Source: Paenibacillus xylanexedens (GTDB lineage Bacteria > Bacillota > Bacilli > Paenibacillales > Paenibacillaceae). From it: a DNA stretch of 44,617 nt. The position numbers were made by a program, and so were the translations under genes. Shown here piece by piece: positions 1-44,617 of this stretch (positions are counted from its first letter, which is position 1; each line of letters starts with the position of its first letter). The stretch covers positions 1 to 44,617 of the forward strand of contig NZ_CP018621.1 of the NCBI RefSeq assembly GCF_001908275.1, in the 5' to 3' direction. The notes beneath the pieces were generated by a model. It searched no databases, had not been told where the DNA came from, and worked only from the letters and a program-made list of their open reading frames with translations.

Positions 1-217
1 AAGCTGTGAGTTTGATCTAATTCGATTCATGATAAAGCTGGAGCCGCGCCAGAACGATTATGAATGGGAGAGTCACACGCCTGATCAGCCCATGCGGGTG
101 ACGGAAGCGGTGAAGGTGCGGGGCAATCAGCTTATGGGAAAATCCATGTGTTGGTATCTGGTGTACGTGACGGATGCGGATTCTTATATGCTGCTGAGAC
201 AGCAGCTCCACAACTAG
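1..217 (+). CDS. C-terminal part of a hypothetical protein that continues from the window end
   Basis: The reading frame is open from base 2 to the TAG at 215-217. An internal ATG at 29 could start a 62-residue protein, but no ribosome binding site precedes it. Placing base 44617 before base 1 makes the codon TCA and joins this frame to the open frame that starts at 44169, giving about 221 codons in total. The product is unrecognised. It contains a tryptophan/tyrosine-rich stretch (WYLVYVTDADSY) and no membrane segment. I read it as the C-terminal third of a plasmid hypothetical protein split by the linearisation point. Confidence 0.6.
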   Translation, partial: SCEFDLIRFMIKLEPRQNDYEWESHTPDQPMRVTEAVKVRGNQLMGKSMCWYLVYVTDADSYMLLRQQLHN

Positions 218-300
218 ACTGCTTATGCTATTGTTAGAAAGAGCAAAGCCGCCGCCGAGCGCGGTGATTTTGATTAAATGATTGAGGGAGATCACAGGAT

Positions 301-456
301 ATGACTTTATGGAAGATGAATGTTCTTCAATGTACCTTTTGCGATTGTGTCTTTATGGTGGATGTGGATGAGGGAAAAGAATTGGAGTGTCCAAAATGCC
401 AAAACGAAAGCACAAGCTGTAAAGGAAGTGTGGAAGTAGAAATTCCATTCATTTAG
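301..456 (+). CDS. small zinc-ribbon protein, 51 aa
   Basis: ATG at 301 follows a GAGGGAG ribosome binding site about 10 bases upstream, and TAG is at 454-456. The protein has four main cysteines in two pairs, CTFC (with a further Cys two residues on) and CPKC. This arrangement is typical of a zinc-ribbon knuckle. A good terminator follows 17 bases later. Function is unknown; small zinc ribbons of this kind are common on Gram-positive plasmids. It may be cotranscribed with the preceding gene. Confidence 0.6.
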   Translation: MTLWKMNVLQCTFCDCVFMVDVDEGKELECPKCQNESTSCKGSVEVEIPFI

Positions 457-472
457 CAATATTCTAGCGGCG

Positions 473-503
473 GGGGAATCGGGAAACTGATTCCCCTTTT
501 TTT
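473..503 (+). terminator. Rho-independent terminator after the zinc-ribbon gene
   Basis: Stem GGGGAATC (473-480) pairs with GATTCCCC (489-496) and is followed by seven T. It ends the transcript of the gene at 301-456. Confidence 0.8.
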
Positions 504-529
504 GCACCAGGGAGCGGATCAGCGCAGCG

Positions 530-552
530 CCAGGGGGAAGCCTTCCCCCTGG
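530..552. terminator. GC-rich hairpin between convergent genes
   Basis: CCAGGGGGAAG (530-540) pairs perfectly with CTTCCCCCTGG (542-552). There is no T run on either side. It sits between the plus-strand zinc-ribbon gene and the minus-strand gene ending at 613, so it may back up termination or stabilise a 3' end. Confidence 0.45.
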
Positions 553-612
553 ACCCCCTGTCAATGGTCGTCCGCAGCACCCAGCGCCCACGGGCAGCTT
601 TTACCATAGGAA

Positions 613-1158
613 TCACTTTGGCCCATTTTCACGTTCACGGGCGGCCGCCCGTTCCGCTTCCCTGCGCTGCTGGGCTATGGCCCATTGGATCAGGGTAGGG
701 ATCGCAGAGCCGACCAGCTTGTCCATTGAGCTGAAACGCTTGCCGGTAAACGGGCAAATGAACTGATCGCGTGTCTCCAGGACAGCATTTTCAGCTTGGT
801 TCGGGTACAGTACTTTGTACATGGATTTCTTTGCGGCTTCTATAACATCGTCAGGCGGTAATTCTTCATCTGGGAAGCGCCGGTAAATATCCCAGCGCTC
901 TTCGGCGTAATGCCGGGGGTAGTCCACGCTTCTGCGTTCCCGTTCAAATTGTGTAATGGGGGGCTGCGGCGCTAGACTGGCTTCCAGAATAGCGGCCTTT
1001 TTCGCCTTTTCTATTCTATCTTTTACGAAGGCTCCATAAGTCATGCCCGACTCCTCGATTTCGTTCCAGTCTTCTTCCGATAGCGTGAGCGAAACTTTTT
1101 TTGTGATGCCCTGGGCCGGACGGCCAACGGGCCGTGGTTCTTGGTTTGGTGACTTCAT
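613..1158 (-). CDS. ribbon-helix-helix type plasmid regulator, 181 aa
   Basis: Residues about 20-50 (KKVSLTLSEEDWNEIEESG followed by a short helix) fit a ribbon-helix-helix DNA-binding fold: a basic beta strand, then two helices. A GRPxxG-like AT-hook motif precedes it (VGRPAQG, residues 12-18). The remaining 130 residues are helical and unrecognised; one segment (CPFTGKRF) recalls half of a zinc finger but lacks the second cysteine pair. Two copies of an AATTTAGGT motif lie in the promoter region just upstream, so autorepression is likely. The next genes on the plus strand are divergent. The RHH assignment is moderate and the target is inferred only. Confidence 0.55.
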   Translation of the reverse strand: MKSPNQEPRPVGRPAQGITKKVSLTLSEEDWNEIEESGMTYGAFVKDRIEKAKKAAILEASLAPQPPITQFERERRSVDYPRHYAEERWDIYRRFPDEELPPDDVIEAAKKSMYKVLYPNQAENAVLETRDQFICPFTGKRFSSMDKLVGSAIPTLIQWAIAQQRREAERAAARERENGPK

Positions 1159-1177
1159 CTTGGGAGTTTCCCCTTTA

Positions 1178-1240
1178 TAATTTAGGTTACTTTAATTATT
1201 GGTCACTGTTGACTCTATAATAATTTAGGTAACCTAAATT
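1178..1240. promoter_or_regulatory. palindromic operators between the RHH gene and the toxin-like locus
   Basis: At 1222-1240 AATTTAGGT and ACCTAAATT form a 9-bp-arm palindrome around one central A. A second AATTTAGGTTAC lies at 1179-1190, next to the start of the RHH-type gene. The spacing suggests an operator pair for that regulator, which could also affect the divergent promoter at 1268-1276. Confidence 0.55.
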
Positions 1241-1267
1241 GTCTAGCTATCTGCCGTTGTCCAAACC

Positions 1268-1276
1268 TGCTATAAT
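1268..1276 (+). promoter_or_regulatory. extended -10 promoter for the small toxin-like gene
   Basis: TGC followed by the perfect TATAAT at 1271-1276 forms an extended -10 element. No strong -35 is present at 17 bases upstream. The expected transcript would start near 1283 and carry the small ORF at 1343. Confidence 0.5.
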
Positions 1277-1342
1277 GAACGGTAGACAAGTAACCGGTGG
1301 GAATATATGACACGGCGAAGCTACCCGAGAGGGGGTGACGCT

Positions 1343-1477
1343 GTGTCGCTTGATCTGCTCGTGAAGATTCTGGATTTGCTGCTGAAGATGGTTGGCATAT
1401 TTGCTGGCCTGAAGACTTTGTTTGGCAGCCGGAAACAGATGAAGACACGTAAAGACAAGAAAAACCACCGGCGATAA
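1343..1477 (+). CDS. short hydrophobic-basic peptide, candidate type I toxin, 44 aa
   Basis: GTG at 1343 is preceded by AGAGGGGG with about 7 bases spacing. An in-frame ATG at 1307 would add 12 residues but has a poor ribosome binding site. The peptide has an amphipathic/hydrophobic N-terminal half (LDLLVKILDLLLKMVGIF) and a strongly basic tail (RKQMKTRKDKKNHRR), a common layout for small membrane-active toxins. Two terminator-like hairpins and an opposing promoter lie directly downstream, as in convergent toxin/antisense-RNA loci such as txpA/RatA and par/fst. Resemblance is in architecture, not in recognised sequence. It could also be a non-toxic small membrane peptide. Confidence 0.5.
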   Translation: MSLDLLVKILDLLLKMVGIFAGLKTLFGSRKQMKTRKDKKNHRR

Positions 1478-1600
1478 GGTTGGCCCCTTGATCCGGTGGT
1501 TTTTCGCTCAAATATGAAAGAAAATCTCGCCGTGGTCGCCCACTGGCAATTTGTCTGGATAGTCGTGATGCGATCAACATCACGGCTATTTTTTATTATA
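1460..1600 (-). ncRNA. candidate antisense RNA overlapping the toxin-like mRNA 3' end
   Basis: On the minus strand TATAAT occupies 1600-1595. A TTGTCA lies 20 bases upstream (1626-1621), longer than ideal spacing. A transcript starting near 1588 would pass the symmetric hairpin AAAAACCACCGG/CCGGTGGTTTTT (1460-1471 with 1493-1504), which ends in T runs on both strands. The plus-strand mRNA has a second terminator at 1559-1594 (12-bp stem with one G-T wobble, then six T). The two RNAs would therefore overlap by up to about 130 bases. Confidence 0.45.
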
Positions 1601-1679
1601 CCCAATGTCCTTTGAAACAATGACAAATGGGAAATTCAATTGCCTTTGTGCCAAGTATAGCACAACCGCATCCTTTTTT

Positions 1680-1901
1680 CTACAGATTGGTACGTTCGTC
1701 CGGGTATTTCCACTCGTCTACTTCGCGGGGATCAATCTTATACAAGTGGCTAATCAGCAGCGCCAAAGTGACGCTCGGAGTCACGACACCGTACTCAATG
1801 TTCTGGTAGTTTCGTAAGGTACATTTCATGGTGTTGTTGATCGTGTGTACGATTGATTCTTGGGTATACCCTGCGGCTTCCCGTGCGTCCTTGATCCTCA
1901 A
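1680..1901 (-). CDS. XRE/Cro-CI family HTH regulator, 73 aa
   Basis: The start is TTG at 1901, preceded by GAGGAG. Residues 3-60 fit a single Cro/CI helix-turn-helix: an AREAAGYTQESIV segment (helices 1-2), recognition region around TLRNYQNIEYGVVTPS, then LALLISHLYKIDPREV. The protein is only the DNA-binding domain, typical of small plasmid or phage repressors. It ends just past the convergent toxin-like locus. The target is unknown; the adjacent intergenic region or the divergent regulator gene are natural candidates. Confidence 0.75.
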   Translation of the reverse strand: MRIKDAREAAGYTQESIVHTINNTMKCTLRNYQNIEYGVVTPSVTLALLISHLYKIDPREVDEWKYPDERTNL

Positions 1902-2070
1902 TTTGGTTATATCTCCTCATATTTAATCTATGTCTTCATATGATAGGGGAGGAAACAAATTTACATCACGCTTTATAATCCATGAAATATATTGCACGAA
2001 AAATAATTCGATATATAATAAAAGAGCATGCCGGTATCCTTCCGGCTGCAATAAGCCTTTTGCCGGGTCC

Positions 2071-2117
2071 AAAGGAGACATGCCCTCTTATTATCTAAGA
2101 GGGCATGTCTCCTTTTT
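2071..2117. terminator. very strong 20-bp hairpin terminator
   Basis: Bases 2071-2090 pair perfectly with 2096-2115 across a 5-base loop, with T on the plus side and A on the minus side, so it can act in both directions. It insulates the following peptide-sensing regulator. The stretch 1930-2070 holds no supportable gene. Confidence 0.85.
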
Positions 2118-2225
2118 GTAACAAATATAGGTAAATTCATTGTTGACCGCCGTTCAATTCGCGTCTACTATTAAATATATATTCATCCTGAAATTGGATT
2201 TTTTTTGTTGGGGAGGTGTGTCTGT

Positions 2226-3611
2226 TTGGAAGTGGAAAATATACGAGAGATTTTGATGAAGTACATTCGGAAAAACAACATGAGCCACTCGCGTTTTTCT
2301 GAACTTGCCGGAATAAATTCCGGAACTCTTAGTCGGATTCTCCAAGGCAGCAGGCCAATATCAGTACGTCAATTAGATTCAATTACAAAGGCGATGGGTT
2401 TAGCTGAAGATTTTCTATTTGATGCTTACGTAGAAGAGTGCTTTGCCTTTTTCGTCTCGATCCGCAGGATACGTCCGTTTATTTTGAGGTGCGCGGAGCT
2501 GGGGCGGCTGGATTGTATTGAGCGAATTGTGCCGCATGTATTGGATAATTTGTCTTATGCCCCACCGCTGTTTGATGTTGCTGAAGAACTGTTTGCCAGC
2601 AAGCATCATCAAGCTGCCGCTTTGCTCTATGATAATGTGAGTAAAGGTGAAAAATTCCAGCATTCCGAGCGCTTGGCGCTTTGCCGTTATCGCTTGTTTT
2701 TAATCGGGCTAGGGACTGATTTGGAGTCAAACTATAGAGCAGCCATGGTATTTGAAGATTATGTGAACCGATTGCATGAAGCCGACCAGTTGGATGCACT
2801 AAAGCGCCTTATTGATGTGTTGGTGACTGTGCATAAGTGGAAAAGGGTGGATGAACTAGCAGAAGAAATGCTTCGGATCTCCCAAATTCAGTACGAGTTA
2901 CAACACGCTGGAGAAAGCGAGAAGAAGCCTGAAAAACCAATCTATTTCTACATCCTTTATGGTTGGTTGGTTCGTTCCGCTGTATGTGAAGAATATAAGG
3001 ATTACGCCGGTGCTTTGCGATATGTGTCTCTTTATGCTAAAGCGGACTGGATACGTGAAGATGATGAGGAAGCCAGATTCCTTATTAATCAATTCGTTGA
3101 GTGGGGTAAAGCCAATACATACCTGTACCAATTATGGTCTGGTGGAGCTGATGCACTTCATAATTATGCTAATTTTGTGGCCGATCATCCGGAAGAAATA
3201 TTTGTTGCTTTGAGTAACATTGTTCAAGCAGCTAATCAATTTGGTTTCGACATTGACGACATATTGGAACGTTTTAAGGCATACACTCCATTCCAAGCTA
3301 TAGAGGGACGATACGGCCAATACAACAAATCGATTTTAGGAGAAAAGTATGCTCAGTTTTTAAGTGATTTGGGAGTCTATAAATTCAAAAAAGATCCAAA
3401 AAACCCGGGCAATGCAATAAATCTTATATTAGAAGGATTGGATTTTTCTGTTAAAATAAACAGTGTACGGAATATGATTACTTGTATGACTCTCTTTGAG
3501 CAATATCGTGATTATGCGGATCAAGAAGAGAAAATGAAATTCAAAAAACTTGCGAGTGAGGTGCATCGGATCAATGCGGAAAAAAACGTGGTTCCTCTTA
3601 GTTTCGTTTAG
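2226..3611 (+). CDS. HTH plus helical-repeat regulator, candidate RRNPP-type peptide receptor, 461 aa
   Basis: The start chosen is TTG at 2226, 9 bases after GGGAGG; an upstream TTG at 2205 lies before that site. The N-terminus (residues about 5-65) is an XRE HTH (HSRFSELAGINSGTLSRIL). The remaining ~390 residues are all-helical with repeated A/L-rich helix pairs, as in tetratricopeptide-like peptide-binding domains (PlcR, NprR, AimR and Rgg families). The total is longer than AimR or PlcR and nearer NprR. A 34-codon secreted-peptide frame begins inside its last codons, which is the usual genetic layout for receptor and cognate pheromone. It likely controls transfer or maintenance genes by cell density; the regulated promoters are not visible. 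Confidence 0.7.
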   Translation: MEVENIREILMKYIRKNNMSHSRFSELAGINSGTLSRILQGSRPISVRQLDSITKAMGLAEDFLFDAYVEECFAFFVSIRRIRPFILRCAELGRLDCIERIVPHVLDNLSYAPPLFDVAEELFASKHHQAAALLYDNVSKGEKFQHSERLALCRYRLFLIGLGTDLESNYRAAMVFEDYVNRLHEADQLDALKRLIDVLVTVHKWKRVDELAEEMLRISQIQYELQHAGESEKKPEKPIYFYILYGWLVRSAVCEEYKDYAGALRYVSLYAKADWIREDDEEARFLINQFVEWGKANTYLYQLWSGGADALHNYANFVADHPEEIFVALSNIVQAANQFGFDIDDILERFKAYTPFQAIEGRYGQYNKSILGEKYAQFLSDLGVYKFKKDPKNPGNAINLILEGLDFSVKINSVRNMITCMTLFEQYRDYADQEEKMKFKKLASEVHRINAEKNVVPLSFV

Positions 3612-3678
3612 TTGTGTTGTTGCGACTCCTATTATGACTACACTTACCACAATGGGGCATGGTGTCGGTTGGGGCTGA
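3574..3678 (+). CDS. candidate secreted pheromone precursor, 34 aa, overlapping the receptor gene
   Basis: ATG at 3574 lies 10 bases after GAGGTG, in a different frame from the receptor gene, and overlaps its last 38 bases. The product begins MRKK, continues with a hydrophobic stretch of about 18 residues (WFLLVSFSCVVATPIM), and ends in a short polar, glycine-rich tail (TTMGHGVGWG). This fits a signal peptide followed by a C-terminal signalling peptide, as in Phr, PapR and AimP precursors. A terminator follows at 3704. The mature peptide would be some part of the last 5-10 residues. Evidence is layout and composition only. Confidence 0.65.
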   Translation: MRKKTWFLLVSFSCVVATPIMTTLTTMGHGVGWG

Positions 3679-3703
3679 GGTTAGATTCTCTATCGTACAC
3701 ACT

Positions 3704-3738
3704 AAAAAGACTTTCCTTCAGGGGAAAGTCTTTTTCTT
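3704..3738 (+). terminator. terminator after the receptor/peptide pair
   Basis: AAAAAGACTTTCC (3704-3716) pairs with GGAAAGTCTTTTT (3723-3735) and runs into T-rich sequence. Confidence 0.85.
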
Positions 3739-3794
3739 TTTACAAAGCAATGATCTTTGTTTAAGTGGATCTGATCGGCCTTTAGTACGCCTGC

Positions 3795-3828
3795 CCTGGT
3801 TGAAACCTGGTGCTTGGTTGAAACCAAG
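3795..3828. repeat. paired GGTT-AACC palindromes, copy 1
   Basis: Two adjacent near-palindromes, CCTGGTTGAAACCTGG (3795-3810) and CTTGGTTGAAACCAAG (3813-3828), share the core GGTTNNAACC. Equivalent pairs occur at 37523-37555 and 42139-42164. The sites precede the structured RNA copies at 3897 and 42214, so they may be operators or other protein-binding sites. Confidence 0.6.
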
Positions 3829-3896
3829 CAGTTGTGTAAAAGAGTCATTCAGGGATCGGGGAGCTGTAGCAGCTCCGCTGATGGGGGAGAACAAGG

Positions 3897-4276
3897 TTGA
3901 AGGTCTGAAGAACGATCGGGCTGATGCTACAGGCTCTAAGGCGGCAAGAGCGGCCCCCTAAGAGCCTGTACGCCCCGCTGCGGGGTTACTTGGCCCGATA
4001 ACCAGAGCGCCTAAACCGGGCCAGAGCGTCCCGGCTAAGGCGCTCTAGGTTCCTGTGCCGCGCTTAACACCCCGCACGGAGCCAAGGTCAAGGGCATGCT
4101 GGGGCAGATCGGGGAAGGCGTGGCAGCATCATGAACGCTCCGCGTTGCTACGCTTATCATCAAGCGGCCACGCTGAAGGGCAAGCACCATGATTCCGCTG
4201 CGCTGCATCATCGTGCAAGGGCTTTGTGAGCTGAAGCAGAGAAGGAAGGAGAGAACCGGCATACGCCGGTTCTTTT
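3897..4276 (+). ncRNA. large structured RNA, copy 1 of 3 (about 380 nt)
   Basis: This region is repeated at 39170-39547 and 42214-42596, and no shared protein frame explains the conservation. Paired elements include TACAGGCTCT/AGAGCCTGTA (3928-3937/3961-3970), the hairpin CCCCGCTGCGGGG, AGAGCGCC/GGCGCTCT enclosing CCGGG/CCCGG, GCGTGGC/GCCACGC (4118-4124/4167-4173), and GCACCATGAT paired with ATCATCGTGC. It ends in a terminator, AGAACCGGC-ATAC-GCCGGTTCT plus T run. Stem changes between copies are compensatory. I do not recognise the family. Minus-strand and plus-strand frames across it are judged spurious. Confidence 0.75.
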
Positions 4277-4287
4277 TGATGGAAAGC

Positions 4288-4533
4288 ATTTTTTTCCCTT
4301 TTGCCTTCCGCATGGTATCAGCTCCCAGCCCGACCAGGCCCCCGGCGCGTGAGCCTCCGGCTACGCCCCTCTTCACACCGGGGGCCAAGACGGGCAGCCA
4401 TTCGTTCAAGGGGCAGCAAAACTTTTTCTTCCCGTTTTGAAAAAGAAGAATCGGAAGAAAAACTTTTGCTGCTGATCCCTTGACCGCCTGTCTATGGGAC
4501 TGATTCCAAGCATGCGTCAAAAGGGAAAAAAAT
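4288..4533 (+). ncRNA. long-stem structured leader, copy 1 of 2
   Basis: ATTTTTTTCCCTTTTG (4288-4303) pairs exactly with 4518-4533, and CGCATG (4309-4314) with CATGCG (4511-4516), closing a domain of about 245 bases. Inside, GGCCCCCGG (4337-4345) pairs with CCGGGGGCC (4378-4386), capped by AGCC-TCC-GGCT. An A/T-rich long hairpin follows at about 4409-4484. The homologous copy at 42603-42848 keeps the pairing while one helix has entirely different sequence. It lies between the terminator of the 380-nt RNA and the gene at 4598, so it may be a 5' leader or a DNA hairpin element. Confidence 0.65.
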
Positions 4534-4597
4534 TCCCCTTTGGGGATGCCAGCCACGCGGCAGGCAACGTCCAAAAAATTAGAAAGGGGCAGATGCA

Positions 4598-5182
4598 GTG
4601 AAGCGGATCATCTATGTGGCCGGAGTAAACCGGAAGCACCTAGCAGAACAAGCAAGCAGCGTCCCTTATTGGCTTCTCAGCGCCACACTCCTGAAAAAGT
4701 ATCCGTCCTGGCTTGAGCCATACCTGAGATTTAGAACAGTCATATGGGACCCAGGGACGTTCACAGAGGATTGCATTTCATACCAGGGTTACCGGGCCTA
4801 CATTGACCGACACGTTAAATCACGGCACCGGTACATGCAGTATGATGAGATCGGTAACCCTGAAGCGACAGAATGGTATCTGAAGGATATGCGGAGTCGT
4901 GGTTACCGGCCGATACCCATCCTACAGCCGGGCGGCGATAGAAAAATGCTTCAGACAGAACCACTTGTCTTTATCGGCGGTCTGGTTCCGATGAATGAAC
5001 TCAGCCGCATGCAGTATCTGGACGGGCTACTGAGCGGCAGCGTGCGTGCCAAGCTTCACCTTTTGGGAATGATGCGGTCTGAATGGAACCGGCGCAAGAC
5101 TACTGCCGAATGGATGCTTGAATATGGAGAACAGTGGGTGCCGCACGTACCGCGAAAGACCGTCCAATTAGCGTTATTTTAA
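4598..5182 (+). CDS. TGT-like (queuine tRNA-ribosyltransferase superfamily) barrel protein, 194 aa
   Basis: GTG at 4598 follows GAAAGGGGC. Residues about 45-140 resemble the core of tRNA-guanine transglycosylase-like proteins: a DPGTFT motif where the family has D-S/P-G-x-F, then a YDEIGNPEATEW segment, a RGYRPIPIL strand, and an FIGGLVPM strand resembling the family's GGLVP motif. The length (194) is far shorter than bacterial Tgt (about 370) and agrees better with short phage/plasmid TGT-like or DpdA-related proteins. It could act on tRNA or on DNA bases, or only bind nucleotides. It is the cargo gene between the leader RNA at 4288-4533 and the hairpin RNA at 5193-5295. Confidence 0.55.
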   Translation: MKRIIYVAGVNRKHLAEQASSVPYWLLSATLLKKYPSWLEPYLRFRTVIWDPGTFTEDCISYQGYRAYIDRHVKSRHRYMQYDEIGNPEATEWYLKDMRSRGYRPIPILQPGGDRKMLQTEPLVFIGGLVPMNELSRMQYLDGLLSGSVRAKLHLLGMMRSEWNRRKTTAEWMLEYGEQWVPHVPRKTVQLALF

Positions 5183-5192
5183 CGGCAAAAAG

Positions 5193-5295
5193 GGCTATAA
5201 CCGCTCGCAACGGTTATAGCCCCTAAATCAAAACCCTAAATAGTTTCAACCTCTACTGAAGGTTGGGTAAGAGGGATGCTTTCTCGACTCTTACG
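5193..5295 (+). ncRNA. three-hairpin RNA element, copy A
   Basis: GGGCTATAACCG-CTCGCAA-CGGTTATAGCCC (5193-5222) is followed by CCTAAATAG, a CAACC/GGTTG hairpin (5248-5265) and GTAAGAG/CTCTTAC (5267-5294). The same order with changed stems occurs at 43445-43552. It directly follows the cargo gene. It has no proper T run, so it is more than a simple terminator. Confidence 0.6.
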
Positions 5296-5422
5296 AAAAT
5301 ATTATATCATATTTTAATTTTTATGCAACTTAAAATTCCAATTAATGGAGGTATTGTCTTCTAAGTCTGATGCAAGTATTTGACATAAAAACCTAAAATA
5401 TCACAAAAGGAGATGTGGTTCT

Positions 5423-5608
5423 ATGGTTAAAAAAAGCATGCTCATGAAAGTCCGAATTGAACGTGCCAGGAATCGCCTTCACACACTGACAGAAAAACAC
5501 AGGAATTTTCAACATCCAGCCGTAATCAAGCAATCTATGGTATTGGATGAATTAATTAATCAGTATAATAGGACAGGAGAGCAGCAAATAAAAAAGCCGA
5601 TTGGATGA
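5423..5608 (+). CDS. Spo0E-family aspartyl-phosphate phosphatase, 61 aa
   Basis: ATG at 5423 follows AAAGGAGATG. The protein is a helical hairpin with the family signature around residues 32-46 (HPAVIKQSMVLDELINQY, matching S-x-x-L-D). Spo0E-like proteins dephosphorylate Spo0A-P in the sporulation phosphorelay, so the plasmid may delay host sporulation. Size and motif agree with chromosomal relatives of about 50-85 residues. An A/T-rich promoter region (5296-5420) precedes it, and a GGGCGAG/CTCGCCC hairpin at about 5620-5652 follows. Confidence 0.8.
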   Translation: MVKKSMLMKVRIERARNRLHTLTEKHRNFQHPAVIKQSMVLDELINQYNRTGEQQIKKPIG

Positions 5609-5736
5609 ACAATCGACTTGGGGCGAGAAACTTTTGCCGGGTCACTCGCCCTTATAGTTTAACAGATCATGCAAAAAAACGGGATACAATTACGGATGCA
5701 TTCTGAATTGAAACGCCAGGGAAGGAGTCCAAAATC

Positions 5737-6225
5737 ATGCAGACATGTGCTTATTGCGGGTCGGCCGTTGAGCTGGTTGGGAGTGGACTGTACTGTTCTT
5801 TTTGTGATATGGAAGTGTATAAAGATGATGTGCAGACTAATGGCAGCAGAAGGCCGGTGCGAGCTGAAGAGGTGGTCTTGCTGTCAGCAGCAGAACGATC
5901 GACACAGGAGCTTATGGAGAAAGACAGTTACTATTTGACTGTGCTTTTAGGGCTGGTTCGGGACGAACGTAAGCGGACATACAATCTGCTGAGGGTTGTT
6001 AATAGAGGGGCTGCCTTAAAGCCTGGGGAGACTGCTTTTAAGCATGGACAAGATGAAGGTGCAATGAATTATCGCTACTGGACTCGGAAAGCGTGGATTA
6101 TTGAAAATATTTTACGTGATAGGGCCGGTTATTATCCGGCAAAAATAACGGATAACTTGCTGAATGGTATCCTGGAGCAAGTGCAGAAAAGTAATGAAAA
6201 ACCTATGACATTTTCTCCAAAATGA
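5737..6225 (+). CDS. zinc-ribbon protein of unknown function, 162 aa
   Basis: ATG at 5737 follows AGGGAAGGAG. The N-terminus has CAYC (residues 4-7) and CSFC (20-23), a two-knuckle zinc ribbon. The remaining ~130 residues are helical with many charged residues. No enzymatic motif is visible. It lies just upstream of the CRISPR-like pair and downstream of the Spo0E-like gene. It may be a nucleic-acid-binding accessory protein. Confidence 0.65.
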   Translation: MQTCAYCGSAVELVGSGLYCSFCDMEVYKDDVQTNGSRRPVRAEEVVLLSAAERSTQELMEKDSYYLTVLLGLVRDERKRTYNLLRVVNRGAALKPGETAFKHGQDEGAMNYRYWTRKAWIIENILRDRAGYYPAKITDNLLNGILEQVQKSNEKPMTFSPK

Positions 6226-6287
6226 TTATTCCATAACGGACGATTATTACTAGGACGTATCAGAGATCAATATGAGATTATTGGGTT

Positions 6288-6377
6288 GTCGCTCCTGTTC
6301 AGGAGCGTGGATTGAAATAGAGTTGTATATTTGTTTTTGAAAGAAACGTCGCTCCTGTTTAGGAGCGTGGATTGAAA
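6288..6377 (+). CRISPR. two-repeat, one-spacer CRISPR-like unit (type I-C-like repeat)
   Basis: Two 30-base copies differing at one position (6288-6317 and 6348-6377) begin GTCGCTCC, contain the palindrome CTCCTG-TT-CAGGAG, and end GTGGATTGAAA, the usual end of subtype I-C repeats. The 30-base spacer is at 6318-6347. An A/T-rich stretch precedes and a terminator follows. No cas gene is in the window. The period of 60 is a little shorter than usual for I-C (about 66), so an orphan remnant is possible. Confidence 0.6.
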
Positions 6378-6400
6378 AACAACTACATATCTAAATTAAG

Positions 6401-6434
6401 AAGAGCCAGTGATTAATTATCACTGGCTCTTTTC
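6401..6434. terminator. terminator after the CRISPR-like unit
   Basis: AAGAGCCAGTGAT (6401-6413) pairs with ATCACTGGCTCTT (6419-6431), followed by T. Confidence 0.8.
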
Positions 6435-6542
6435 TTTATAATGCCTAGACATAATATTTCTGGCAACTGGCGCATAATTGAGTATGTGGAGATCAACAAG
6501 AACCCGAATGATAAGCATAAGTGAATTTAAGTTACTTAAATA

Positions 6543-6577
6543 GGGAGACGCCTCGCATTTTTGAGGCGCCTCCTTTT
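6543..6577 (+). terminator. terminator upstream of the kfrA region
   Basis: GGAGACGCCTC pairs with GAGGCGCCTCC, with one mismatch, followed by five T. The short preceding frame at 6441-6524 (27 codons) is not convincing as a gene. Otherwise 6435-6719 shows nothing clear. Confidence 0.7.
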
Positions 6578-6719
6578 TGTCATGACCTCAAGGAAATGCC
6601 CATGCAACTACAGCGGTTGAACTATATAGCTCGTGGTGGCGTGACAGGCGGTGGAAATGCTCTGTAAGGCCCCAGGTTTGGCCTAGAGACGCGGATTTGA
6701 GCAATAGAAAAACAAAATT

Positions 6720-6840
6720 GTAGTAACGTAGTAATGTAGTAATGTAGTAATGTAGTAATGTAGTAATACAATTGTAGTAATGTAGTAATAAATAAAATTA
6801 CAATATAATGTAGTAATTGTAGTAATTATTGTTGTAGCAT
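6720..6840. repeat. GTAGTAA iterons upstream of the KfrA-like gene
   Basis: Ten copies of GTAGTAA occur: six at exactly 8-base intervals (6720-6766), two more at 6774 and 6782, and two at 6810 and 6819. A related GTAG overlaps the -35 of the promoter at 6832. Such arrays are typical of binding sites for plasmid partition, KfrA or Rep proteins. Confidence 0.85.
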
Positions 6841-6860
6841 TACAGTGGATGGTGTATAAT
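6832..6860 (+). promoter_or_regulatory. sigma-A promoter of the KfrA-like gene
   Basis: TTGTAG (6832-6837), a 17-base spacer, then TATAAT (6855-6860). The -10 overlaps an upstream in-frame ATG at 6859, which argues for the later start at 6892. The adjacent iterons suggest autorepression. Confidence 0.75.
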
Positions 6861-6891
6861 GGAAAAATCAAGTAAGGGAGTGGTGGAAGAA

Positions 6892-7776
6892 ATGGCCGAG
6901 AAATTGACGAAAGAAACGATTTTTGCTGTGGCGGATGCGATTTCCGCCGAAGGGAAAGCGGTACGGGTGGCTGAGGTACACCGGCGGCTTGGGTATGGGA
7001 GTCTGAGTACGATCACGCCTGCCGTGCGCGAGTGGCGCGAACAGCAGAAGCCTGCTGCTCCAGTAGAACCGGCGGTAGTTCCGCAGGTTGTTGCAGATCG
7101 CCTGACGGCGCTGGGCATGGAACTTTGGGTGCAAGCCCAGGCGGTGGCAGAAGAGGGATTAAGGAAAGAACGCGAAGCCCTGGAAGCCTATCGGTCTGAG
7201 ATCGAGGATCAGCAGCAGGAAACGGCGGAATACGCTGATGCTCTTAATGATGCGAATGAAGTTCTGAAGGAAAGATATGCTGAACAAAAAAGCCAGCTTG
7301 AAGCGCTTCGCGTAGAGAAAGAATCCTTGGCTAACCAGCTTAAAACGACTAGTGACCAGTTGATCGCGGCGCAAACACGGGAACAGTCCATCGGTGAGCA
7401 CTTAAAAGACCTGCGGGAGCTGCTGGCAGAACGGGAAGCGGAACGCGATTCCACTACCCAAACGGCCCGGCAGCAAGCGGAAGAGATTTCCCGTTTGAGA
7501 GAGGAACTAGCTGTGATCAAAGAGCGCGAGAAGATTGCTGAACAACAGCTAGTGAAAGAACGGGCTGACACCAAAGAGCTTCAGGGTTTCACTGAACAGC
7601 GGCTTGCGGACGAACGAGCTGCGCGGGAACAGGTTCAACAGGATTTAGAGGTTTGCAGGGAAAAGCAACAAGCAGCAGAGGTTAAGACAGCGAAGTTAGA
7701 GGGTGAAATTACTGCGCTTCGCGCCCAGGGAACTACGAAAAAGCCTGGAACGAAGGCAAAACCGGATGGACAATAA
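6892..7776 (+). CDS. KfrA-like DNA-binding coiled-coil protein, 294 aa
   Basis: The start is ATG at 6892 after AAGGGAGTGG; the ATG at 6859 lies inside the promoter -10. The N-terminal ~70 residues match the plasmid KfrA-type DNA-binding domain (TIFAVADAISAEGKAVRVAEV, then RRLGYGSLSTITPAVREW). Residues about 95-280 are one long coiled coil rich in E, Q, R and A. KfrA proteins bind iterons near their promoter, repress themselves and help segregation or nucleoid-like organisation of plasmids. Ten GTAGTAA iterons upstream fit this. The gene converges on the partition operon at a strong shared terminator. Confidence 0.8.
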   Translation: MAEKLTKETIFAVADAISAEGKAVRVAEVHRRLGYGSLSTITPAVREWREQQKPAAPVEPAVVPQVVADRLTALGMELWVQAQAVAEEGLRKEREALEAYRSEIEDQQQETAEYADALNDANEVLKERYAEQKSQLEALRVEKESLANQLKTTSDQLIAAQTREQSIGEHLKDLRELLAEREAERDSTTQTARQQAEEISRLREELAVIKEREKIAEQQLVKERADTKELQGFTEQRLADERAAREQVQQDLEVCREKQQAAEVKTAKLEGEITALRAQGTTKKPGTKAKPDGQ

Positions 7777-7862
7777 TAAGTTGTAAGCCGCAGAACGTAC
7801 AACGGATATGGTCTTTGAAAAAGTGAAAAAACATCTTCAGGCTGGCCGGAAGATTGGTCAAT

Positions 7863-7907
7863 AAGCAAGTAAAGCCCCCGGCTAATAACCGGGGGCTTTA
7901 CTTGCTT
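7863..7907. terminator. bidirectional terminator between kfrA-like and partition genes
   Basis: A perfect 19-bp stem (7863-7881 with 7889-7907) with a 7-base loop, bounded by A and T, sits between convergent genes. Confidence 0.85.
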
Positions 7908-8304
7908 AAAATGATTTAGGATTGATCTGCTGTAATAACGGATCATCTTCCTCTTCTTCTTCTGGCTTTGCATCTTCCAGGCTCTCCTGAAGGGGGGGGA
8001 TGTTGGTCGCTATTTTTGTGTCTATAGCTACGATAGGCTGTGGCTGCTCGGGAATAGCATTCATGGCCGTATGCTGCGCTAAAGGCACTGATTGTAGACC
8101 GGTGAGCAAAGGTTCCTGATAGAGAATTTTTTGTATATCATGTTCTGTGATGTTTCTATATCCGAACCGATCCACCATGTGCAAGACGATACTTGCTAGG
8201 GATAGTTGTATGTTAGACTGAGCATCAATCCAACGATTCACTTTTTCATGCTCTTTCAGCTCGCCTACTCGCCATGAGACATGTTTTCGGGTTGGTTCTG
8301 TCAA
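7906..8304 (-). CDS. partition adaptor protein (ParR/Alp7R-like position), 132 aa
   Basis: The gene follows the actin-like gene with a 4-base overlap (ATG at 8304). The first ~50 residues are basic and fit a DNA-binding domain (TRKHVSWRVGELKEHEKVNRW). The C-terminus is strongly acidic (PEEEEEDDPLLQQ). This resembles ParR-type adaptors, which bind the centromere and contact actin filaments through the C-terminus. No sequence family is recognised with certainty; the call rests on operon position and charge layout. Confidence 0.65.
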   Translation of the reverse strand: MTEPTRKHVSWRVGELKEHEKVNRWIDAQSNIQLSLASIVLHMVDRFGYRNITEHDIQKILYQEPLLTGLQSVPLAQHTAMNAIPEQPQPIVAIDTKIATNIPPLQESLEDAKPEEEEEDDPLLQQINPKSF

Positions 8305-9518
8305 CCTTCAACACCCGCCTCTTGAAAGAGAACTTTCTTATGCAAAATGTTCAATCCATAGACATTTAGGTTTACAGCGTATTCGCCTGGAATCCAAACC
8401 AACAAGCAGTGGACTGCATCAGCAAACTTCTTAGCTTCTTCGTATAGATCAGGCTCAAAGGTGATACTTCCACCACCGAAAACCATAATAAATTCAATGT
8501 CGCCGCCAATCGTACTGTAGTGATCTTGCATAGCAACCAGGATGTTATTAGCTTCTGAAAATTGTGCTTCTTCCATAAAGCTAGTTGCCATCGCGTGTAA
8601 GTTATCTGTAGGGTCTTGAAGGATTTGATCAAAACGTTGACGGTTAACTTCTAAATATCCTTGAGTTTCTTCTGTCAAAAGCTTGGCTGCTGCTTCGGCA
8701 GCGTGTCCAACTCCATGCTTTTTCCCATCACAATTATCAAGAACAGGGTTTAAACCATGCGTATGAATCAATTCTACTGTTCCCGATCCAATATCCACTA
8801 GAAGTCCTTTTTTGGTTGCGAAATCTCGCGGAGTTAACTTCAAAAGTTCCGGCTTATCAGCATATGTTTCTCTGAACTTAGAGAGTATATGGGGCGGTTC
8901 GATTTTCTCTGTAGCTTCTTTTTTTGGACTCTTCCAGAATACAAAACCGTAAAGGCCGGTTAACCCTTCTTGGGTGATTTTGGATTTTGTATATTTAATA
9001 GTAACCACCACGGAGGTCTTGCCTATGTGAACTGTTACAATATGGGTGTGTTTTGTGAAGCGGTCCTCTAAAAAATTTGCTTTGGTAGGGTTCCATTCTG
9101 AAGCAGGGATGGAGCCGGCGAGAGAACCATTTACTTCAATGGTCTCAGGCAATGCATTATGAGTTAAATAGTAATTTTGGATCTCATGAGCTGCTTGCAT
9201 AGCTAGAGTCATTACCACTGGGATATCATGTTTATGTTTATTTCCAAGTCTGATATTCATATTGTCTGATGTGTTTGTCAGATTCGCGTGGTTTCCTACT
9301 GCATAGATTCCGTCTCTTTTAATAGCCTTACTGCTAATGTTAACTACAAGTTCGTTCATTAAGTTATTAACAATAGCAGCAATGGATTTATCCGATTCAT
9401 CCGGTTTGGTATATAGTCTCTTAATGACCGCAGGCTGGGAGTGGAGGGTATCATTAATGATCATTTTGTTTGTTGAGTTACCAAAATCAGCATTTGACTC
9501 ATTTTGTTTGATTGGCAC
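8301..9518 (-). CDS. ParM/Alp-type actin-like plasmid segregation ATPase, 405 aa
   Basis: The actin-fold motifs are in order: phosphate-1 DFGNSTNK (residues 11-18), phosphate-2 LLVDIGSGTVELI (about 238-250), and adenosine motif VFGGGSITF (about 345-353). Length is within the ParM/Alp range. Filaments of such ATPases push or pull plasmid copies apart through an adaptor bound to a centromere. The adaptor is the next gene, and A/T-rich TGAGTTTA repeats lie upstream. The ribosome binding site is GGAGG just before ATG at 9518. Sequence looks divergent from R1 ParM, so an Alp-like subgroup is likely. Confidence 0.85.
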   Translation of the reverse strand: MPIKQNESNADFGNSTNKMIINDTLHSQPAVIKRLYTKPDESDKSIAAIVNNLMNELVVNISSKAIKRDGIYAVGNHANLTNTSDNMNIRLGNKHKHDIPVVMTLAMQAAHEIQNYYLTHNALPETIEVNGSLAGSIPASEWNPTKANFLEDRFTKHTHIVTVHIGKTSVVVTIKYTKSKITQEGLTGLYGFVFWKSPKKEATEKIEPPHILSKFRETYADKPELLKLTPRDFATKKGLLVDIGSGTVELIHTHGLNPVLDNCDGKKHGVGHAAEAAAKLLTEETQGYLEVNRQRFDQILQDPTDNLHAMATSFMEEAQFSEANNILVAMQDHYSTIGGDIEFIMVFGGGSITFEPDLYEEAKKFADAVHCLLVWIPGEYAVNLNVYGLNILHKKVLFQEAGVEG

Positions 9519-9540
9519 GGAAAAACCTCCTATAAGTTTA

Positions 9541-9760
9541 TATTGAGTTTGATATAAGTTTAATAACGTTGTGAAAGGCTATCTACTATTAGTATAATAT
9601 ACCAAAACAAAGATATCAACCTAAAATGAGTCACTAAATAAATTTTAAATGAGTTTAAAATGAGTTTAATGATATTGATGAGTTTATAATAAACTTAAAA
9701 GTATATCATATATAAACTTATTATAAGATCACAAATAAACTCATTTTAAGTTTATTTGTG
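9541..9760. repeat. TGAGTTTA/TAAACTCA repeats, candidate centromere and operator
   Basis: ATGAGTTTA occurs at 9649, 9660 and 9678. Related copies are TTGAGTTT at 9543 and the inverted TAAACTCAT at 9736. Several TAAACTTA variants are nearby. The A/T-rich stretch lies directly upstream of the actin-like gene, where ParR-type adaptors usually bind. Confidence 0.65.
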
Positions 9761-9864
9761 ATAAAAAAAGTGTTTTCTGCCAATTAGGAGGCAGAAAACA
9801 CTTGTGGGAGTAGGCGATACTATTAAAAGTTCTTGCAAAAAAAATAGATTAGTGGCAAAATCGA

Positions 9865-9876
9865 AGTATATCCACA
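9865..9876 (+). promoter_or_regulatory. possible DnaA box upstream of rep
   Basis: ATATCCACA differs at one position from the DnaA consensus TTATCCACA. It is a single site in A/T-rich DNA, so support is weak. Confidence 0.3.
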
Positions 9877-9940
9877 TATTCACATGTTGACAACTTTCGA
9901 GTAAATGAGAACGTTTTTTATATAAAAGAACAACAAAACA

Positions 9941-10086
9941 CAAAAAAAAATAAAGCACCACCACTTTTTATAGAGAAGCTCGGTCGCCAAACTAATCTTC
10001 TCTATAAAACCCAGAGTTGTGCTTTACTTTTAAAAGCTCTATTTGAGGTTCAATAATAACTTAACCTTTTTGTTAGGTCTATTATA
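9941..10086 (-). ncRNA. countertranscribed RNA controlling rep (about 135 nt)
   Basis: On the minus strand TTTACT, 18 bases, TATAAT (10086-10081) forms a promoter. The transcript contains a perfect 13-bp stem (9966-9978 with 9997-10009), an outer stem AAAGCAC/GTGCTTT, and ends in a run of at least eight U near 9942. The 18-base loop reads UUUGGCGACC, which contains the UUGGCG loop motif known from plasmid copy-control antisense RNAs (CopA and IncI/B types). It lies in the leader of the rep gene on the opposite strand. Confidence 0.75.
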
Positions 10087-10175
10087 CCCCATCTACGAAA
10101 AAAAAGTAAAGTACAAACTCTTATTTTCCTATTGCCTTTTTTGAGGGCAAGTGGTGCGGAAATGGGAGTTTTTTT

Positions 10176-11582
10176 ATGTCTATTGCTGTCCAGTCAAAAG
10201 TAGCGCAAGACCATATATTACGTCGGTTTTTCAGGTCGCAAGTCCAAGAGACCCCTAGCAGGCACAAACAATCAAGTGCTGGGCGGGGCTACGATTTTGG
10301 CTGGATTTATACCAGCCAAGATTGCAAAACATATAAGGCATGCCGGTCATATGAAACTTTAGACTTACATGCCCAAAGTAATACATACTACACCCCGAAT
10401 ACATTCTATCGTAACGATCGGCGCGCCCAGGAGACGCTTCGCTGGCTAAATGCTGTTGTATTGGACGTTGATACAAAAAGTGGCCAAAATGAAGGGCTTA
10501 TTTTGCCTGAGCTTTTGGACCGGATCAGCGCAGCCGGTTTGCCCCAACCCTCTCTTATTGTCCGGACACCTTCAGGCGGCTTTCATGTGCACTTTATCTT
10601 GGATCAACCTCGCAAGGCGTATTCTAATGCTGTGCGCCGGTACCAGTTGCTTCAGCGGACAATCGCTGAAGCTATTGGTGCTGATCTCAAGGCCATCGGT
10701 GCCGAACGTTTCTTCCGGATTCCTAATGACAGTAACATTATCTTTCAAAGCGACTCTACGGTGTCGTTTGATGCATTAAATGACTGGTACTGGATTAATC
10801 ATGTCGAAAGCCGTACAAGCCGTTCTAGGGCTGCTGGACGGGCTGATTTAGGTGCCAGAGGGATATTGCAGCACCCGGCTTTCCAGGCCTTGCTACGTGG
10901 TGTACAAATTGGTGCCAGGGATCAGACTGCCTATACTTTGGCATTAGCATTTAAAGTAGAGGGATATTTGGAGGAAGAAGCAGCAGCTAAATTGCACACC
11001 TGGAATGAGATACTGGATACACCTTTACCGTGTCGAGAAATTGAAAAAAAAGTAAAAAGTGCATTCCGTGAAGGGGCAAAAAAAGGCCCGAAAGCATCCA
11101 TCGTAACGGAACTCTCTGGAATCGCATTTCAATATGGCCCGATATGGGAGCCAGCGAAGCCAAGAGAGGAACGTAAAAACAGCCATTTTGATGAATGGGC
11201 AAATGATGTAATTACATCCCTGAAGGCGTTGCCTGGGAATGAAATAGTAGATTCACAACGAAAACTGGCCGCTCATTGGGGCATGTCTTTATCGTCTTTT
11301 CAGCATGTAATTCGTATGTTAATAGACTCGAAACGTATTACCGTAGAGGTTACCGGAAAAGGCCGGGCAGCTCAGACGGTTATTCGTCTAGTCTGTGATG
11401 AGTTGGAACCGGAAAAAATAGATAGCAGCAGCCCCCTTGTATCCAGCGGGGCGAAGACTCAATTTTTCAATGTACCAAGCTCCAATACACTTATCCTAGA
11501 TACGGTGGTGGGTGGGGCCGGTTTTCTCCTTGGCCGTTTCATTTATGTGCGGGGCCGGCTTCCTGGGACAGATCCGCCTTGA
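10176..11582 (+). CDS. rep: replication initiator with primase-polymerase (AEP) and PriCT domains, 468 aa
   Basis: ATG at 10176 follows GGGAG. The N-terminal ~210 residues carry archaeo-eukaryotic primase motifs: VVLDVDTK (about 93-100, the DxD motif), GGFHVHF (about 134-140, the sxH motif) and GAERFFRIPND (about 172-182). Residues about 230-305 fit the primase C-terminal PriCT-1 domain (GARDQTAYTLALAFKVEG, then PLPCREIEKKVKSAF). The C-terminal ~100 residues contain a winged-helix-like segment (SQRKLAAHWGMSLSSFQHVIRML). Such proteins start replication of several Gram-positive plasmids by priming at the origin. The upstream antisense RNA supports a copy-controlled rep gene. No other replication gene is in the window. 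Confidence 0.8.
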   Translation: MSIAVQSKVAQDHILRRFFRSQVQETPSRHKQSSAGRGYDFGWIYTSQDCKTYKACRSYETLDLHAQSNTYYTPNTFYRNDRRAQETLRWLNAVVLDVDTKSGQNEGLILPELLDRISAAGLPQPSLIVRTPSGGFHVHFILDQPRKAYSNAVRRYQLLQRTIAEAIGADLKAIGAERFFRIPNDSNIIFQSDSTVSFDALNDWYWINHVESRTSRSRAAGRADLGARGILQHPAFQALLRGVQIGARDQTAYTLALAFKVEGYLEEEAAAKLHTWNEILDTPLPCREIEKKVKSAFREGAKKGPKASIVTELSGIAFQYGPIWEPAKPREERKNSHFDEWANDVITSLKALPGNEIVDSQRKLAAHWGMSLSSFQHVIRMLIDSKRITVEVTGKGRAAQTVIRLVCDELEPEKIDSSSPLVSSGAKTQFFNVPSSNTLILDTVVGGAGFLLGRFIYVRGRLPGTDPP

Positions 11583-11882
11583 TGGGTTGTGATCTTTTTT
11601 GAGGGCTGTTTGGGGAAGCTCCGGTAACGTTCTTTTCTGTTCTTATCTAGTTCGTATGTTCTATCTGCACCCTATTTGGGGCCTAGATATGTGGGAGTTT
11701 CCGCCCATTTTTTGGGGAATTTATACATTTGTCTGGCAGTATGTGGTTGTGCTTTGCTATACTAAAACCGTAACTAGAGTGTTACAAAGGCTATTAACCA
11801 AGGAATTAACTAGGCTGTCCACCTCTTACTGTCTTAGTTGATAGTCAAAAATGCCATCAGGCTTTGTTGTTACTGTGGAGCG

Positions 11883-11971
11883 GAATCCACCCACCCCCCG
11901 AAAGCAATTCCTGACCCCACCTACACAACGTCCGTAGTTGGGGTCAGGAATAACGGGGGGTGGGTGGATTC
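11883..11971. other. large perfect-stem hairpin, candidate oriT or single-strand origin
   Basis: Three stacked helices occur in order: 18 bp (11883-11900 with 11954-11971), 13 bp (11907-11919 with 11939-11951) and CTAC/GTAG (11921-11924 with 11934-11937). The loop is 9 bases and there are only small bulges. It is neither followed by a T run nor inside a gene. It sits between rep and the first conjugation gene, the usual place for oriT or a lagging-strand origin. Confidence 0.6.
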
Positions 11972-12059
11972 TAAGTTAGTGTGATGTGTGATTTTGATTA
12001 TTTAAGATTTAAAGATTTATAGAGGTGGATGAGGTGTAGAGGAGAGGGGGGAGAGAGTT

Positions 12060-12109
12060 AAGAGATTAAGTTCAAGAGATTAAGTTCAAGAGATTAAGTT
12101 CAAGAGATA
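12060..12109. repeat. 14-base tandem repeats in the intergenic region
   Basis: AAGAGATTAAGTTC occurs three times in a row (12060-12101) plus eight bases of a fourth copy. The surrounding 11990-12360 is strongly G/A-rich on the plus strand. No convincing gene lies between 11583 and 12718. Confidence 0.85.
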
Positions 12110-12718
12110 GAAGAGAAAGAGTTACAGGTGAGGTTATGAGTGAGTGTGGAGGTAGGAGTTACGTTAGAGCGGTGTATTGATGTGACTGTGAGGTTTGAGT
12201 TACTTTAGTGCGGATCGTGGAGATACTTTGTATGGGTAATAGCTATGTTTGTGGTGAGTGTTAGCTAGTGCATGGAGTGCGAGCTGGGAGAGAATTGGTT
12301 AGAAGTTGCGACAGGTCGTCGCTGAGTACTGATGTTCATTTGCTGCTTGTGGATATGTCTCTAGGGGCTGCGAATAGATAGTTTAGTGTGTGGATAAGTT
12401 GTACTCTTAGTTACGTGTTTAGTTACGTTTTTGTATGAACGCTGTTGATTGATTTTTTTAGAAGGGTGAGCTGTTGTTTTTGTGAGAGGGCAGGCACTAT
12501 GCTTTTCGTCTACAAGGCTGTAGGTTAGAGTACTGAAGCGGTGAAGAAGTATCTGCACATTTTTATGGATATATTGCGACTAACAATCTGGAATCATGAT
12601 GATTATTTGCGACCTTACTTACGTTGTTAGTTACTATTCATAAACCTTTACGATTGATATCAGAAATTTGGTATAGTTAGAAGGAGTGTGATTTAGTCAA
12701 CGAACAGGAGGCGCTTTT

Positions 12719-13456
12719 TTGATTAACAAATACACGGATTTTAAAGCGAAGGACTTGGAGATTCTACGCTTTATCCTGAAACATGGAATCGTTACGTCCA
12801 AACAAATTCAGACCCACATTAATGAATCTGGGATTCATAATGTTTATCGTAGATTGAGAAAGTTGGAGAGTGCAGGAATGATCTGGAAGAAAAAACTTGC
12901 GCTCACACTGAACGTTTATTTTCCAAAACGGGATGCTAGGGATTTTATGGACTACCCGGTTACTGTTGCAAACGATACAAGCATGTATACCGCGCAGCAT
13001 GATTTAATCATCAATGATTTGATTTTGCATTTGAAGGCGAAACTGAAGAATCAAGAATTCGACTATAAAACGGAGCGGGAATATCGCTTTGAGCTGCTTG
13101 AAGATCGAGGTAAGGCGGAAATGCTCAAAAAGTGGAATGAGATCCGCGAGACATTGCCCGATTTTGTCATTCTGCTGACGAATCACACAATAGCCGTGGA
13201 AGCTGAACTGAATACGAAAGCCGTATCCAGGCTCCAGAAGAAGATTGATCTTTATGCGCGGGAGATCCGGGAGGGGAAGTATACTGAAGTTTGGTATTTT
13301 GTTCCGAACGGTACGGTGGGCAACGCCATTGAACGTGCGAAGGTTCTGGTGGCTAAAGAGTGGGGAAATAAAGCCCGTTCAGCCGAAACCGAAGCTGGCG
13401 TAAACGTCTTCAAGCAAATCAGCGTGAAATCCCTACCGGAAGAGGTAAGGAGCTGA
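12719..13456 (+). CDS. replication-relaxation family protein, candidate relaxosome component, 245 aa
   Basis: TTG at 12719 follows AGGAGG. The N-terminal ~75 residues are a winged helix (ILRFILKHGIVTSKQIQTHI, then VYRRLRKLESAGMI). The C-terminal half contains LPDFVILL and an IAVEAELNTKAVSRLQKKI stretch that could be a PD-(D/E)xK-type nuclease core (D, then E-x-E). This layout fits the 'replication-relaxation' family found at the head of Gram-positive transfer operons. It is the first gene of the conjugation operon, and no other relaxase is visible. Whether it nicks oriT is inference. Confidence 0.7.
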   Translation: MINKYTDFKAKDLEILRFILKHGIVTSKQIQTHINESGIHNVYRRLRKLESAGMIWKKKLALTLNVYFPKRDARDFMDYPVTVANDTSMYTAQHDLIINDLILHLKAKLKNQEFDYKTEREYRFELLEDRGKAEMLKKWNEIRETLPDFVILLTNHTIAVEAELNTKAVSRLQKKIDLYAREIREGKYTEVWYFVPNGTVGNAIERAKVLVAKEWGNKARSAETEAGVNVFKQISVKSLPEEVRS

Positions 13457-13460
13457 ACAT

Positions 13461-15839
13461 GTGCAGCGAAGTGCTGACGATGATCAACTACTACAAGGCA
13501 GAACTGACGAAGAAGCCAAAACGGTAGGACAGATAGCGATTGCTGTGATCGGGCTTGTGGCTGCGTGTTTTACTTTATTCGCTCTTATAACGGCGGCAGT
13601 GATTTATGTGGGAGTCGTGTTTGGGATCAAGAAAAAATGGATTTTGTACACGCTCCTACCGGTGGCTGTATTTGGTTTGCTGGTTATACACGGGACTCAT
13701 GAATGGGTGGCGCTATTGGGCTTTATGTCCTGGCTTCAGATCCCGTATGTTACGCCACTGGCAGAAGAATACTTGAATCGCAGCCAACCGTTTCCGGTTA
13801 ATGCTTACAGCTATGTAGGGACGTTATCCTTGGGGATTCTGATGGCAAATGTAGCACATCCGTTCATTGCATACTATCGTAGTAAAATTATCAAATCGAA
13901 GCATGACGGACTCCGGAAGCAGAAAAAGGAACGCGACTATCAACAATTCCGACTAAAAAGGGAAAAATACTTGAATAAAAAACAACTTCAATTCCGCAAA
14001 TCTAACTCGTCCGAAAATTTTATTGGATATGACGAGTTTCAGCAGCGGGTGGCATTGAAAGCACATGAGCCGAATCAGCATATTTTGGCTGTTGCCACAA
14101 CTGGTGGCGGTAAAACCGTCTTAATCGGAACGAATGTAGAAAACGCATTGCGTCAAAACAAGCCGGTCATCTTTATGGATGGCAAGGGTGAGCTGAAATC
14201 CATGCTTGAATTTAAGGAAATGTGCGAGAAACACGGGCGCACCGTCCATATGTTCACGGACGTAGACGAATTATCATTTAACTTTTTGCGGCACGGATCG
14301 CCAACACAACTACGGGATAAGGTCATGAACCTGTTTGAATGGTCTGAACCATTCTACAAAACGAACTGTTCCAGGTTTCTGCAGCTCGTCTTTCGGATGC
14401 TTCGAGACTTTAACCAGCCGATTGAACTGGAAACCGTGTACGAGTTTACAGCAAGGTCTAAGGTTGCGCGGTTCTTGGCTGATCAGACTGAACGGGCAAA
14501 AGTAAAGATTGAGGTTCCAAAGCGTGAAAAGGTAGCAAAATTTGTGTTGGATCAAGAACCATTACCGGAGGAACAGCCGGAGCCGGAATCGCCCGAGCTG
14601 ATTGGGGAAGAAATCACGGAAGCGGTGGGCGAAGAATCTACAAAAGAAGCAGAGCTGCCGGAAGAACCGGAGCCAAATCCAGAATCAGAACCTGTTGAGC
14701 TTACCAATGAAGACTTAGCGAAACTGTTGGGCGATATCCCTACAGCAGAGCCAGAAGATTCTGCCGCGGCTCTTTTTGGGCTTCAAGATGAAATAGAACC
14801 GGTTGACACGAGCATGGCCGTTGAAGCAGAGCCAATACGACCATCCAAGGAATCCGAGCCACTTGTAAAGGAAGATGTTCAGGATCTTCCAGCAGCGGAC
14901 ATTCCAGAGGAACCACCTACTACCGTAGATCCGGAAGAGGAAGAAGAGCCGGTGAGAGCAAGTACACTGTTTGAAGGGCTTGAAGGTGATGCGGAGGAAC
15001 CGAGTGAACCCGAGGTTCGGTATCAGGTTGAATGGGACGAGGAAATGAGAGCCAAAATCGAATATTACCGGGAACGGTTCTTCGGATTAGAGGAAGAGGA
15101 TGACGATGATGAACCTTCAGGGATCAGTTTTGGCGCACTGACCAGTTTGCGTAATCAACTGGCCGAACTCATTGAATCTGATCTTGGGCATTTATTTGTT
15201 GAAAGAGAAGATGGCATCGACCTTAAAACGATAACGGATAACAACGAAGTTGCGATATTCTCCATTTCGGGCAACAAGTATAAGGATTATATCAAGACAC
15301 TTGGCCGTGTCGTGATCATGGAAGTGAATACCCTGGTAGACTATCGTCAAAAAGAGGGCAAGAAGTCTATCATGTCAGTCTATGACGAGTTTTCGGCTTA
15401 TGTCAGTCATGAAGTGGTGGATGTTATCAATAAGAGCCGGTCTGCTGGTTTTGAGTGCCTGTTGTCCGTACAGGGGCTATCAGACATTGATGCGGTTGAT
15501 CCTGTGCTTACCCGGCAAATCATCAACAACTGTAATACGTACATGATTGGGCGGGTTAACGATCCGGCAGATGCCGAAGTGCTTGCGGCTGCATGCGGAA
15601 CGTATGAAGACGCAGACATTACCAGTCAAGTTGAAAAGAACGTTTGGAAGAAGCGGTTTGAATCTGAAATGGGTACGGTCCGAATGGTACAGCGTTACCG
15701 GGCGCATCCAGACGATATTCGCGGATTAGGCACCGGGGAGGTTTTCTTGTGTAGGAAGACCATTGACCAAGACGGTGCGCCTTATGTAGCCCGTGTTTAC
15801 GTGCGTAATGCGCTTGATCTCACCGGCATCGGTGCTTAA
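13461..15839 (+). CDS. VirD4/TcpA-type coupling ATPase with a large acidic insert, 792 aa
   Basis: GTG at 13461 follows AAGGAG in the end of the previous gene. Hydrophobic segments at about 22-53, 58-78 and 115-135 anchor it in the membrane. Walker A is ATTGGGKTV (about 212-220) and Walker B is SVYDEFSAY (about 637-645). Between them, residues about 365-550 are a low-complexity E/P/D-rich stretch not found in typical coupling proteins, which explains the large size. Coupling ATPases bring the relaxosome to the secretion channel. The position next to the replication-relaxation gene fits. Confidence 0.85.
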   Translation: MQRSADDDQLLQGRTDEEAKTVGQIAIAVIGLVAACFTLFALITAAVIYVGVVFGIKKKWILYTLLPVAVFGLLVIHGTHEWVALLGFMSWLQIPYVTPLAEEYLNRSQPFPVNAYSYVGTLSLGILMANVAHPFIAYYRSKIIKSKHDGLRKQKKERDYQQFRLKREKYLNKKQLQFRKSNSSENFIGYDEFQQRVALKAHEPNQHILAVATTGGGKTVLIGTNVENALRQNKPVIFMDGKGELKSMLEFKEMCEKHGRTVHMFTDVDELSFNFLRHGSPTQLRDKVMNLFEWSEPFYKTNCSRFLQLVFRMLRDFNQPIELETVYEFTARSKVARFLADQTERAKVKIEVPKREKVAKFVLDQEPLPEEQPEPESPELIGEEITEAVGEESTKEAELPEEPEPNPESEPVELTNEDLAKLLGDIPTAEPEDSAAALFGLQDEIEPVDTSMAVEAEPIRPSKESEPLVKEDVQDLPAADIPEEPPTTVDPEEEEEPVRASTLFEGLEGDAEEPSEPEVRYQVEWDEEMRAKIEYYRERFFGLEEEDDDDEPSGISFGALTSLRNQLAELIESDLGHLFVEREDGIDLKTITDNNEVAIFSISGNKYKDYIKTLGRVVIMEVNTLVDYRQKEGKKSIMSVYDEFSAYVSHEVVDVINKSRSAGFECLLSVQGLSDIDAVDPVLTRQIINNCNTYMIGRVNDPADAEVLAAACGTYEDADITSQVEKNVWKKRFESEMGTVRMVQRYRAHPDDIRGLGTGEVFLCRKTIDQDGAPYVARVYVRNALDLTGIGA

Positions 15840-15857
15840 ATACAGGGGGTGTTACTT

Positions 15858-16925
15858 ATGGCGAAGAGTTTAGCCAAGCGAAAAGCTGCGGCTGATGCGC
15901 CACAGCAGGAGAAAGTATCTATTAGGGAGAAGGGCAAGCGATTTTTTCGGAAACTACAGAAGCCCAAAGTGGAAGAACGTAAAGCCTATCGGCCGCGGGG
16001 TTATCGTGCAAAAAAATTTGGAATATTCGTTTTTTGGCTCATGTTTAGTTTTGTGTTTCTGGTGTTTTTCATGAATGCGTTTAATCCGTCCAAGCAATCG
16101 GATGTTAATGCTCAGGCGGTGCAACAGGCTCCGACACTAAACCCGGCCACAACCACCACGGCTGTCCAGTATGCTGAAAATTTTGCCAGGGAGTATTTCA
16201 CCTGGAAGCCGGGAAGCGAAGCACTGGCGAAGCGTCAGGAGCGTTTGGCTCCATATCTGGCTAAGGGGCTTGATCCGCATGCCGGATTACAGCCAACGGC
16301 ACTGAAAACGACTTCCGTTCTGCTGAAGACGGAGATTGCCAACATCGAGGAAAAAGGCGAGAACCAAGCCTACGTCACGCTGAAGGTCTATCAAAAAATT
16401 GGCGTTCCGAAGGAAGTTGTGACTACGGACGAGACGACAAAGAAGAAGACGACCACGACTAAATATGAACCAAAGGAAGTCAGTAAATTTTTTGTGGTAC
16501 CGGTGGCATATGCACAGAATTATGGAATCTATGATTTACCGAAGTATACCTATATCAACCCACAGACGACCGTGGTTGCTTCAAATCAGACCACCGGACT
16601 TCAGGATGTGGCTGAATCTGAGGTGAAGCAAAATATCCGGAATTTCCTGGATACGTTCTTTGGCTCTTATGCTCAAGATCCTGCCGACAAGCTGGCTTAT
16701 CTGCTTGAGGACAAGGATCATCCGAGCGGACTTAATAAGCGTATGGATTTTGTGAATGTTAAAAACTCACAAATCTATCAGGGCGAGACTCCGGAAACCT
16801 ATGTTGTTCTGGCTACTCTAGTGCTGGAAGATCCTGTTTCAGCGGATCGCTTCGTAACCAATTACAGATTGGATATTACACAAAAAGATGGGCGTTACGT
16901 TGTAAGTAAAATAGACCAACAATAG
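15858..16925 (+). CDS. TcpC/ConC-like conjugation channel protein, 355 aa
   Basis: The ATG at 15858 lies 6 bases after GGGGGTG; an in-frame GTG at 15849 overlaps that site. A basic cytoplasmic N-terminus of ~45 residues precedes one membrane segment (FGIFVFWLMFSFVFLVFF). Two extracellular VirB8/NTF2-like domains should follow, as in TcpC of pCW3 and Tn916 Orf13. The second domain starts near YAENFAREYF or, for the repeat, near VKQNIRNFLDTFF. TcpC proteins assemble in the channel and are needed for efficient transfer. It is in the operon right after the coupling protein. Confidence 0.85.
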   Translation: MAKSLAKRKAAADAPQQEKVSIREKGKRFFRKLQKPKVEERKAYRPRGYRAKKFGIFVFWLMFSFVFLVFFMNAFNPSKQSDVNAQAVQQAPTLNPATTTTAVQYAENFAREYFTWKPGSEALAKRQERLAPYLAKGLDPHAGLQPTALKTTSVLLKTEIANIEEKGENQAYVTLKVYQKIGVPKEVVTTDETTKKKTTTTKYEPKEVSKFFVVPVAYAQNYGIYDLPKYTYINPQTTVVASNQTTGLQDVAESEVKQNIRNFLDTFFGSYAQDPADKLAYLLEDKDHPSGLNKRMDFVNVKNSQIYQGETPETYVVLATLVLEDPVSADRFVTNYRLDITQKDGRYVVSKIDQQ

Positions 16926-16936
16926 GAGGAATCTAC

Positions 16937-17161
16937 ATGAATATTGGTTTTGATGGACTACTGGATTGGGCTAAGGAAGAGGGAGGAAATTTGATCCTGG
17001 TTGCTGCTATTTTCTTCGCCGTTCTTCTTGCTTTCAAACGTCAGTTTATCGGTGCTATTGGTACATTTCTAGTGTTATTGATAACATATTTGATCGTTAC
17101 AAAACCAGAGCTTATAGGGAAAGTTGCTGAATTTGCAGCGAAACTAGTCGGCGTAAATTAA
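16937..17161 (+). CDS. small two-helix membrane protein (TcpD-like position), 74 aa
   Basis: ATG at 16937 follows AGGAGG. Two hydrophobic stretches (LILVAAIFFAVLLAF and FIGAIGTFLVLLITYLIV) are joined by a short KRQ loop. Size, topology and position between the TcpC and TcpE genes match TcpD-type proteins of Gram-positive conjugation operons. It is probably part of the membrane channel. Sequence alone does not prove the family. Confidence 0.7.
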   Translation: MNIGFDGLLDWAKEEGGNLILVAAIFFAVLLAFKRQFIGAIGTFLVLLITYLIVTKPELIGKVAEFAAKLVGVN

Positions 17162-17174
17162 GGGGGTAACCTTT

Positions 17175-17639
17175 ATGCAGCAGCGAAAGGATATGTTTGT
17201 TCTCAATGAGTTTCTGAAGTTTGAACGCAAACTGTATCAGTTTGCTGGCTTTAAAGTAGGTCGGCCATTAAAGCTGAAGTCTATTGGCTACTTTTTCGCT
17301 ATCGCCGCTATTATGGTGGTTTGGTACTACATTCCTGTACTGAATATACCTTTAAAAATACTACCAAGCTCTATTCTCCTTGCTGCACCGTTCATGTTCA
17401 CGTATCTACTGATTGATGTAGGGACGGAGAACCGACCACCCATTAAGTTTGCAAAGAGTATGTTCCTGTATCACATGCGGAAATCAAAACGTGTCACGTA
17501 CTTTAAGGGGAAGGAGCTGGACCGGCCAAAGTCATATGGCTTTGGCGGTCAGCTTTCGGCCAGAGAATATCGGCAGAAGAAGAAAAAGAAGAAGCGTACC
17601 CATTACCAATTTGAAGGGTACATGACCATGCGAGATTAG
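17175..17639 (+). CDS. TcpE family conjugation membrane protein, 154 aa
   Basis: ATG at 17175 follows GGGGG. An NEFLKFERKLYQF start, two membrane helices (about 39-58 and 63-84), a DVGTENRPPIKF loop and a basic C-terminus fit the TcpE family. TcpE-type proteins (TcpE of pCW3, ConD of ICEBs1) sit at the membrane base of the transfer machine. It lies between TcpD-like and VirB4-like genes, the conserved order. Confidence 0.8.
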   Translation: MQQRKDMFVLNEFLKFERKLYQFAGFKVGRPLKLKSIGYFFAIAAIMVVWYYIPVLNIPLKILPSSILLAAPFMFTYLLIDVGTENRPPIKFAKSMFLYHMRKSKRVTYFKGKELDRPKSYGFGGQLSAREYRQKKKKKKRTHYQFEGYMTMRD

Positions 17640-17655
17640 GAAGGAAGGTGTGCTG

Positions 17656-20247
17656 ATGAAGGTATTTACCGAATTTCCAACCAAACATATCGAGGGAAAC
17701 CTAGCCTTTGGTCGGGATGGGAGCGTATGGGCTTATTTTCAGGTCGAAGGCTATGGGTATGACTTCCGGGATTTTGTCCAGAAGATTCACCCTTATAATA
17801 ATCAGTTGTCTTACTATGTTGAGAATATGAGTGATCTTCATTTTTTGATGATCCCGTCTCTCACAGATGTGAACGGGATTTTAGATGAAACAATAGAAGA
17901 TATCAAGCGGAAGGATTACCCCCTGAAGGAGAACGGGATTGACTACTTCAACAGGCTAAAACAGACGCTCAGTAATCAACGATCTTCGCGAGAAACCAAT
18001 GAATATCATACGTACATCGGGGTACAACTTGATCCCAAAAAAAATGAGTTTAGAAAAGTTGGGAATACCGGCCTAGCACTGGTTGCCGGAGTGAGTGACT
18101 TTATCAATGGTTTCAAGTCACCCGTGTACCGCGCTATGGGGCTGGAGCCGAACGATATCTTAAAAGTAGACATTGAGCAGTACAAACACCAAGCGGAAGG
18201 ATTGAGAGAAACACTGAGCCAATCCATGTCTTCCTTGGTCCGGATGATTAGTAAGGAAGAGACGCTGTTCCTGATCGAGCAGAATTTTAGCGTTACGCCG
18301 AATGATACGAAGCTACGGAAAGGTTATGAAACCAGCATGGACGTTTCTGGAAACGATGGGGAACGGGTGCATGAAGCTCACCGTGGCCGGGCGCAATCCT
18401 TTTACGAGCTACAAAATGCAGAAATTGAAGAATTCGACCAAAAGACGCTTAAGTTGTATAAAATGGTCGACGAAGAAATCAAGGAGAGTTATGTCCAGTT
18501 CCTGGTTGCCGACAAAATGACTGCACATAGTCTGCATCCTGGATCGGAATGGATGTTCCATATTCAAAACCGGCTGCGGTTTCCTGTCGCGGTATCCGTT
18601 AAGGCGGGGTTGATGCGGAATGAACAGATTATTAAAAACCTCAGTAACGTGCGGCTCTCCTACCAGGACCAGCGAGAGGAAGCCCACAAAGGTGACAGCG
18701 AAGTGGATCTCAACACCGGAAAAGCGGAGAGTGGAGCTATACAGATGGAGAGCCGGTTTACCGATACGGGTTACCCGGCATATGGATGTAGCTTTGTTTT
18801 CCGCGTATCTGCCAAAGACAAAGATCAGTTACGTGTCCGGGTAGACGAGCTGAAGCGAGAAATGCAATCCTTTGGTATTCACTTACTCAGCCCTTATGGG
18901 GAAATGATTTCTTATTTCATGGAATTTATTCCGACCAGTCCGCGGATCAATAGCGACTATATTCAATATGTGGAGCCTACCAAGCTGGCCGGGATGATGT
19001 TTGGAGCTACGACCAATATCGGTGACAATCGCGGATTTTACATCGGGCAGACGCTCAAGCTTAACCGTCCAGTATTCATCCAGCCGGACTTGGCCGCTAA
19101 AGCCTTTGAAGGTGTAAATAACGTGGTCGATTCCCTGGCTATGATGATTGCGGGTATGACCGGTAAAGGTAAGTCGTTTTGGGCCAATCTGTATACCTAC
19201 TTATGTGTGCTTACCGGATCACGCGCACTTATTATTGATCCGAAGGGGGACCGTAAAGGATGGGCAGCAGGCTTACCCTTCATACCGCCCGAATTTATAT
19301 CGGTTTGGACATTGGGGGCAGACGAACGGGACGCAGGCTGCTTAGATCCGTTCCGTACCAGTGTATCCCTTCAAGAAGCGAAGGATATTTCATTGGATAT
19401 TCTTTCGTTCTTGTGCAACCTAAATTTGGGAGATCCGGGATTTACGCGATTGAGTGAAGCGGTGGAACAAGAGGGGGATCAGCATGATCCCTGCTTGGGT
19501 GGAGTGCTGTATTACTTCAAAGGGCAATTGAAAATTGCGAATTTGAGTGATAAGCACCGGGAAGCCATTGAGGAAATCGTAGAGACACTGGAGACATTAA
19601 AGCGCACTCAGATTGCCCGACTACTCTTTGGTGAAAAAGGCCAGGATTATCGCGTGCTGGAGGTCACCAAGCCTTTACAGGTGCTTATGGTCCAGAACCT
19701 GAAACTGCCGAAAGGGAACAAGCCTCCGCGTCCCATTGAAAAGATATCTGAAGCGATTCTCATCTCGATTACTTCCTTTACCAAGCAATACATGCTGGAA
19801 CAGGATCGATCCATTCATAAGGTTATCATGCAGGATGAGTCCAAGACGATTGAAAATTCTGCTGAAGGTAAAAATCAGATGGATTTCATTGTCCGCATGG
19901 GCCGCCACTATAATACGACACTGGTTAAAGGAACGCAGAACGCAACTGACTATGACGAGGATGTGTCCAATATGGGCATGAAGTTCTGCTTCGCCCTGAA
20001 AAAAATCGAAGAAGCAGAAGAAATGCTCAGATATTTTGGTCTACCCGTTACACCATCCAATTTGGAATATCTGAATAGTCTGGATCGAGGTACGGCGCTG
20101 TTCCAGGATATTTATGGCCGGACCGCTGCTGTTCGGATACATCCCGTATACAAAGAGATCGAGGAAGCCTTTGATAGCTCCACCGCTACTCAGGAAGACC
20201 GGGAGTACGAGCGGGAACGTCAAGAAAAAATTCGGATGGGGGTATAA
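17656..20247 (+). CDS. VirB4/TcpF/ConE-type conjugation ATPase, 863 aa
   Basis: ATG at 17656 follows AAGGAAGG; a GTG two codons earlier overlaps the ribosome site. Walker A is GMTGKGKSFWAN (about 500-510) in the C-terminal half, and Walker B is VIMQDESKTI (about 725-734). An RMGRHYNTT motif shortly after fits the VirB4 RecA-like fold. The N-terminal half is the family-specific domain that contacts membrane partners. VirB4 ATPases drive assembly and substrate transfer and are the most conserved part of type IV secretion systems. The length is normal. Confidence 0.9.
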   Translation: MKVFTEFPTKHIEGNLAFGRDGSVWAYFQVEGYGYDFRDFVQKIHPYNNQLSYYVENMSDLHFLMIPSLTDVNGILDETIEDIKRKDYPLKENGIDYFNRLKQTLSNQRSSRETNEYHTYIGVQLDPKKNEFRKVGNTGLALVAGVSDFINGFKSPVYRAMGLEPNDILKVDIEQYKHQAEGLRETLSQSMSSLVRMISKEETLFLIEQNFSVTPNDTKLRKGYETSMDVSGNDGERVHEAHRGRAQSFYELQNAEIEEFDQKTLKLYKMVDEEIKESYVQFLVADKMTAHSLHPGSEWMFHIQNRLRFPVAVSVKAGLMRNEQIIKNLSNVRLSYQDQREEAHKGDSEVDLNTGKAESGAIQMESRFTDTGYPAYGCSFVFRVSAKDKDQLRVRVDELKREMQSFGIHLLSPYGEMISYFMEFIPTSPRINSDYIQYVEPTKLAGMMFGATTNIGDNRGFYIGQTLKLNRPVFIQPDLAAKAFEGVNNVVDSLAMMIAGMTGKGKSFWANLYTYLCVLTGSRALIIDPKGDRKGWAAGLPFIPPEFISVWTLGADERDAGCLDPFRTSVSLQEAKDISLDILSFLCNLNLGDPGFTRLSEAVEQEGDQHDPCLGGVLYYFKGQLKIANLSDKHREAIEEIVETLETLKRTQIARLLFGEKGQDYRVLEVTKPLQVLMVQNLKLPKGNKPPRPIEKISEAILISITSFTKQYMLEQDRSIHKVIMQDESKTIENSAEGKNQMDFIVRMGRHYNTTLVKGTQNATDYDEDVSNMGMKFCFALKKIEEAEEMLRYFGLPVTPSNLEYLNSLDRGTALFQDIYGRTAAVRIHPVYKEIEEAFDSSTATQEDREYERERQEKIRMGV

Positions 20248-20249
20248 GC

Positions 20250-20744
20250 ATGCGGAAAAGGAAATTTACATTTTACGTGAGTTTTTTGAGCTTATTTTTG
20301 CTCCTGTTTCTGATAGGTTGTTCTGGAAAATCAGGGGGAGGGGATGATGAATCTGCTGATTTGAAATCAGCAGATTCACAGGCTCTTGCCTACATTCAAG
20401 CTTCGGTAGAAGGTGACGATGATTTGCTTAAAACTCTCCTGCAGCCGGATCAGTCACGTTACAAAATTTTAAAGGATGGGAGACATAATTCTCCAGGAGC
20501 ATTTGAACGAATGGGAAAAAAGTATTCTATCTATCGTTACAGCAAGGAGCCGAATGAAATAGGAGAGCTGTATTACAAAGTAAGTTATTACCGAGAAAAT
20601 CATCAGAAATATTTTTCCGATTTGCTGAAAATGATTAAAGAAGACAGTCAATGGAAGATTCGAGAAATTGACGAAGAGGAAATGTCGAGAAATGCGAATC
20701 CAGATGAAGTAATAACCGTTCACAAAAGCGATGGCGAGGGGTGA
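20250..20744 (+). CDS. lipoprotein of the conjugation operon, 164 aa
   Basis: The start is 3 bases after the VirB4 gene stop. Residues 1-23 are a basic plus hydrophobic signal, and the lipobox ends LFLIGC with Cys24. The mature part (ALAYIQASVEGDDDLLKTLL...) resembles small NTF2-like domains by pattern, with a YYKVSYYRENHQKYFSDLL strand-helix segment. It is probably anchored outside the cell, near the channel. The function is unknown. Confidence 0.75.
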   Translation: MRKRKFTFYVSFLSLFLLLFLIGCSGKSGGGDDESADLKSADSQALAYIQASVEGDDDLLKTLLQPDQSRYKILKDGRHNSPGAFERMGKKYSIYRYSKEPNEIGELYYKVSYYRENHQKYFSDLLKMIKEDSQWKIREIDEEEMSRNANPDEVITVHKSDGEG

Positions 20745-20750
20745 TCCAGA

Positions 20751-23135
20751 ATGAAACGCTGGATTCGTTATGGCATGCTCATCCTTACTTTTTTTATGAG
20801 CTGCATGCTACCCATAGCCAGCGCAGCCGATCCAGACGTATTGTCCGGTAAAAATATCTCATCGAATTTGTTTAATACTAACCACGAAGTGACTAGTAAC
20901 GGATCTCCTGCCTATTACCAGATTGATGTCACTTCCAAAACAGGGGACGACGAAGAAGAGGGTAATGTGTTTACCCAAGCGTTCTCTACGGTGGGAAGCT
21001 GGATTTCGGGGGATGCTGTAAAGGACTCTATTATGGCCCAATTCTATGAAGCCATGAACTTCATGGTCAACATCCTTTTCAAAATGAATCTGTACATGAG
21101 TAATGCGATGTTAACCGTACTGGACTATGCATTTGATTTTGACGTAGTAAATACGTTGATCGAGCGTATAGAAGGGGTCATGCAGAGTATAACTGGTATA
21201 TCCTCTTTGGGCTTTAGTGGTATGGGATTGTATGGGAAGCTGATTGGTATTATTGGAATTTCAATCGGATTACTATTTCTTTATCAGTATTTCTTCAAAC
21301 ATGCCCAAATTGAAGCGGTAGGTAATTTAGTTAAGACGTTTGTGATTTTGGTCGTTACTCTGCTGTTTTTCAGCAACTATGGAACTGTGTTGAAGGGGGC
21401 TAATGCGCTCACGACAGAAGCTACAGCGATTATTATGGGAGCCGGTTCAGGACTAAGTGAAGATGGTACAACGAGTGGAAGACAGAGCATGGGAAACAAT
21501 ATGTGGGATTTATTTGTCCATCGTCCCTATTTATATATGCAATATGGGACCGACAAAGAAAACGAGGTGGGGGAGAGTCGAGTTGATGAATTACTTTCTT
21601 TACCACCGGGCCAGAGCCGCCAAGATTATGTGGAAAAGAGAGAGGTTGGGGATTCTGGAAACGGTATGATGACCTATGTACAAGTCCCGGAGCGTTTGGT
21701 TTTTACTGGACTGTACACTGTAGTTAATGGGATCACATCCATTCCGATATTCGCTTTGGGGTTACTCATTATTGTGCTTCAGTTTTGGTTTTTGGCCGTG
21801 GCCGCACTTGCACCGTTTTACTTGCTCATTGCAGCATTTCCAGCGGGGGGCGGTGTGTTCCGGCGATATACGGAGGAACTGTCATTGCCGCTTATCCTAA
21901 AATTAGGTGTATCGTTTATAGCGCTAATCGTGTTTACCATGTCGGAGATCGTCTATCAGGAGGGTAACACCGACAGCATCGGGTATATTGCTGTTGCGAT
22001 TATTGAGTTTGTAATCCTGGTGTTGATCTTCTTGATTCGGAATCGCTTGATCAAAATTTTATTTGCCGGCAACCAAGCTGCGCGGCAACTGGCTATGGAA
22101 GCATCACAGATTGACCGCCGTATGAATGCGGCAAGACAGAAGGCAACAAGCGGAGCTGCTCAGGCGGTGGGAACCATGGCCGGTGGACCAGCAGCGGGAG
22201 CTGCTGCCGGAGCAGTCGTGGATAGTATGGAGAGCGGCAGAGATACAAGCCCCGCAGCCGCATTAGAAAATGAAAGCCTGGACGCTTCAGATAACTATGT
22301 CACGGATAGTGTAGATGCCGATAACGATCTTGACGATAACGTACCCCTAGAATCGGAACGTTTAGGAGATCCGCCACCGCTGGGAGCTAGTGGCAGCGGC
22401 GTGAGCGCCAAAGTGATGGCCGGGGTAATGGCTGGAGCTGCGGGGAGTGCCGGTGCAGAAGTAGCGGCGACAAGTTCCATGAGTAGTGGGCCTTCAGGAG
22501 CACCGCCTACAGTATCTTTAAACGATGCGAAGGGTAACACTGAAGCTGCTGGAGACTTGGCAATACCAGCCTTCATGCGCCAAAGACCACGGGGCGCTAA
22601 CGGACAAGCTCCTGGAACTGTTCAGGGTTCGGGTACCGGCTCTGGAAACGTTACGCCATTACATGGCGGCTCAGGGGCATCAGCGAACGGGATCTATGAT
22701 GAATCTGCTAGATCTAATGATTATTTCAGTGGGAGCAGGAATTTCCGGAATGAATCCGAGTCGTTATCTGGCGGCCAAGGTCCTTCAGGACATGATGATT
22801 CATTATTTGCGTCTTTACCGCAGGAAGATCCAGCGATAGACTCGCGGCCACCACAAAGTTCGGCTAACCGTGGGCAAGCACCGCAGACGGTACCTCTTCA
22901 TACGACTCCTGGTGTACAACGTCCAAATGCAGGACAACGCCAAGAATCTAGCGAAAGAAGACCGCAGCCTGAGAGGTTCCGAACATCCAGAGGGGTAGAA
23001 TCACTTGGGAGTAGGAGCGTAGAGCATCAGGAAGCAGATCATGCCGATTCGTCCTCTATACGTTCTGGACAGACGGAAAACCGGGTGCAGAGCATTCCGT
23101 TACATCCTTCCAGCAGCGAGGAGGATGAGTCATGA
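20751..23135 (+). CDS. VirB6/TcpH/ConG-like polytopic membrane protein, 794 aa
   Basis: A signal-like helix at 5-22 is followed by a ~100-residue extracellular part. Five to seven membrane helices lie between about 95 and 430, for example LIGIIGISIGLLFLYQYFF, TFVILVVTLLFF, IFALGLLIIVLQFWFLAVAA and IGYIAVAIIEFVILVLIF. The C-terminal ~340 residues are low-complexity, rich in G, S, A, P and Q, and probably unfolded. This matches the central channel protein of Gram-positive systems (TcpH, ConG), whose tails are variable. It overlaps the next gene by 4 bases. Confidence 0.85.
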   Translation: MKRWIRYGMLILTFFMSCMLPIASAADPDVLSGKNISSNLFNTNHEVTSNGSPAYYQIDVTSKTGDDEEEGNVFTQAFSTVGSWISGDAVKDSIMAQFYEAMNFMVNILFKMNLYMSNAMLTVLDYAFDFDVVNTLIERIEGVMQSITGISSLGFSGMGLYGKLIGIIGISIGLLFLYQYFFKHAQIEAVGNLVKTFVILVVTLLFFSNYGTVLKGANALTTEATAIIMGAGSGLSEDGTTSGRQSMGNNMWDLFVHRPYLYMQYGTDKENEVGESRVDELLSLPPGQSRQDYVEKREVGDSGNGMMTYVQVPERLVFTGLYTVVNGITSIPIFALGLLIIVLQFWFLAVAALAPFYLLIAAFPAGGGVFRRYTEELSLPLILKLGVSFIALIVFTMSEIVYQEGNTDSIGYIAVAIIEFVILVLIFLIRNRLIKILFAGNQAARQLAMEASQIDRRMNAARQKATSGAAQAVGTMAGGPAAGAAAGAVVDSMESGRDTSPAAALENESLDASDNYVTDSVDADNDLDDNVPLESERLGDPPPLGASGSGVSAKVMAGVMAGAAGSAGAEVAATSSMSSGPSGAPPTVSLNDAKGNTEAAGDLAIPAFMRQRPRGANGQAPGTVQGSGTGSGNVTPLHGGSGASANGIYDESARSNDYFSGSRNFRNESESLSGGQGPSGHDDSLFASLPQEDPAIDSRPPQSSANRGQAPQTVPLHTTPGVQRPNAGQRQESSERRPQPERFRTSRGVESLGSRSVEHQEADHADSSSIRSGQTENRVQSIPLHPSSSEEDES

Positions 23136-23725
23136 AGGGGCCGGTGAAGACATGGCTTGGTGCCATTGTTGCTTTAGGCATGATAGCTTTACTAATTGGA
23201 TCGATCTTTGAAGGGAATCGCATTGAACAAGAACAGGCTGCCGCGAAGCAGCAGCCTGTCACTCCGGAGAAGCGGCCCGTTCGGCAGTACACCCCGAATG
23301 AACAAGCAGCAGAAGAGAAGCAGGCTGAAGAGGTAGAAGTGCCAACGGAAGAAATGCAGACGGAGATTCAGAAAGTGATTCCGGAGTTTCTGAAGGTGTA
23401 CGTACCGTTCGATGCTGAAAGCCCGGATGATTTTTTGAAGAAATCAAAACCTTATGTCACTGATAAACTGTATCAAGCATTAGAGCAGGAGCAGCGCAGG
23501 GGAGCGCTAACGATCGTCAAGACCAAGCTCATCAATGTAGAGCTGGAGCCGCAGAAGGAAGGGTTAAAGGAACAATGGTGGAATGCAGATATTGAAGTCG
23601 AGCATACAGATCAGGCCGGCCAAACCAATTCCAGTACATTGGCTTATATCATTAAGGTCAAATTGATAGATGGCAAGTGGAAGATTGATGATCTAGGTGT
23701 ACGTTCAAGGGCGTGGAACCCATGA
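23132..23725 (+). CDS. membrane-anchored VirB8/NTF2-like conjugation protein, 197 aa
   Basis: ATG at 23132 overlaps the previous stop (ATGA). One membrane helix (WLGAIVALGMIALLIGSIF, about 8-26) is followed by an E/Q/K-rich spacer and an alpha-beta domain (EIQKVIPEFLKVYVPF to IIKVKLIDGKWKIDDLGV) typical of small NTF2/VirB8-like folds. It is likely an extracellular scaffold protein. Its stop overlaps the start of the hydrolase gene, so the two are translationally coupled. Confidence 0.65.
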   Translation: MKGPVKTWLGAIVALGMIALLIGSIFEGNRIEQEQAAAKQQPVTPEKRPVRQYTPNEQAAEEKQAEEVEVPTEEMQTEIQKVIPEFLKVYVPFDAESPDDFLKKSKPYVTDKLYQALEQEQRRGALTIVKTKLINVELEPQKEGLKEQWWNADIEVEHTDQAGQTNSSTLAYIIKVKLIDGKWKIDDLGVRSRAWNP

Positions 23726-26700
23726 AGAAATTTACTATCTTGGGCGGGCTGGCCTTGATTCCGATTCTTTTTGTGGGTGCGCTGTTTGTACTTATGATTA
23801 TGGTCATGATGTTCAGCAGCTCGGATTCTTCTGAAGGGAATTACGGCGGCGGTGGATGGGGGAGCGGGATTATTTCGCAGCTCGGGGAATCTGAGATTCC
23901 AGCGGAGTATATTCCAATCTATCAAGCTGCCGCACAAAAATATGGAGTCCCTTGGAACCTGTTAGCTGCGGTACACCGCATTGAAACCCGGTTCTCTACA
24001 TTAGATCCTATGATTTCGTCCGTTGGCGCAGAAGGCCATATGCAGGTGCGCCCATAAGGGCATAAAAGAAATCTCCCTGTGGCAAGGGAGCAGATCAAAC
24101 CACAATAATCTGTCACCAACCAACTTATCCGTGAGGGAAACCAATATCGGGGAGTGTAGCATGTTGGGAAAAGCCATAAGTTGCTTAGTTGCCGAAGCAC
24201 GACTGAATGGCGAGGTGAAACGTTGTAAACAAGGATGAAAGCTAAACTGCTTCAATGATAGTCCGAGGGAGCTAATGGGCCGCTCGTATCGGAAGGTAGC
24301 TACAAACGATACGCAACCCGATTTTCTACTAAGAAGACACAGCTCATCAAGTTAACTGCATGCTTGGTGAGAGTGGTTCTGGGTTGACCGACCTCAATAA
24401 GAGGAAAAGGGCGAACGTCACATCCGATATTACAACAAGCCGTTTCTTTTATGTCTAAATGGGGATTGCCTAAGTTGGAACGCTCAGTAGAGCTATGACG
24501 AAGGAGTCTGAATATCCAATAAGGTAACGGAGTTCTCGTAGTAGTCCGAGGTAGGGAAAGCCTATCACATGGCGAAGGAGAACAGTTTTTCAAGTCTAGC
24601 AACCTAATGGAAAGGAGCGTGAGGCTCCATGAGAAGTCCAGAAACCGTGCTAGACAATCTAGCCAAGCAAGCATTACGTCCAGATTATAAGTTCCAGAGG
24701 CTATATAGGAATCTGTACAATACAGATTTCTATCTAATGGCTTACTCAAAAATTTACGCTAAAGAAGGAAACATGACTCCAGGTTCAGAGGGAGAAACCA
24801 TCGACGGTATGAGCCTTGAGCGTATCCAAATGTTGATTCAAAACCTTAAAGACTTCAGCTATCAACCCAAACCATCCAGAAGGGTATACATTCCGAAAAA
24901 GAATGGTGGAAAACGCCCCTTGGGAGTTCCCTCATTTGAAGATAAGCTCTTGCAAGAAGTGATCAGAATGATCCTGAATAGTATCTATGATCCTGTGTTT
25001 TCGACAAAATCTCATGGTTTCAGAGAAAACAGAAGCTGCCATACTGCACTCAAACAAGTAAAGAACACGTTCACTGGGGTTAAATGGTTCGTTGAAGGCG
25101 ACATAAAGGGATTCTTCGACAACATTGACCATCATACGCTCATCAACATACTTAAACGAAGAATTGATGATGAAGCGTTTATGAATCTTATTTGGAAGTT
25201 CCTCAGAGCAGGATTCGTTGAGAACTGGACATTTAATAACACATACAGTGGTACTCCACAGGGGGGAATTATCAGCCCTGTCCTATCAAATATTTATCTC
25301 AATGAACTTGATAACTTCGTTGCGAAGTTGAAATATTCATTTGATAAGGGGAAAGCGCGGAAGAGGCTTAAAGAGTACCGTACAAGAGAGGCCAGACTCA
25401 TAAGAGCCAAAGGAAGCTACCGAGCCAGATGGACCGAACTTAAACCAGTGGAAAAAGAAATGTGCAGGCAGCACGTTAAAGAGCTTAAGAAACAGATGAT
25501 GGAACTACCCTACAAAGACCCGATGGATGATGGCTACAGAAGAATACAGTATGTTCGATACGCTGACGATTTTCTGCTAGGTGTGATCGGGAGCAAAGAA
25601 GACTGTATAGGAATCAAGCAAGCCATAACAAAATTTCTTGAAACAGAACTAAAAATAGAGCTGTCTCAAGAGAAAACGTTAATTACTCACTCCAGTAAAT
25701 CGGCTCGTTTTCTCGGATATGATGTGCGGATTAGCCACGATGCAGACACAACGAAAAAAACAGCAAGTGGCCATAAACAACGCACTAGAACCATGGCGGT
25801 CGAATTGCTTATGCCTCACGAGGCATGGAGAGATAAGTTGCTTGATTATAAGGCTTTGAAGATCGAATCAGATACGCAAAAGTGGGAATCCATTCATCGA
25901 GGACACCTCTTACAAAATGATGACCTAGAAATACTACTGGCTTACAATGCCGAAATTAGAGGCATATACAACTATTACAAGCTGGCTAATGATGTTTACA
26001 AGCTGGACAGCTTCAAGCACATTATGGAATACAGCATGTACAAGACGTTCGCCAATAAGTATAAAACTAGCGTTAGGAAAATCAACGCTAAGTTTAGAAT
26101 TAACGGTCATTTTGGAGTCAGATACGACACCAAAAAAGGGTCGAAAGTTGCCTTCTTCTATAGCGCAGGTTTTAAAAAGGTGCAATCGGAGGAATTCGAT
26201 CCGAAAATGGATCTCCTTGCAGATTACAAAAGGAATTATATCTATAATCGGACAAAACTCGTTGACCGCCTTCTATCCAGAAAATGTGAATGGTGTGAAA
26301 TGGAGGGTGTGCCCCTTCAAATGCATCACGTAAGAAAGCTCAAGGATTTGAAGGGGAAGAAAAGATGGGAAAAGCGAATGATTGAGCGTAAGCGGAAAAC
26401 CCTCGCTCTTTGCAGAAGCTGCCATCTGGATTTACACAACGGGAAGCTAGATTGAAAAATGGAGAGCCGTATACGCGGAGACGTGTACGTACGGTTCGGG
26501 GAGGAGTATTTGGAAACCTGTCATAGTGATATGACAAGGCGCTGGATACTTACTCTACTTCATGCCTTGTACTTTTATCGGATGGGGGCATAGCTCCTGC
26601 GGCGGTGCAGGGAAGGGGGATTTCAGCGCTGAGGAAAAAATCAGTTTGGCCGTAATCTCCCAATATGGCGGCTATGGCGTAGATGCTAATGGAGACGGGA

Positions 26701-27308
26701 AAGCAGATATGTGGGATCTAGAAGATGCTGTGTTTTCCGCAGCAAATTACCTTGGGAAGAACGGTGCTGCTTCTGGCAATGTTGAAGCTGCCTTATACCA
26801 ATACAACCACAGCCAGGCATACATTTCCGAAGTCATGAAATACGCTACGCTTTACGTAACGGAAGGCTACGACCCGATTACAATACCGCAACCGGGTAAA
26901 GCAGGGTTCAGTCGTCCGGTCAGTGGTCAGGTTACGTCCGGATTTGGTCCGCGTACCCATCCGGTGACTGGCGAAGTAGGCAAGCCCCACGAAGGCGTAG
27001 ACTTTGCCTGTTCCCTTGGACAGCCGATACCATCATCCAAAGCCGGTAAGGTAATTATGGCCGGTTGGCAAGATGCGAGTAATCCAAGTAAGGGTTACGG
27101 CCAGTATGTGCGTGTGGATCATGGGGGCGGGTATGTGACCACCTATGCTCACTTGTCTTCGATTAATGCCCAGGTAGGGGATCAAGTATCTGCAGGAACT
27201 GTTATTGGAGGATGTGGATCAACAGGCACTAGCACCGGAAACCATCTACATTTCGAGATCATTATCAACGGCAGAAAGGTAAATCCGTTGCCGTTTGTAG
27301 GGGGATAG
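23722..27308 (+). CDS. bifunctional conjugation wall hydrolase (SLT + M23), split by a group II intron; 357 aa when spliced
   Basis: Exon 1 is 23722-24045 and exon 2 is 26559-27308, rejoined in frame. One membrane helix (about 5-32) precedes a G-rich linker. A lytic transglycosylase-like domain has its Glu in AVHRIETRF and the family motif spanning the junction, GAEGHMQ|FMPCTFIGWG. The C-terminal ~130 residues are an M23 LytM-type peptidase with HEGVD and HLHFEI zinc motifs. Such proteins open peptidoglycan for the transfer channel (TcpI, CwlT). Without splicing, exon 1 ends after 4 extra codons and exon 2 lacks the catalytic Glu and anchor. The chosen ATG overlaps the previous stop; an in-frame GTG at 23713 is less likely. 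Confidence 0.85.
24046..26558 (+). mobile_element. group II intron with reverse transcriptase ORF, 2513 bp
   Basis: The 5' end is GTGCG (24046-24050), matching GUGYG. A 34-base domain V starts GAGCCGTAT and ends TACGGTTC (26464-26497), and domain VI runs to the AC at 26557-26558. Removing it restores the hydrolase frame exactly. CTGCAT at 24356-24361 is complementary to ATGCAG at the end of exon 1 (24040-24045) and is a candidate EBS1-IBS1 pair. The ~580 bases before the ORF are domains I-III. Confidence 0.92.
24629..26455 (+). CDS. ltrA: group II intron reverse transcriptase/maturase with HNH endonuclease, 608 aa
   Basis: ATG at 24629 follows GGAAAGGAG in domain IV. RT motifs are in order: KRPLGVPSFEDKLLQEV, SHGFRENRSCHTAL, EGDIKGFFDNIDH, GTPQGGIISPVLSNIYL and the catalytic YVRYADDFLLG. 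A maturase domain X follows, and the C-terminus has an HNH zinc endonuclease (CEWC, MHHVRKLKDLKGK, CRSCHLDLHNG). The protein helps splicing and carries out retrohoming. All motifs look intact, so the intron may be mobile. Length is typical for the endonuclease-bearing class. Confidence 0.95.
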   Translation: MRSPETVLDNLAKQALRPDYKFQRLYRNLYNTDFYLMAYSKIYAKEGNMTPGSEGETIDGMSLERIQMLIQNLKDFSYQPKPSRRVYIPKKNGGKRPLGVPSFEDKLLQEVIRMILNSIYDPVFSTKSHGFRENRSCHTALKQVKNTFTGVKWFVEGDIKGFFDNIDHHTLINILKRRIDDEAFMNLIWKFLRAGFVENWTFNNTYSGTPQGGIISPVLSNIYLNELDNFVAKLKYSFDKGKARKRLKEYRTREARLIRAKGSYRARWTELKPVEKEMCRQHVKELKKQMMELPYKDPMDDGYRRIQYVRYADDFLLGVIGSKEDCIGIKQAITKFLETELKIELSQEKTLITHSSKSARFLGYDVRISHDADTTKKTASGHKQRTRTMAVELLMPHEAWRDKLLDYKALKIESDTQKWESIHRGHLLQNDDLEILLAYNAEIRGIYNYYKLANDVYKLDSFKHIMEYSMYKTFANKYKTSVRKINAKFRINGHFGVRYDTKKGSKVAFFYSAGFKKVQSEEFDPKMDLLADYKRNYIYNRTKLVDRLLSRKCEWCEMEGVPLQMHHVRKLKDLKGKKRWEKRMIERKRKTLALCRSCHLDLHNGKLD

Positions 27309-27312
27309 GAAT

Positions 27313-27876
27313 GTGCTAAATGAAAAGATCATTGTACGGGTAAGGGATCACGTACCTGGATACGAGGGCAAGACTGTAGGTTTTGCCAGACAAGGTGACG
27401 TTTTTATTTTCCGCAATCCACTAGGCAATTTGAATGATGCTGAGTATCTGACTTGCTACAAGCTGGGCAGAAGTGACTTTGTAGAGCCGTTCAAGCGCTC
27501 TACAGAGCGTCAGTGGATTGAGCAGGAAGAAAAGTACCAAGTCTACCTGAACGAGCTTTCTACGCGATTTATGCCCATTCTGGAAGCCTACTGGCGGGAG
27601 GATGGAGCAGATATTGAAAACTATTGGTCTGTGATGGAGAAGCAAGGCATCGAGAGCCATTGCGCGGATCTGATGCTCTTTAATCGGTTTCTATGGCGTA
27701 AGGCTCGGGAGCTTGAAGAAAATGAACCGGTGAATGTTCGAAAAATCGATCAGGTATATGAGATGATCAAGGGCATTAGTAAGATATTTGAGGTTCGGGC
27801 CGGACGCAGCTCCATAGAAACGGATTCTATATATTTCAAAACAGACGATTCTATTTTCTGGCATGGGTGCTTATAA
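27313..27876 (+). CDS. hypothetical protein at the end of the conjugation operon, 187 aa
   Basis: GTG at 27313 starts 4 bases after the hydrolase stop, behind GGGGGATAGG. The protein is soluble, with mixed composition and no signal peptide or known motif. Its central part (NELSTRFMPILEAYWREDGADIEN) is probably helical. It may be a cytoplasmic transfer accessory factor, judged only by operon position. Confidence 0.6.
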   Translation: MLNEKIIVRVRDHVPGYEGKTVGFARQGDVFIFRNPLGNLNDAEYLTCYKLGRSDFVEPFKRSTERQWIEQEEKYQVYLNELSTRFMPILEAYWREDGADIENYWSVMEKQGIESHCADLMLFNRFLWRKARELEENEPVNVRKIDQVYEMIKGISKIFEVRAGRSSIETDSIYFKTDDSIFWHGCL

Positions 27877-27888
27877 GGGGGAGAATGT

Positions 27889-28257
27889 ATGTTCAAGGCA
27901 TATAGGTTTATAGAGTGCGGGGGGAAGTATTTTCCACCTGATCCGGTAGAGACAGCCGCGGAGATATATCAGTACGTCCAAACTCATAAGGAGCATTATC
28001 CAGAGATTCGCGTTACTGATCCTAGTGATGAACTTGCTGTTCAAGCGATCAACGGCATTATTGTTTTCCCGAAAAAATGGGCCTTGCTGGAGGTCAAACA
28101 AAAATACATCGATGAGCCGGAAAGTTTCGATTCAGGCGCTTTTAAACAGGCTTTAGAGCGTTCGGGGTTCCCTACCGAGTTCAATATAGACTTTACTGTT
28201 CTTGCTGCACAGCATTATTTAACGGGGCTGTATGAAGGCACAGAAGGTGAAGAGTAA
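27889..28257 (+). CDS. hypothetical protein, last gene of the conjugation operon, 122 aa
   Basis: ATG at 27889 follows AAGGGGGAG. It is a small soluble acidic protein with no recognised domain. The operon terminator lies directly after its stop. Nothing suggests a specific function. Confidence 0.6.
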   Translation: MFKAYRFIECGGKYFPPDPVETAAEIYQYVQTHKEHYPEIRVTDPSDELAVQAINGIIVFPKKWALLEVKQKYIDEPESFDSGAFKQALERSGFPTEFNIDFTVLAAQHYLTGLYEGTEGEE

Positions 28258-28259
28258 GC

Positions 28260-28305
28260 AAAAAAATAAGGCAATTCTCTTAAAGAGAATTGCCTTATTT
28301 TTTTG
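28260..28305. terminator. terminator closing the conjugation operon
   Basis: A long stem, AATAAGGCAATTCTCTT paired with AAGAGAATTGCCTTATT, has A run before and T run after. It serves both the operon and the convergent sigma gene. Confidence 0.9.
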
Positions 28306-28319
28306 CTTGAAATTTTAAT

Positions 28320-28880
28320 CTATAGTGATTGTTTTATAATAAGCTCGCGTAAATATTTCCTGGCTCTCGATAATCTCTTAGAGGTAGTAGCTTCTGTAAG
28401 AGCAATAGATTTCCCGATTTCCTTACAGGTTTTCCCCTCTACATAGAACATTTTGAGCATCACTTGATGATTTAATTTTAATTCCCTAATAGCTTGATAA
28501 AGCTGCTGATTCCTCCACTTTACTTCCAATTCAGTTTCAACATCATTAGTCCCAGGAGTATCAAACTCGTACAAAGTAGCAAGGGATGTTAATGTTTGAT
28601 TTTCTTTAGTTTTTTTTCTTAGAAAATCAATAGTAGTAGTGTAAGCCACTTTTCTGATCCAAGCAGGGATATTTTGTTCTGACTGAAGCTGAGGCCCCTT
28701 TATAGTAATTTTAAGGAAACTCTCATGAATTAAATCTTCGGTGAGCGCATGATCTCCAAGCAGAGAATATAAATCTTCATAAATGAATTTGTAATATGAT
28801 TTGTAGATTTCTTCCTGTTGGTCACTTTCCAATTCTTTCATAGGCCTGCGTAATAAATAAAACCATTTTTTCTTCGTCAA
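28320..28880 (-). CDS. ECF-type RNA polymerase sigma factor, 186 aa
   Basis: The TTG at 28880 is 8 bases after GGAAGGAG; a TTG six codons upstream overlaps that site. Region 2 is visible in SYYKFIYEDLYSLLGDHALTEDLIHESFLK and IRKVAYTTTIDFLRKK. Region 4 is the HTH NHQVMLKMFYVEGKTCKEIG plus ATTSKRLSRARKYLREL. No anti-sigma factor gene is adjacent. A sigma-A promoter (TTGTAA-17-TATATA) lies upstream on the minus strand at 29067-29039. A GGAAAC/CGTT promoter in front of the divergent protease gene is a possible target. Confidence 0.85.
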   Translation of the reverse strand: MTKKKWFYLLRRPMKELESDQQEEIYKSYYKFIYEDLYSLLGDHALTEDLIHESFLKITIKGPQLQSEQNIPAWIRKVAYTTTIDFLRKKTKENQTLTSLATLYEFDTPGTNDVETELEVKWRNQQLYQAIRELKLNHQVMLKMFYVEGKTCKEIGKSIALTEATTSKRLSRARKYLRELIIKQSL

Positions 28881-29038
28881 TTGGTGTACTCCTTCCAATT
28901 TCCTATGTAATGATGGTTCACTGCAAGTACAGATTAAATTATGAGAGTGCTGTAGATCATAGTTTTTTTATATATTATACCTTCGATCTAAAAATATTGG
29001 TAGAAAAGGTCAGGATTTGTAAGTTCATGCGTTTTATT

Positions 29039-29067
29039 TATATAGGCTCTGATCAAGGAGCTTACAA
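29039..29067 (-). promoter_or_regulatory. sigma-A-like promoter of the ECF sigma gene
   Basis: Read on the minus strand: TTGTAA (29067-29062), 17 bases, TATATA (29044-29039). The leader to the start codon is about 150 bases. Confidence 0.6.
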
Positions 29068-29132
29068 TTTTCCTGTACAGTTGTGAATGAATATTTTCAA
29101 TAGGGGGTAGGTGGTGCAAATTTTTGGGAATT

Positions 29133-29160
29133 GGAAACATTTCTCATGCTTGGATCGTTT
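29133..29160 (+). promoter_or_regulatory. possible ECF-type promoter of the protease/lipoprotein operon
   Basis: GGAAAC at 29133-29138 and CGTTT at 29156-29160 are separated by 17 bases, close to the ECF consensus GGAAC...CGTC. It lies 70 bases upstream of the matrixin-like gene. Confidence 0.45.
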
Positions 29161-29229
29161 AGAGTATGAAAGCCTGATTTATTGCACACCTGTTCAGGAA
29201 ATCCACAATAAGGAGGATGGTGTTTTAAT

Positions 29230-29793
29230 ATGAAAACAAAGAAAGTACGTATAGGTGTGAAAATTGCCATCGCTGTAATGATGTCAGGCCTTCTCGTTCC
29301 ATTTAGCGGATTTACTGATGTAACGCATGCCTGGGTTCCCACTGGAGCAAAATGGTCTACTAATCAAGTCAGTAAGTTGAGCTATAATAAAACCGGTTCG
29401 AGTTCGGTTAATGATATTTGGAATGAAGCTATCTTTAACTGGAACCAGCAATCGACAAAACCAAACTTTTCAACGCAGACAACATCTAGTCCTAATGTTG
29501 AATTTCAAGGTGTACACATAAGCAATACTGACTCTGATGGAAAAGCACAGTGGTATACCGACTCTAACGGAACAACCTATCATTCCTTCGCTTGGATAAA
29601 CACATACTTTACTAGTGGCTATTCCAGTCTTAAAGCACGTTCCGTAGCATCTCATGAGATCGGGCATGTACTAGGACTTAGCCATGCATCAGGATGTGTT
29701 TTGATGAGTGACAACACGCCTACTAGGTATGATACATGTGGCGTTTATACACCTCAATCCGATGATCTAAATGGTATTAATGCTCTTTATTAA
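29230..29793 (+). CDS. secreted matrixin-like zinc metalloprotease, 187 aa
   Basis: ATG at 29230 follows AAGGAGGATG. A signal peptide covers about residues 1-36 (basic MKTKKVR, then a hydrophobic stretch). The zinc site SHEIGHVLGLSHASG (about 141-155) has the full HExxHxxGxxH metzincin motif, followed by an SDNTPTRY turn with the Met (VLM) just after the histidines. The protein is only ~150 residues mature, so it is a bare catalytic domain. It probably cleaves an extracellular protein or peptide. A lipoprotein gene follows in the same operon. Confidence 0.85.
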   Translation: MKTKKVRIGVKIAIAVMMSGLLVPFSGFTDVTHAWVPTGAKWSTNQVSKLSYNKTGSSSVNDIWNEAIFNWNQQSTKPNFSTQTTSSPNVEFQGVHISNTDSDGKAQWYTDSNGTTYHSFAWINTYFTSGYSSLKARSVASHEIGHVLGLSHASGCVLMSDNTPTRYDTCGVYTPQSDDLNGINALY

Positions 29794-29814
29794 AATATAA
29801 TGGAGGCGATAAAT

Positions 29815-30456
29815 TTGAAATCTTTAAAGGTAATTGTTGGATCAATTGCAGCAGTTGCAGTAATTGCAGGATGTTCTGCGACTCCCTCCCAAGTGAGTCA
29901 AAAAACAACTGCTCCAACAACGGAACAAGTATCAGTAAAAAGAAGTGATCCTAAATCTAAGGCTGTCACTGGAGGAACCTCTACGAGTTTGGCATATTCT
30001 TATGAGAATTTAGATGAACTTGAAGCAGCTTCGGTAGTCATTGCTGAAGTGAAGATTAAGGATGTTCTTAGCGAAGATGTTGAAAAGGACTCTACATTTT
30101 ATACTGCTACAATTAAAGACTTGTTAAAGGGCGATGCTGAGGAAAAGGAAGTTACATTAACACAAATTGGTGTGGAAGAAGAACGGGAAAAAACAGGTGA
30201 ACTCACTATTCAGCGTGATAACCCACTTATGGAGCCGGGTGAAAGTTACGTGTTATTTTTAAAAGCCGGGCAAGATGAAAAGGTTGGCCCACTTTACTAT
30301 GTAGCTGGTGAGTTTCAGGGAAAATACAAAATTGAAGGAGATAAAGTATTCCCTGTAAATAAAGAGCAAGAAGCGGCTAGAGCTATGGTAGGCGGCCAAG
30401 ATTTGGCAGCATTTAAAGAAGAAATCAAAAGCATTGTTGCTGAGAATAAACAGTAG
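29815..30456 (+). CDS. lipoprotein cotranscribed with the protease, 213 aa
   Basis: The TTG at 29815 is 8 bases after GGAGG; an ATG at 29800 overlaps that site. The signal with lipobox VIAGC puts the lipid on Cys20. The mature part, after a T/S-rich linker, is a beta-rich domain (VVIAEVKIKDVLSEDVEK... TLTQIGVEEE... SYVLFLKAGQDEKVGPLYYV) as found in bacterial proteins of unknown function. It may be a partner or inhibitor of the protease; this is a guess from neighbourhood. Confidence 0.75.
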   Translation: MKSLKVIVGSIAAVAVIAGCSATPSQVSQKTTAPTTEQVSVKRSDPKSKAVTGGTSTSLAYSYENLDELEAASVVIAEVKIKDVLSEDVEKDSTFYTATIKDLLKGDAEEKEVTLTQIGVEEEREKTGELTIQRDNPLMEPGESYVLFLKAGQDEKVGPLYYVAGEFQGKYKIEGDKVFPVNKEQEAARAMVGGQDLAAFKEEIKSIVAENKQ

Positions 30457-30480
30457 AGGTAATTCTATTTTAGTAAAAAT

Positions 30481-30527
30481 ACTTGCCCCTAAGCGGTTAC
30501 TGCTTAGGGGCAAGTATTTTTCTTTTT
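30481..30527. terminator. terminator after the protease/lipoprotein operon
   Basis: ACTTGCCCCTAAGC (30481-30494) pairs with GCTTAGGGGCAAGT (30502-30515), followed by a T-rich tract. Confidence 0.9.
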
Positions 30528-30602
30528 GGTTAATGATTTAGAATAAGCCCTTTGGGGCTTTTCATTTTTTTCAGTTTATGGAAGTCTCTCTATCGCAACG
30601 CT

Positions 30603-30690
30603 GTTTATAAAGGTATACCTTTGAGGATAGCGAAAAAAAGTGTTTTCAATATCCCTAAAGGTATTGTTTTATTTTTATAAACGTTTATAA
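30603..30690. other. candidate resolution (res) site of the serine recombinase
   Basis: Palindromes AAAGGTATACCTTT (30609-30622) and TTATAAACGTTTATAA (30675-30690) flank a related half-site AAAGGTATTG at about 30657. GTTTATAA also occurs at 30603. Paired inverted sites directly upstream of a resolvase gene are the usual res layout. Confidence 0.6.
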
Positions 30691-30727
30691 TGTAGTTAAC
30701 ACCTTTTCGGACAATTAGGAGCTAATC

Positions 30728-31369
30728 ATGAGAACAATTACGAGAGAATACGGATACGCTAGGGTTTCCACTAAAAATCAAAATGAAGATCGGCAGTTAA
30801 CCGTATTACGGGAACAGGGTATTCCAGAGGATTATATTTTTGTAGATAAGGTTAGCGGCAAGAATTTTGACCGTCCAGAATATCAGCTCTTGAAGCGTGT
30901 ACTTCGAGCGGGAGACACCTTGTTTGTTAAGTCTATCAATCGCTTTGGTAGAAACAAACAGGAAATTTTGAAGGAATGGCAATGGCTGATCGATGCGAAG
31001 GTTCACGTTGTCGTGATCGACATTCCCATACTTGATACGCGCAAGTACCAGGAGTTGGATGGGATCAATCAGCTCATTATGGATTTGGTGCTTCAGCTAT
31101 TGAGCTGGCTTGCGGAAGAAGAGCGGAATGAGATTAAACAGGCACAGGCTGAAGGGATTGCCGAAGCCAGGAAGAAAGGGAAGCACCTGGGGAGACCGCA
31201 AATAAATCTAAAAACTCTTACGCCAGGGCAGAGGGGCATCCTAGAGGAAAATTATAAGAGCTGGAAGAATAATGAGCTATCGGCTGTGGATTTTATGAAA
31301 AAGCTGGATCTGAAGAAAAACACTTTTTACAAAATAGTGAGGGAATATGAACAACAAGCATTTGTATAG
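30728..31369 (+). CDS. serine recombinase (resolvase/invertase family), 213 aa
   Basis: ATG at 30728. The N-terminal catalytic domain starts YGYARVSTKNQNEDRQL with the nucleophile Ser14. The conserved RLGR-type helix appears as SINRFGRNKQEIL, and a long E helix (LLSWLAEEERNEIKQAQAEG) follows. The DNA-binding part begins after GKHLGRP and ends in an HTH-like segment with LKKNTFYKIVREY. Length fits small plasmid resolvases. It likely resolves plasmid multimers at the upstream palindromes. Confidence 0.9.
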   Translation: MRTITREYGYARVSTKNQNEDRQLTVLREQGIPEDYIFVDKVSGKNFDRPEYQLLKRVLRAGDTLFVKSINRFGRNKQEILKEWQWLIDAKVHVVVIDIPILDTRKYQELDGINQLIMDLVLQLLSWLAEEERNEIKQAQAEGIAEARKKGKHLGRPQINLKTLTPGQRGILEENYKSWKNNELSAVDFMKKLDLKKNTFYKIVREYEQQAFV

Positions 31370-31381
31370 GGGGATAACATT

Positions 31382-31693
31382 TTGAAACGTACAAGAGAAT
31401 TCTATTTAGAACTGAAAGTACCTGAAGATAAAATATTATTGGAAGAGAACAGTCCTTATCCCTATCAATCTTCAGCGTTCCCTTTTTTTATGTACAAGGT
31501 AAATCATGAAAGTATTCAGGCCATTACATTTCATGAATACCCCAGGGGATTAATTCTTTCGGTGAAACTACCAAGTCAATCAGTACAAGCGGACGAAACA
31601 GGTGAGATTGATATGACTAAATATCTACTTGAAGCGTTGTTAAGTGAGGGGTTTGAGTGGTTTCATTCTAGTGAAATGGATACTTTATGGTAG
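31382..31693 (+). CDS. hypothetical protein, 103 aa
   Basis: TTG at 31382 follows GGGGGAT, 12 bases after the resolvase stop, so it is probably cotranscribed. It is soluble, with FHEYPRGLILSVKLPSQ as a likely beta region. No known domain recognised. Confidence 0.55.
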   Translation: MKRTREFYLELKVPEDKILLEENSPYPYQSSAFPFFMYKVNHESIQAITFHEYPRGLILSVKLPSQSVQADETGEIDMTKYLLEALLSEGFEWFHSSEMDTLW

Positions 31694-31750
31694 TTATGGA
31701 TGTTTGTGATTGTGATGCAAAACTGTATAGAAGAGATAGGAGTGATCAAA

Positions 31751-31942
31751 TTGGAAGAATTGAAAACAGAATGGCTTGAGGGAAATTTAGGGCGTGCTCT
31801 AACAGATACAGAACAGCGCTATATAAAATGGATCAATGGGCTGGATCATGAGACAATACAGGTAATAGGTGGGATGATTGACCAAGCGCACCGGTTTGGC
31901 TACATCAGCGGTCAGGTTGAATCGGGAGAGAGTTTGAAGTGA
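31751..31942 (+). CDS. hypothetical helical protein, 63 aa
   Basis: The TTG at 31751 follows AGGAG by 8 bases; an ATG at 31700 has no ribosome site. The protein is mostly helical and acidic (EELKTEWLEG, IGGMIDQAHRFGY). No family recognised. Confidence 0.55.
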   Translation: MEELKTEWLEGNLGRALTDTEQRYIKWINGLDHETIQVIGGMIDQAHRFGYISGQVESGESLK

Positions 31943-31970
31943 TTCGGTATGAAGAAGGGATGAATAGAAT

Positions 31971-32249
31971 TTGAATATAACAACTTCATTTAATATTGAG
32001 TATCCAGTAGGACTTGATACTCAACGTATCAAGGGACATATGTTTCTTTTCACAAAAATGATGCTTAACGGCTTCGCAAAATATGAGCTTGTCGTAAAGG
32101 TCTATCTGACATGGGACAAAGTTTATGTTTTTGTTGATGATCATGTAAAGGAATATGGATTGTATGGATCTGGATCAGAGGCTGAACTTATTTATCTGAC
32201 TTCTCATAAAAAGGATTCGTTTCTGACTGTGCTGGAGTCAAGCAGTTGA
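31971..32249 (+). CDS. hypothetical protein, 92 aa
   Basis: TTG at 31971 follows AAGGGATG. It begins MNITTSFNIEYPVG and is beta-rich in its second half. The stop at 32247-32249 lies just before a remnant of a duplicated gene. No family recognised. Confidence 0.5.
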   Translation: MNITTSFNIEYPVGLDTQRIKGHMFLFTKMMLNGFAKYELVVKVYLTWDKVYVFVDDHVKEYGLYGSGSEAELIYLTSHKKDSFLTVLESSS

Positions 32250-32262
32250 ACATATCAAATCA

Positions 32263-32305
32263 ATCAGAAAAGAACGAGACTGGATTAGGGTATCGCGATC
32301 AGGGA
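32263..32305 (+). pseudogene. third remnant of the duplicated 182-aa gene
   Basis: The sequence GAAAAGAACGAGACTGGATT and what follows closely matches the start of the C-terminal module of the gene at 32770-33318 (near 33107). It is short and has no intact frame. Confidence 0.6.
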
Positions 32306-32331
32306 ACCCATAAAGGGAGGTGTGAACTGAG

Positions 32332-32508
32332 ATGACAATTACTTTACTGATTTTAAATGTAATTTTATTCTTCCTTTGCTTCGGATCATTTTTGGTGAAT
32401 TATTCAAGGGGAAGAACTAAGGCAATGGCAATTGTGGGAATATGCATGTTGTTTTCCTTATCTTCCGCATGTCTACTTCTTAATAAATTCGCAAATGTTA
32501 TGTTATAG
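32332..32508 (+). CDS. small two-helix membrane protein, 58 aa
   Basis: ATG at 32332 follows AAGGGAGGTG. Two hydrophobic stretches, LLILNVILFFLCFGSFLV and MAIVGICMLFSLSSACLLL, flank a basic YSRGRTK turn. TAG is at 32506-32508. The next truncated frame begins directly after its stop in the same frame. Function unknown. Confidence 0.65.
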   Translation: MTITLLILNVILFFLCFGSFLVNYSRGRTKAMAIVGICMLFSLSSACLLLNKFANVML

Positions 32509-32544
32509 AAACCAATCAATCAATATATTAGAATTGAAAAAAAC

Positions 32545-32748
32545 ATGACTGGAATAGAGTATCAGCGACAATCGAACTTTGTACATGGTCAGATCCAGAT
32601 AACAACCCTTCTCTTGGGTGAAGAATGGAAATACAAGGAGACAGGGCGTACCTACTATGAATACCTAACCTATCTAGTAAACAAGTATGAACTGCTTGGG
32701 GTATATCGAATTAACGAGCTTAAAGTGGGAGGATCAAAACATGATTAA
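32545..32748 (+). pseudogene. truncated duplicate of the 182-aa gene (C-terminal 67 aa)
   Basis: The 67-residue frame is about 75% identical by eye to the C-terminus of the protein at 32770-33318 (shared YLVNKYELLGVYRINELKVG). It lacks the N-terminal ~115 residues. Homology extends some 35 bases upstream of the ATG. It may still be translated. Confidence 0.75.
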
Positions 32749-32769
32749 AATAGAAAGGGCTGTATATTC

Positions 32770-33318
32770 TTGACTGAACAATATATTGCAAGTATTAAAA
32801 ATAACACAACAGGTACATGGGTAAGTGAAGTAACTCCTAATGAAAATATAACTCAATCATGGTTCAAACCTAAGATTATTCTTAGTTATAGTTCGACTCT
32901 TTTGAAAGAAGACCGCCTTATATTCAGAGAGAAAAAAGAAGCTGAAAGTGTGCTGAAAACATTAAACTCTATTTCTTCCGATACGTTCACTATCGTAATT
33001 GAAAAGGAAGATGTTATTGTGAGTGAAGACTTTCCTACTGTATGTGTAAAACCAGAACAATTTCGAGAATTGCTGACACAACAAATCAATGAATTTATAA
33101 GAATTGAAAAGAACGAAACTGGATTAGAGTATCAGCGAAAGTCGTACTTTGTACGTGGTCAGATTAAAATGATAACCCGTCTCATAGGCGATGAAAGGAG
33201 ATATGAGGAAACAGGGCGCAGCGACTATGAGTTCCTAACCTATTTAGTAAACAAGTATGAGTTGCTTGGGGTATATCGAATAAACGAGCTTAAAGTGGGG
33301 GGAGCAAAACATGATTAA
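32770..33318 (+). CDS. hypothetical protein, full-length member of a local duplication, 182 aa
   Basis: TTG at 32770 follows GAAAGGG. The N-terminal part is beta-rich (TWVSEVTPNENITQ, PKIILSYSSTLLK), and the C-terminal ~75 residues are helical and conserved in the truncated copy at 32545. No known domain. The end overlaps the next gene by 8 bases. Confidence 0.6.
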   Translation: MTEQYIASIKNNTTGTWVSEVTPNENITQSWFKPKIILSYSSTLLKEDRLIFREKKEAESVLKTLNSISSDTFTIVIEKEDVIVSEDFPTVCVKPEQFRELLTQQINEFIRIEKNETGLEYQRKSYFVRGQIKMITRLIGDERRYEETGRSDYEFLTYLVNKYELLGVYRINELKVGGAKHD

Positions 33319-33697
33319 AGTGGTAGAAGTGTTGCCAGGGCAGGAACCAGTTATAAAGGAAATACCGTCACTACATGGTACATATGGGCAAGAGCTGTTT
33401 AAGGAGCCCTGGCGCGATCATAGCAAGTTAGGTAATGATTTATATGTGGCCGTTGGAGATTCAGCGGCTCTTACCGGCAAGCCGGTTAACTTTACCCTTT
33501 CTTTCGGGTCGGCTCCGGTGAGCGTCTGCGGACCAGCCGTTTTTGTGACAAGGGTTTGGGAGAGCGGTGGCGAGACGTTTGACGAGTATAAGTCTCTGTT
33601 AGCCGGGGAAGCAGCGGCTATTGTGGAGTTGTTAAAAAGGGATCGGAGCCGATTCGATCCGAGTGAGTTTCATGAACTTCTAGGCTTGGAAATCTAA
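33311..33697 (+). CDS. hypothetical protein, possibly DUF3846-like, 128 aa
   Basis: ATG at 33311 follows GGGGGGAG and overlaps the preceding gene. The start IKVVEVLPGQEPVIKEIPS, then a DLYVAVGDSAALTGKPVN core and GPAVFVTRV strand, resembles the DUF3846 family of plasmid and phage proteins. The match is from memory of the pattern only. Function unknown. Confidence 0.6.
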   Translation: MIKVVEVLPGQEPVIKEIPSLHGTYGQELFKEPWRDHSKLGNDLYVAVGDSAALTGKPVNFTLSFGSAPVSVCGPAVFVTRVWESGGETFDEYKSLLAGEAAAIVELLKRDRSRFDPSEFHELLGLEI

Positions 33698-33833
33698 TGT
33701 TCGTCTTTTGAAGTAATCTGGATCCCAGGAAACCTTCTGCAGCAGCTCTTTTTTAGAGCAATACCCGAACGTTAAAATTATGGCCAACTAAAAAAAACGG
33801 CTGAGAGCCGAATATTAGCATGGGGGGGATTAA

Positions 33834-33962
33834 ATGTTCATTTCTCCAGAAGAGTATTCAAAACATGTCGATATCGGCTTAATCGTATTTGGAATCATTG
33901 CTGTTCTATTGTTCATCTTAATCTGTTATCGAGAAAAAAAAGCCAGAAAAAATAGATTCTGA
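33834..33962 (+). CDS. single-helix membrane peptide, 42 aa
   Basis: ATG at 33834 follows GGGGGGG. The helix IGLIVFGIIAVLLFILICY is followed by a basic REKKARKNRF tail. A terminator follows at once. It could be a membrane regulator or a small toxin-like peptide; nothing decides this. Confidence 0.6.
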   Translation: MFISPEEYSKHVDIGLIVFGIIAVLLFILICYREKKARKNRF

Positions 33963-33967
33963 TCCCG

Positions 33968-33992
33968 GCCAGCTATTGTAGCTGGCTTTTTA
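33968..33992. terminator. bidirectional terminator
   Basis: GCCAGCTA (33968-33975) pairs with TAGCTGGC (33979-33986), followed by T5. It lies between convergent genes. Confidence 0.85.
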
Positions 33993-33994
33993 TT

Positions 33995-34306
33995 TTAATG
34001 CTGTGTCCAATAGTCGATATTATGGATCGGTTCGATGGGGGTAGCTTTGGGTTCAACGATTTCCCAACCTTGTAGTATTTTAATAGACTCGACTTGTTTT
34101 TTGTTGTCCCAGGTAATAAAGAGCTGGTCTTCCAGACGAATTAAGCACTTTTGGATCTCGCCGTTGGATTTACCCGTTTTATTCATTAACTCTTGCATGG
34201 AAGGCATTCTCCTACGCGCAACGGAATAGTTGTAGAGGATTCTATGGATCTTGCGCTCTAAATCTGAAAGCATCGCAGCAGCTCCTAAGCTATTTGAATA
34301 CTTCAA
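33995..34306 (-). CDS. winged-helix DNA-binding protein, 103 aa
   Basis: Residues about 14-75 fit a winged helix with an HTH (MPSMQELMNKTGKSNGEIQK, then LEDQLFITWDN wing), similar to LexA/MarR-type small HTH proteins. The C-terminal tail is P/I-rich. A 63-base piece of its 3' end is duplicated at 34679-34741. Target unknown. Confidence 0.65.
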   Translation of the reverse strand: MKYSNSLGAAAMLSDLERKIHRILYNYSVARRRMPSMQELMNKTGKSNGEIQKCLIRLEDQLFITWDNKKQVESIKILQGWEIVEPKATPIEPIHNIDYWTQH

Positions 34307-34330
34307 TTATAAGAGAACGCATGTTCCTTT

Positions 34331-34516
34331 TCAAGATTGCATAAATTGAAGTGAGTCTGTGAGTATATATATTCTATCTCTATTTTTTGATACAACAGTT
34401 ATGTTGTCTCCATAATGCGATATATCATGAGTTAGTAAGTCAAATTCAACTTCGTTTTGGATTTTTCTTTCGCCATCTTCAAGTTCAACCGATGTAGCTT
34501 TCAACATAAAAGTCAT
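34331..34516 (-). CDS. hypothetical protein, 61 aa
   Basis: ATG at 34516 follows AAGGAGATC. The small protein is beta-rich (NEVEFDLLTHDISHY, DNITVVSKNRDRIYIL). Its promoter and ribosome site are part of a duplicated block (about 34505-34640 and 35028-35160). Confidence 0.55.
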   Translation of the reverse strand: MTFMLKATSVELEDGERKIQNEVEFDLLTHDISHYGDNITVVSKNRDRIYILTDSLQFMQS

Positions 34517-34745
34517 TTGAGATCTCCTTCAGAATGAATAGTGCCTATAATCTTATCACATTTAGATATTTATAGTAAATTCATTATCCATACCTCCATT
34601 CTCTCTATAACGTACAGTTTATAAGCGGGAGCCTGTTAAATACATATTATTGTATTACCGATGGAATTGCGGCGTAGGTCCAATAGTCGATATTATGGAT
34701 CGGTTCGATGGGGGTAGCTTTGGATTCAACGATTTCCCAGGATTT
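34505..34745. repeat. mosaic of duplicated fragments
   Basis: 34505-34640 repeats 35028-35160, the region upstream of the AbrB-like gene. 34652-34675 repeats the AbrB-like coding bases near 35260-35283. 34679-34741 repeats 34008-34070 from the winged-helix gene. The joins are abrupt, so this is a recombination scar with pseudogene pieces. Confidence 0.8.
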
Positions 34746-34850
34746 ACCCAACTTCTCGTCCTGCATCCTAGCAAAATGCCCGGCTCCCCGATTCTTAGGG
34801 TGGAGTTTAGGTACGTACGTCTCATACGGTCCAATTCAGTAGGATTCATA

Positions 34851-35027
34851 CTACTTACCCTCCCAACGATGACCACAATCACGGCACTCATGGAACAACA
34901 CTTGCTCGACAACATAATCCACCAGTGAACGAATCTCACCGTTCTCAACTAAAGCAGATCCTCTTATGTTCACACGACTATACACATCATTACTTTCACA
35001 GTTGACACATTCCATGAACATTCTCAT
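34851..35027 (-). CDS. small zinc-ribbon protein, 58 aa
   Basis: ATG at 35027 ends at TAG in 34853-34851. The protein has CVNC (residues 7-10) and CRDC (48-51) followed by GHRWEG, a common ending of small zinc ribbons. The ribosome site AAGGAGA lies 13 bases before the ATG and belongs to the duplicated block, so the gene may have gained a new promoter by duplication. A later Met (residue 3 or 5) could be the original start. Confidence 0.6.
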   Translation of the reverse strand: MRMFMECVNCESNDVYSRVNIRGSALVENGEIRSLVDYVVEQVLFHECRDCGHRWEGK

Positions 35028-35202
35028 AAGTCATTTGAGTTCTCCTTCAGAATGAATAGTATTTATAATCTTATCAAACAAATTAGATATCTATAGCAAA
35101 TTCATTATCCATACCTCCATTCTCTCTATAACGTACAGTTTATAAGGGATTGGCTATTAAGTACATATGGTACAATAAGGAAAAATAGGTGAAGGAGTAG
35201 TT

Positions 35203-35727
35203 ATGAAAAAAGATAGAAATACGGGAATGGTACGCAAGATAGATGCATTGGGGCGTATTGTGCTGCCGATGGAATTGCGGCGTGTACTTGGAATTGAGAT
35301 TGGCGATCCGCTTGAATATTTTGTTGATGATGATAATGTACGTCTGACACTGAGGACATATCGAACCCAGGAATGCATGTTTTGTTTAACAACCGTTGAG
35401 CTGTCTTATTTTAAGGAATATTTCATCTGTGGTTCATGTTTAGAACAGGTTTCCGGAAACGAGAAATTGCCTGAAGAGGTAGCGGCATCCGATCCGGAAG
35501 TGGCCGCTACGTTGGAAGAAGTAAACACTGAAAAAGAAATAGCGATTAAACCAAAATGGGCACGAAGCAAGGAAACAATCCTCCTGCTGGCTAAGGTTAT
35601 GGAACAGTACCCGGATGCACCACAAAAAAAGTGGGCCGAGCTGGTGGGTATATCCCAGGGCCGAGTCAGTCAGTTAGTGAAAAAATTGAATACAGCCGAC
35701 CGATCTCCTGGATCTGGTGAACACTGA
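35203..35727 (+). CDS. AbrB-like regulator with zinc ribbon and C-terminal HTH, 174 aa
   Basis: ATG at 35203 follows GGAG. Residues 6-50 form an AbrB/SpoVT swapped-hairpin domain (GMVRKIDALGRIVLPMELRR, then GDPLEYF). Residues 62-86 hold CLFC-type knuckles (CMFC and CGSC). The C-terminal ~50 residues carry an HTH (KKWAELVGISQGRVSQLVKKL). The three-domain build is unlike plain AbrB (about 95 aa). It probably represses plasmid genes in response to growth state. Confidence 0.8.
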   Translation: MKKDRNTGMVRKIDALGRIVLPMELRRVLGIEIGDPLEYFVDDDNVRLTLRTYRTQECMFCLTTVELSYFKEYFICGSCLEQVSGNEKLPEEVAASDPEVAATLEEVNTEKEIAIKPKWARSKETILLLAKVMEQYPDAPQKKWAELVGISQGRVSQLVKKLNTADRSPGSGEH

Positions 35728-35760
35728 TGGATAAAGAATTGCTTCGGCTGCTTGGATTGC

Positions 35761-35785
35761 CAGACGCCGGTTCTTTTTGATCTTG
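35761..35785 (+). repeat. small remnant of the structured-RNA terminator
   Basis: GACGCCGGTTCTTTTTGATC matches the end of the 380-nt RNA copies (near 4262-4280) but lacks the 5' stem arm. It suggests a deleted fourth copy. Confidence 0.45.
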
Positions 35786-35965
35786 CTGAACATTGCTCCA
35801 GTTATTTTCCCGTGGGTCTGAAGGTGAGTACGTACCCTATGATCGAGTAAGTGGATATTTCAAAAAAAGAGAACGTGCGAAAGGTTATGAAGGAATATGA
35901 GCAAGCGCAGATGATAGGGGAAGGATAATAGCATGCCTAGCACATAATTAGCTAGGCTTGTTAGT

Positions 35966-36367
35966 TTAGTAAATTAAATATCCTGTCTCCTTATACTCTA
36001 CGAATACGACATCTTCCTCAGCTTGCGGCTCCCCACTAATCTTCGAATTAGATACAGCCCTTTCTATCGCTTCCAGACGTACTTTTTCGTCCGTAGGATC
36101 GGCCACTTTCAAATCAAATGTCCGACGAGTCCCCCCCTCGAACGTAACAGTGCAAAGATAGTGATGCATAATCGTCCGATATGCCGCGTCTTCCAACGTG
36201 GGCAGTGCATTAAGTTGATCACGAATGACATCAATTTCGGTCTGAATCACAGACATTTCATCCAGATCCATTGCCGGACTGACTTTTAGCGCCAAATTCA
36301 GCATTTCATTCGTCAATACCACACGTTTTTCATTGATTTCCTTCACTTTTTTATAATTCATTCTCAC
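35966..36367 (-). CDS. hypothetical protein, 133 aa
   Basis: The ATG at 36367 overlaps the last base of the upstream gene, so both are coupled. An N-terminal helical part (VKEINEKRVVLTNEMLNLAL, then IQTEIDVIRDQLNAL) precedes a beta-rich C-terminus. No known domain. Probably cotranscribed with the RHH-like gene. Confidence 0.6.
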   Translation of the reverse strand: MRMNYKKVKEINEKRVVLTNEMLNLALKVSPAMDLDEMSVIQTEIDVIRDQLNALPTLEDAAYRTIMHHYLCTVTFEGGTRRTFDLKVADPTDEKVRLEAIERAVSNSKISGEPQAEEDVVFVEYKETGYLIY

Positions 36368-36570
36368 TAATCCCCCTTATTATCGTTGTGCAACCTACGG
36401 AAGTAGTCCGCATAACTCTCGTATGTACCGTCTGCTATCTCCTGATCGATCTTAGCCCATTCGTTTTCTGGCAAGTTGATTCGGAGCGGTTTTGACTGCC
36501 CCATCTTCTTCCGGCCTGCGCCTTCCCTTGCACCACCATAATTTTTATTGTGATATCCTTGTCTTGCCAT
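36367..36570 (-). CDS. small RHH-like DNA-binding protein, 67 aa
   Basis: Starts MARQGYHNKNYGGAREGAGR, a basic lead found in many small plasmid and phage RHH proteins. A strand-helix-helix follows (KPLRINLPENEWAKIDQEI, then YESYADYFRRL). ATG at 36570 follows GGAGTGAG. It likely represses its own operon. Confidence 0.65.
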   Translation of the reverse strand: MARQGYHNKNYGGAREGAGRKKMGQSKPLRINLPENEWAKIDQEIADGTYESYADYFRRLHNDNKGD

Positions 36571-36850
36571 AATCTCACTCCTGCAACACTTATTTCAAAA
36601 ATAACCTCTGAATTCATTGTACTGCAGATTCTTGAAAAAAGCAACGTTTTTCATTCTCGCAGGAATTTTGATTTTTGTTGCACATTTCAAAATACGTACC
36701 CTGATACATGTCGCATCTTTCAAACCGGAATATAAAAAAAAAGGGCCCACCCTTATTAAAATGTACTTTACAAGGGGGTACATTTCATATTCCGGGCAGG
36801 CTCTCGCTTATTGATCAACCTGACCTCCGATTAGACCGGACCCTGACGTA

Positions 36851-36884
36851 GGCGCTCTCATGGATTGTTGGGGGAGCGCCTTTT
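36851..36884 (+). terminator. hairpin terminator in a gene-poor stretch
   Basis: GGCGCTC (36851-36857) pairs with GAGCGCC (36874-36880) followed by TTTT. The design and loop TGGATTGTTGGG recur at 37485 and 42098. The stretch 36571-37000 has no supportable gene; a 65-codon plus-strand frame at 36617 lacks a ribosome site. Confidence 0.7.
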
Positions 36885-37021
36885 AGTAATTGAAACAGCC
36901 TAGCCAGCCAGATCAAGACTTGTCTCTTGGCGAGAAGTTCGCTTCACTACTCGATTAATTAAGATCCATTTATACTATAAGAGTAAGGTAATCAAACTTA
37001 ATGAAGCGGGAGCGTGTTACT

Positions 37022-37474
37022 ATGAAAACAGAAGTGATATTGCATTCAGGAATCTATCGTTTCAAATGGCCTTATCTTACGAGCCACTTGGTTCCAAATG
37101 ATGCAGGGGAAGTCACGGTCTATGATTGTGACGTAGAAATGAGAGTTGGGCAGGATGAAGATTTAAAAGAGGGCAAATTAGTTACAATCATTATTACTTC
37201 TTACAGTCCTCCAGGTGTTCAAAATAGAATTGAACACATTGCTACAAAAATTCGGATAGCGTTCTTTGATCATATCTTCCATGAACGCCACTATGAAAAA
37301 CCGATTGTGCCTGAAGAAAGCATACGCTGGATTGAACAGCATCTATTCTCAAAAGGTAGCAGTCCGGGGGATACCTCGTATGATCAAAGCCTGGAAGTCA
37401 CGATGCAATGGGATGCGAAGAAACACGCTTACAGTGGGCCATCCTGGACGAAAGCTCCAAGCATCTATAACTGA
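37022..37474 (+). CDS. hypothetical protein, 150 aa
   Basis: ATG at 37022 follows GGGAGCG; an upstream ATG at 37001 overlaps this site. The protein is mixed alpha-beta with a VEMRVGQDEDLKEG region and an acidic character. No family recognised. A terminator and the GGTT-AACC palindrome pair follow. Confidence 0.6.
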   Translation: MKTEVILHSGIYRFKWPYLTSHLVPNDAGEVTVYDCDVEMRVGQDEDLKEGKLVTIIITSYSPPGVQNRIEHIATKIRIAFFDHIFHERHYEKPIVPEESIRWIEQHLFSKGSSPGDTSYDQSLEVTMQWDAKKHAYSGPSWTKAPSIYN

Positions 37475-37484
37475 GTATGAGATC

Positions 37485-37555
37485 GGCGCTCCTGGATTCC
37501 GGGAGCGCCTTTTTTCGTTCTGCCTGGTTTAAACCAGGCGGGATGGTTACAACCA
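37485..37555. repeat. terminator plus paired GGTT-AACC palindromes, copy 2
   Basis: GGCGCTCC/GGAGCGCC with six T (37485-37515) is followed by the perfect CCTGGTTTAAACCAGG (37523-37538) and TGGTTACAACCA (37544-37555). The same order occurs at 42098-42164. Confidence 0.65.
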
Positions 37556-37625
37556 ATGGATGTTAAAAGGAATCAACCTGGCAAAGCGTTATAATCTGGA
37601 ACAAACAACTTATGATGAAAATACA

Positions 37626-38706
37626 TGACGGATTGTAATATGAAGTGCGACACCTACTGGAAATAAATAAAAAAGGCCCATGGCCGGATTCGTGTAGAAT
37701 GAAAGTTCTCACACCCCATTCACACAAGGAGAATCCACCATGAGCTACACACATCTTAGCATAATCGAACGCAGCAAGCTAGAAATCCTCCACCAGCAGG
37801 GCAAAAGCTCACGAGCGATCGCAAAGGAGCTGGGCAGACACCCTTCGACCATTTGCCGTGAATTAGAGCGTACAGCTTCATCCGAATCCTATGAAGCGGA
37901 ACAAGCTCAACATGCTTATCAGAAACGTCGTAAAGCCTCGATATCCAACGGTAAATGGTCCGATACACTGGCTGCTTCGCTTGAGGAAAAACTCGACGCC
38001 ACATGGTCTCCTGAACAAATCACGGAACGTTTCCGCGTCGATGGTCTGCCGGTGGTCTCCTTTAAAACCATCTATCGCTGGATCTACGCAGGACGTCTGG
38101 TTCAAGGCACATTACAGGTCTTACGTCATAAAGGGAAGCGCCAGAAACCCGCAGAAACCCGCGGTAAATTCGCCATAGGCAGAACCATTTCAGAACGTCC
38201 GAAAGAGGTCCGTTCTCGTAAAACGTTTGGACACTGGGAACTGGATACCGTCGTATCGGGTCGAGGGAAAAGTAAAGGCTGTGTGGCCACACTCATTGAA
38301 CGTAAAACGCGTCTGTATACCGCGATTCTCATGCCAGATCGTACCGCATTGTCCATGGAGATCGCACTTGGTGTAGCCATCTCACAGTACCCCACAGGGA
38401 CGTTCCTCACGACTACAGCTGACCGGGGCAAGGAGTTTGCTTGCTATGCCAACCTGGAAACGACCCATGGCCTGCAGGTTTATTTTGCTGACCCCTATTC
38501 ATCCTGGCAACGGGGTTCCAACGAAAATGGGAATGGGTTACTTCGAGAGTTCCACCCCAAGGGCACTGATTTCGCTCAAGTGGAGGATGAAGATCTCGTC
38601 CACTCCCTAGATTTAATCAATAACAGACCCCGAAAATGCTTGGGGTGGAAAACCGCTCACGAATCTTTCACAGAGGAACTGTCGCACTTGGTTTGACAAT
38701 CCGTCA
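37626..38706 (+). mobile_element. IS30-family insertion sequence, 1081 bp
   Basis: Imperfect inverted ends of about 26 bases start TGACGGATTGT at 37626 and close at 38706, and both ends also share AAGTGCGACA. A CA dinucleotide flanks both ends (37624-37625 and 38707-38708), consistent with a 2-bp target duplication. Length is normal for IS30 elements. Confidence 0.9.
37740..38696 (+). CDS. IS30 family transposase, 318 aa
   Basis: ATG at 37740 follows AAGGAG. The N-terminal HTH (HLSIIERSKLEILHQQGKSS, then IAKELGRHPSTICRELER) fits IS30. The DDE catalytic core shows GHWELDTVVSGRG (first D), TTADRGKEFA (second D) and the E in QRGSNENGNGLLREFHPKG, with DPYSSWQRGSNEN typical of IS30. The reading frame is intact, so the element may be active. 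Confidence 0.95.
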   Translation: MSYTHLSIIERSKLEILHQQGKSSRAIAKELGRHPSTICRELERTASSESYEAEQAQHAYQKRRKASISNGKWSDTLAASLEEKLDATWSPEQITERFRVDGLPVVSFKTIYRWIYAGRLVQGTLQVLRHKGKRQKPAETRGKFAIGRTISERPKEVRSRKTFGHWELDTVVSGRGKSKGCVATLIERKTRLYTAILMPDRTALSMEIALGVAISQYPTGTFLTTTADRGKEFACYANLETTHGLQVYFADPYSSWQRGSNENGNGLLREFHPKGTDFAQVEDEDLVHSLDLINNRPRKCLGWKTAHESFTEELSHLV

Positions 38707-38948
38707 CATAATAAAAAGCCCGGTTTTGCTTCCTTCAGCTTGAGTTTGAAAACCCTGAAATCATCTTCTGCAATTTTATACGAGAGTGAGCAGCTATGAA
38801 TGAGGGAAGTAGGGCGTAAACAGCGGCCGATTTGCTTATGATGTTGTATCTGGATCGATAGGCAAGCTGCTTACGCTTTACGCTCCACTGATAAATTCAT
38901 GGCTGGCTTACTTATATTGGCTATGTGCAGAAGAAAGGAGGGGTTGCA

Positions 38949-39110
38949 ATGAAGCGATTCAAATCTATCATTCGTTCTATGTGGACAGGCTTGAAATGGG
39001 CTCGTCGTCGTGCTTGCGGTTTTCTAAAATCTCGTGAAGGACGGCAAATGCTGATTCAAATGGTCATCGTTTGGGGCGGGGATATTATCAAGCACTTCTT
39101 AGGTCAGTAA
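38949..39110 (+). CDS. short cationic peptide, 53 aa
   Basis: The ATG at 38949 follows AAAGGAGGGG. The peptide is basic and amphipathic (SIIRSMWTGLKWARRRA) with a hydrophobic C-terminal half (MLIQMVIVWGGDIIKHFL). It may be a small membrane-active or bacteriocin-like peptide; no family is recognised. A terminator follows, then copy 2 of the structured RNA. The 240 bases upstream to the IS30 end show no other gene. Confidence 0.5.
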   Translation: MKRFKSIIRSMWTGLKWARRRACGFLKSREGRQMLIQMVIVWGGDIIKHFLGQ

Positions 39111-39115
39111 TTCAA

Positions 39116-39156
39116 AAGCGTTCAGGTGGAGCTGTTCCACTTGGGCGTTTTTTGTT
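39116..39156 (+). terminator. terminator after the cationic peptide gene
   Basis: GCGTTCAGGTGGA pairs with TCCACTTGGGCG (imperfect), followed by six T. Confidence 0.7.
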
Positions 39157-39169
39157 TGGCCGAAGTGAA

Positions 39170-39547
39170 GGTCTGAAGAACGATCGGGGCTGATGCTACC
39201 GGCTCTAATGCGGCAAGAGCGGCCGCCCAAGAGCCGGTACGCCCCGCTGCGGGGTTACTTGGCCCGATAACCAGAGCGCCTAAACCGGGAAAGAGCGCCC
39301 CGGCCAAGGCGCTCTAGGTTCCTGTGCCGCGCTTTACACCCCACACGGAGCCAAGGTCAAAGGCGGCATGCTGGGGAAGCTCGGGGAAGGCATGGCAGCA
39401 TCATGAACGCTCCGCGCTGCTACGCTTATCATCAAGCGGCCACGCTGAAGGGCAAGCACCATGATTCCGCTGCGCTGCATCATCGTGCAAGGGCTTTGTG
39501 AGCTGAAGCAGGGAAGGAAGGAGAGAACCGGCATACGCCGGTTCTTT
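39170..39547 (+). ncRNA. large structured RNA, copy 2 of 3
   Basis: Homologous along its whole length to 3897-4276. The TACCGGCTCT/AGAGCCGGTA stem (39197-39206/39230-39239) differs from copy 1 by one compensated pair. The GCATGGC/GCCACGC stem holds one A-C mismatch, an intermediate state. It ends with the same terminator. The leader domain and cargo gene of the other copies are absent; a lipoprotein gene follows instead. Confidence 0.75.
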
Positions 39548-39666
39548 GGTTGAAACTATATAACATAAATTTAACTTTAATCGTAAATAATGTTAATGTT
39601 ATGTCATTCTTAGGTTCATTTGCTCTGATATAATTTCTGCTAGGTAGAAGAAAGGAGATTTTAGGA

Positions 39667-40269
39667 TTGAAAAAAGTACTCGGTGTATTGATGGTGTTGA
39701 GTTTTATCTTGCTTTTAGGATGTGGTGGATCAGGTAAGCCTGCAACCGATACGCAAGGTTCGGGTGAGTCTCCCAGTAAACAAGTAACAACACAGCAAAA
39801 TAGTGAATACTGTACTGTAGAGCGTACAAGTTTGGATAGTGAAACTGAAAATTATTTCTATGGAACTTGGGAAGTTGAGAAGCTTTTAGGATTTGCAAAT
39901 TCATATAATGATGCTTCTGAATATCCAACAGGGCAGAAGTTTATCGGAGATGAACTAATCATCAAAAAAGACTTATTTTCATCAAAAGGAATTAAAAACT
40001 ACAGTCAATATCAAACTGAACTAAGAAACCCATTATATGAGGTTACAGCGACATGCAATAATAAAGATTCTTTTTATAGATCATATAAAATAGATATTCC
40101 AGACTTAAATAAAAATGATGTAGTAAAAGCAATAGATGTAAGTAACCCTTCTACAAAAATGAGTATACCTGTAAGTTTAAGTTTTTTTGTTGTTAATAAC
40201 GAGAGGCTTATCTTGATATCAGAGGCAACTATTTTTGAGCTTAAGAAGATCTCGGATACAATGAATTAA
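39667..40269 (+). CDS. lipoprotein of unknown function, 200 aa
   Basis: TTG at 39667 follows AAAGGAGATT. Signal with lipobox LLLGC puts lipid on Cys19. An S/T/Q-rich linker leads to a beta-rich domain with a YFYGTWEVEKLLGFAN segment reminiscent of small lipocalin-like 'GTW' folds. The gene is more A/T-rich than its neighbours. Function unknown. Confidence 0.75.
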   Translation: MKKVLGVLMVLSFILLLGCGGSGKPATDTQGSGESPSKQVTTQQNSEYCTVERTSLDSETENYFYGTWEVEKLLGFANSYNDASEYPTGQKFIGDELIIKKDLFSSKGIKNYSQYQTELRNPLYEVTATCNNKDSFYRSYKIDIPDLNKNDVVKAIDVSNPSTKMSIPVSLSFFVVNNERLILISEATIFELKKISDTMN

Positions 40270-40346
40270 GGTTATGTATAGGTTCTGTGCTGCTATAATA
40301 GATGATGTAAAAGAAGCCGAGGATGTCCTATAAAATTCTGACAATG

Positions 40347-40380
40347 CAAGAAGGTCAGCCTAAAGGCTGACCTTCTTGTT
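40347..40380. terminator. bidirectional terminator between lipoprotein and lysozyme genes
   Basis: CAAGAAGGTCAGCC (40347-40360) pairs with GGCTGACCTTCTTG (40365-40378). Confidence 0.85.
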
Positions 40381-40400
40381 ATGTTACAACATGATTGAAA

Positions 40401-41000
40401 CTAAAGTGAATATACTGGAAATTTGTGAGTATAAGGCTGCCCTTTACAAAATAAAGTTGCTTCTTCATTTCTTCGTCTTGTTAAGTTTCTGTCATATGAA
40501 AATGCTTTGCTGACTAGTTTCGAACAATTATCTTTTTCTACATCTGAACGTGGGCCTTGAAAAGACGCATATATCAGCTTGTATGCAAGAAGATTTTTTA
40601 CATCAGCGGTTGCAAGCACTTTAGGACCTCCATTAAAAGTCAGCGAAACAAGTGCATCAAACTGAGCTTGTGACAAAGACATACCAGCAGGAAGTGTCAA
40701 ATTATTTACTCTTTGTACAGCCTCTGCGGTATCATTGGTAAAAAATGTATTTGCCTGAGACTCAGAAATTGGAGAAGTATAACTTAGTTTCAAAGAAGTT
40801 GATAGAGCATTAGCTTCTGCTTGGGTTAGAAGAGAATCATTTGGATTACCTGTTGTGTTTTTCTTATATGTTTTGCTCGTTGTTATAAGATGTCCCCATC
40901 CAACTGTTGGATACCCATAGGGGTCTCCATAGAATTTTAAGGAAAATCCCTCATGCGATTTAATAAGGGCTTTTCCACTAGCGCCTAAAACATTTGCCAT
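40401..41000 (-). CDS. T4-type lysozyme (glycoside hydrolase 24), 199 aa
   Basis: The start is ATG at 41000, 8 bases after AGGAG. Catalytic residues fit the T4 lysozyme triad with exact spacing: E17 (KSHEGFSLKFY), D26 (GDPYGYP) and T32 (PTVGWGH). A GGP-type loop and a C-terminal helical region complete the domain. No signal peptide is present, so it acts from inside or needs a holin; none is adjacent. A promoter motif shared with the sigma operon lies ~110 bases upstream, suggesting sigma-dependent expression. Confidence 0.9.
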   Translation of the reverse strand: MANVLGASGKALIKSHEGFSLKFYGDPYGYPTVGWGHLITTSKTYKKNTTGNPNDSLLTQAEANALSTSLKLSYTSPISESQANTFFTNDTAEAVQRVNNLTLPAGMSLSQAQFDALVSLTFNGGPKVLATADVKNLLAYKLIYASFQGPRSDVEKDNCSKLVSKAFSYDRNLTRRRNEEATLFCKGQPYTHKFPVYSL

Positions 41001-41105
41001 AATAATCACTCCTGAAGTTATTTTTAGTAGAAGAACAATAGGGAGGAATCATAGCCAGAACACCATTCCCAAGTTTTCTGCAATGCCGTATTGCCTTCAC
41101 ATATG

Positions 41106-41139
41106 TATAAAGAGAAGTGAGTCTCTTTTTTTACAACCA
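41106..41139 (-). promoter_or_regulatory. SigO-like promoter motif upstream of lysozyme
   Basis: Read on the minus strand it contains TGGTTGTAAAAA, then after a short variable part CTCA and TTCTCTTTATA. It matches 28 or more of 34 bases at 41972-41939, upstream of the sigma operon. Confidence 0.65.
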
Positions 41140-41150
41140 CTCTCTAAATT

Positions 41151-41339
41151 TTATCTAATATTAAAAGTTTGTATGACCTCAATCATTTTGACATAGAGTT
41201 CCTGTTTTAGATCCTCTCGATGATCGCTAGGTACTTGTCGTAAGGAGGCTTTAATCTTTGGTGTGAAAGATTCTAGAATATGTAATGTCGCCTCCTGATC
41301 ATGATGCTGCTGTGCTTGTACTAAAAGTTCGGCCAACAT
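41151..41339 (-). CDS. RsoA/YvrHa-like sigma cofactor, 62 aa
   Basis: ATG at 41339 follows AGAGGTG. The small helical protein (HILESFTPKIKASLRQVPSD, then HREDLKQELYVKMIEVIQ) resembles sigma region 2-type helices of YvrHa (RsoA). In Bacillus subtilis, RsoA and SigO together form a working sigma factor. Here it lies downstream of the region-4-containing sigma gene and a YvrJ-like gene, the same set of three. Family call is from pattern and context. Confidence 0.7.
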   Translation of the reverse strand: MLAELLVQAQQHHDQEATLHILESFTPKIKASLRQVPSDHREDLKQELYVKMIEVIQTFNIR

Positions 41340-41343
41340 AAAA

Positions 41344-41499
41344 TCACCTCTTTACATTTTTTTGTATTTCATTCTTTAAGCCATTAATAGCATCGCTCAG
41401 ATCAGATATTTTTTTTTCGAATCGAATAAGTAGATACAAAGTAATTGCAATCGGGAAACCTAAATTAGCAATAATAGCAGCAATGTCACCCTCCATCAT
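41344..41499 (-). CDS. yvrJ: YvrJ-family membrane peptide, 51 aa
   Basis: The start ATG (41499, or 41496 next to it) overlaps the stop of the sigma gene. The sequence NLGFPIAITLYLLIRFEKKI fits the YvrJ family: a short helix with GFP, then LLIR and a K/E-rich amphipathic tail. YvrJ is found next to SigO-type factors. Function unknown. It is small and was identified by translating the gap. Confidence 0.8.
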   Translation of the reverse strand: MMEGDIAAIIANLGFPIAITLYLLIRFEKKISDLSDAINGLKNEIQKNVKR

Positions 41500-41930
41500 A
41501 ATTCATCCCCTTCCGTTATTAAGTTGCGCAATTTAGTTAGAGCTTTTAAGCGGTGTTTCGAGACATTTTGCTGGGATACTCCCAATATTCTGGCTATTTC
41601 CTTGTCATTTAGTGCTTGTACGTAAGCAAAAGATAAAATCTGTTGTTGTTGTGCTGAGAGGGATTCATACGCTTGATAAAGTGAGTGATCCGCAATGTGA
41701 TCTTTTAAATTTGGTGGCACAGATTCAGAGTCATAAACTGCAAGTAAGGCAGAATCTATGTTTTCATCGGTGTCTAAAGTTAGCTGGAAGCGGCTGTCCT
41801 TCATTCGTCTCTTTTTGTCATAATTAATAGAGTTGTAGTATATAAGATTGGCCATATACGTGATAAAACGACGATTCAAGTCGTCATCCGTTTTCAATAT
41901 AAGCGCCCCCGTCCTTTTTGAAGAGATCAC
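41496..41930 (-). CDS. SigO/YvrI-like sigma-70 factor (region 4), about 137-144 aa
   Basis: The C-terminal half is a typical region 4 (YESLSAQQQQILSFAYVQAL, then DKEIARILGVSQQNVSKHRLKALTKL). The N-terminal half has a partial region 2-like helix (RFITYMANLIYYNSIN). The start is uncertain: GTG at 41930 lies directly on its ribosome site, and an in-frame TTG seven or so codons later follows GGGGGC. The small size and the RsoA-like partner suggest a two-subunit sigma factor. The upstream motif suggests self-activation. Confidence 0.8.
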   Translation of the reverse strand: MISSKRTGALILKTDDDLNRRFITYMANLIYYNSINYDKKRRMKDSRFQLTLDTDENIDSALLAVYDSESVPPNLKDHIADHSLYQAYESLSAQQQQILSFAYVQALNDKEIARILGVSQQNVSKHRLKALTKLRNLITEGDEL

Positions 41931-41938
41931 TCCTGCCT

Positions 41939-41972
41939 TATAAAGAGAAATGAGATTCGGTTTTTACAACCA
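41939..41972 (-). promoter_or_regulatory. SigO-like promoter motif upstream of the sigma operon
   Basis: Minus strand: TGGTTGTAAAAA at the upstream end and TTCTCTTTATA at the downstream end, total 34 bases, the same length as the lysozyme motif. The location just before the operon fits autoregulation. Confidence 0.65.
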
Positions 41973-42097
41973 ATTTCCAAAATAAAGAACATCTGTTCCT
42001 ATATTTTATCATTGATGACATTATGTTCAATGAAATCAAATCCATTTTTTCTTTAAATATACATATAATTTGACATATAATTTGGACTTATGAATAG

Positions 42098-42164
42098 GTG
42101 CTGCTCCTGGATTGTCGGGGGAGTACCTTTTTTCGTTTCCTGGTTGCAACCAGGTCTTGGTTTA
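42098..42164. repeat. terminator plus paired GGTT-AACC palindromes, copy 3
   Basis: A GCTCC...GGGGGAGTACC hairpin with T6 is followed by the perfect palindrome CCTGGTTGCAACCAGG (42139-42154) and a half-site CTTGGTTT. Same layout as 37485-37555. The stretch 41973-42097 shows no gene. Confidence 0.6.
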
Positions 42165-42213
42165 ATGGATGGGGAGCCGCACATAGACTGCGGGATTTGA
42201 CCATTTCAAGGCT

Positions 42214-42596
42214 GAAGGTCTGAAGAACGAATCGGGCTGATGCTACCGGCTCTAAGGCGGCAGGAGCGGCCACCTAAGAGCCGGTACGCACCGCTGCGGG
42301 GTTACTTGGCCCGATAACCAGAGCGCCTAAACCGGGGTAGAGCGCCCCGGCTAAGGCGCTCTAGGTTCCTGTTCCTCGCTTTACACCCCGCACGGAGCCA
42401 AGGTCAAGGGCGTTCTGGGGAAATCGGGGGAGGCATGCCGGCATCATGAACGCTCCGCGCTGCTACGCTTATCATCAAGCTGGCATGCTGAAGGGCAAGC
42501 ACCATGATTCCGCTGCGCTGCATCATCGTGCCAGGGATCCGTGAGCTGAAGCAGAGAAGGAAGGAGAGAACCGGCATACGCCGGTTCTTTTTGATG
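42214..42596 (+). ncRNA. large structured RNA, copy 3 of 3
   Basis: Homologous to copies 1 and 2 throughout. The stem GCATGCC/GGCATGC (42433-42439 with its partner near 42481-42488) differs from copy 1 (GCGTGGC/GCCACGC) by two compensated pairs. The inner stem is CCGGGG/CCCCGG here against CCGGG/CCCGG. It ends in the same terminator and is followed by the leader domain as in copy 1. Confidence 0.75.
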
Positions 42597-42602
42597 GAAC
42601 AC

Positions 42603-42848
42603 ATTTTTTTCCCTTTTGCCTTCCGCATGGTAACCCGGGCAAAAGCCTACTAAGTGTCCGGCAGGCCGAGCCTCCGGCTTCGCCCCTCCACCTCCCGGAC
42701 ACTAAGTAGGCGGCCAGCCGTTCAAGGGGCAACAAAACTTTTTCTTCCCATTGGAAAAGAAGAAGCGGAAGAAAAACTTTTGTGTGCTGATCCCTTGACC
42801 GCCTGTCATTGCCCTGGTTCCCAAGCATGCGTCAAAAGGGAAAAAAAT
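42603..42848 (+). ncRNA. long-stem structured leader, copy 2 of 2
   Basis: ATTTTTTTCCCTTTTG (42603-42618) pairs with 42833-42848. Inside, a perfect 17-bp helix (42645-42661 with 42695-42711; arm GCCTACTAAGTGTCCGG) replaces the GC-rich helix of copy 1 with unrelated sequence, while the AGCC-TCC-GGCT cap is kept. The A/T-rich long hairpin also keeps pairing. It precedes the gene at 42939. Confidence 0.7.
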
Positions 42849-42938
42849 TCCCCTTTGGGGATGCCAGCCACGCGGCAGGCAACGTCCAAAAAATTCTCTT
42901 TCGACAACCCAAACTCAAACAGAAAGGATGTAAAAGCA

Positions 42939-43217
42939 ATGACATTAACGATTAGAAGGTTCCGACTAGGAAGGATTGTAGGAACGCCGGGGTGCTTGCA
43001 GGCTGTAGATGAAAGAGAAATTCTCCTAGCATTACGCTGGCATGTGGCCGGAAATTGGGGCGATATTTCCGAGGAAGACAAGGCGGCTAACGAGGAAGCC
43101 TTAAAAAATGGTGGGCGGCTATTATCTGCATACCGCGCCCATGAAGGCGTTAGGTTTTGGGTCATAACCGAAGCCGACCGGAGCACGACCACGCTTTTGC
43201 TACCAGAGGAATATTGA
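42939..43217 (+). CDS. hypothetical cargo gene 1 of the second module, 92 aa
   Basis: ATG at 42939 follows GAAAGGATG; longer frames reaching back to 42654 run through the structured leader and are rejected. The protein begins TLTIRRFRLGRIVGTPGCLQ and is mixed alpha-beta, ending in a LLSAYRAHEGVRFWVITEADR segment. It resembles small plasmid hypothetical proteins; function unknown. It takes the place that the TGT-like gene has in the first module. Confidence 0.65.
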   Translation: MTLTIRRFRLGRIVGTPGCLQAVDEREILLALRWHVAGNWGDISEEDKAANEEALKNGGRLLSAYRAHEGVRFWVITEADRSTTTLLLPEEY

Positions 43218-43233
43218 AGAGAGGGGAGCCTTC

Positions 43234-43428
43234 ATGAACGAAGACGAGCAATGGGAGCTTTTAGAAAAGTTGGTTGTGGACCGTATCCTGTTTTTAGAAT
43301 TTAGGATAGCGAACTACAACGAATGGAAATCAGGGTTCAGAGCTGCCGAACTTTTAGTAGAGCTTAAACAAGAACTTGGATGCTACAGAGATTTAAAAGC
43401 ATTTGTGGATCAAAAGAGGGCGCAATGA
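43234..43428 (+). CDS. hypothetical cargo gene 2 of the second module, 64 aa
   Basis: ATG at 43234 follows GAGGGGAG, 16 bases after the previous stop. The small helical protein (WELLEKLVVDRILFLEFRIA, then AAELLVELKQELG) has no known family. The hairpin RNA copy B follows. Confidence 0.6.
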   Translation: MNEDEQWELLEKLVVDRILFLEFRIANYNEWKSGFRAAELLVELKQELGCYRDLKAFVDQKRAQ

Positions 43429-43444
43429 TTGCCCTGTGCATTAA

Positions 43445-43552
43445 GCCGCTCGCAACGGCTGTGAAACAGTGAAAATCGAAAGCCTAAATAGCTTTAACTG
43501 CTTTGCATTCTACTGAACGGTTGGGTAAGGGGATGCCCCTTACCCTCCTAGG
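43445..43552 (+). ncRNA. three-hairpin RNA element, copy B
   Basis: GCCG-CTCGCAA-CGGC, CCTAAATAG, the CTACTGAACGGTTGGG segment and GGTAAGGGG/CCCCTTACC follow the same order as 5193-5295. The last stem differs from copy A (GTAAGAG/CTCTTAC) but keeps pairing. Confidence 0.6.
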
Positions 43553-43579
43553 ATTAGCTACGAGCAGGAATGAAACGGC

Positions 43580-43602
43580 GGGCCGGGGCTTTGCCCCGGC
43601 CC
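43580..43602. terminator. GC-rich hairpin before the 151-aa gene
   Basis: GGGCCGGGGC-TTT-GCCCCGGCCC is perfect but has no T run. It may be a transcript end or a stabilising structure. Confidence 0.45.
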
Positions 43603-43636
43603 ATGAATAAATGAACACGCAAAGGAGCGGATTTTC

Positions 43637-44092
43637 ATGGGATACACTCACTATTGGTATCGTAAACAGATCATAGATAAAGCCATTTTCGAGCTGATTA
43701 AGTCAGATTTTCAGAAGCTGATTCCGGCGCTTTCAGCCGCAGGGGTAGGGCTGGCGAATGGTCGGGGTGAAGGTGATCCGATCATTACCGATCAGAAGTT
43801 AACGTTTAACGGGCGGGGAGCGGAGAGCTACGAAACGTTCGCCTTCCCGCAAGTGCTTACGCTGGCAGCGTGGGAACAGCCGAATGATGGAGGGTATTAT
43901 TTTCAGTTTTGTAAAACGGCTGAACGGCCGTATGACTTAGCGGTAATGGCTTTCCTGATTGTGGCCAAGTATCATATGCAGCACGCTATCAGGGTGAAAA
44001 GTGATGGGAATGTAGATGATTGGGCGGCCGCCCGTGAGCTTTGCCGGGATCATTTAAACATGTATGGGGTGGAGCTGGATTTCTACCGATAG
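43637..44092 (+). CDS. hypothetical plasmid/phage protein starting MGYTHYW, 151 aa
   Basis: ATG at 43637 follows AAAGGAGCGG. It begins GYTHYWYRKQIIDKAIFE, a start shared by a widespread family of plasmid and phage hypothetical proteins. The core is alpha-beta (FNGRGAESYETFAFPQ), and the C-terminal part is helical. No catalytic motif is apparent. Function unknown. Confidence 0.7.
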   Translation: MGYTHYWYRKQIIDKAIFELIKSDFQKLIPALSAAGVGLANGRGEGDPIITDQKLTFNGRGAESYETFAFPQVLTLAAWEQPNDGGYYFQFCKTAERPYDLAVMAFLIVAKYHMQHAIRVKSDGNVDDWAAARELCRDHLNMYGVELDFYR

Positions 44093-44118
44093 GTATCAAA
44101 TTATAAGTTTTAACCGCG

Positions 44119-44140
44119 CTGCTGGCCCAGCCAGCAGCGT
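44119..44140. terminator. hairpin between the last two genes
   Basis: CGCTGCTGGC-CCA-GCCAGCAGCG is perfect and continues outward with partial GTTTTAAC/TAAACC pairing. It lacks a T run. Confidence 0.5.
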
Positions 44141-44168
44141 AAACCTTAACTTGAAGGGGGAAAGGGCT

Positions 44169-44617
44169 ATGCCGCGGTTTACGTATCAGGAATTTGTGTT
44201 TTTCTGTGAAGCGTTTCAAACATTGAACCATTTTGACTTCGATCCGGAAGAGGTTTTGTCTAAGCATGAGGAAGGCCGGGGGCGGCTGCATATATATGAA
44301 TGCTTGTACCGGGATGGTAGTAATTATAAAACGCTGGTGGAGCTGACGTATGATGGTGACGATATTGCTTGGGGCATTGGGGATGGCTGGGGAGACGCGG
44401 ACGATGAACTAAGCGCCCTCTATGATGCCTTACTGATCCTGAAGGGGGAGGAAGGAGCCGCAAGCCGGGTTCAAGCCTTAATCGAAGGATCTCGATTTGA
44501 TGGGCTGACGGTGCAGCAGGCACTTGTCAGTGATGAGCGGGGCGCTCATTTGCTGGGCGCTGAAATCCGGTCGCCCGGAGAGAGCCGGAGTGTACGAATG
44601 CTGGTTTATCACTTATC
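44169..44617 (+). CDS. hypothetical protein, N-terminal part, runs off the window end
   Basis: ATG at 44169 follows AAGGGGGAAAGG. The first 149 residues are acidic, with YRDGSNYKTLVELTYDGDDI and a DGWGDADDELSALYDALLIL segment. The frame is open at 44617 and continues in frame into base 1 if the window is circular, ending at 217. No family recognised. Confidence 0.65.
   Translation, partial: MPRFTYQEFVFFCEAFQTLNHFDFDPEEVLSKHEEGRGRLHIYECLYRDGSNYKTLVELTYDGDDIAWGIGDGWGDADDELSALYDALLILKGEEGAASRVQALIEGSRFDGLTVQQALVSDERGAHLLGAEIRSPGESRSVRMLVYHL

Follow-up and report, generated by a model that had tools for sequence, protein, structure and literature searches.

The three non-coding repeats on the Paenibacillus xylanexedens contig NZ_CP018621.1 are, with high confidence, Paenibacillus members of the EGeRS1 class, which the consulted text of PMC8708921 describes as an inverted-repeat-rich sequence ahead of the establishment operons (ardC and others) of plasmid pLS20. 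The best reading overall is that they are EGeRS1 elements acting through single-stranded DNA on entry, which we consider probable; on action via single-stranded DNA, taken by itself, we are nearly evenly divided and hold it tentatively. The relatives form a second, large and divergent EGeRS1 set with a covariation-supported structure and evidence suggesting DNA-level selection on pairing, and this set includes plasmids with a strand polarity seemingly opposite to that of pLS20. The results bear on how Gram-positive plasmids turn on anti-defence genes at arrival, and in the same text of PMC8708921 the describers of EGeRS1 call its mechanism unknown.

Copies, parts and relatives

The window analyzed here (the whole stretch of 44,617 nt) is a complete, plasmid-type contig of 44.6 kb. 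The non-coding copies of the preliminary description (3897−4276, 39170−39547 and 42214−42596) are present on the + strand and share a terminator, as it had stated, as well as the hairpin AGAACCGGCATACGCCGGTTCTTT. No further copies were found in the 7.1-Mb genome, where copies 2 and 3 show 95% and 93% identity to copy 1 (93−95% among the three). The unit of ~380 nt first delimited is incomplete: copies 1 and 3 have ~300 nt further downstream in common, overlooked earlier, and the unit belongs with this part, in which a second half (a branched fold of ~280 nt) begins ~10 nt past the terminator. In the complete element (copies 1 and 3), the folded 5' module is followed by a hairpin insert and a terminator, and then by a 3' branch with a three-way junction, whose end lies just ahead of the gene that opens a putative establishment operon. 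Copy 2, a solo 5' module, has its terminator and no 3' branch.

3911..4085, + strand: 5' module of copy 1, conserved folded core of ~175 nt (in alignment A1 and model R1)
4086..4251, + strand: middle insert of copy 1, two additional hairpins (alignment of 20 long copies)
4252..4277, + strand: intrinsic-terminator-like hairpin of copy 1 (sequence; conserved in relatives)
4286..4567, + strand: 3' branch of copy 1, outer stem and two arms (nhmmer; DNA fold)
4598..5182, + strand: first downstream ORF of copy 1, 194 aa (without a Pfam match)
5423..5608, + strand: Spo0E-like ORF in the same stretch behind copy 1 (Pfam PF09388, E 3.4e-13)
12719..13456, + strand: relaxase-type gene, Replic_Relax (PF13814, E 4e-07)
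39180..39354, + strand: 5' module of copy 2, solo (alignment; no 3' branch behind)
39355..39523, + strand: middle insert of copy 2 (sequence; long-copy alignment)
39524..39547, + strand: terminator-like hairpin of copy 2 (sequence)
42227..42401, + strand: 5' module of copy 3 (alignment A1)
42402..42566, + strand: middle insert of copy 3 (sequence; long-copy alignment)
42567..42592, + strand: terminator-like hairpin of copy 3 (sequence)
42602..42882, + strand: 3' branch of copy 3 (nhmmer; DNA fold)
42939..43217, + strand: first downstream ORF of copy 3, 92 aa, without a Pfam match (start set at an internal ATG of a longer frame)

From the end of the 3' branch to the ORF start there are 31 nt in copy 1 and 57 nt in copy 3, and the relaxase-type gene is codirectional with all three copies. 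The middle insert is confined to long forms and missing from short ones (e.g. L050, L079). Copy 2 starts ~10 nt behind another terminator, and a transposase-type ORF lies close to it.

The distinct relatives gathered comprise 59 5' modules (omitting those with a score <80, a start after model position 12 or identical first 170 nt) and 25 3' branches (omitting those matching <230 model positions). A 3' branch within 700 nt is missing from 38/59 5' modules, and a strict pattern detected the terminator in at least 23/59. Among 11 annotated plasmid records with a 3' branch (10 of 13, three near-identical P. polymyxa records being omitted, plus P. bovis), the five genes that follow the branch include a zincin-metallopeptidase/ArdC gene in eight, and the gene start lies 30−140 nt past the branch in all except pJ45TS6 (490 nt). 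ArdC was not found within the 44.6-kb window, where a Spo0E-like and unnamed ORFs stand behind copies 1 and 3. Upstream of the unit, the relatives share no conserved promoter-like site, the best hexamer scores being scattered. Some relatives begin at a stop codon, and paired palindromes GGTTNNAACC occur upstream of many copies. With regard to a phage origin, 50,697 phage records gave no match.

The number of solo modules (copy 2 and the 38 above), copies on chromosome-sized contigs, the existence of degenerate copies (L054) and the transposase-type ORF would suit a mobile repeat that is dispersed, non-autonomous and without function, an explanation that is hardly credible, as the 3' branches hold their position before operons and solo copies retain their pairing.

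Relationship to EGeRS1 of pLS20

A covariance model (R1) was built from 43 Paenibacillus copies only, covering the first ~175 nt. R1 matches pLS20 at four places, one in the 5' part of each of EGeRS1-B, -C, -D and -E (letters assigned from gene order), with E-values of 4e-10 to 1e-8 under a rough calibration and all on the operon strand. EGeRS1-A is not matched, and the available text of PMC8708921 presents this element as being without a 5' part. The order of parts is identical in the Paenibacillus elements and in EGeRS1 of pLS20, where we obtained lengths of 184 + 415 nt for EGeRS1-B and 416 nt for EGeRS1-A, the same source giving ~610 bp and 420 bp (PMC8708921). On a B. velezensis plasmid one of five elements was matched by R1; on pBS72 and SRCM103697 there was no match. 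Links to pLS20 by blastn or nhmmer were also tried and were not significant, the covariance model alone showing the relation; blastn returned 65 records, 64 from Bacillus and one from Paenalkalicoccus. Between the 3' parts of the Paenibacillus and pLS20 elements, nhmmer detected no sequence similarity (E>2).

Like EGeRS1 of the pLS20 family, the Paenibacillus elements are two-part, rich in inverted repeats and present in several copies per plasmid, they stand before establishment operons with ArdC/zincin genes, and their optional 5' part of ~180 nt is homologous by covariance model. In both, a CCGGC..GCCGG hairpin plus a T-run separates the two parts, and the outer stem of the 3' part is long and A/T-rich. 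They differ in host (Paenibacillus, not Bacillus, with no blastn link), in the extra middle hairpins of the long forms, in their numerous solo 5' modules and in running the same way as the relaxase gene on those MOBC and MOBQ plasmids that were read. Experimental work was found for EGeRS1-B and not for the Paenibacillus copies.

The element had initially been called unrecognised. This is true with respect to Rfam, where the proposed scan returned 19 matches up to E 5 and no family over the three copies (mir-2209, at 27 bits and E 0.11, is a sub-threshold, chance-level match inside the 3' branch of copy 1), and it is untrue with respect to the literature, given the homology to the 5' part of EGeRS1 (PMC8708921).

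Conserved pairing: DNA or RNA

The compensated stem differences were verified: ACAGG/CCTGT in copy 1 becomes ACCGG/CCGGT in copies 2 and 3, and GCGTGGC/GCCACGC in copy 1 becomes GCATGCC/GGCATGC in copy 3, copy 2 being intermediate at this second stem (GCATGGC/GCCACGC) with A-C, not G-U, as the odd pair. In alignment A1 (43 of 48 listed references, without three of L038 together with L055 and L074, all divergent), 92.4% of cells are paired in the consensus structure and 31.9−40.0% when the partners are slid by 1−3 columns. Two-sided changes occur at 28/57 pairs vs. 14.3 in shuffles, with 0/500 shuffles reaching 28, although A1 itself was the source of the structure, which biases the test in its favour. 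The covariation anticipated for a larger alignment is present in these counts; few pairs pass a stricter, in-house tree-aware test at E<0.05: two with 53 sequences and one with 20, all three inside predicted helices. Copy 1 folded alone gave z −2.7, the DNA fold of the minus strand in the 3' branch regions z −9.3 (4277−4600) and −11.8 (42597−42930), and mean pairing is 0.924 in solo and linked 5' modules alike. Selection on a folded structure is supported by these observations, and covariation on its own is no proof of RNA.

We counted half-compensated changes from Watson-Crick to G-U and to A-C pairs, which offers a simple additional test of RNA vs. DNA pairing. G-U:A-C events numbered 26:36 in 5' modules, 17:30 in 3' branches and 3:7 in pLS20-type 3' branches, compared to 11:0 in RNase P and 29:7 in SRP RNA (25 distinct among 30 sequences taken), a control added because the identity of RNase P (94%) exceeds that of the element sets (61−67%; SRP 81%). 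The contrast with SRP is significant for 5' modules (p 0.0003) and 3' branches (p 0.00006), and not significant at the strictest filter of 85% Watson-Crick (p 0.18 and 0.09; 5' modules 21:26, 3' branches 12:19, SRP 13:7, RNase P 8:0, pLS20 set 1:6). At the 50% filter the corresponding counts are 35:53, 28:48, 42:11, 12:0 and 7:9, and with the A1 structure fixed the three filters gave 20:38, 18:24 and 17:19. The preponderance of A-C relative to G-U is weak (66/109, p 0.03), the events not being fully independent; other mismatches are also common (61 events in 5' modules), misalignment or decay may have diluted the G-U signal, and raw cells of the pLS20 set at the loosest filter point in the opposite direction (G-U 40 vs. 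A-C 17). Mutational strand bias was rejected as a source of A-C, as the loops of the 5' set show no A-C favour overall (G>A 81, C>U 64, A>G 107, U>C 36).

RNA-type wobble, with G-U well above A-C, is absent from 5' modules and 3' branches. In contrast to the two RNA controls, A-C equals or exceeds G-U, which suggests that the conserved pairing takes place in DNA rather than RNA, with a weak lean towards the template strand as the paired one. Of the selected "RNA (or hairpin) structure" proposed in the preliminary description, the folded structure is retained on the pairing statistics and the RNA is not. The minus strand folds with better energy than the plus strand in 50/53 cases, a measure rejected for choosing the strand since base composition accounts for nearly all of it (excess 1.0 kcal/mol, sd 3.7); with composition removed, the plus strand shows no folding advantage over the minus strand.

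A true structured RNA from the + strand (a leader, 3' UTR or small RNA, e.g. an attenuator or antiterminator ahead of establishment genes) is unlikely: G-U does not exceed A-C in comparison with two RNA controls (with the SRP contrast not significant at the strictest filter), the minus strand folds no worse, and the unit lacks a conserved promoter-like site upstream. It draws support from the fixed polarity of the terminator, the constant order of module, terminator, branch and gene wherever all parts are present, and the modules just behind a stop codon, which would be transcribed as 3' UTR. GOLLD, ROOL, HEARO and OLE are large, structured RNAs, some of them on mobile elements; the present element resembles them in being large, structured and on mobile DNA, and differs in having copies without an Rfam match up to E 5 and without RNA-type wobble. 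The read-through block of EGeRS1-B, limited to one orientation in the consulted text (PMC8708921), also fits an RNA.

Similar counts of A-C and G-U are what duplex extrusion would yield, and together with the palindrome pairs GGTTNNAACC ahead of many copies they fit a double-stranded DNA element, in which a cruciform or protein-binding array would insulate operons expressed by another route. The helices are nested and long-range, unlike simple cruciforms, and the single-strand fold of the 3' branch is very strong, which makes this explanation distinctly improbable.

Transfer strand and possible action on entry

The MOBQ nic motif, with the sequence and polarity that we take it to have, was found on the strand opposite mobQ in three plasmids, matching exactly in one and with a single mismatch in each of the other two, and the elements are codirectional with mobQ in 4/4 MOBQ plasmids read, so that the template strand would be the one transferred in these plasmids. 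Occurrences of this motif in the window are no better than chance, and pPC03 has none at one mismatch. In 6/6 MOBC-type plasmids read, the window included, the 3' branches are codirectional with the relaxase gene (identified by position, as the gene before the coupling protein, in four of the six), and in both MobP2 plasmids read the elements are opposed to it. For pLS20, the consulted text gives the transferred strand as non-template and calls a single-stranded promoter "highly unlikely" (PMC8708921). As the polarity is seemingly opposite, this argument may fail for the MOBQ plasmids.

Under single-stranded action, the element on the resident double-stranded plasmid would be promoterless, with no constitutive sigma-A promoter, and would halt upstream read-through. 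For Paenibacillus this is suggested by the terminator together with the failure to find a shared promoter-like site or hexamer pair upstream; EGeRS1-B, too, is without a promoter and stops upstream read-through in the text available (PMC8708921). Conjugation would then bring a single-stranded stage in which the element folds. The copies are foldable and their DNA-like pairing is conserved; folding in cells would be expected from this. By analogy with Frpo/ssi, the folded template strand could, as it enters, recruit RNA polymerase or a priming machine, and establishment genes would be expressed in a burst that ends when this strand is copied.

A pure priming site (sso/ssi-like), several per plasmid, would start the complementary strand in the recipient with no promoter involved. 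Multiple codirectional copies 1.6−4 kb apart on some contigs and the equal pairing of solo and linked 5' modules are in its favour, as is the functional sso in ICEBs1 in the part of PMC4595007 consulted, whose sso1 may be compared to the element as a single-strand DNA signal in Gram-positive conjugation. We consider priming alone rather unlikely: the 3' branches end near gene starts, which priming does not need, and MOBQ plasmids and pLS20 disagree in how the element is oriented relative to the transferred strand.

For single-stranded action with expression, a comparison may be made with the Frpo/ssi elements. Like these, the element would be folded non-coding DNA before leading-region anti-defence operons, with the template strand presumably transferred in MOBQ plasmids; unlike these, it is longer, with a three-way junction, a built-in terminator and an unrecognisable -10. 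The available text of PMC11541004 describes Frpo/ssi single-stranded DNA promoters from F and ColIb-P9. It is possible, if somewhat doubtful, that EGeRS1 is a Gram-positive counterpart of Frpo: in plasmids transferring the template strand, the folded element would serve as an atypical promoter or priming site lacking a -10 box and set off the burst of establishment-operon expression, and the 5' module would be a separate device for single-stranded DNA, functional even in isolation. By eye, the 3' branches show no -10 match and no Frpo-type -35 and -10 boxes joined in a stem. Most of them carry TTGAC and TTCCCA-like hexamers spaced 17 nt, the latter being poor as a -10.

Kinship with EGeRS1 and distribution of the element

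Three copies of the element were confirmed in the window, all on the + strand, and a genome search found no others:
3897-4276, + strand, copy 1
39170-39547, + strand, copy 2
42214-42596, + strand, copy 3
Copies 1 and 3 run on, about 10 nt past the terminator, into a 3' branch of ~280 nt, a continuation that is absent from copy 2. In an Rfam scan, no match overlapped the three copies. The preliminary description had called the element unrecognised, a statement that has to be withdrawn: R1, a covariance model built from 43 Paenibacillus 5' modules (the conserved folded core), matches the 5' parts of four published EGeRS1 copies of pLS20 (E 4e-10 to 1e-8, rough calibration), with no match at EGeRS1-A. 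Five pLS20 regions were aligned for this comparison.

R1 matches on pLS20 (record L094); letters B-E are our own assignment from gene order
11190-11373, minus, 5' part of EGeRS1-B
14552-14735, minus, 5' part of EGeRS1-C
17339-17522, minus, 5' part of EGeRS1-D
19264-19445, minus, 5' part of EGeRS1-E

According to its published description, EGeRS1 consists of a ~325-nt branch ahead of the RBS plus a 5' part of 180 bp that is optional and missing from copy A; it shows no promoter when double-stranded and stops read-through solely in its native orientation (PMC8708921). The Paenibacillus element shares this build (branch before a gene, 5' part, same plan), although sequence similarity between the 3' parts is undetectable. 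R1 also matched immediately 5' of the 3' branch in Cytobacillus (3e-6), pBM69 (3e-4) and pPC03 (1e-4, partial); a second Cytobacillus match (2e-6) is isolated, with no 3' branch beside it, and pPlas2 gave no match before its 3' branch. Plasmids of B. velezensis, B. pumilus and B. licheniformis carry one, four and six matches, respectively, while pBS72 and SRCM103697 gave none, though both have 3' parts. On the B. licheniformis plasmid (L174, 17938-41286), a second copy of the establishment block appears to lie about 16 kb from the first, with three 5' modules in each. Among the matches listed in open-access literature, no title concerned EGeRS1-like elements in Paenibacillus, and the main text of a Nature 2024 leading-region survey does not name the genus (PMC11541004).

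With BLAST, 16 plasmid records out of 72,556, every one from Paenibacillus, and 23/75 genomes of the genus (own genome counted) proved to contain relatives, whereas 50,697 phage records yielded no match. Iterated nhmmer over the collected loci returned 100 matched pieces, opposite-strand echoes included, which filtering reduced to 59 distinct 5' modules; a 3' branch lies no more than 700 nt away in 21 of these, and a strict pattern picked out a terminator in 23. The element has two lengths, the long form of the window copies and a short one, whose ~180-nt 5' module directly abuts the terminator. The 3' branch was found in 11/392 genomes of the order and in 13 plasmid records (11 Paenibacillus, one Bacillus methanolicus, pBM69, and one Cytobacillus). 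It lies 30-140 nt before the next gene start in 10 of 11 annotated records (490 nt in pJ45TS6), and the first five genes behind it include one for a zincin-metallopeptidase/ArdC in 8/11, with a RadC gene in its place in pBM69.

Pairing and the folding strand

The preliminary description had taken compensated stem differences as direct evidence of selection for structure. Conserved pairing stood: in the alignment of 43 5' modules (A1), 92.4% of cells are paired, compared with 32-40% when partners are slid, and 28 of 57 pairs show both-sided changes; our own, stricter tree-aware test left two pairs (53 sequences) and one pair (20 sequences) below an E of 0.05. The 24 modules without a 3' branch are paired as well as the 19 with one (mean 0.924 each), and the 5' module therefore seems maintained in its own right; as the most economical guess, a solo module is a priming site. 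Modelled as single-stranded DNA (minus strand), the 3' branch is predicted to form a long outer stem that bears two arms (z -9.3 in copy 1, -11.8 in copy 3).

In a selected RNA, G-U is better tolerated than A-C. This RNA-type preference did not emerge when parsimony events from Watson-Crick to either state (+ strand) were counted in pairs at least 75% Watson-Crick.

G-U:A-C events, same script throughout
5' modules, 53 sequences, 26:36
Long copies, 20 sequences overlapping the 5' module set, 16:23
3' branches, 25 sequences, 17:30
pLS20-type 3' branches, 18 sequences, 3:7
RNase P control, 29 sequences, 11:0
SRP RNA control, 25 sequences, 29:7

The contrast with SRP RNA (p 0.0003 for 5' modules, 0.00006 for 3' branches) is stronger at a 50% filter and non-significant at 85% (p 0.18, 0.09). 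Other mismatches are commoner in the elements than in the RNA controls, which weakens the test through misalignment and decay. Since an A-C pair on the + strand corresponds to G-T on the template, the A-C excess (66/109, p 0.03) leans weakly towards the template as the folding strand; the intermediate stem of copy 2 carries A-C, in line with this tendency.

Polarity relative to transfer

In three element-bearing MOBQ plasmids, a putative nic motif is located on the strand opposite mobQ, upstream of this gene, and is preceded each time, by eye, by an inverted repeat. Elements are co-directional with mobQ in all four MOBQ plasmids read (pONU554 contributing 5' modules only, pPlas2 a 3' branch only), so that transcription of the establishment genes there would use the transferred strand as template. 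3' branches are likewise co-directional with the relaxase gene in 6/6 MOBC-type plasmids read, the window included, this gene being assigned by position in four; a solo module of L078 (14445) runs opposite to it. Elements oppose the relaxase gene in two MobP2 plasmids, as in pLS20, whose non-template strand is reported as transferred (PMC8708921). As polarity thus seems to differ between MOBQ plasmids and pLS20, the objection to single-stranded promoters may hold for pLS20 and not for every carrier.

Surroundings in the window

The window is one complete contig of 44,617 bp, and the same assembly has a 7.05 Mb contig. KfrA_N and actin-like genes are encoded besides the conjugation-type genes:
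from 12719, +, Replic_Relax gene
up to 27.3 kb, +, TraG/D-type coupling protein, TcpC, TcpE, AAA ATPase, M23/SLT hydrolase

Palindromes of the form GGTTNNAACC (3796-3832, 42142-42165) lie between the preceding terminator and the 5' module; many relatives have them, often paired, and they are possible operators. A transposase-type ORF (HTH_38 plus rve, 37740-38696) precedes solo copy 2 shortly upstream. A chromosome-sized contig (L054, 2868-2973) holds a degenerate, shortened module, followed by a stretch resembling the start of the ORF (39667) behind copy 2.

After the copy-1 operon and ahead of a terminator-like hairpin (about 6403-6433), there is a mini CRISPR array (6288-6379) of two 31-nt repeats and one 29-nt spacer. 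Type I-C Csd1 is encoded on the chromosome (E 4e-114), which also has an array of 30+ repeats, related but not identical in sequence; the plasmid repeats may therefore serve as an RNA anti-CRISPR (Racr) co-produced with the establishment genes.

A group II intron (24629-26558; Rfam match 26462-26558, 5.9e-11) with a reverse transcriptase/maturase/HNH ORF sits inside the conjugation cluster. Downstream of the cluster, near a MazE-like ORF, direct duplications occur at 32510-33319 and 34005-35283 (240 nt at 84%; 86, 62 and 49 nt at 90-98%).
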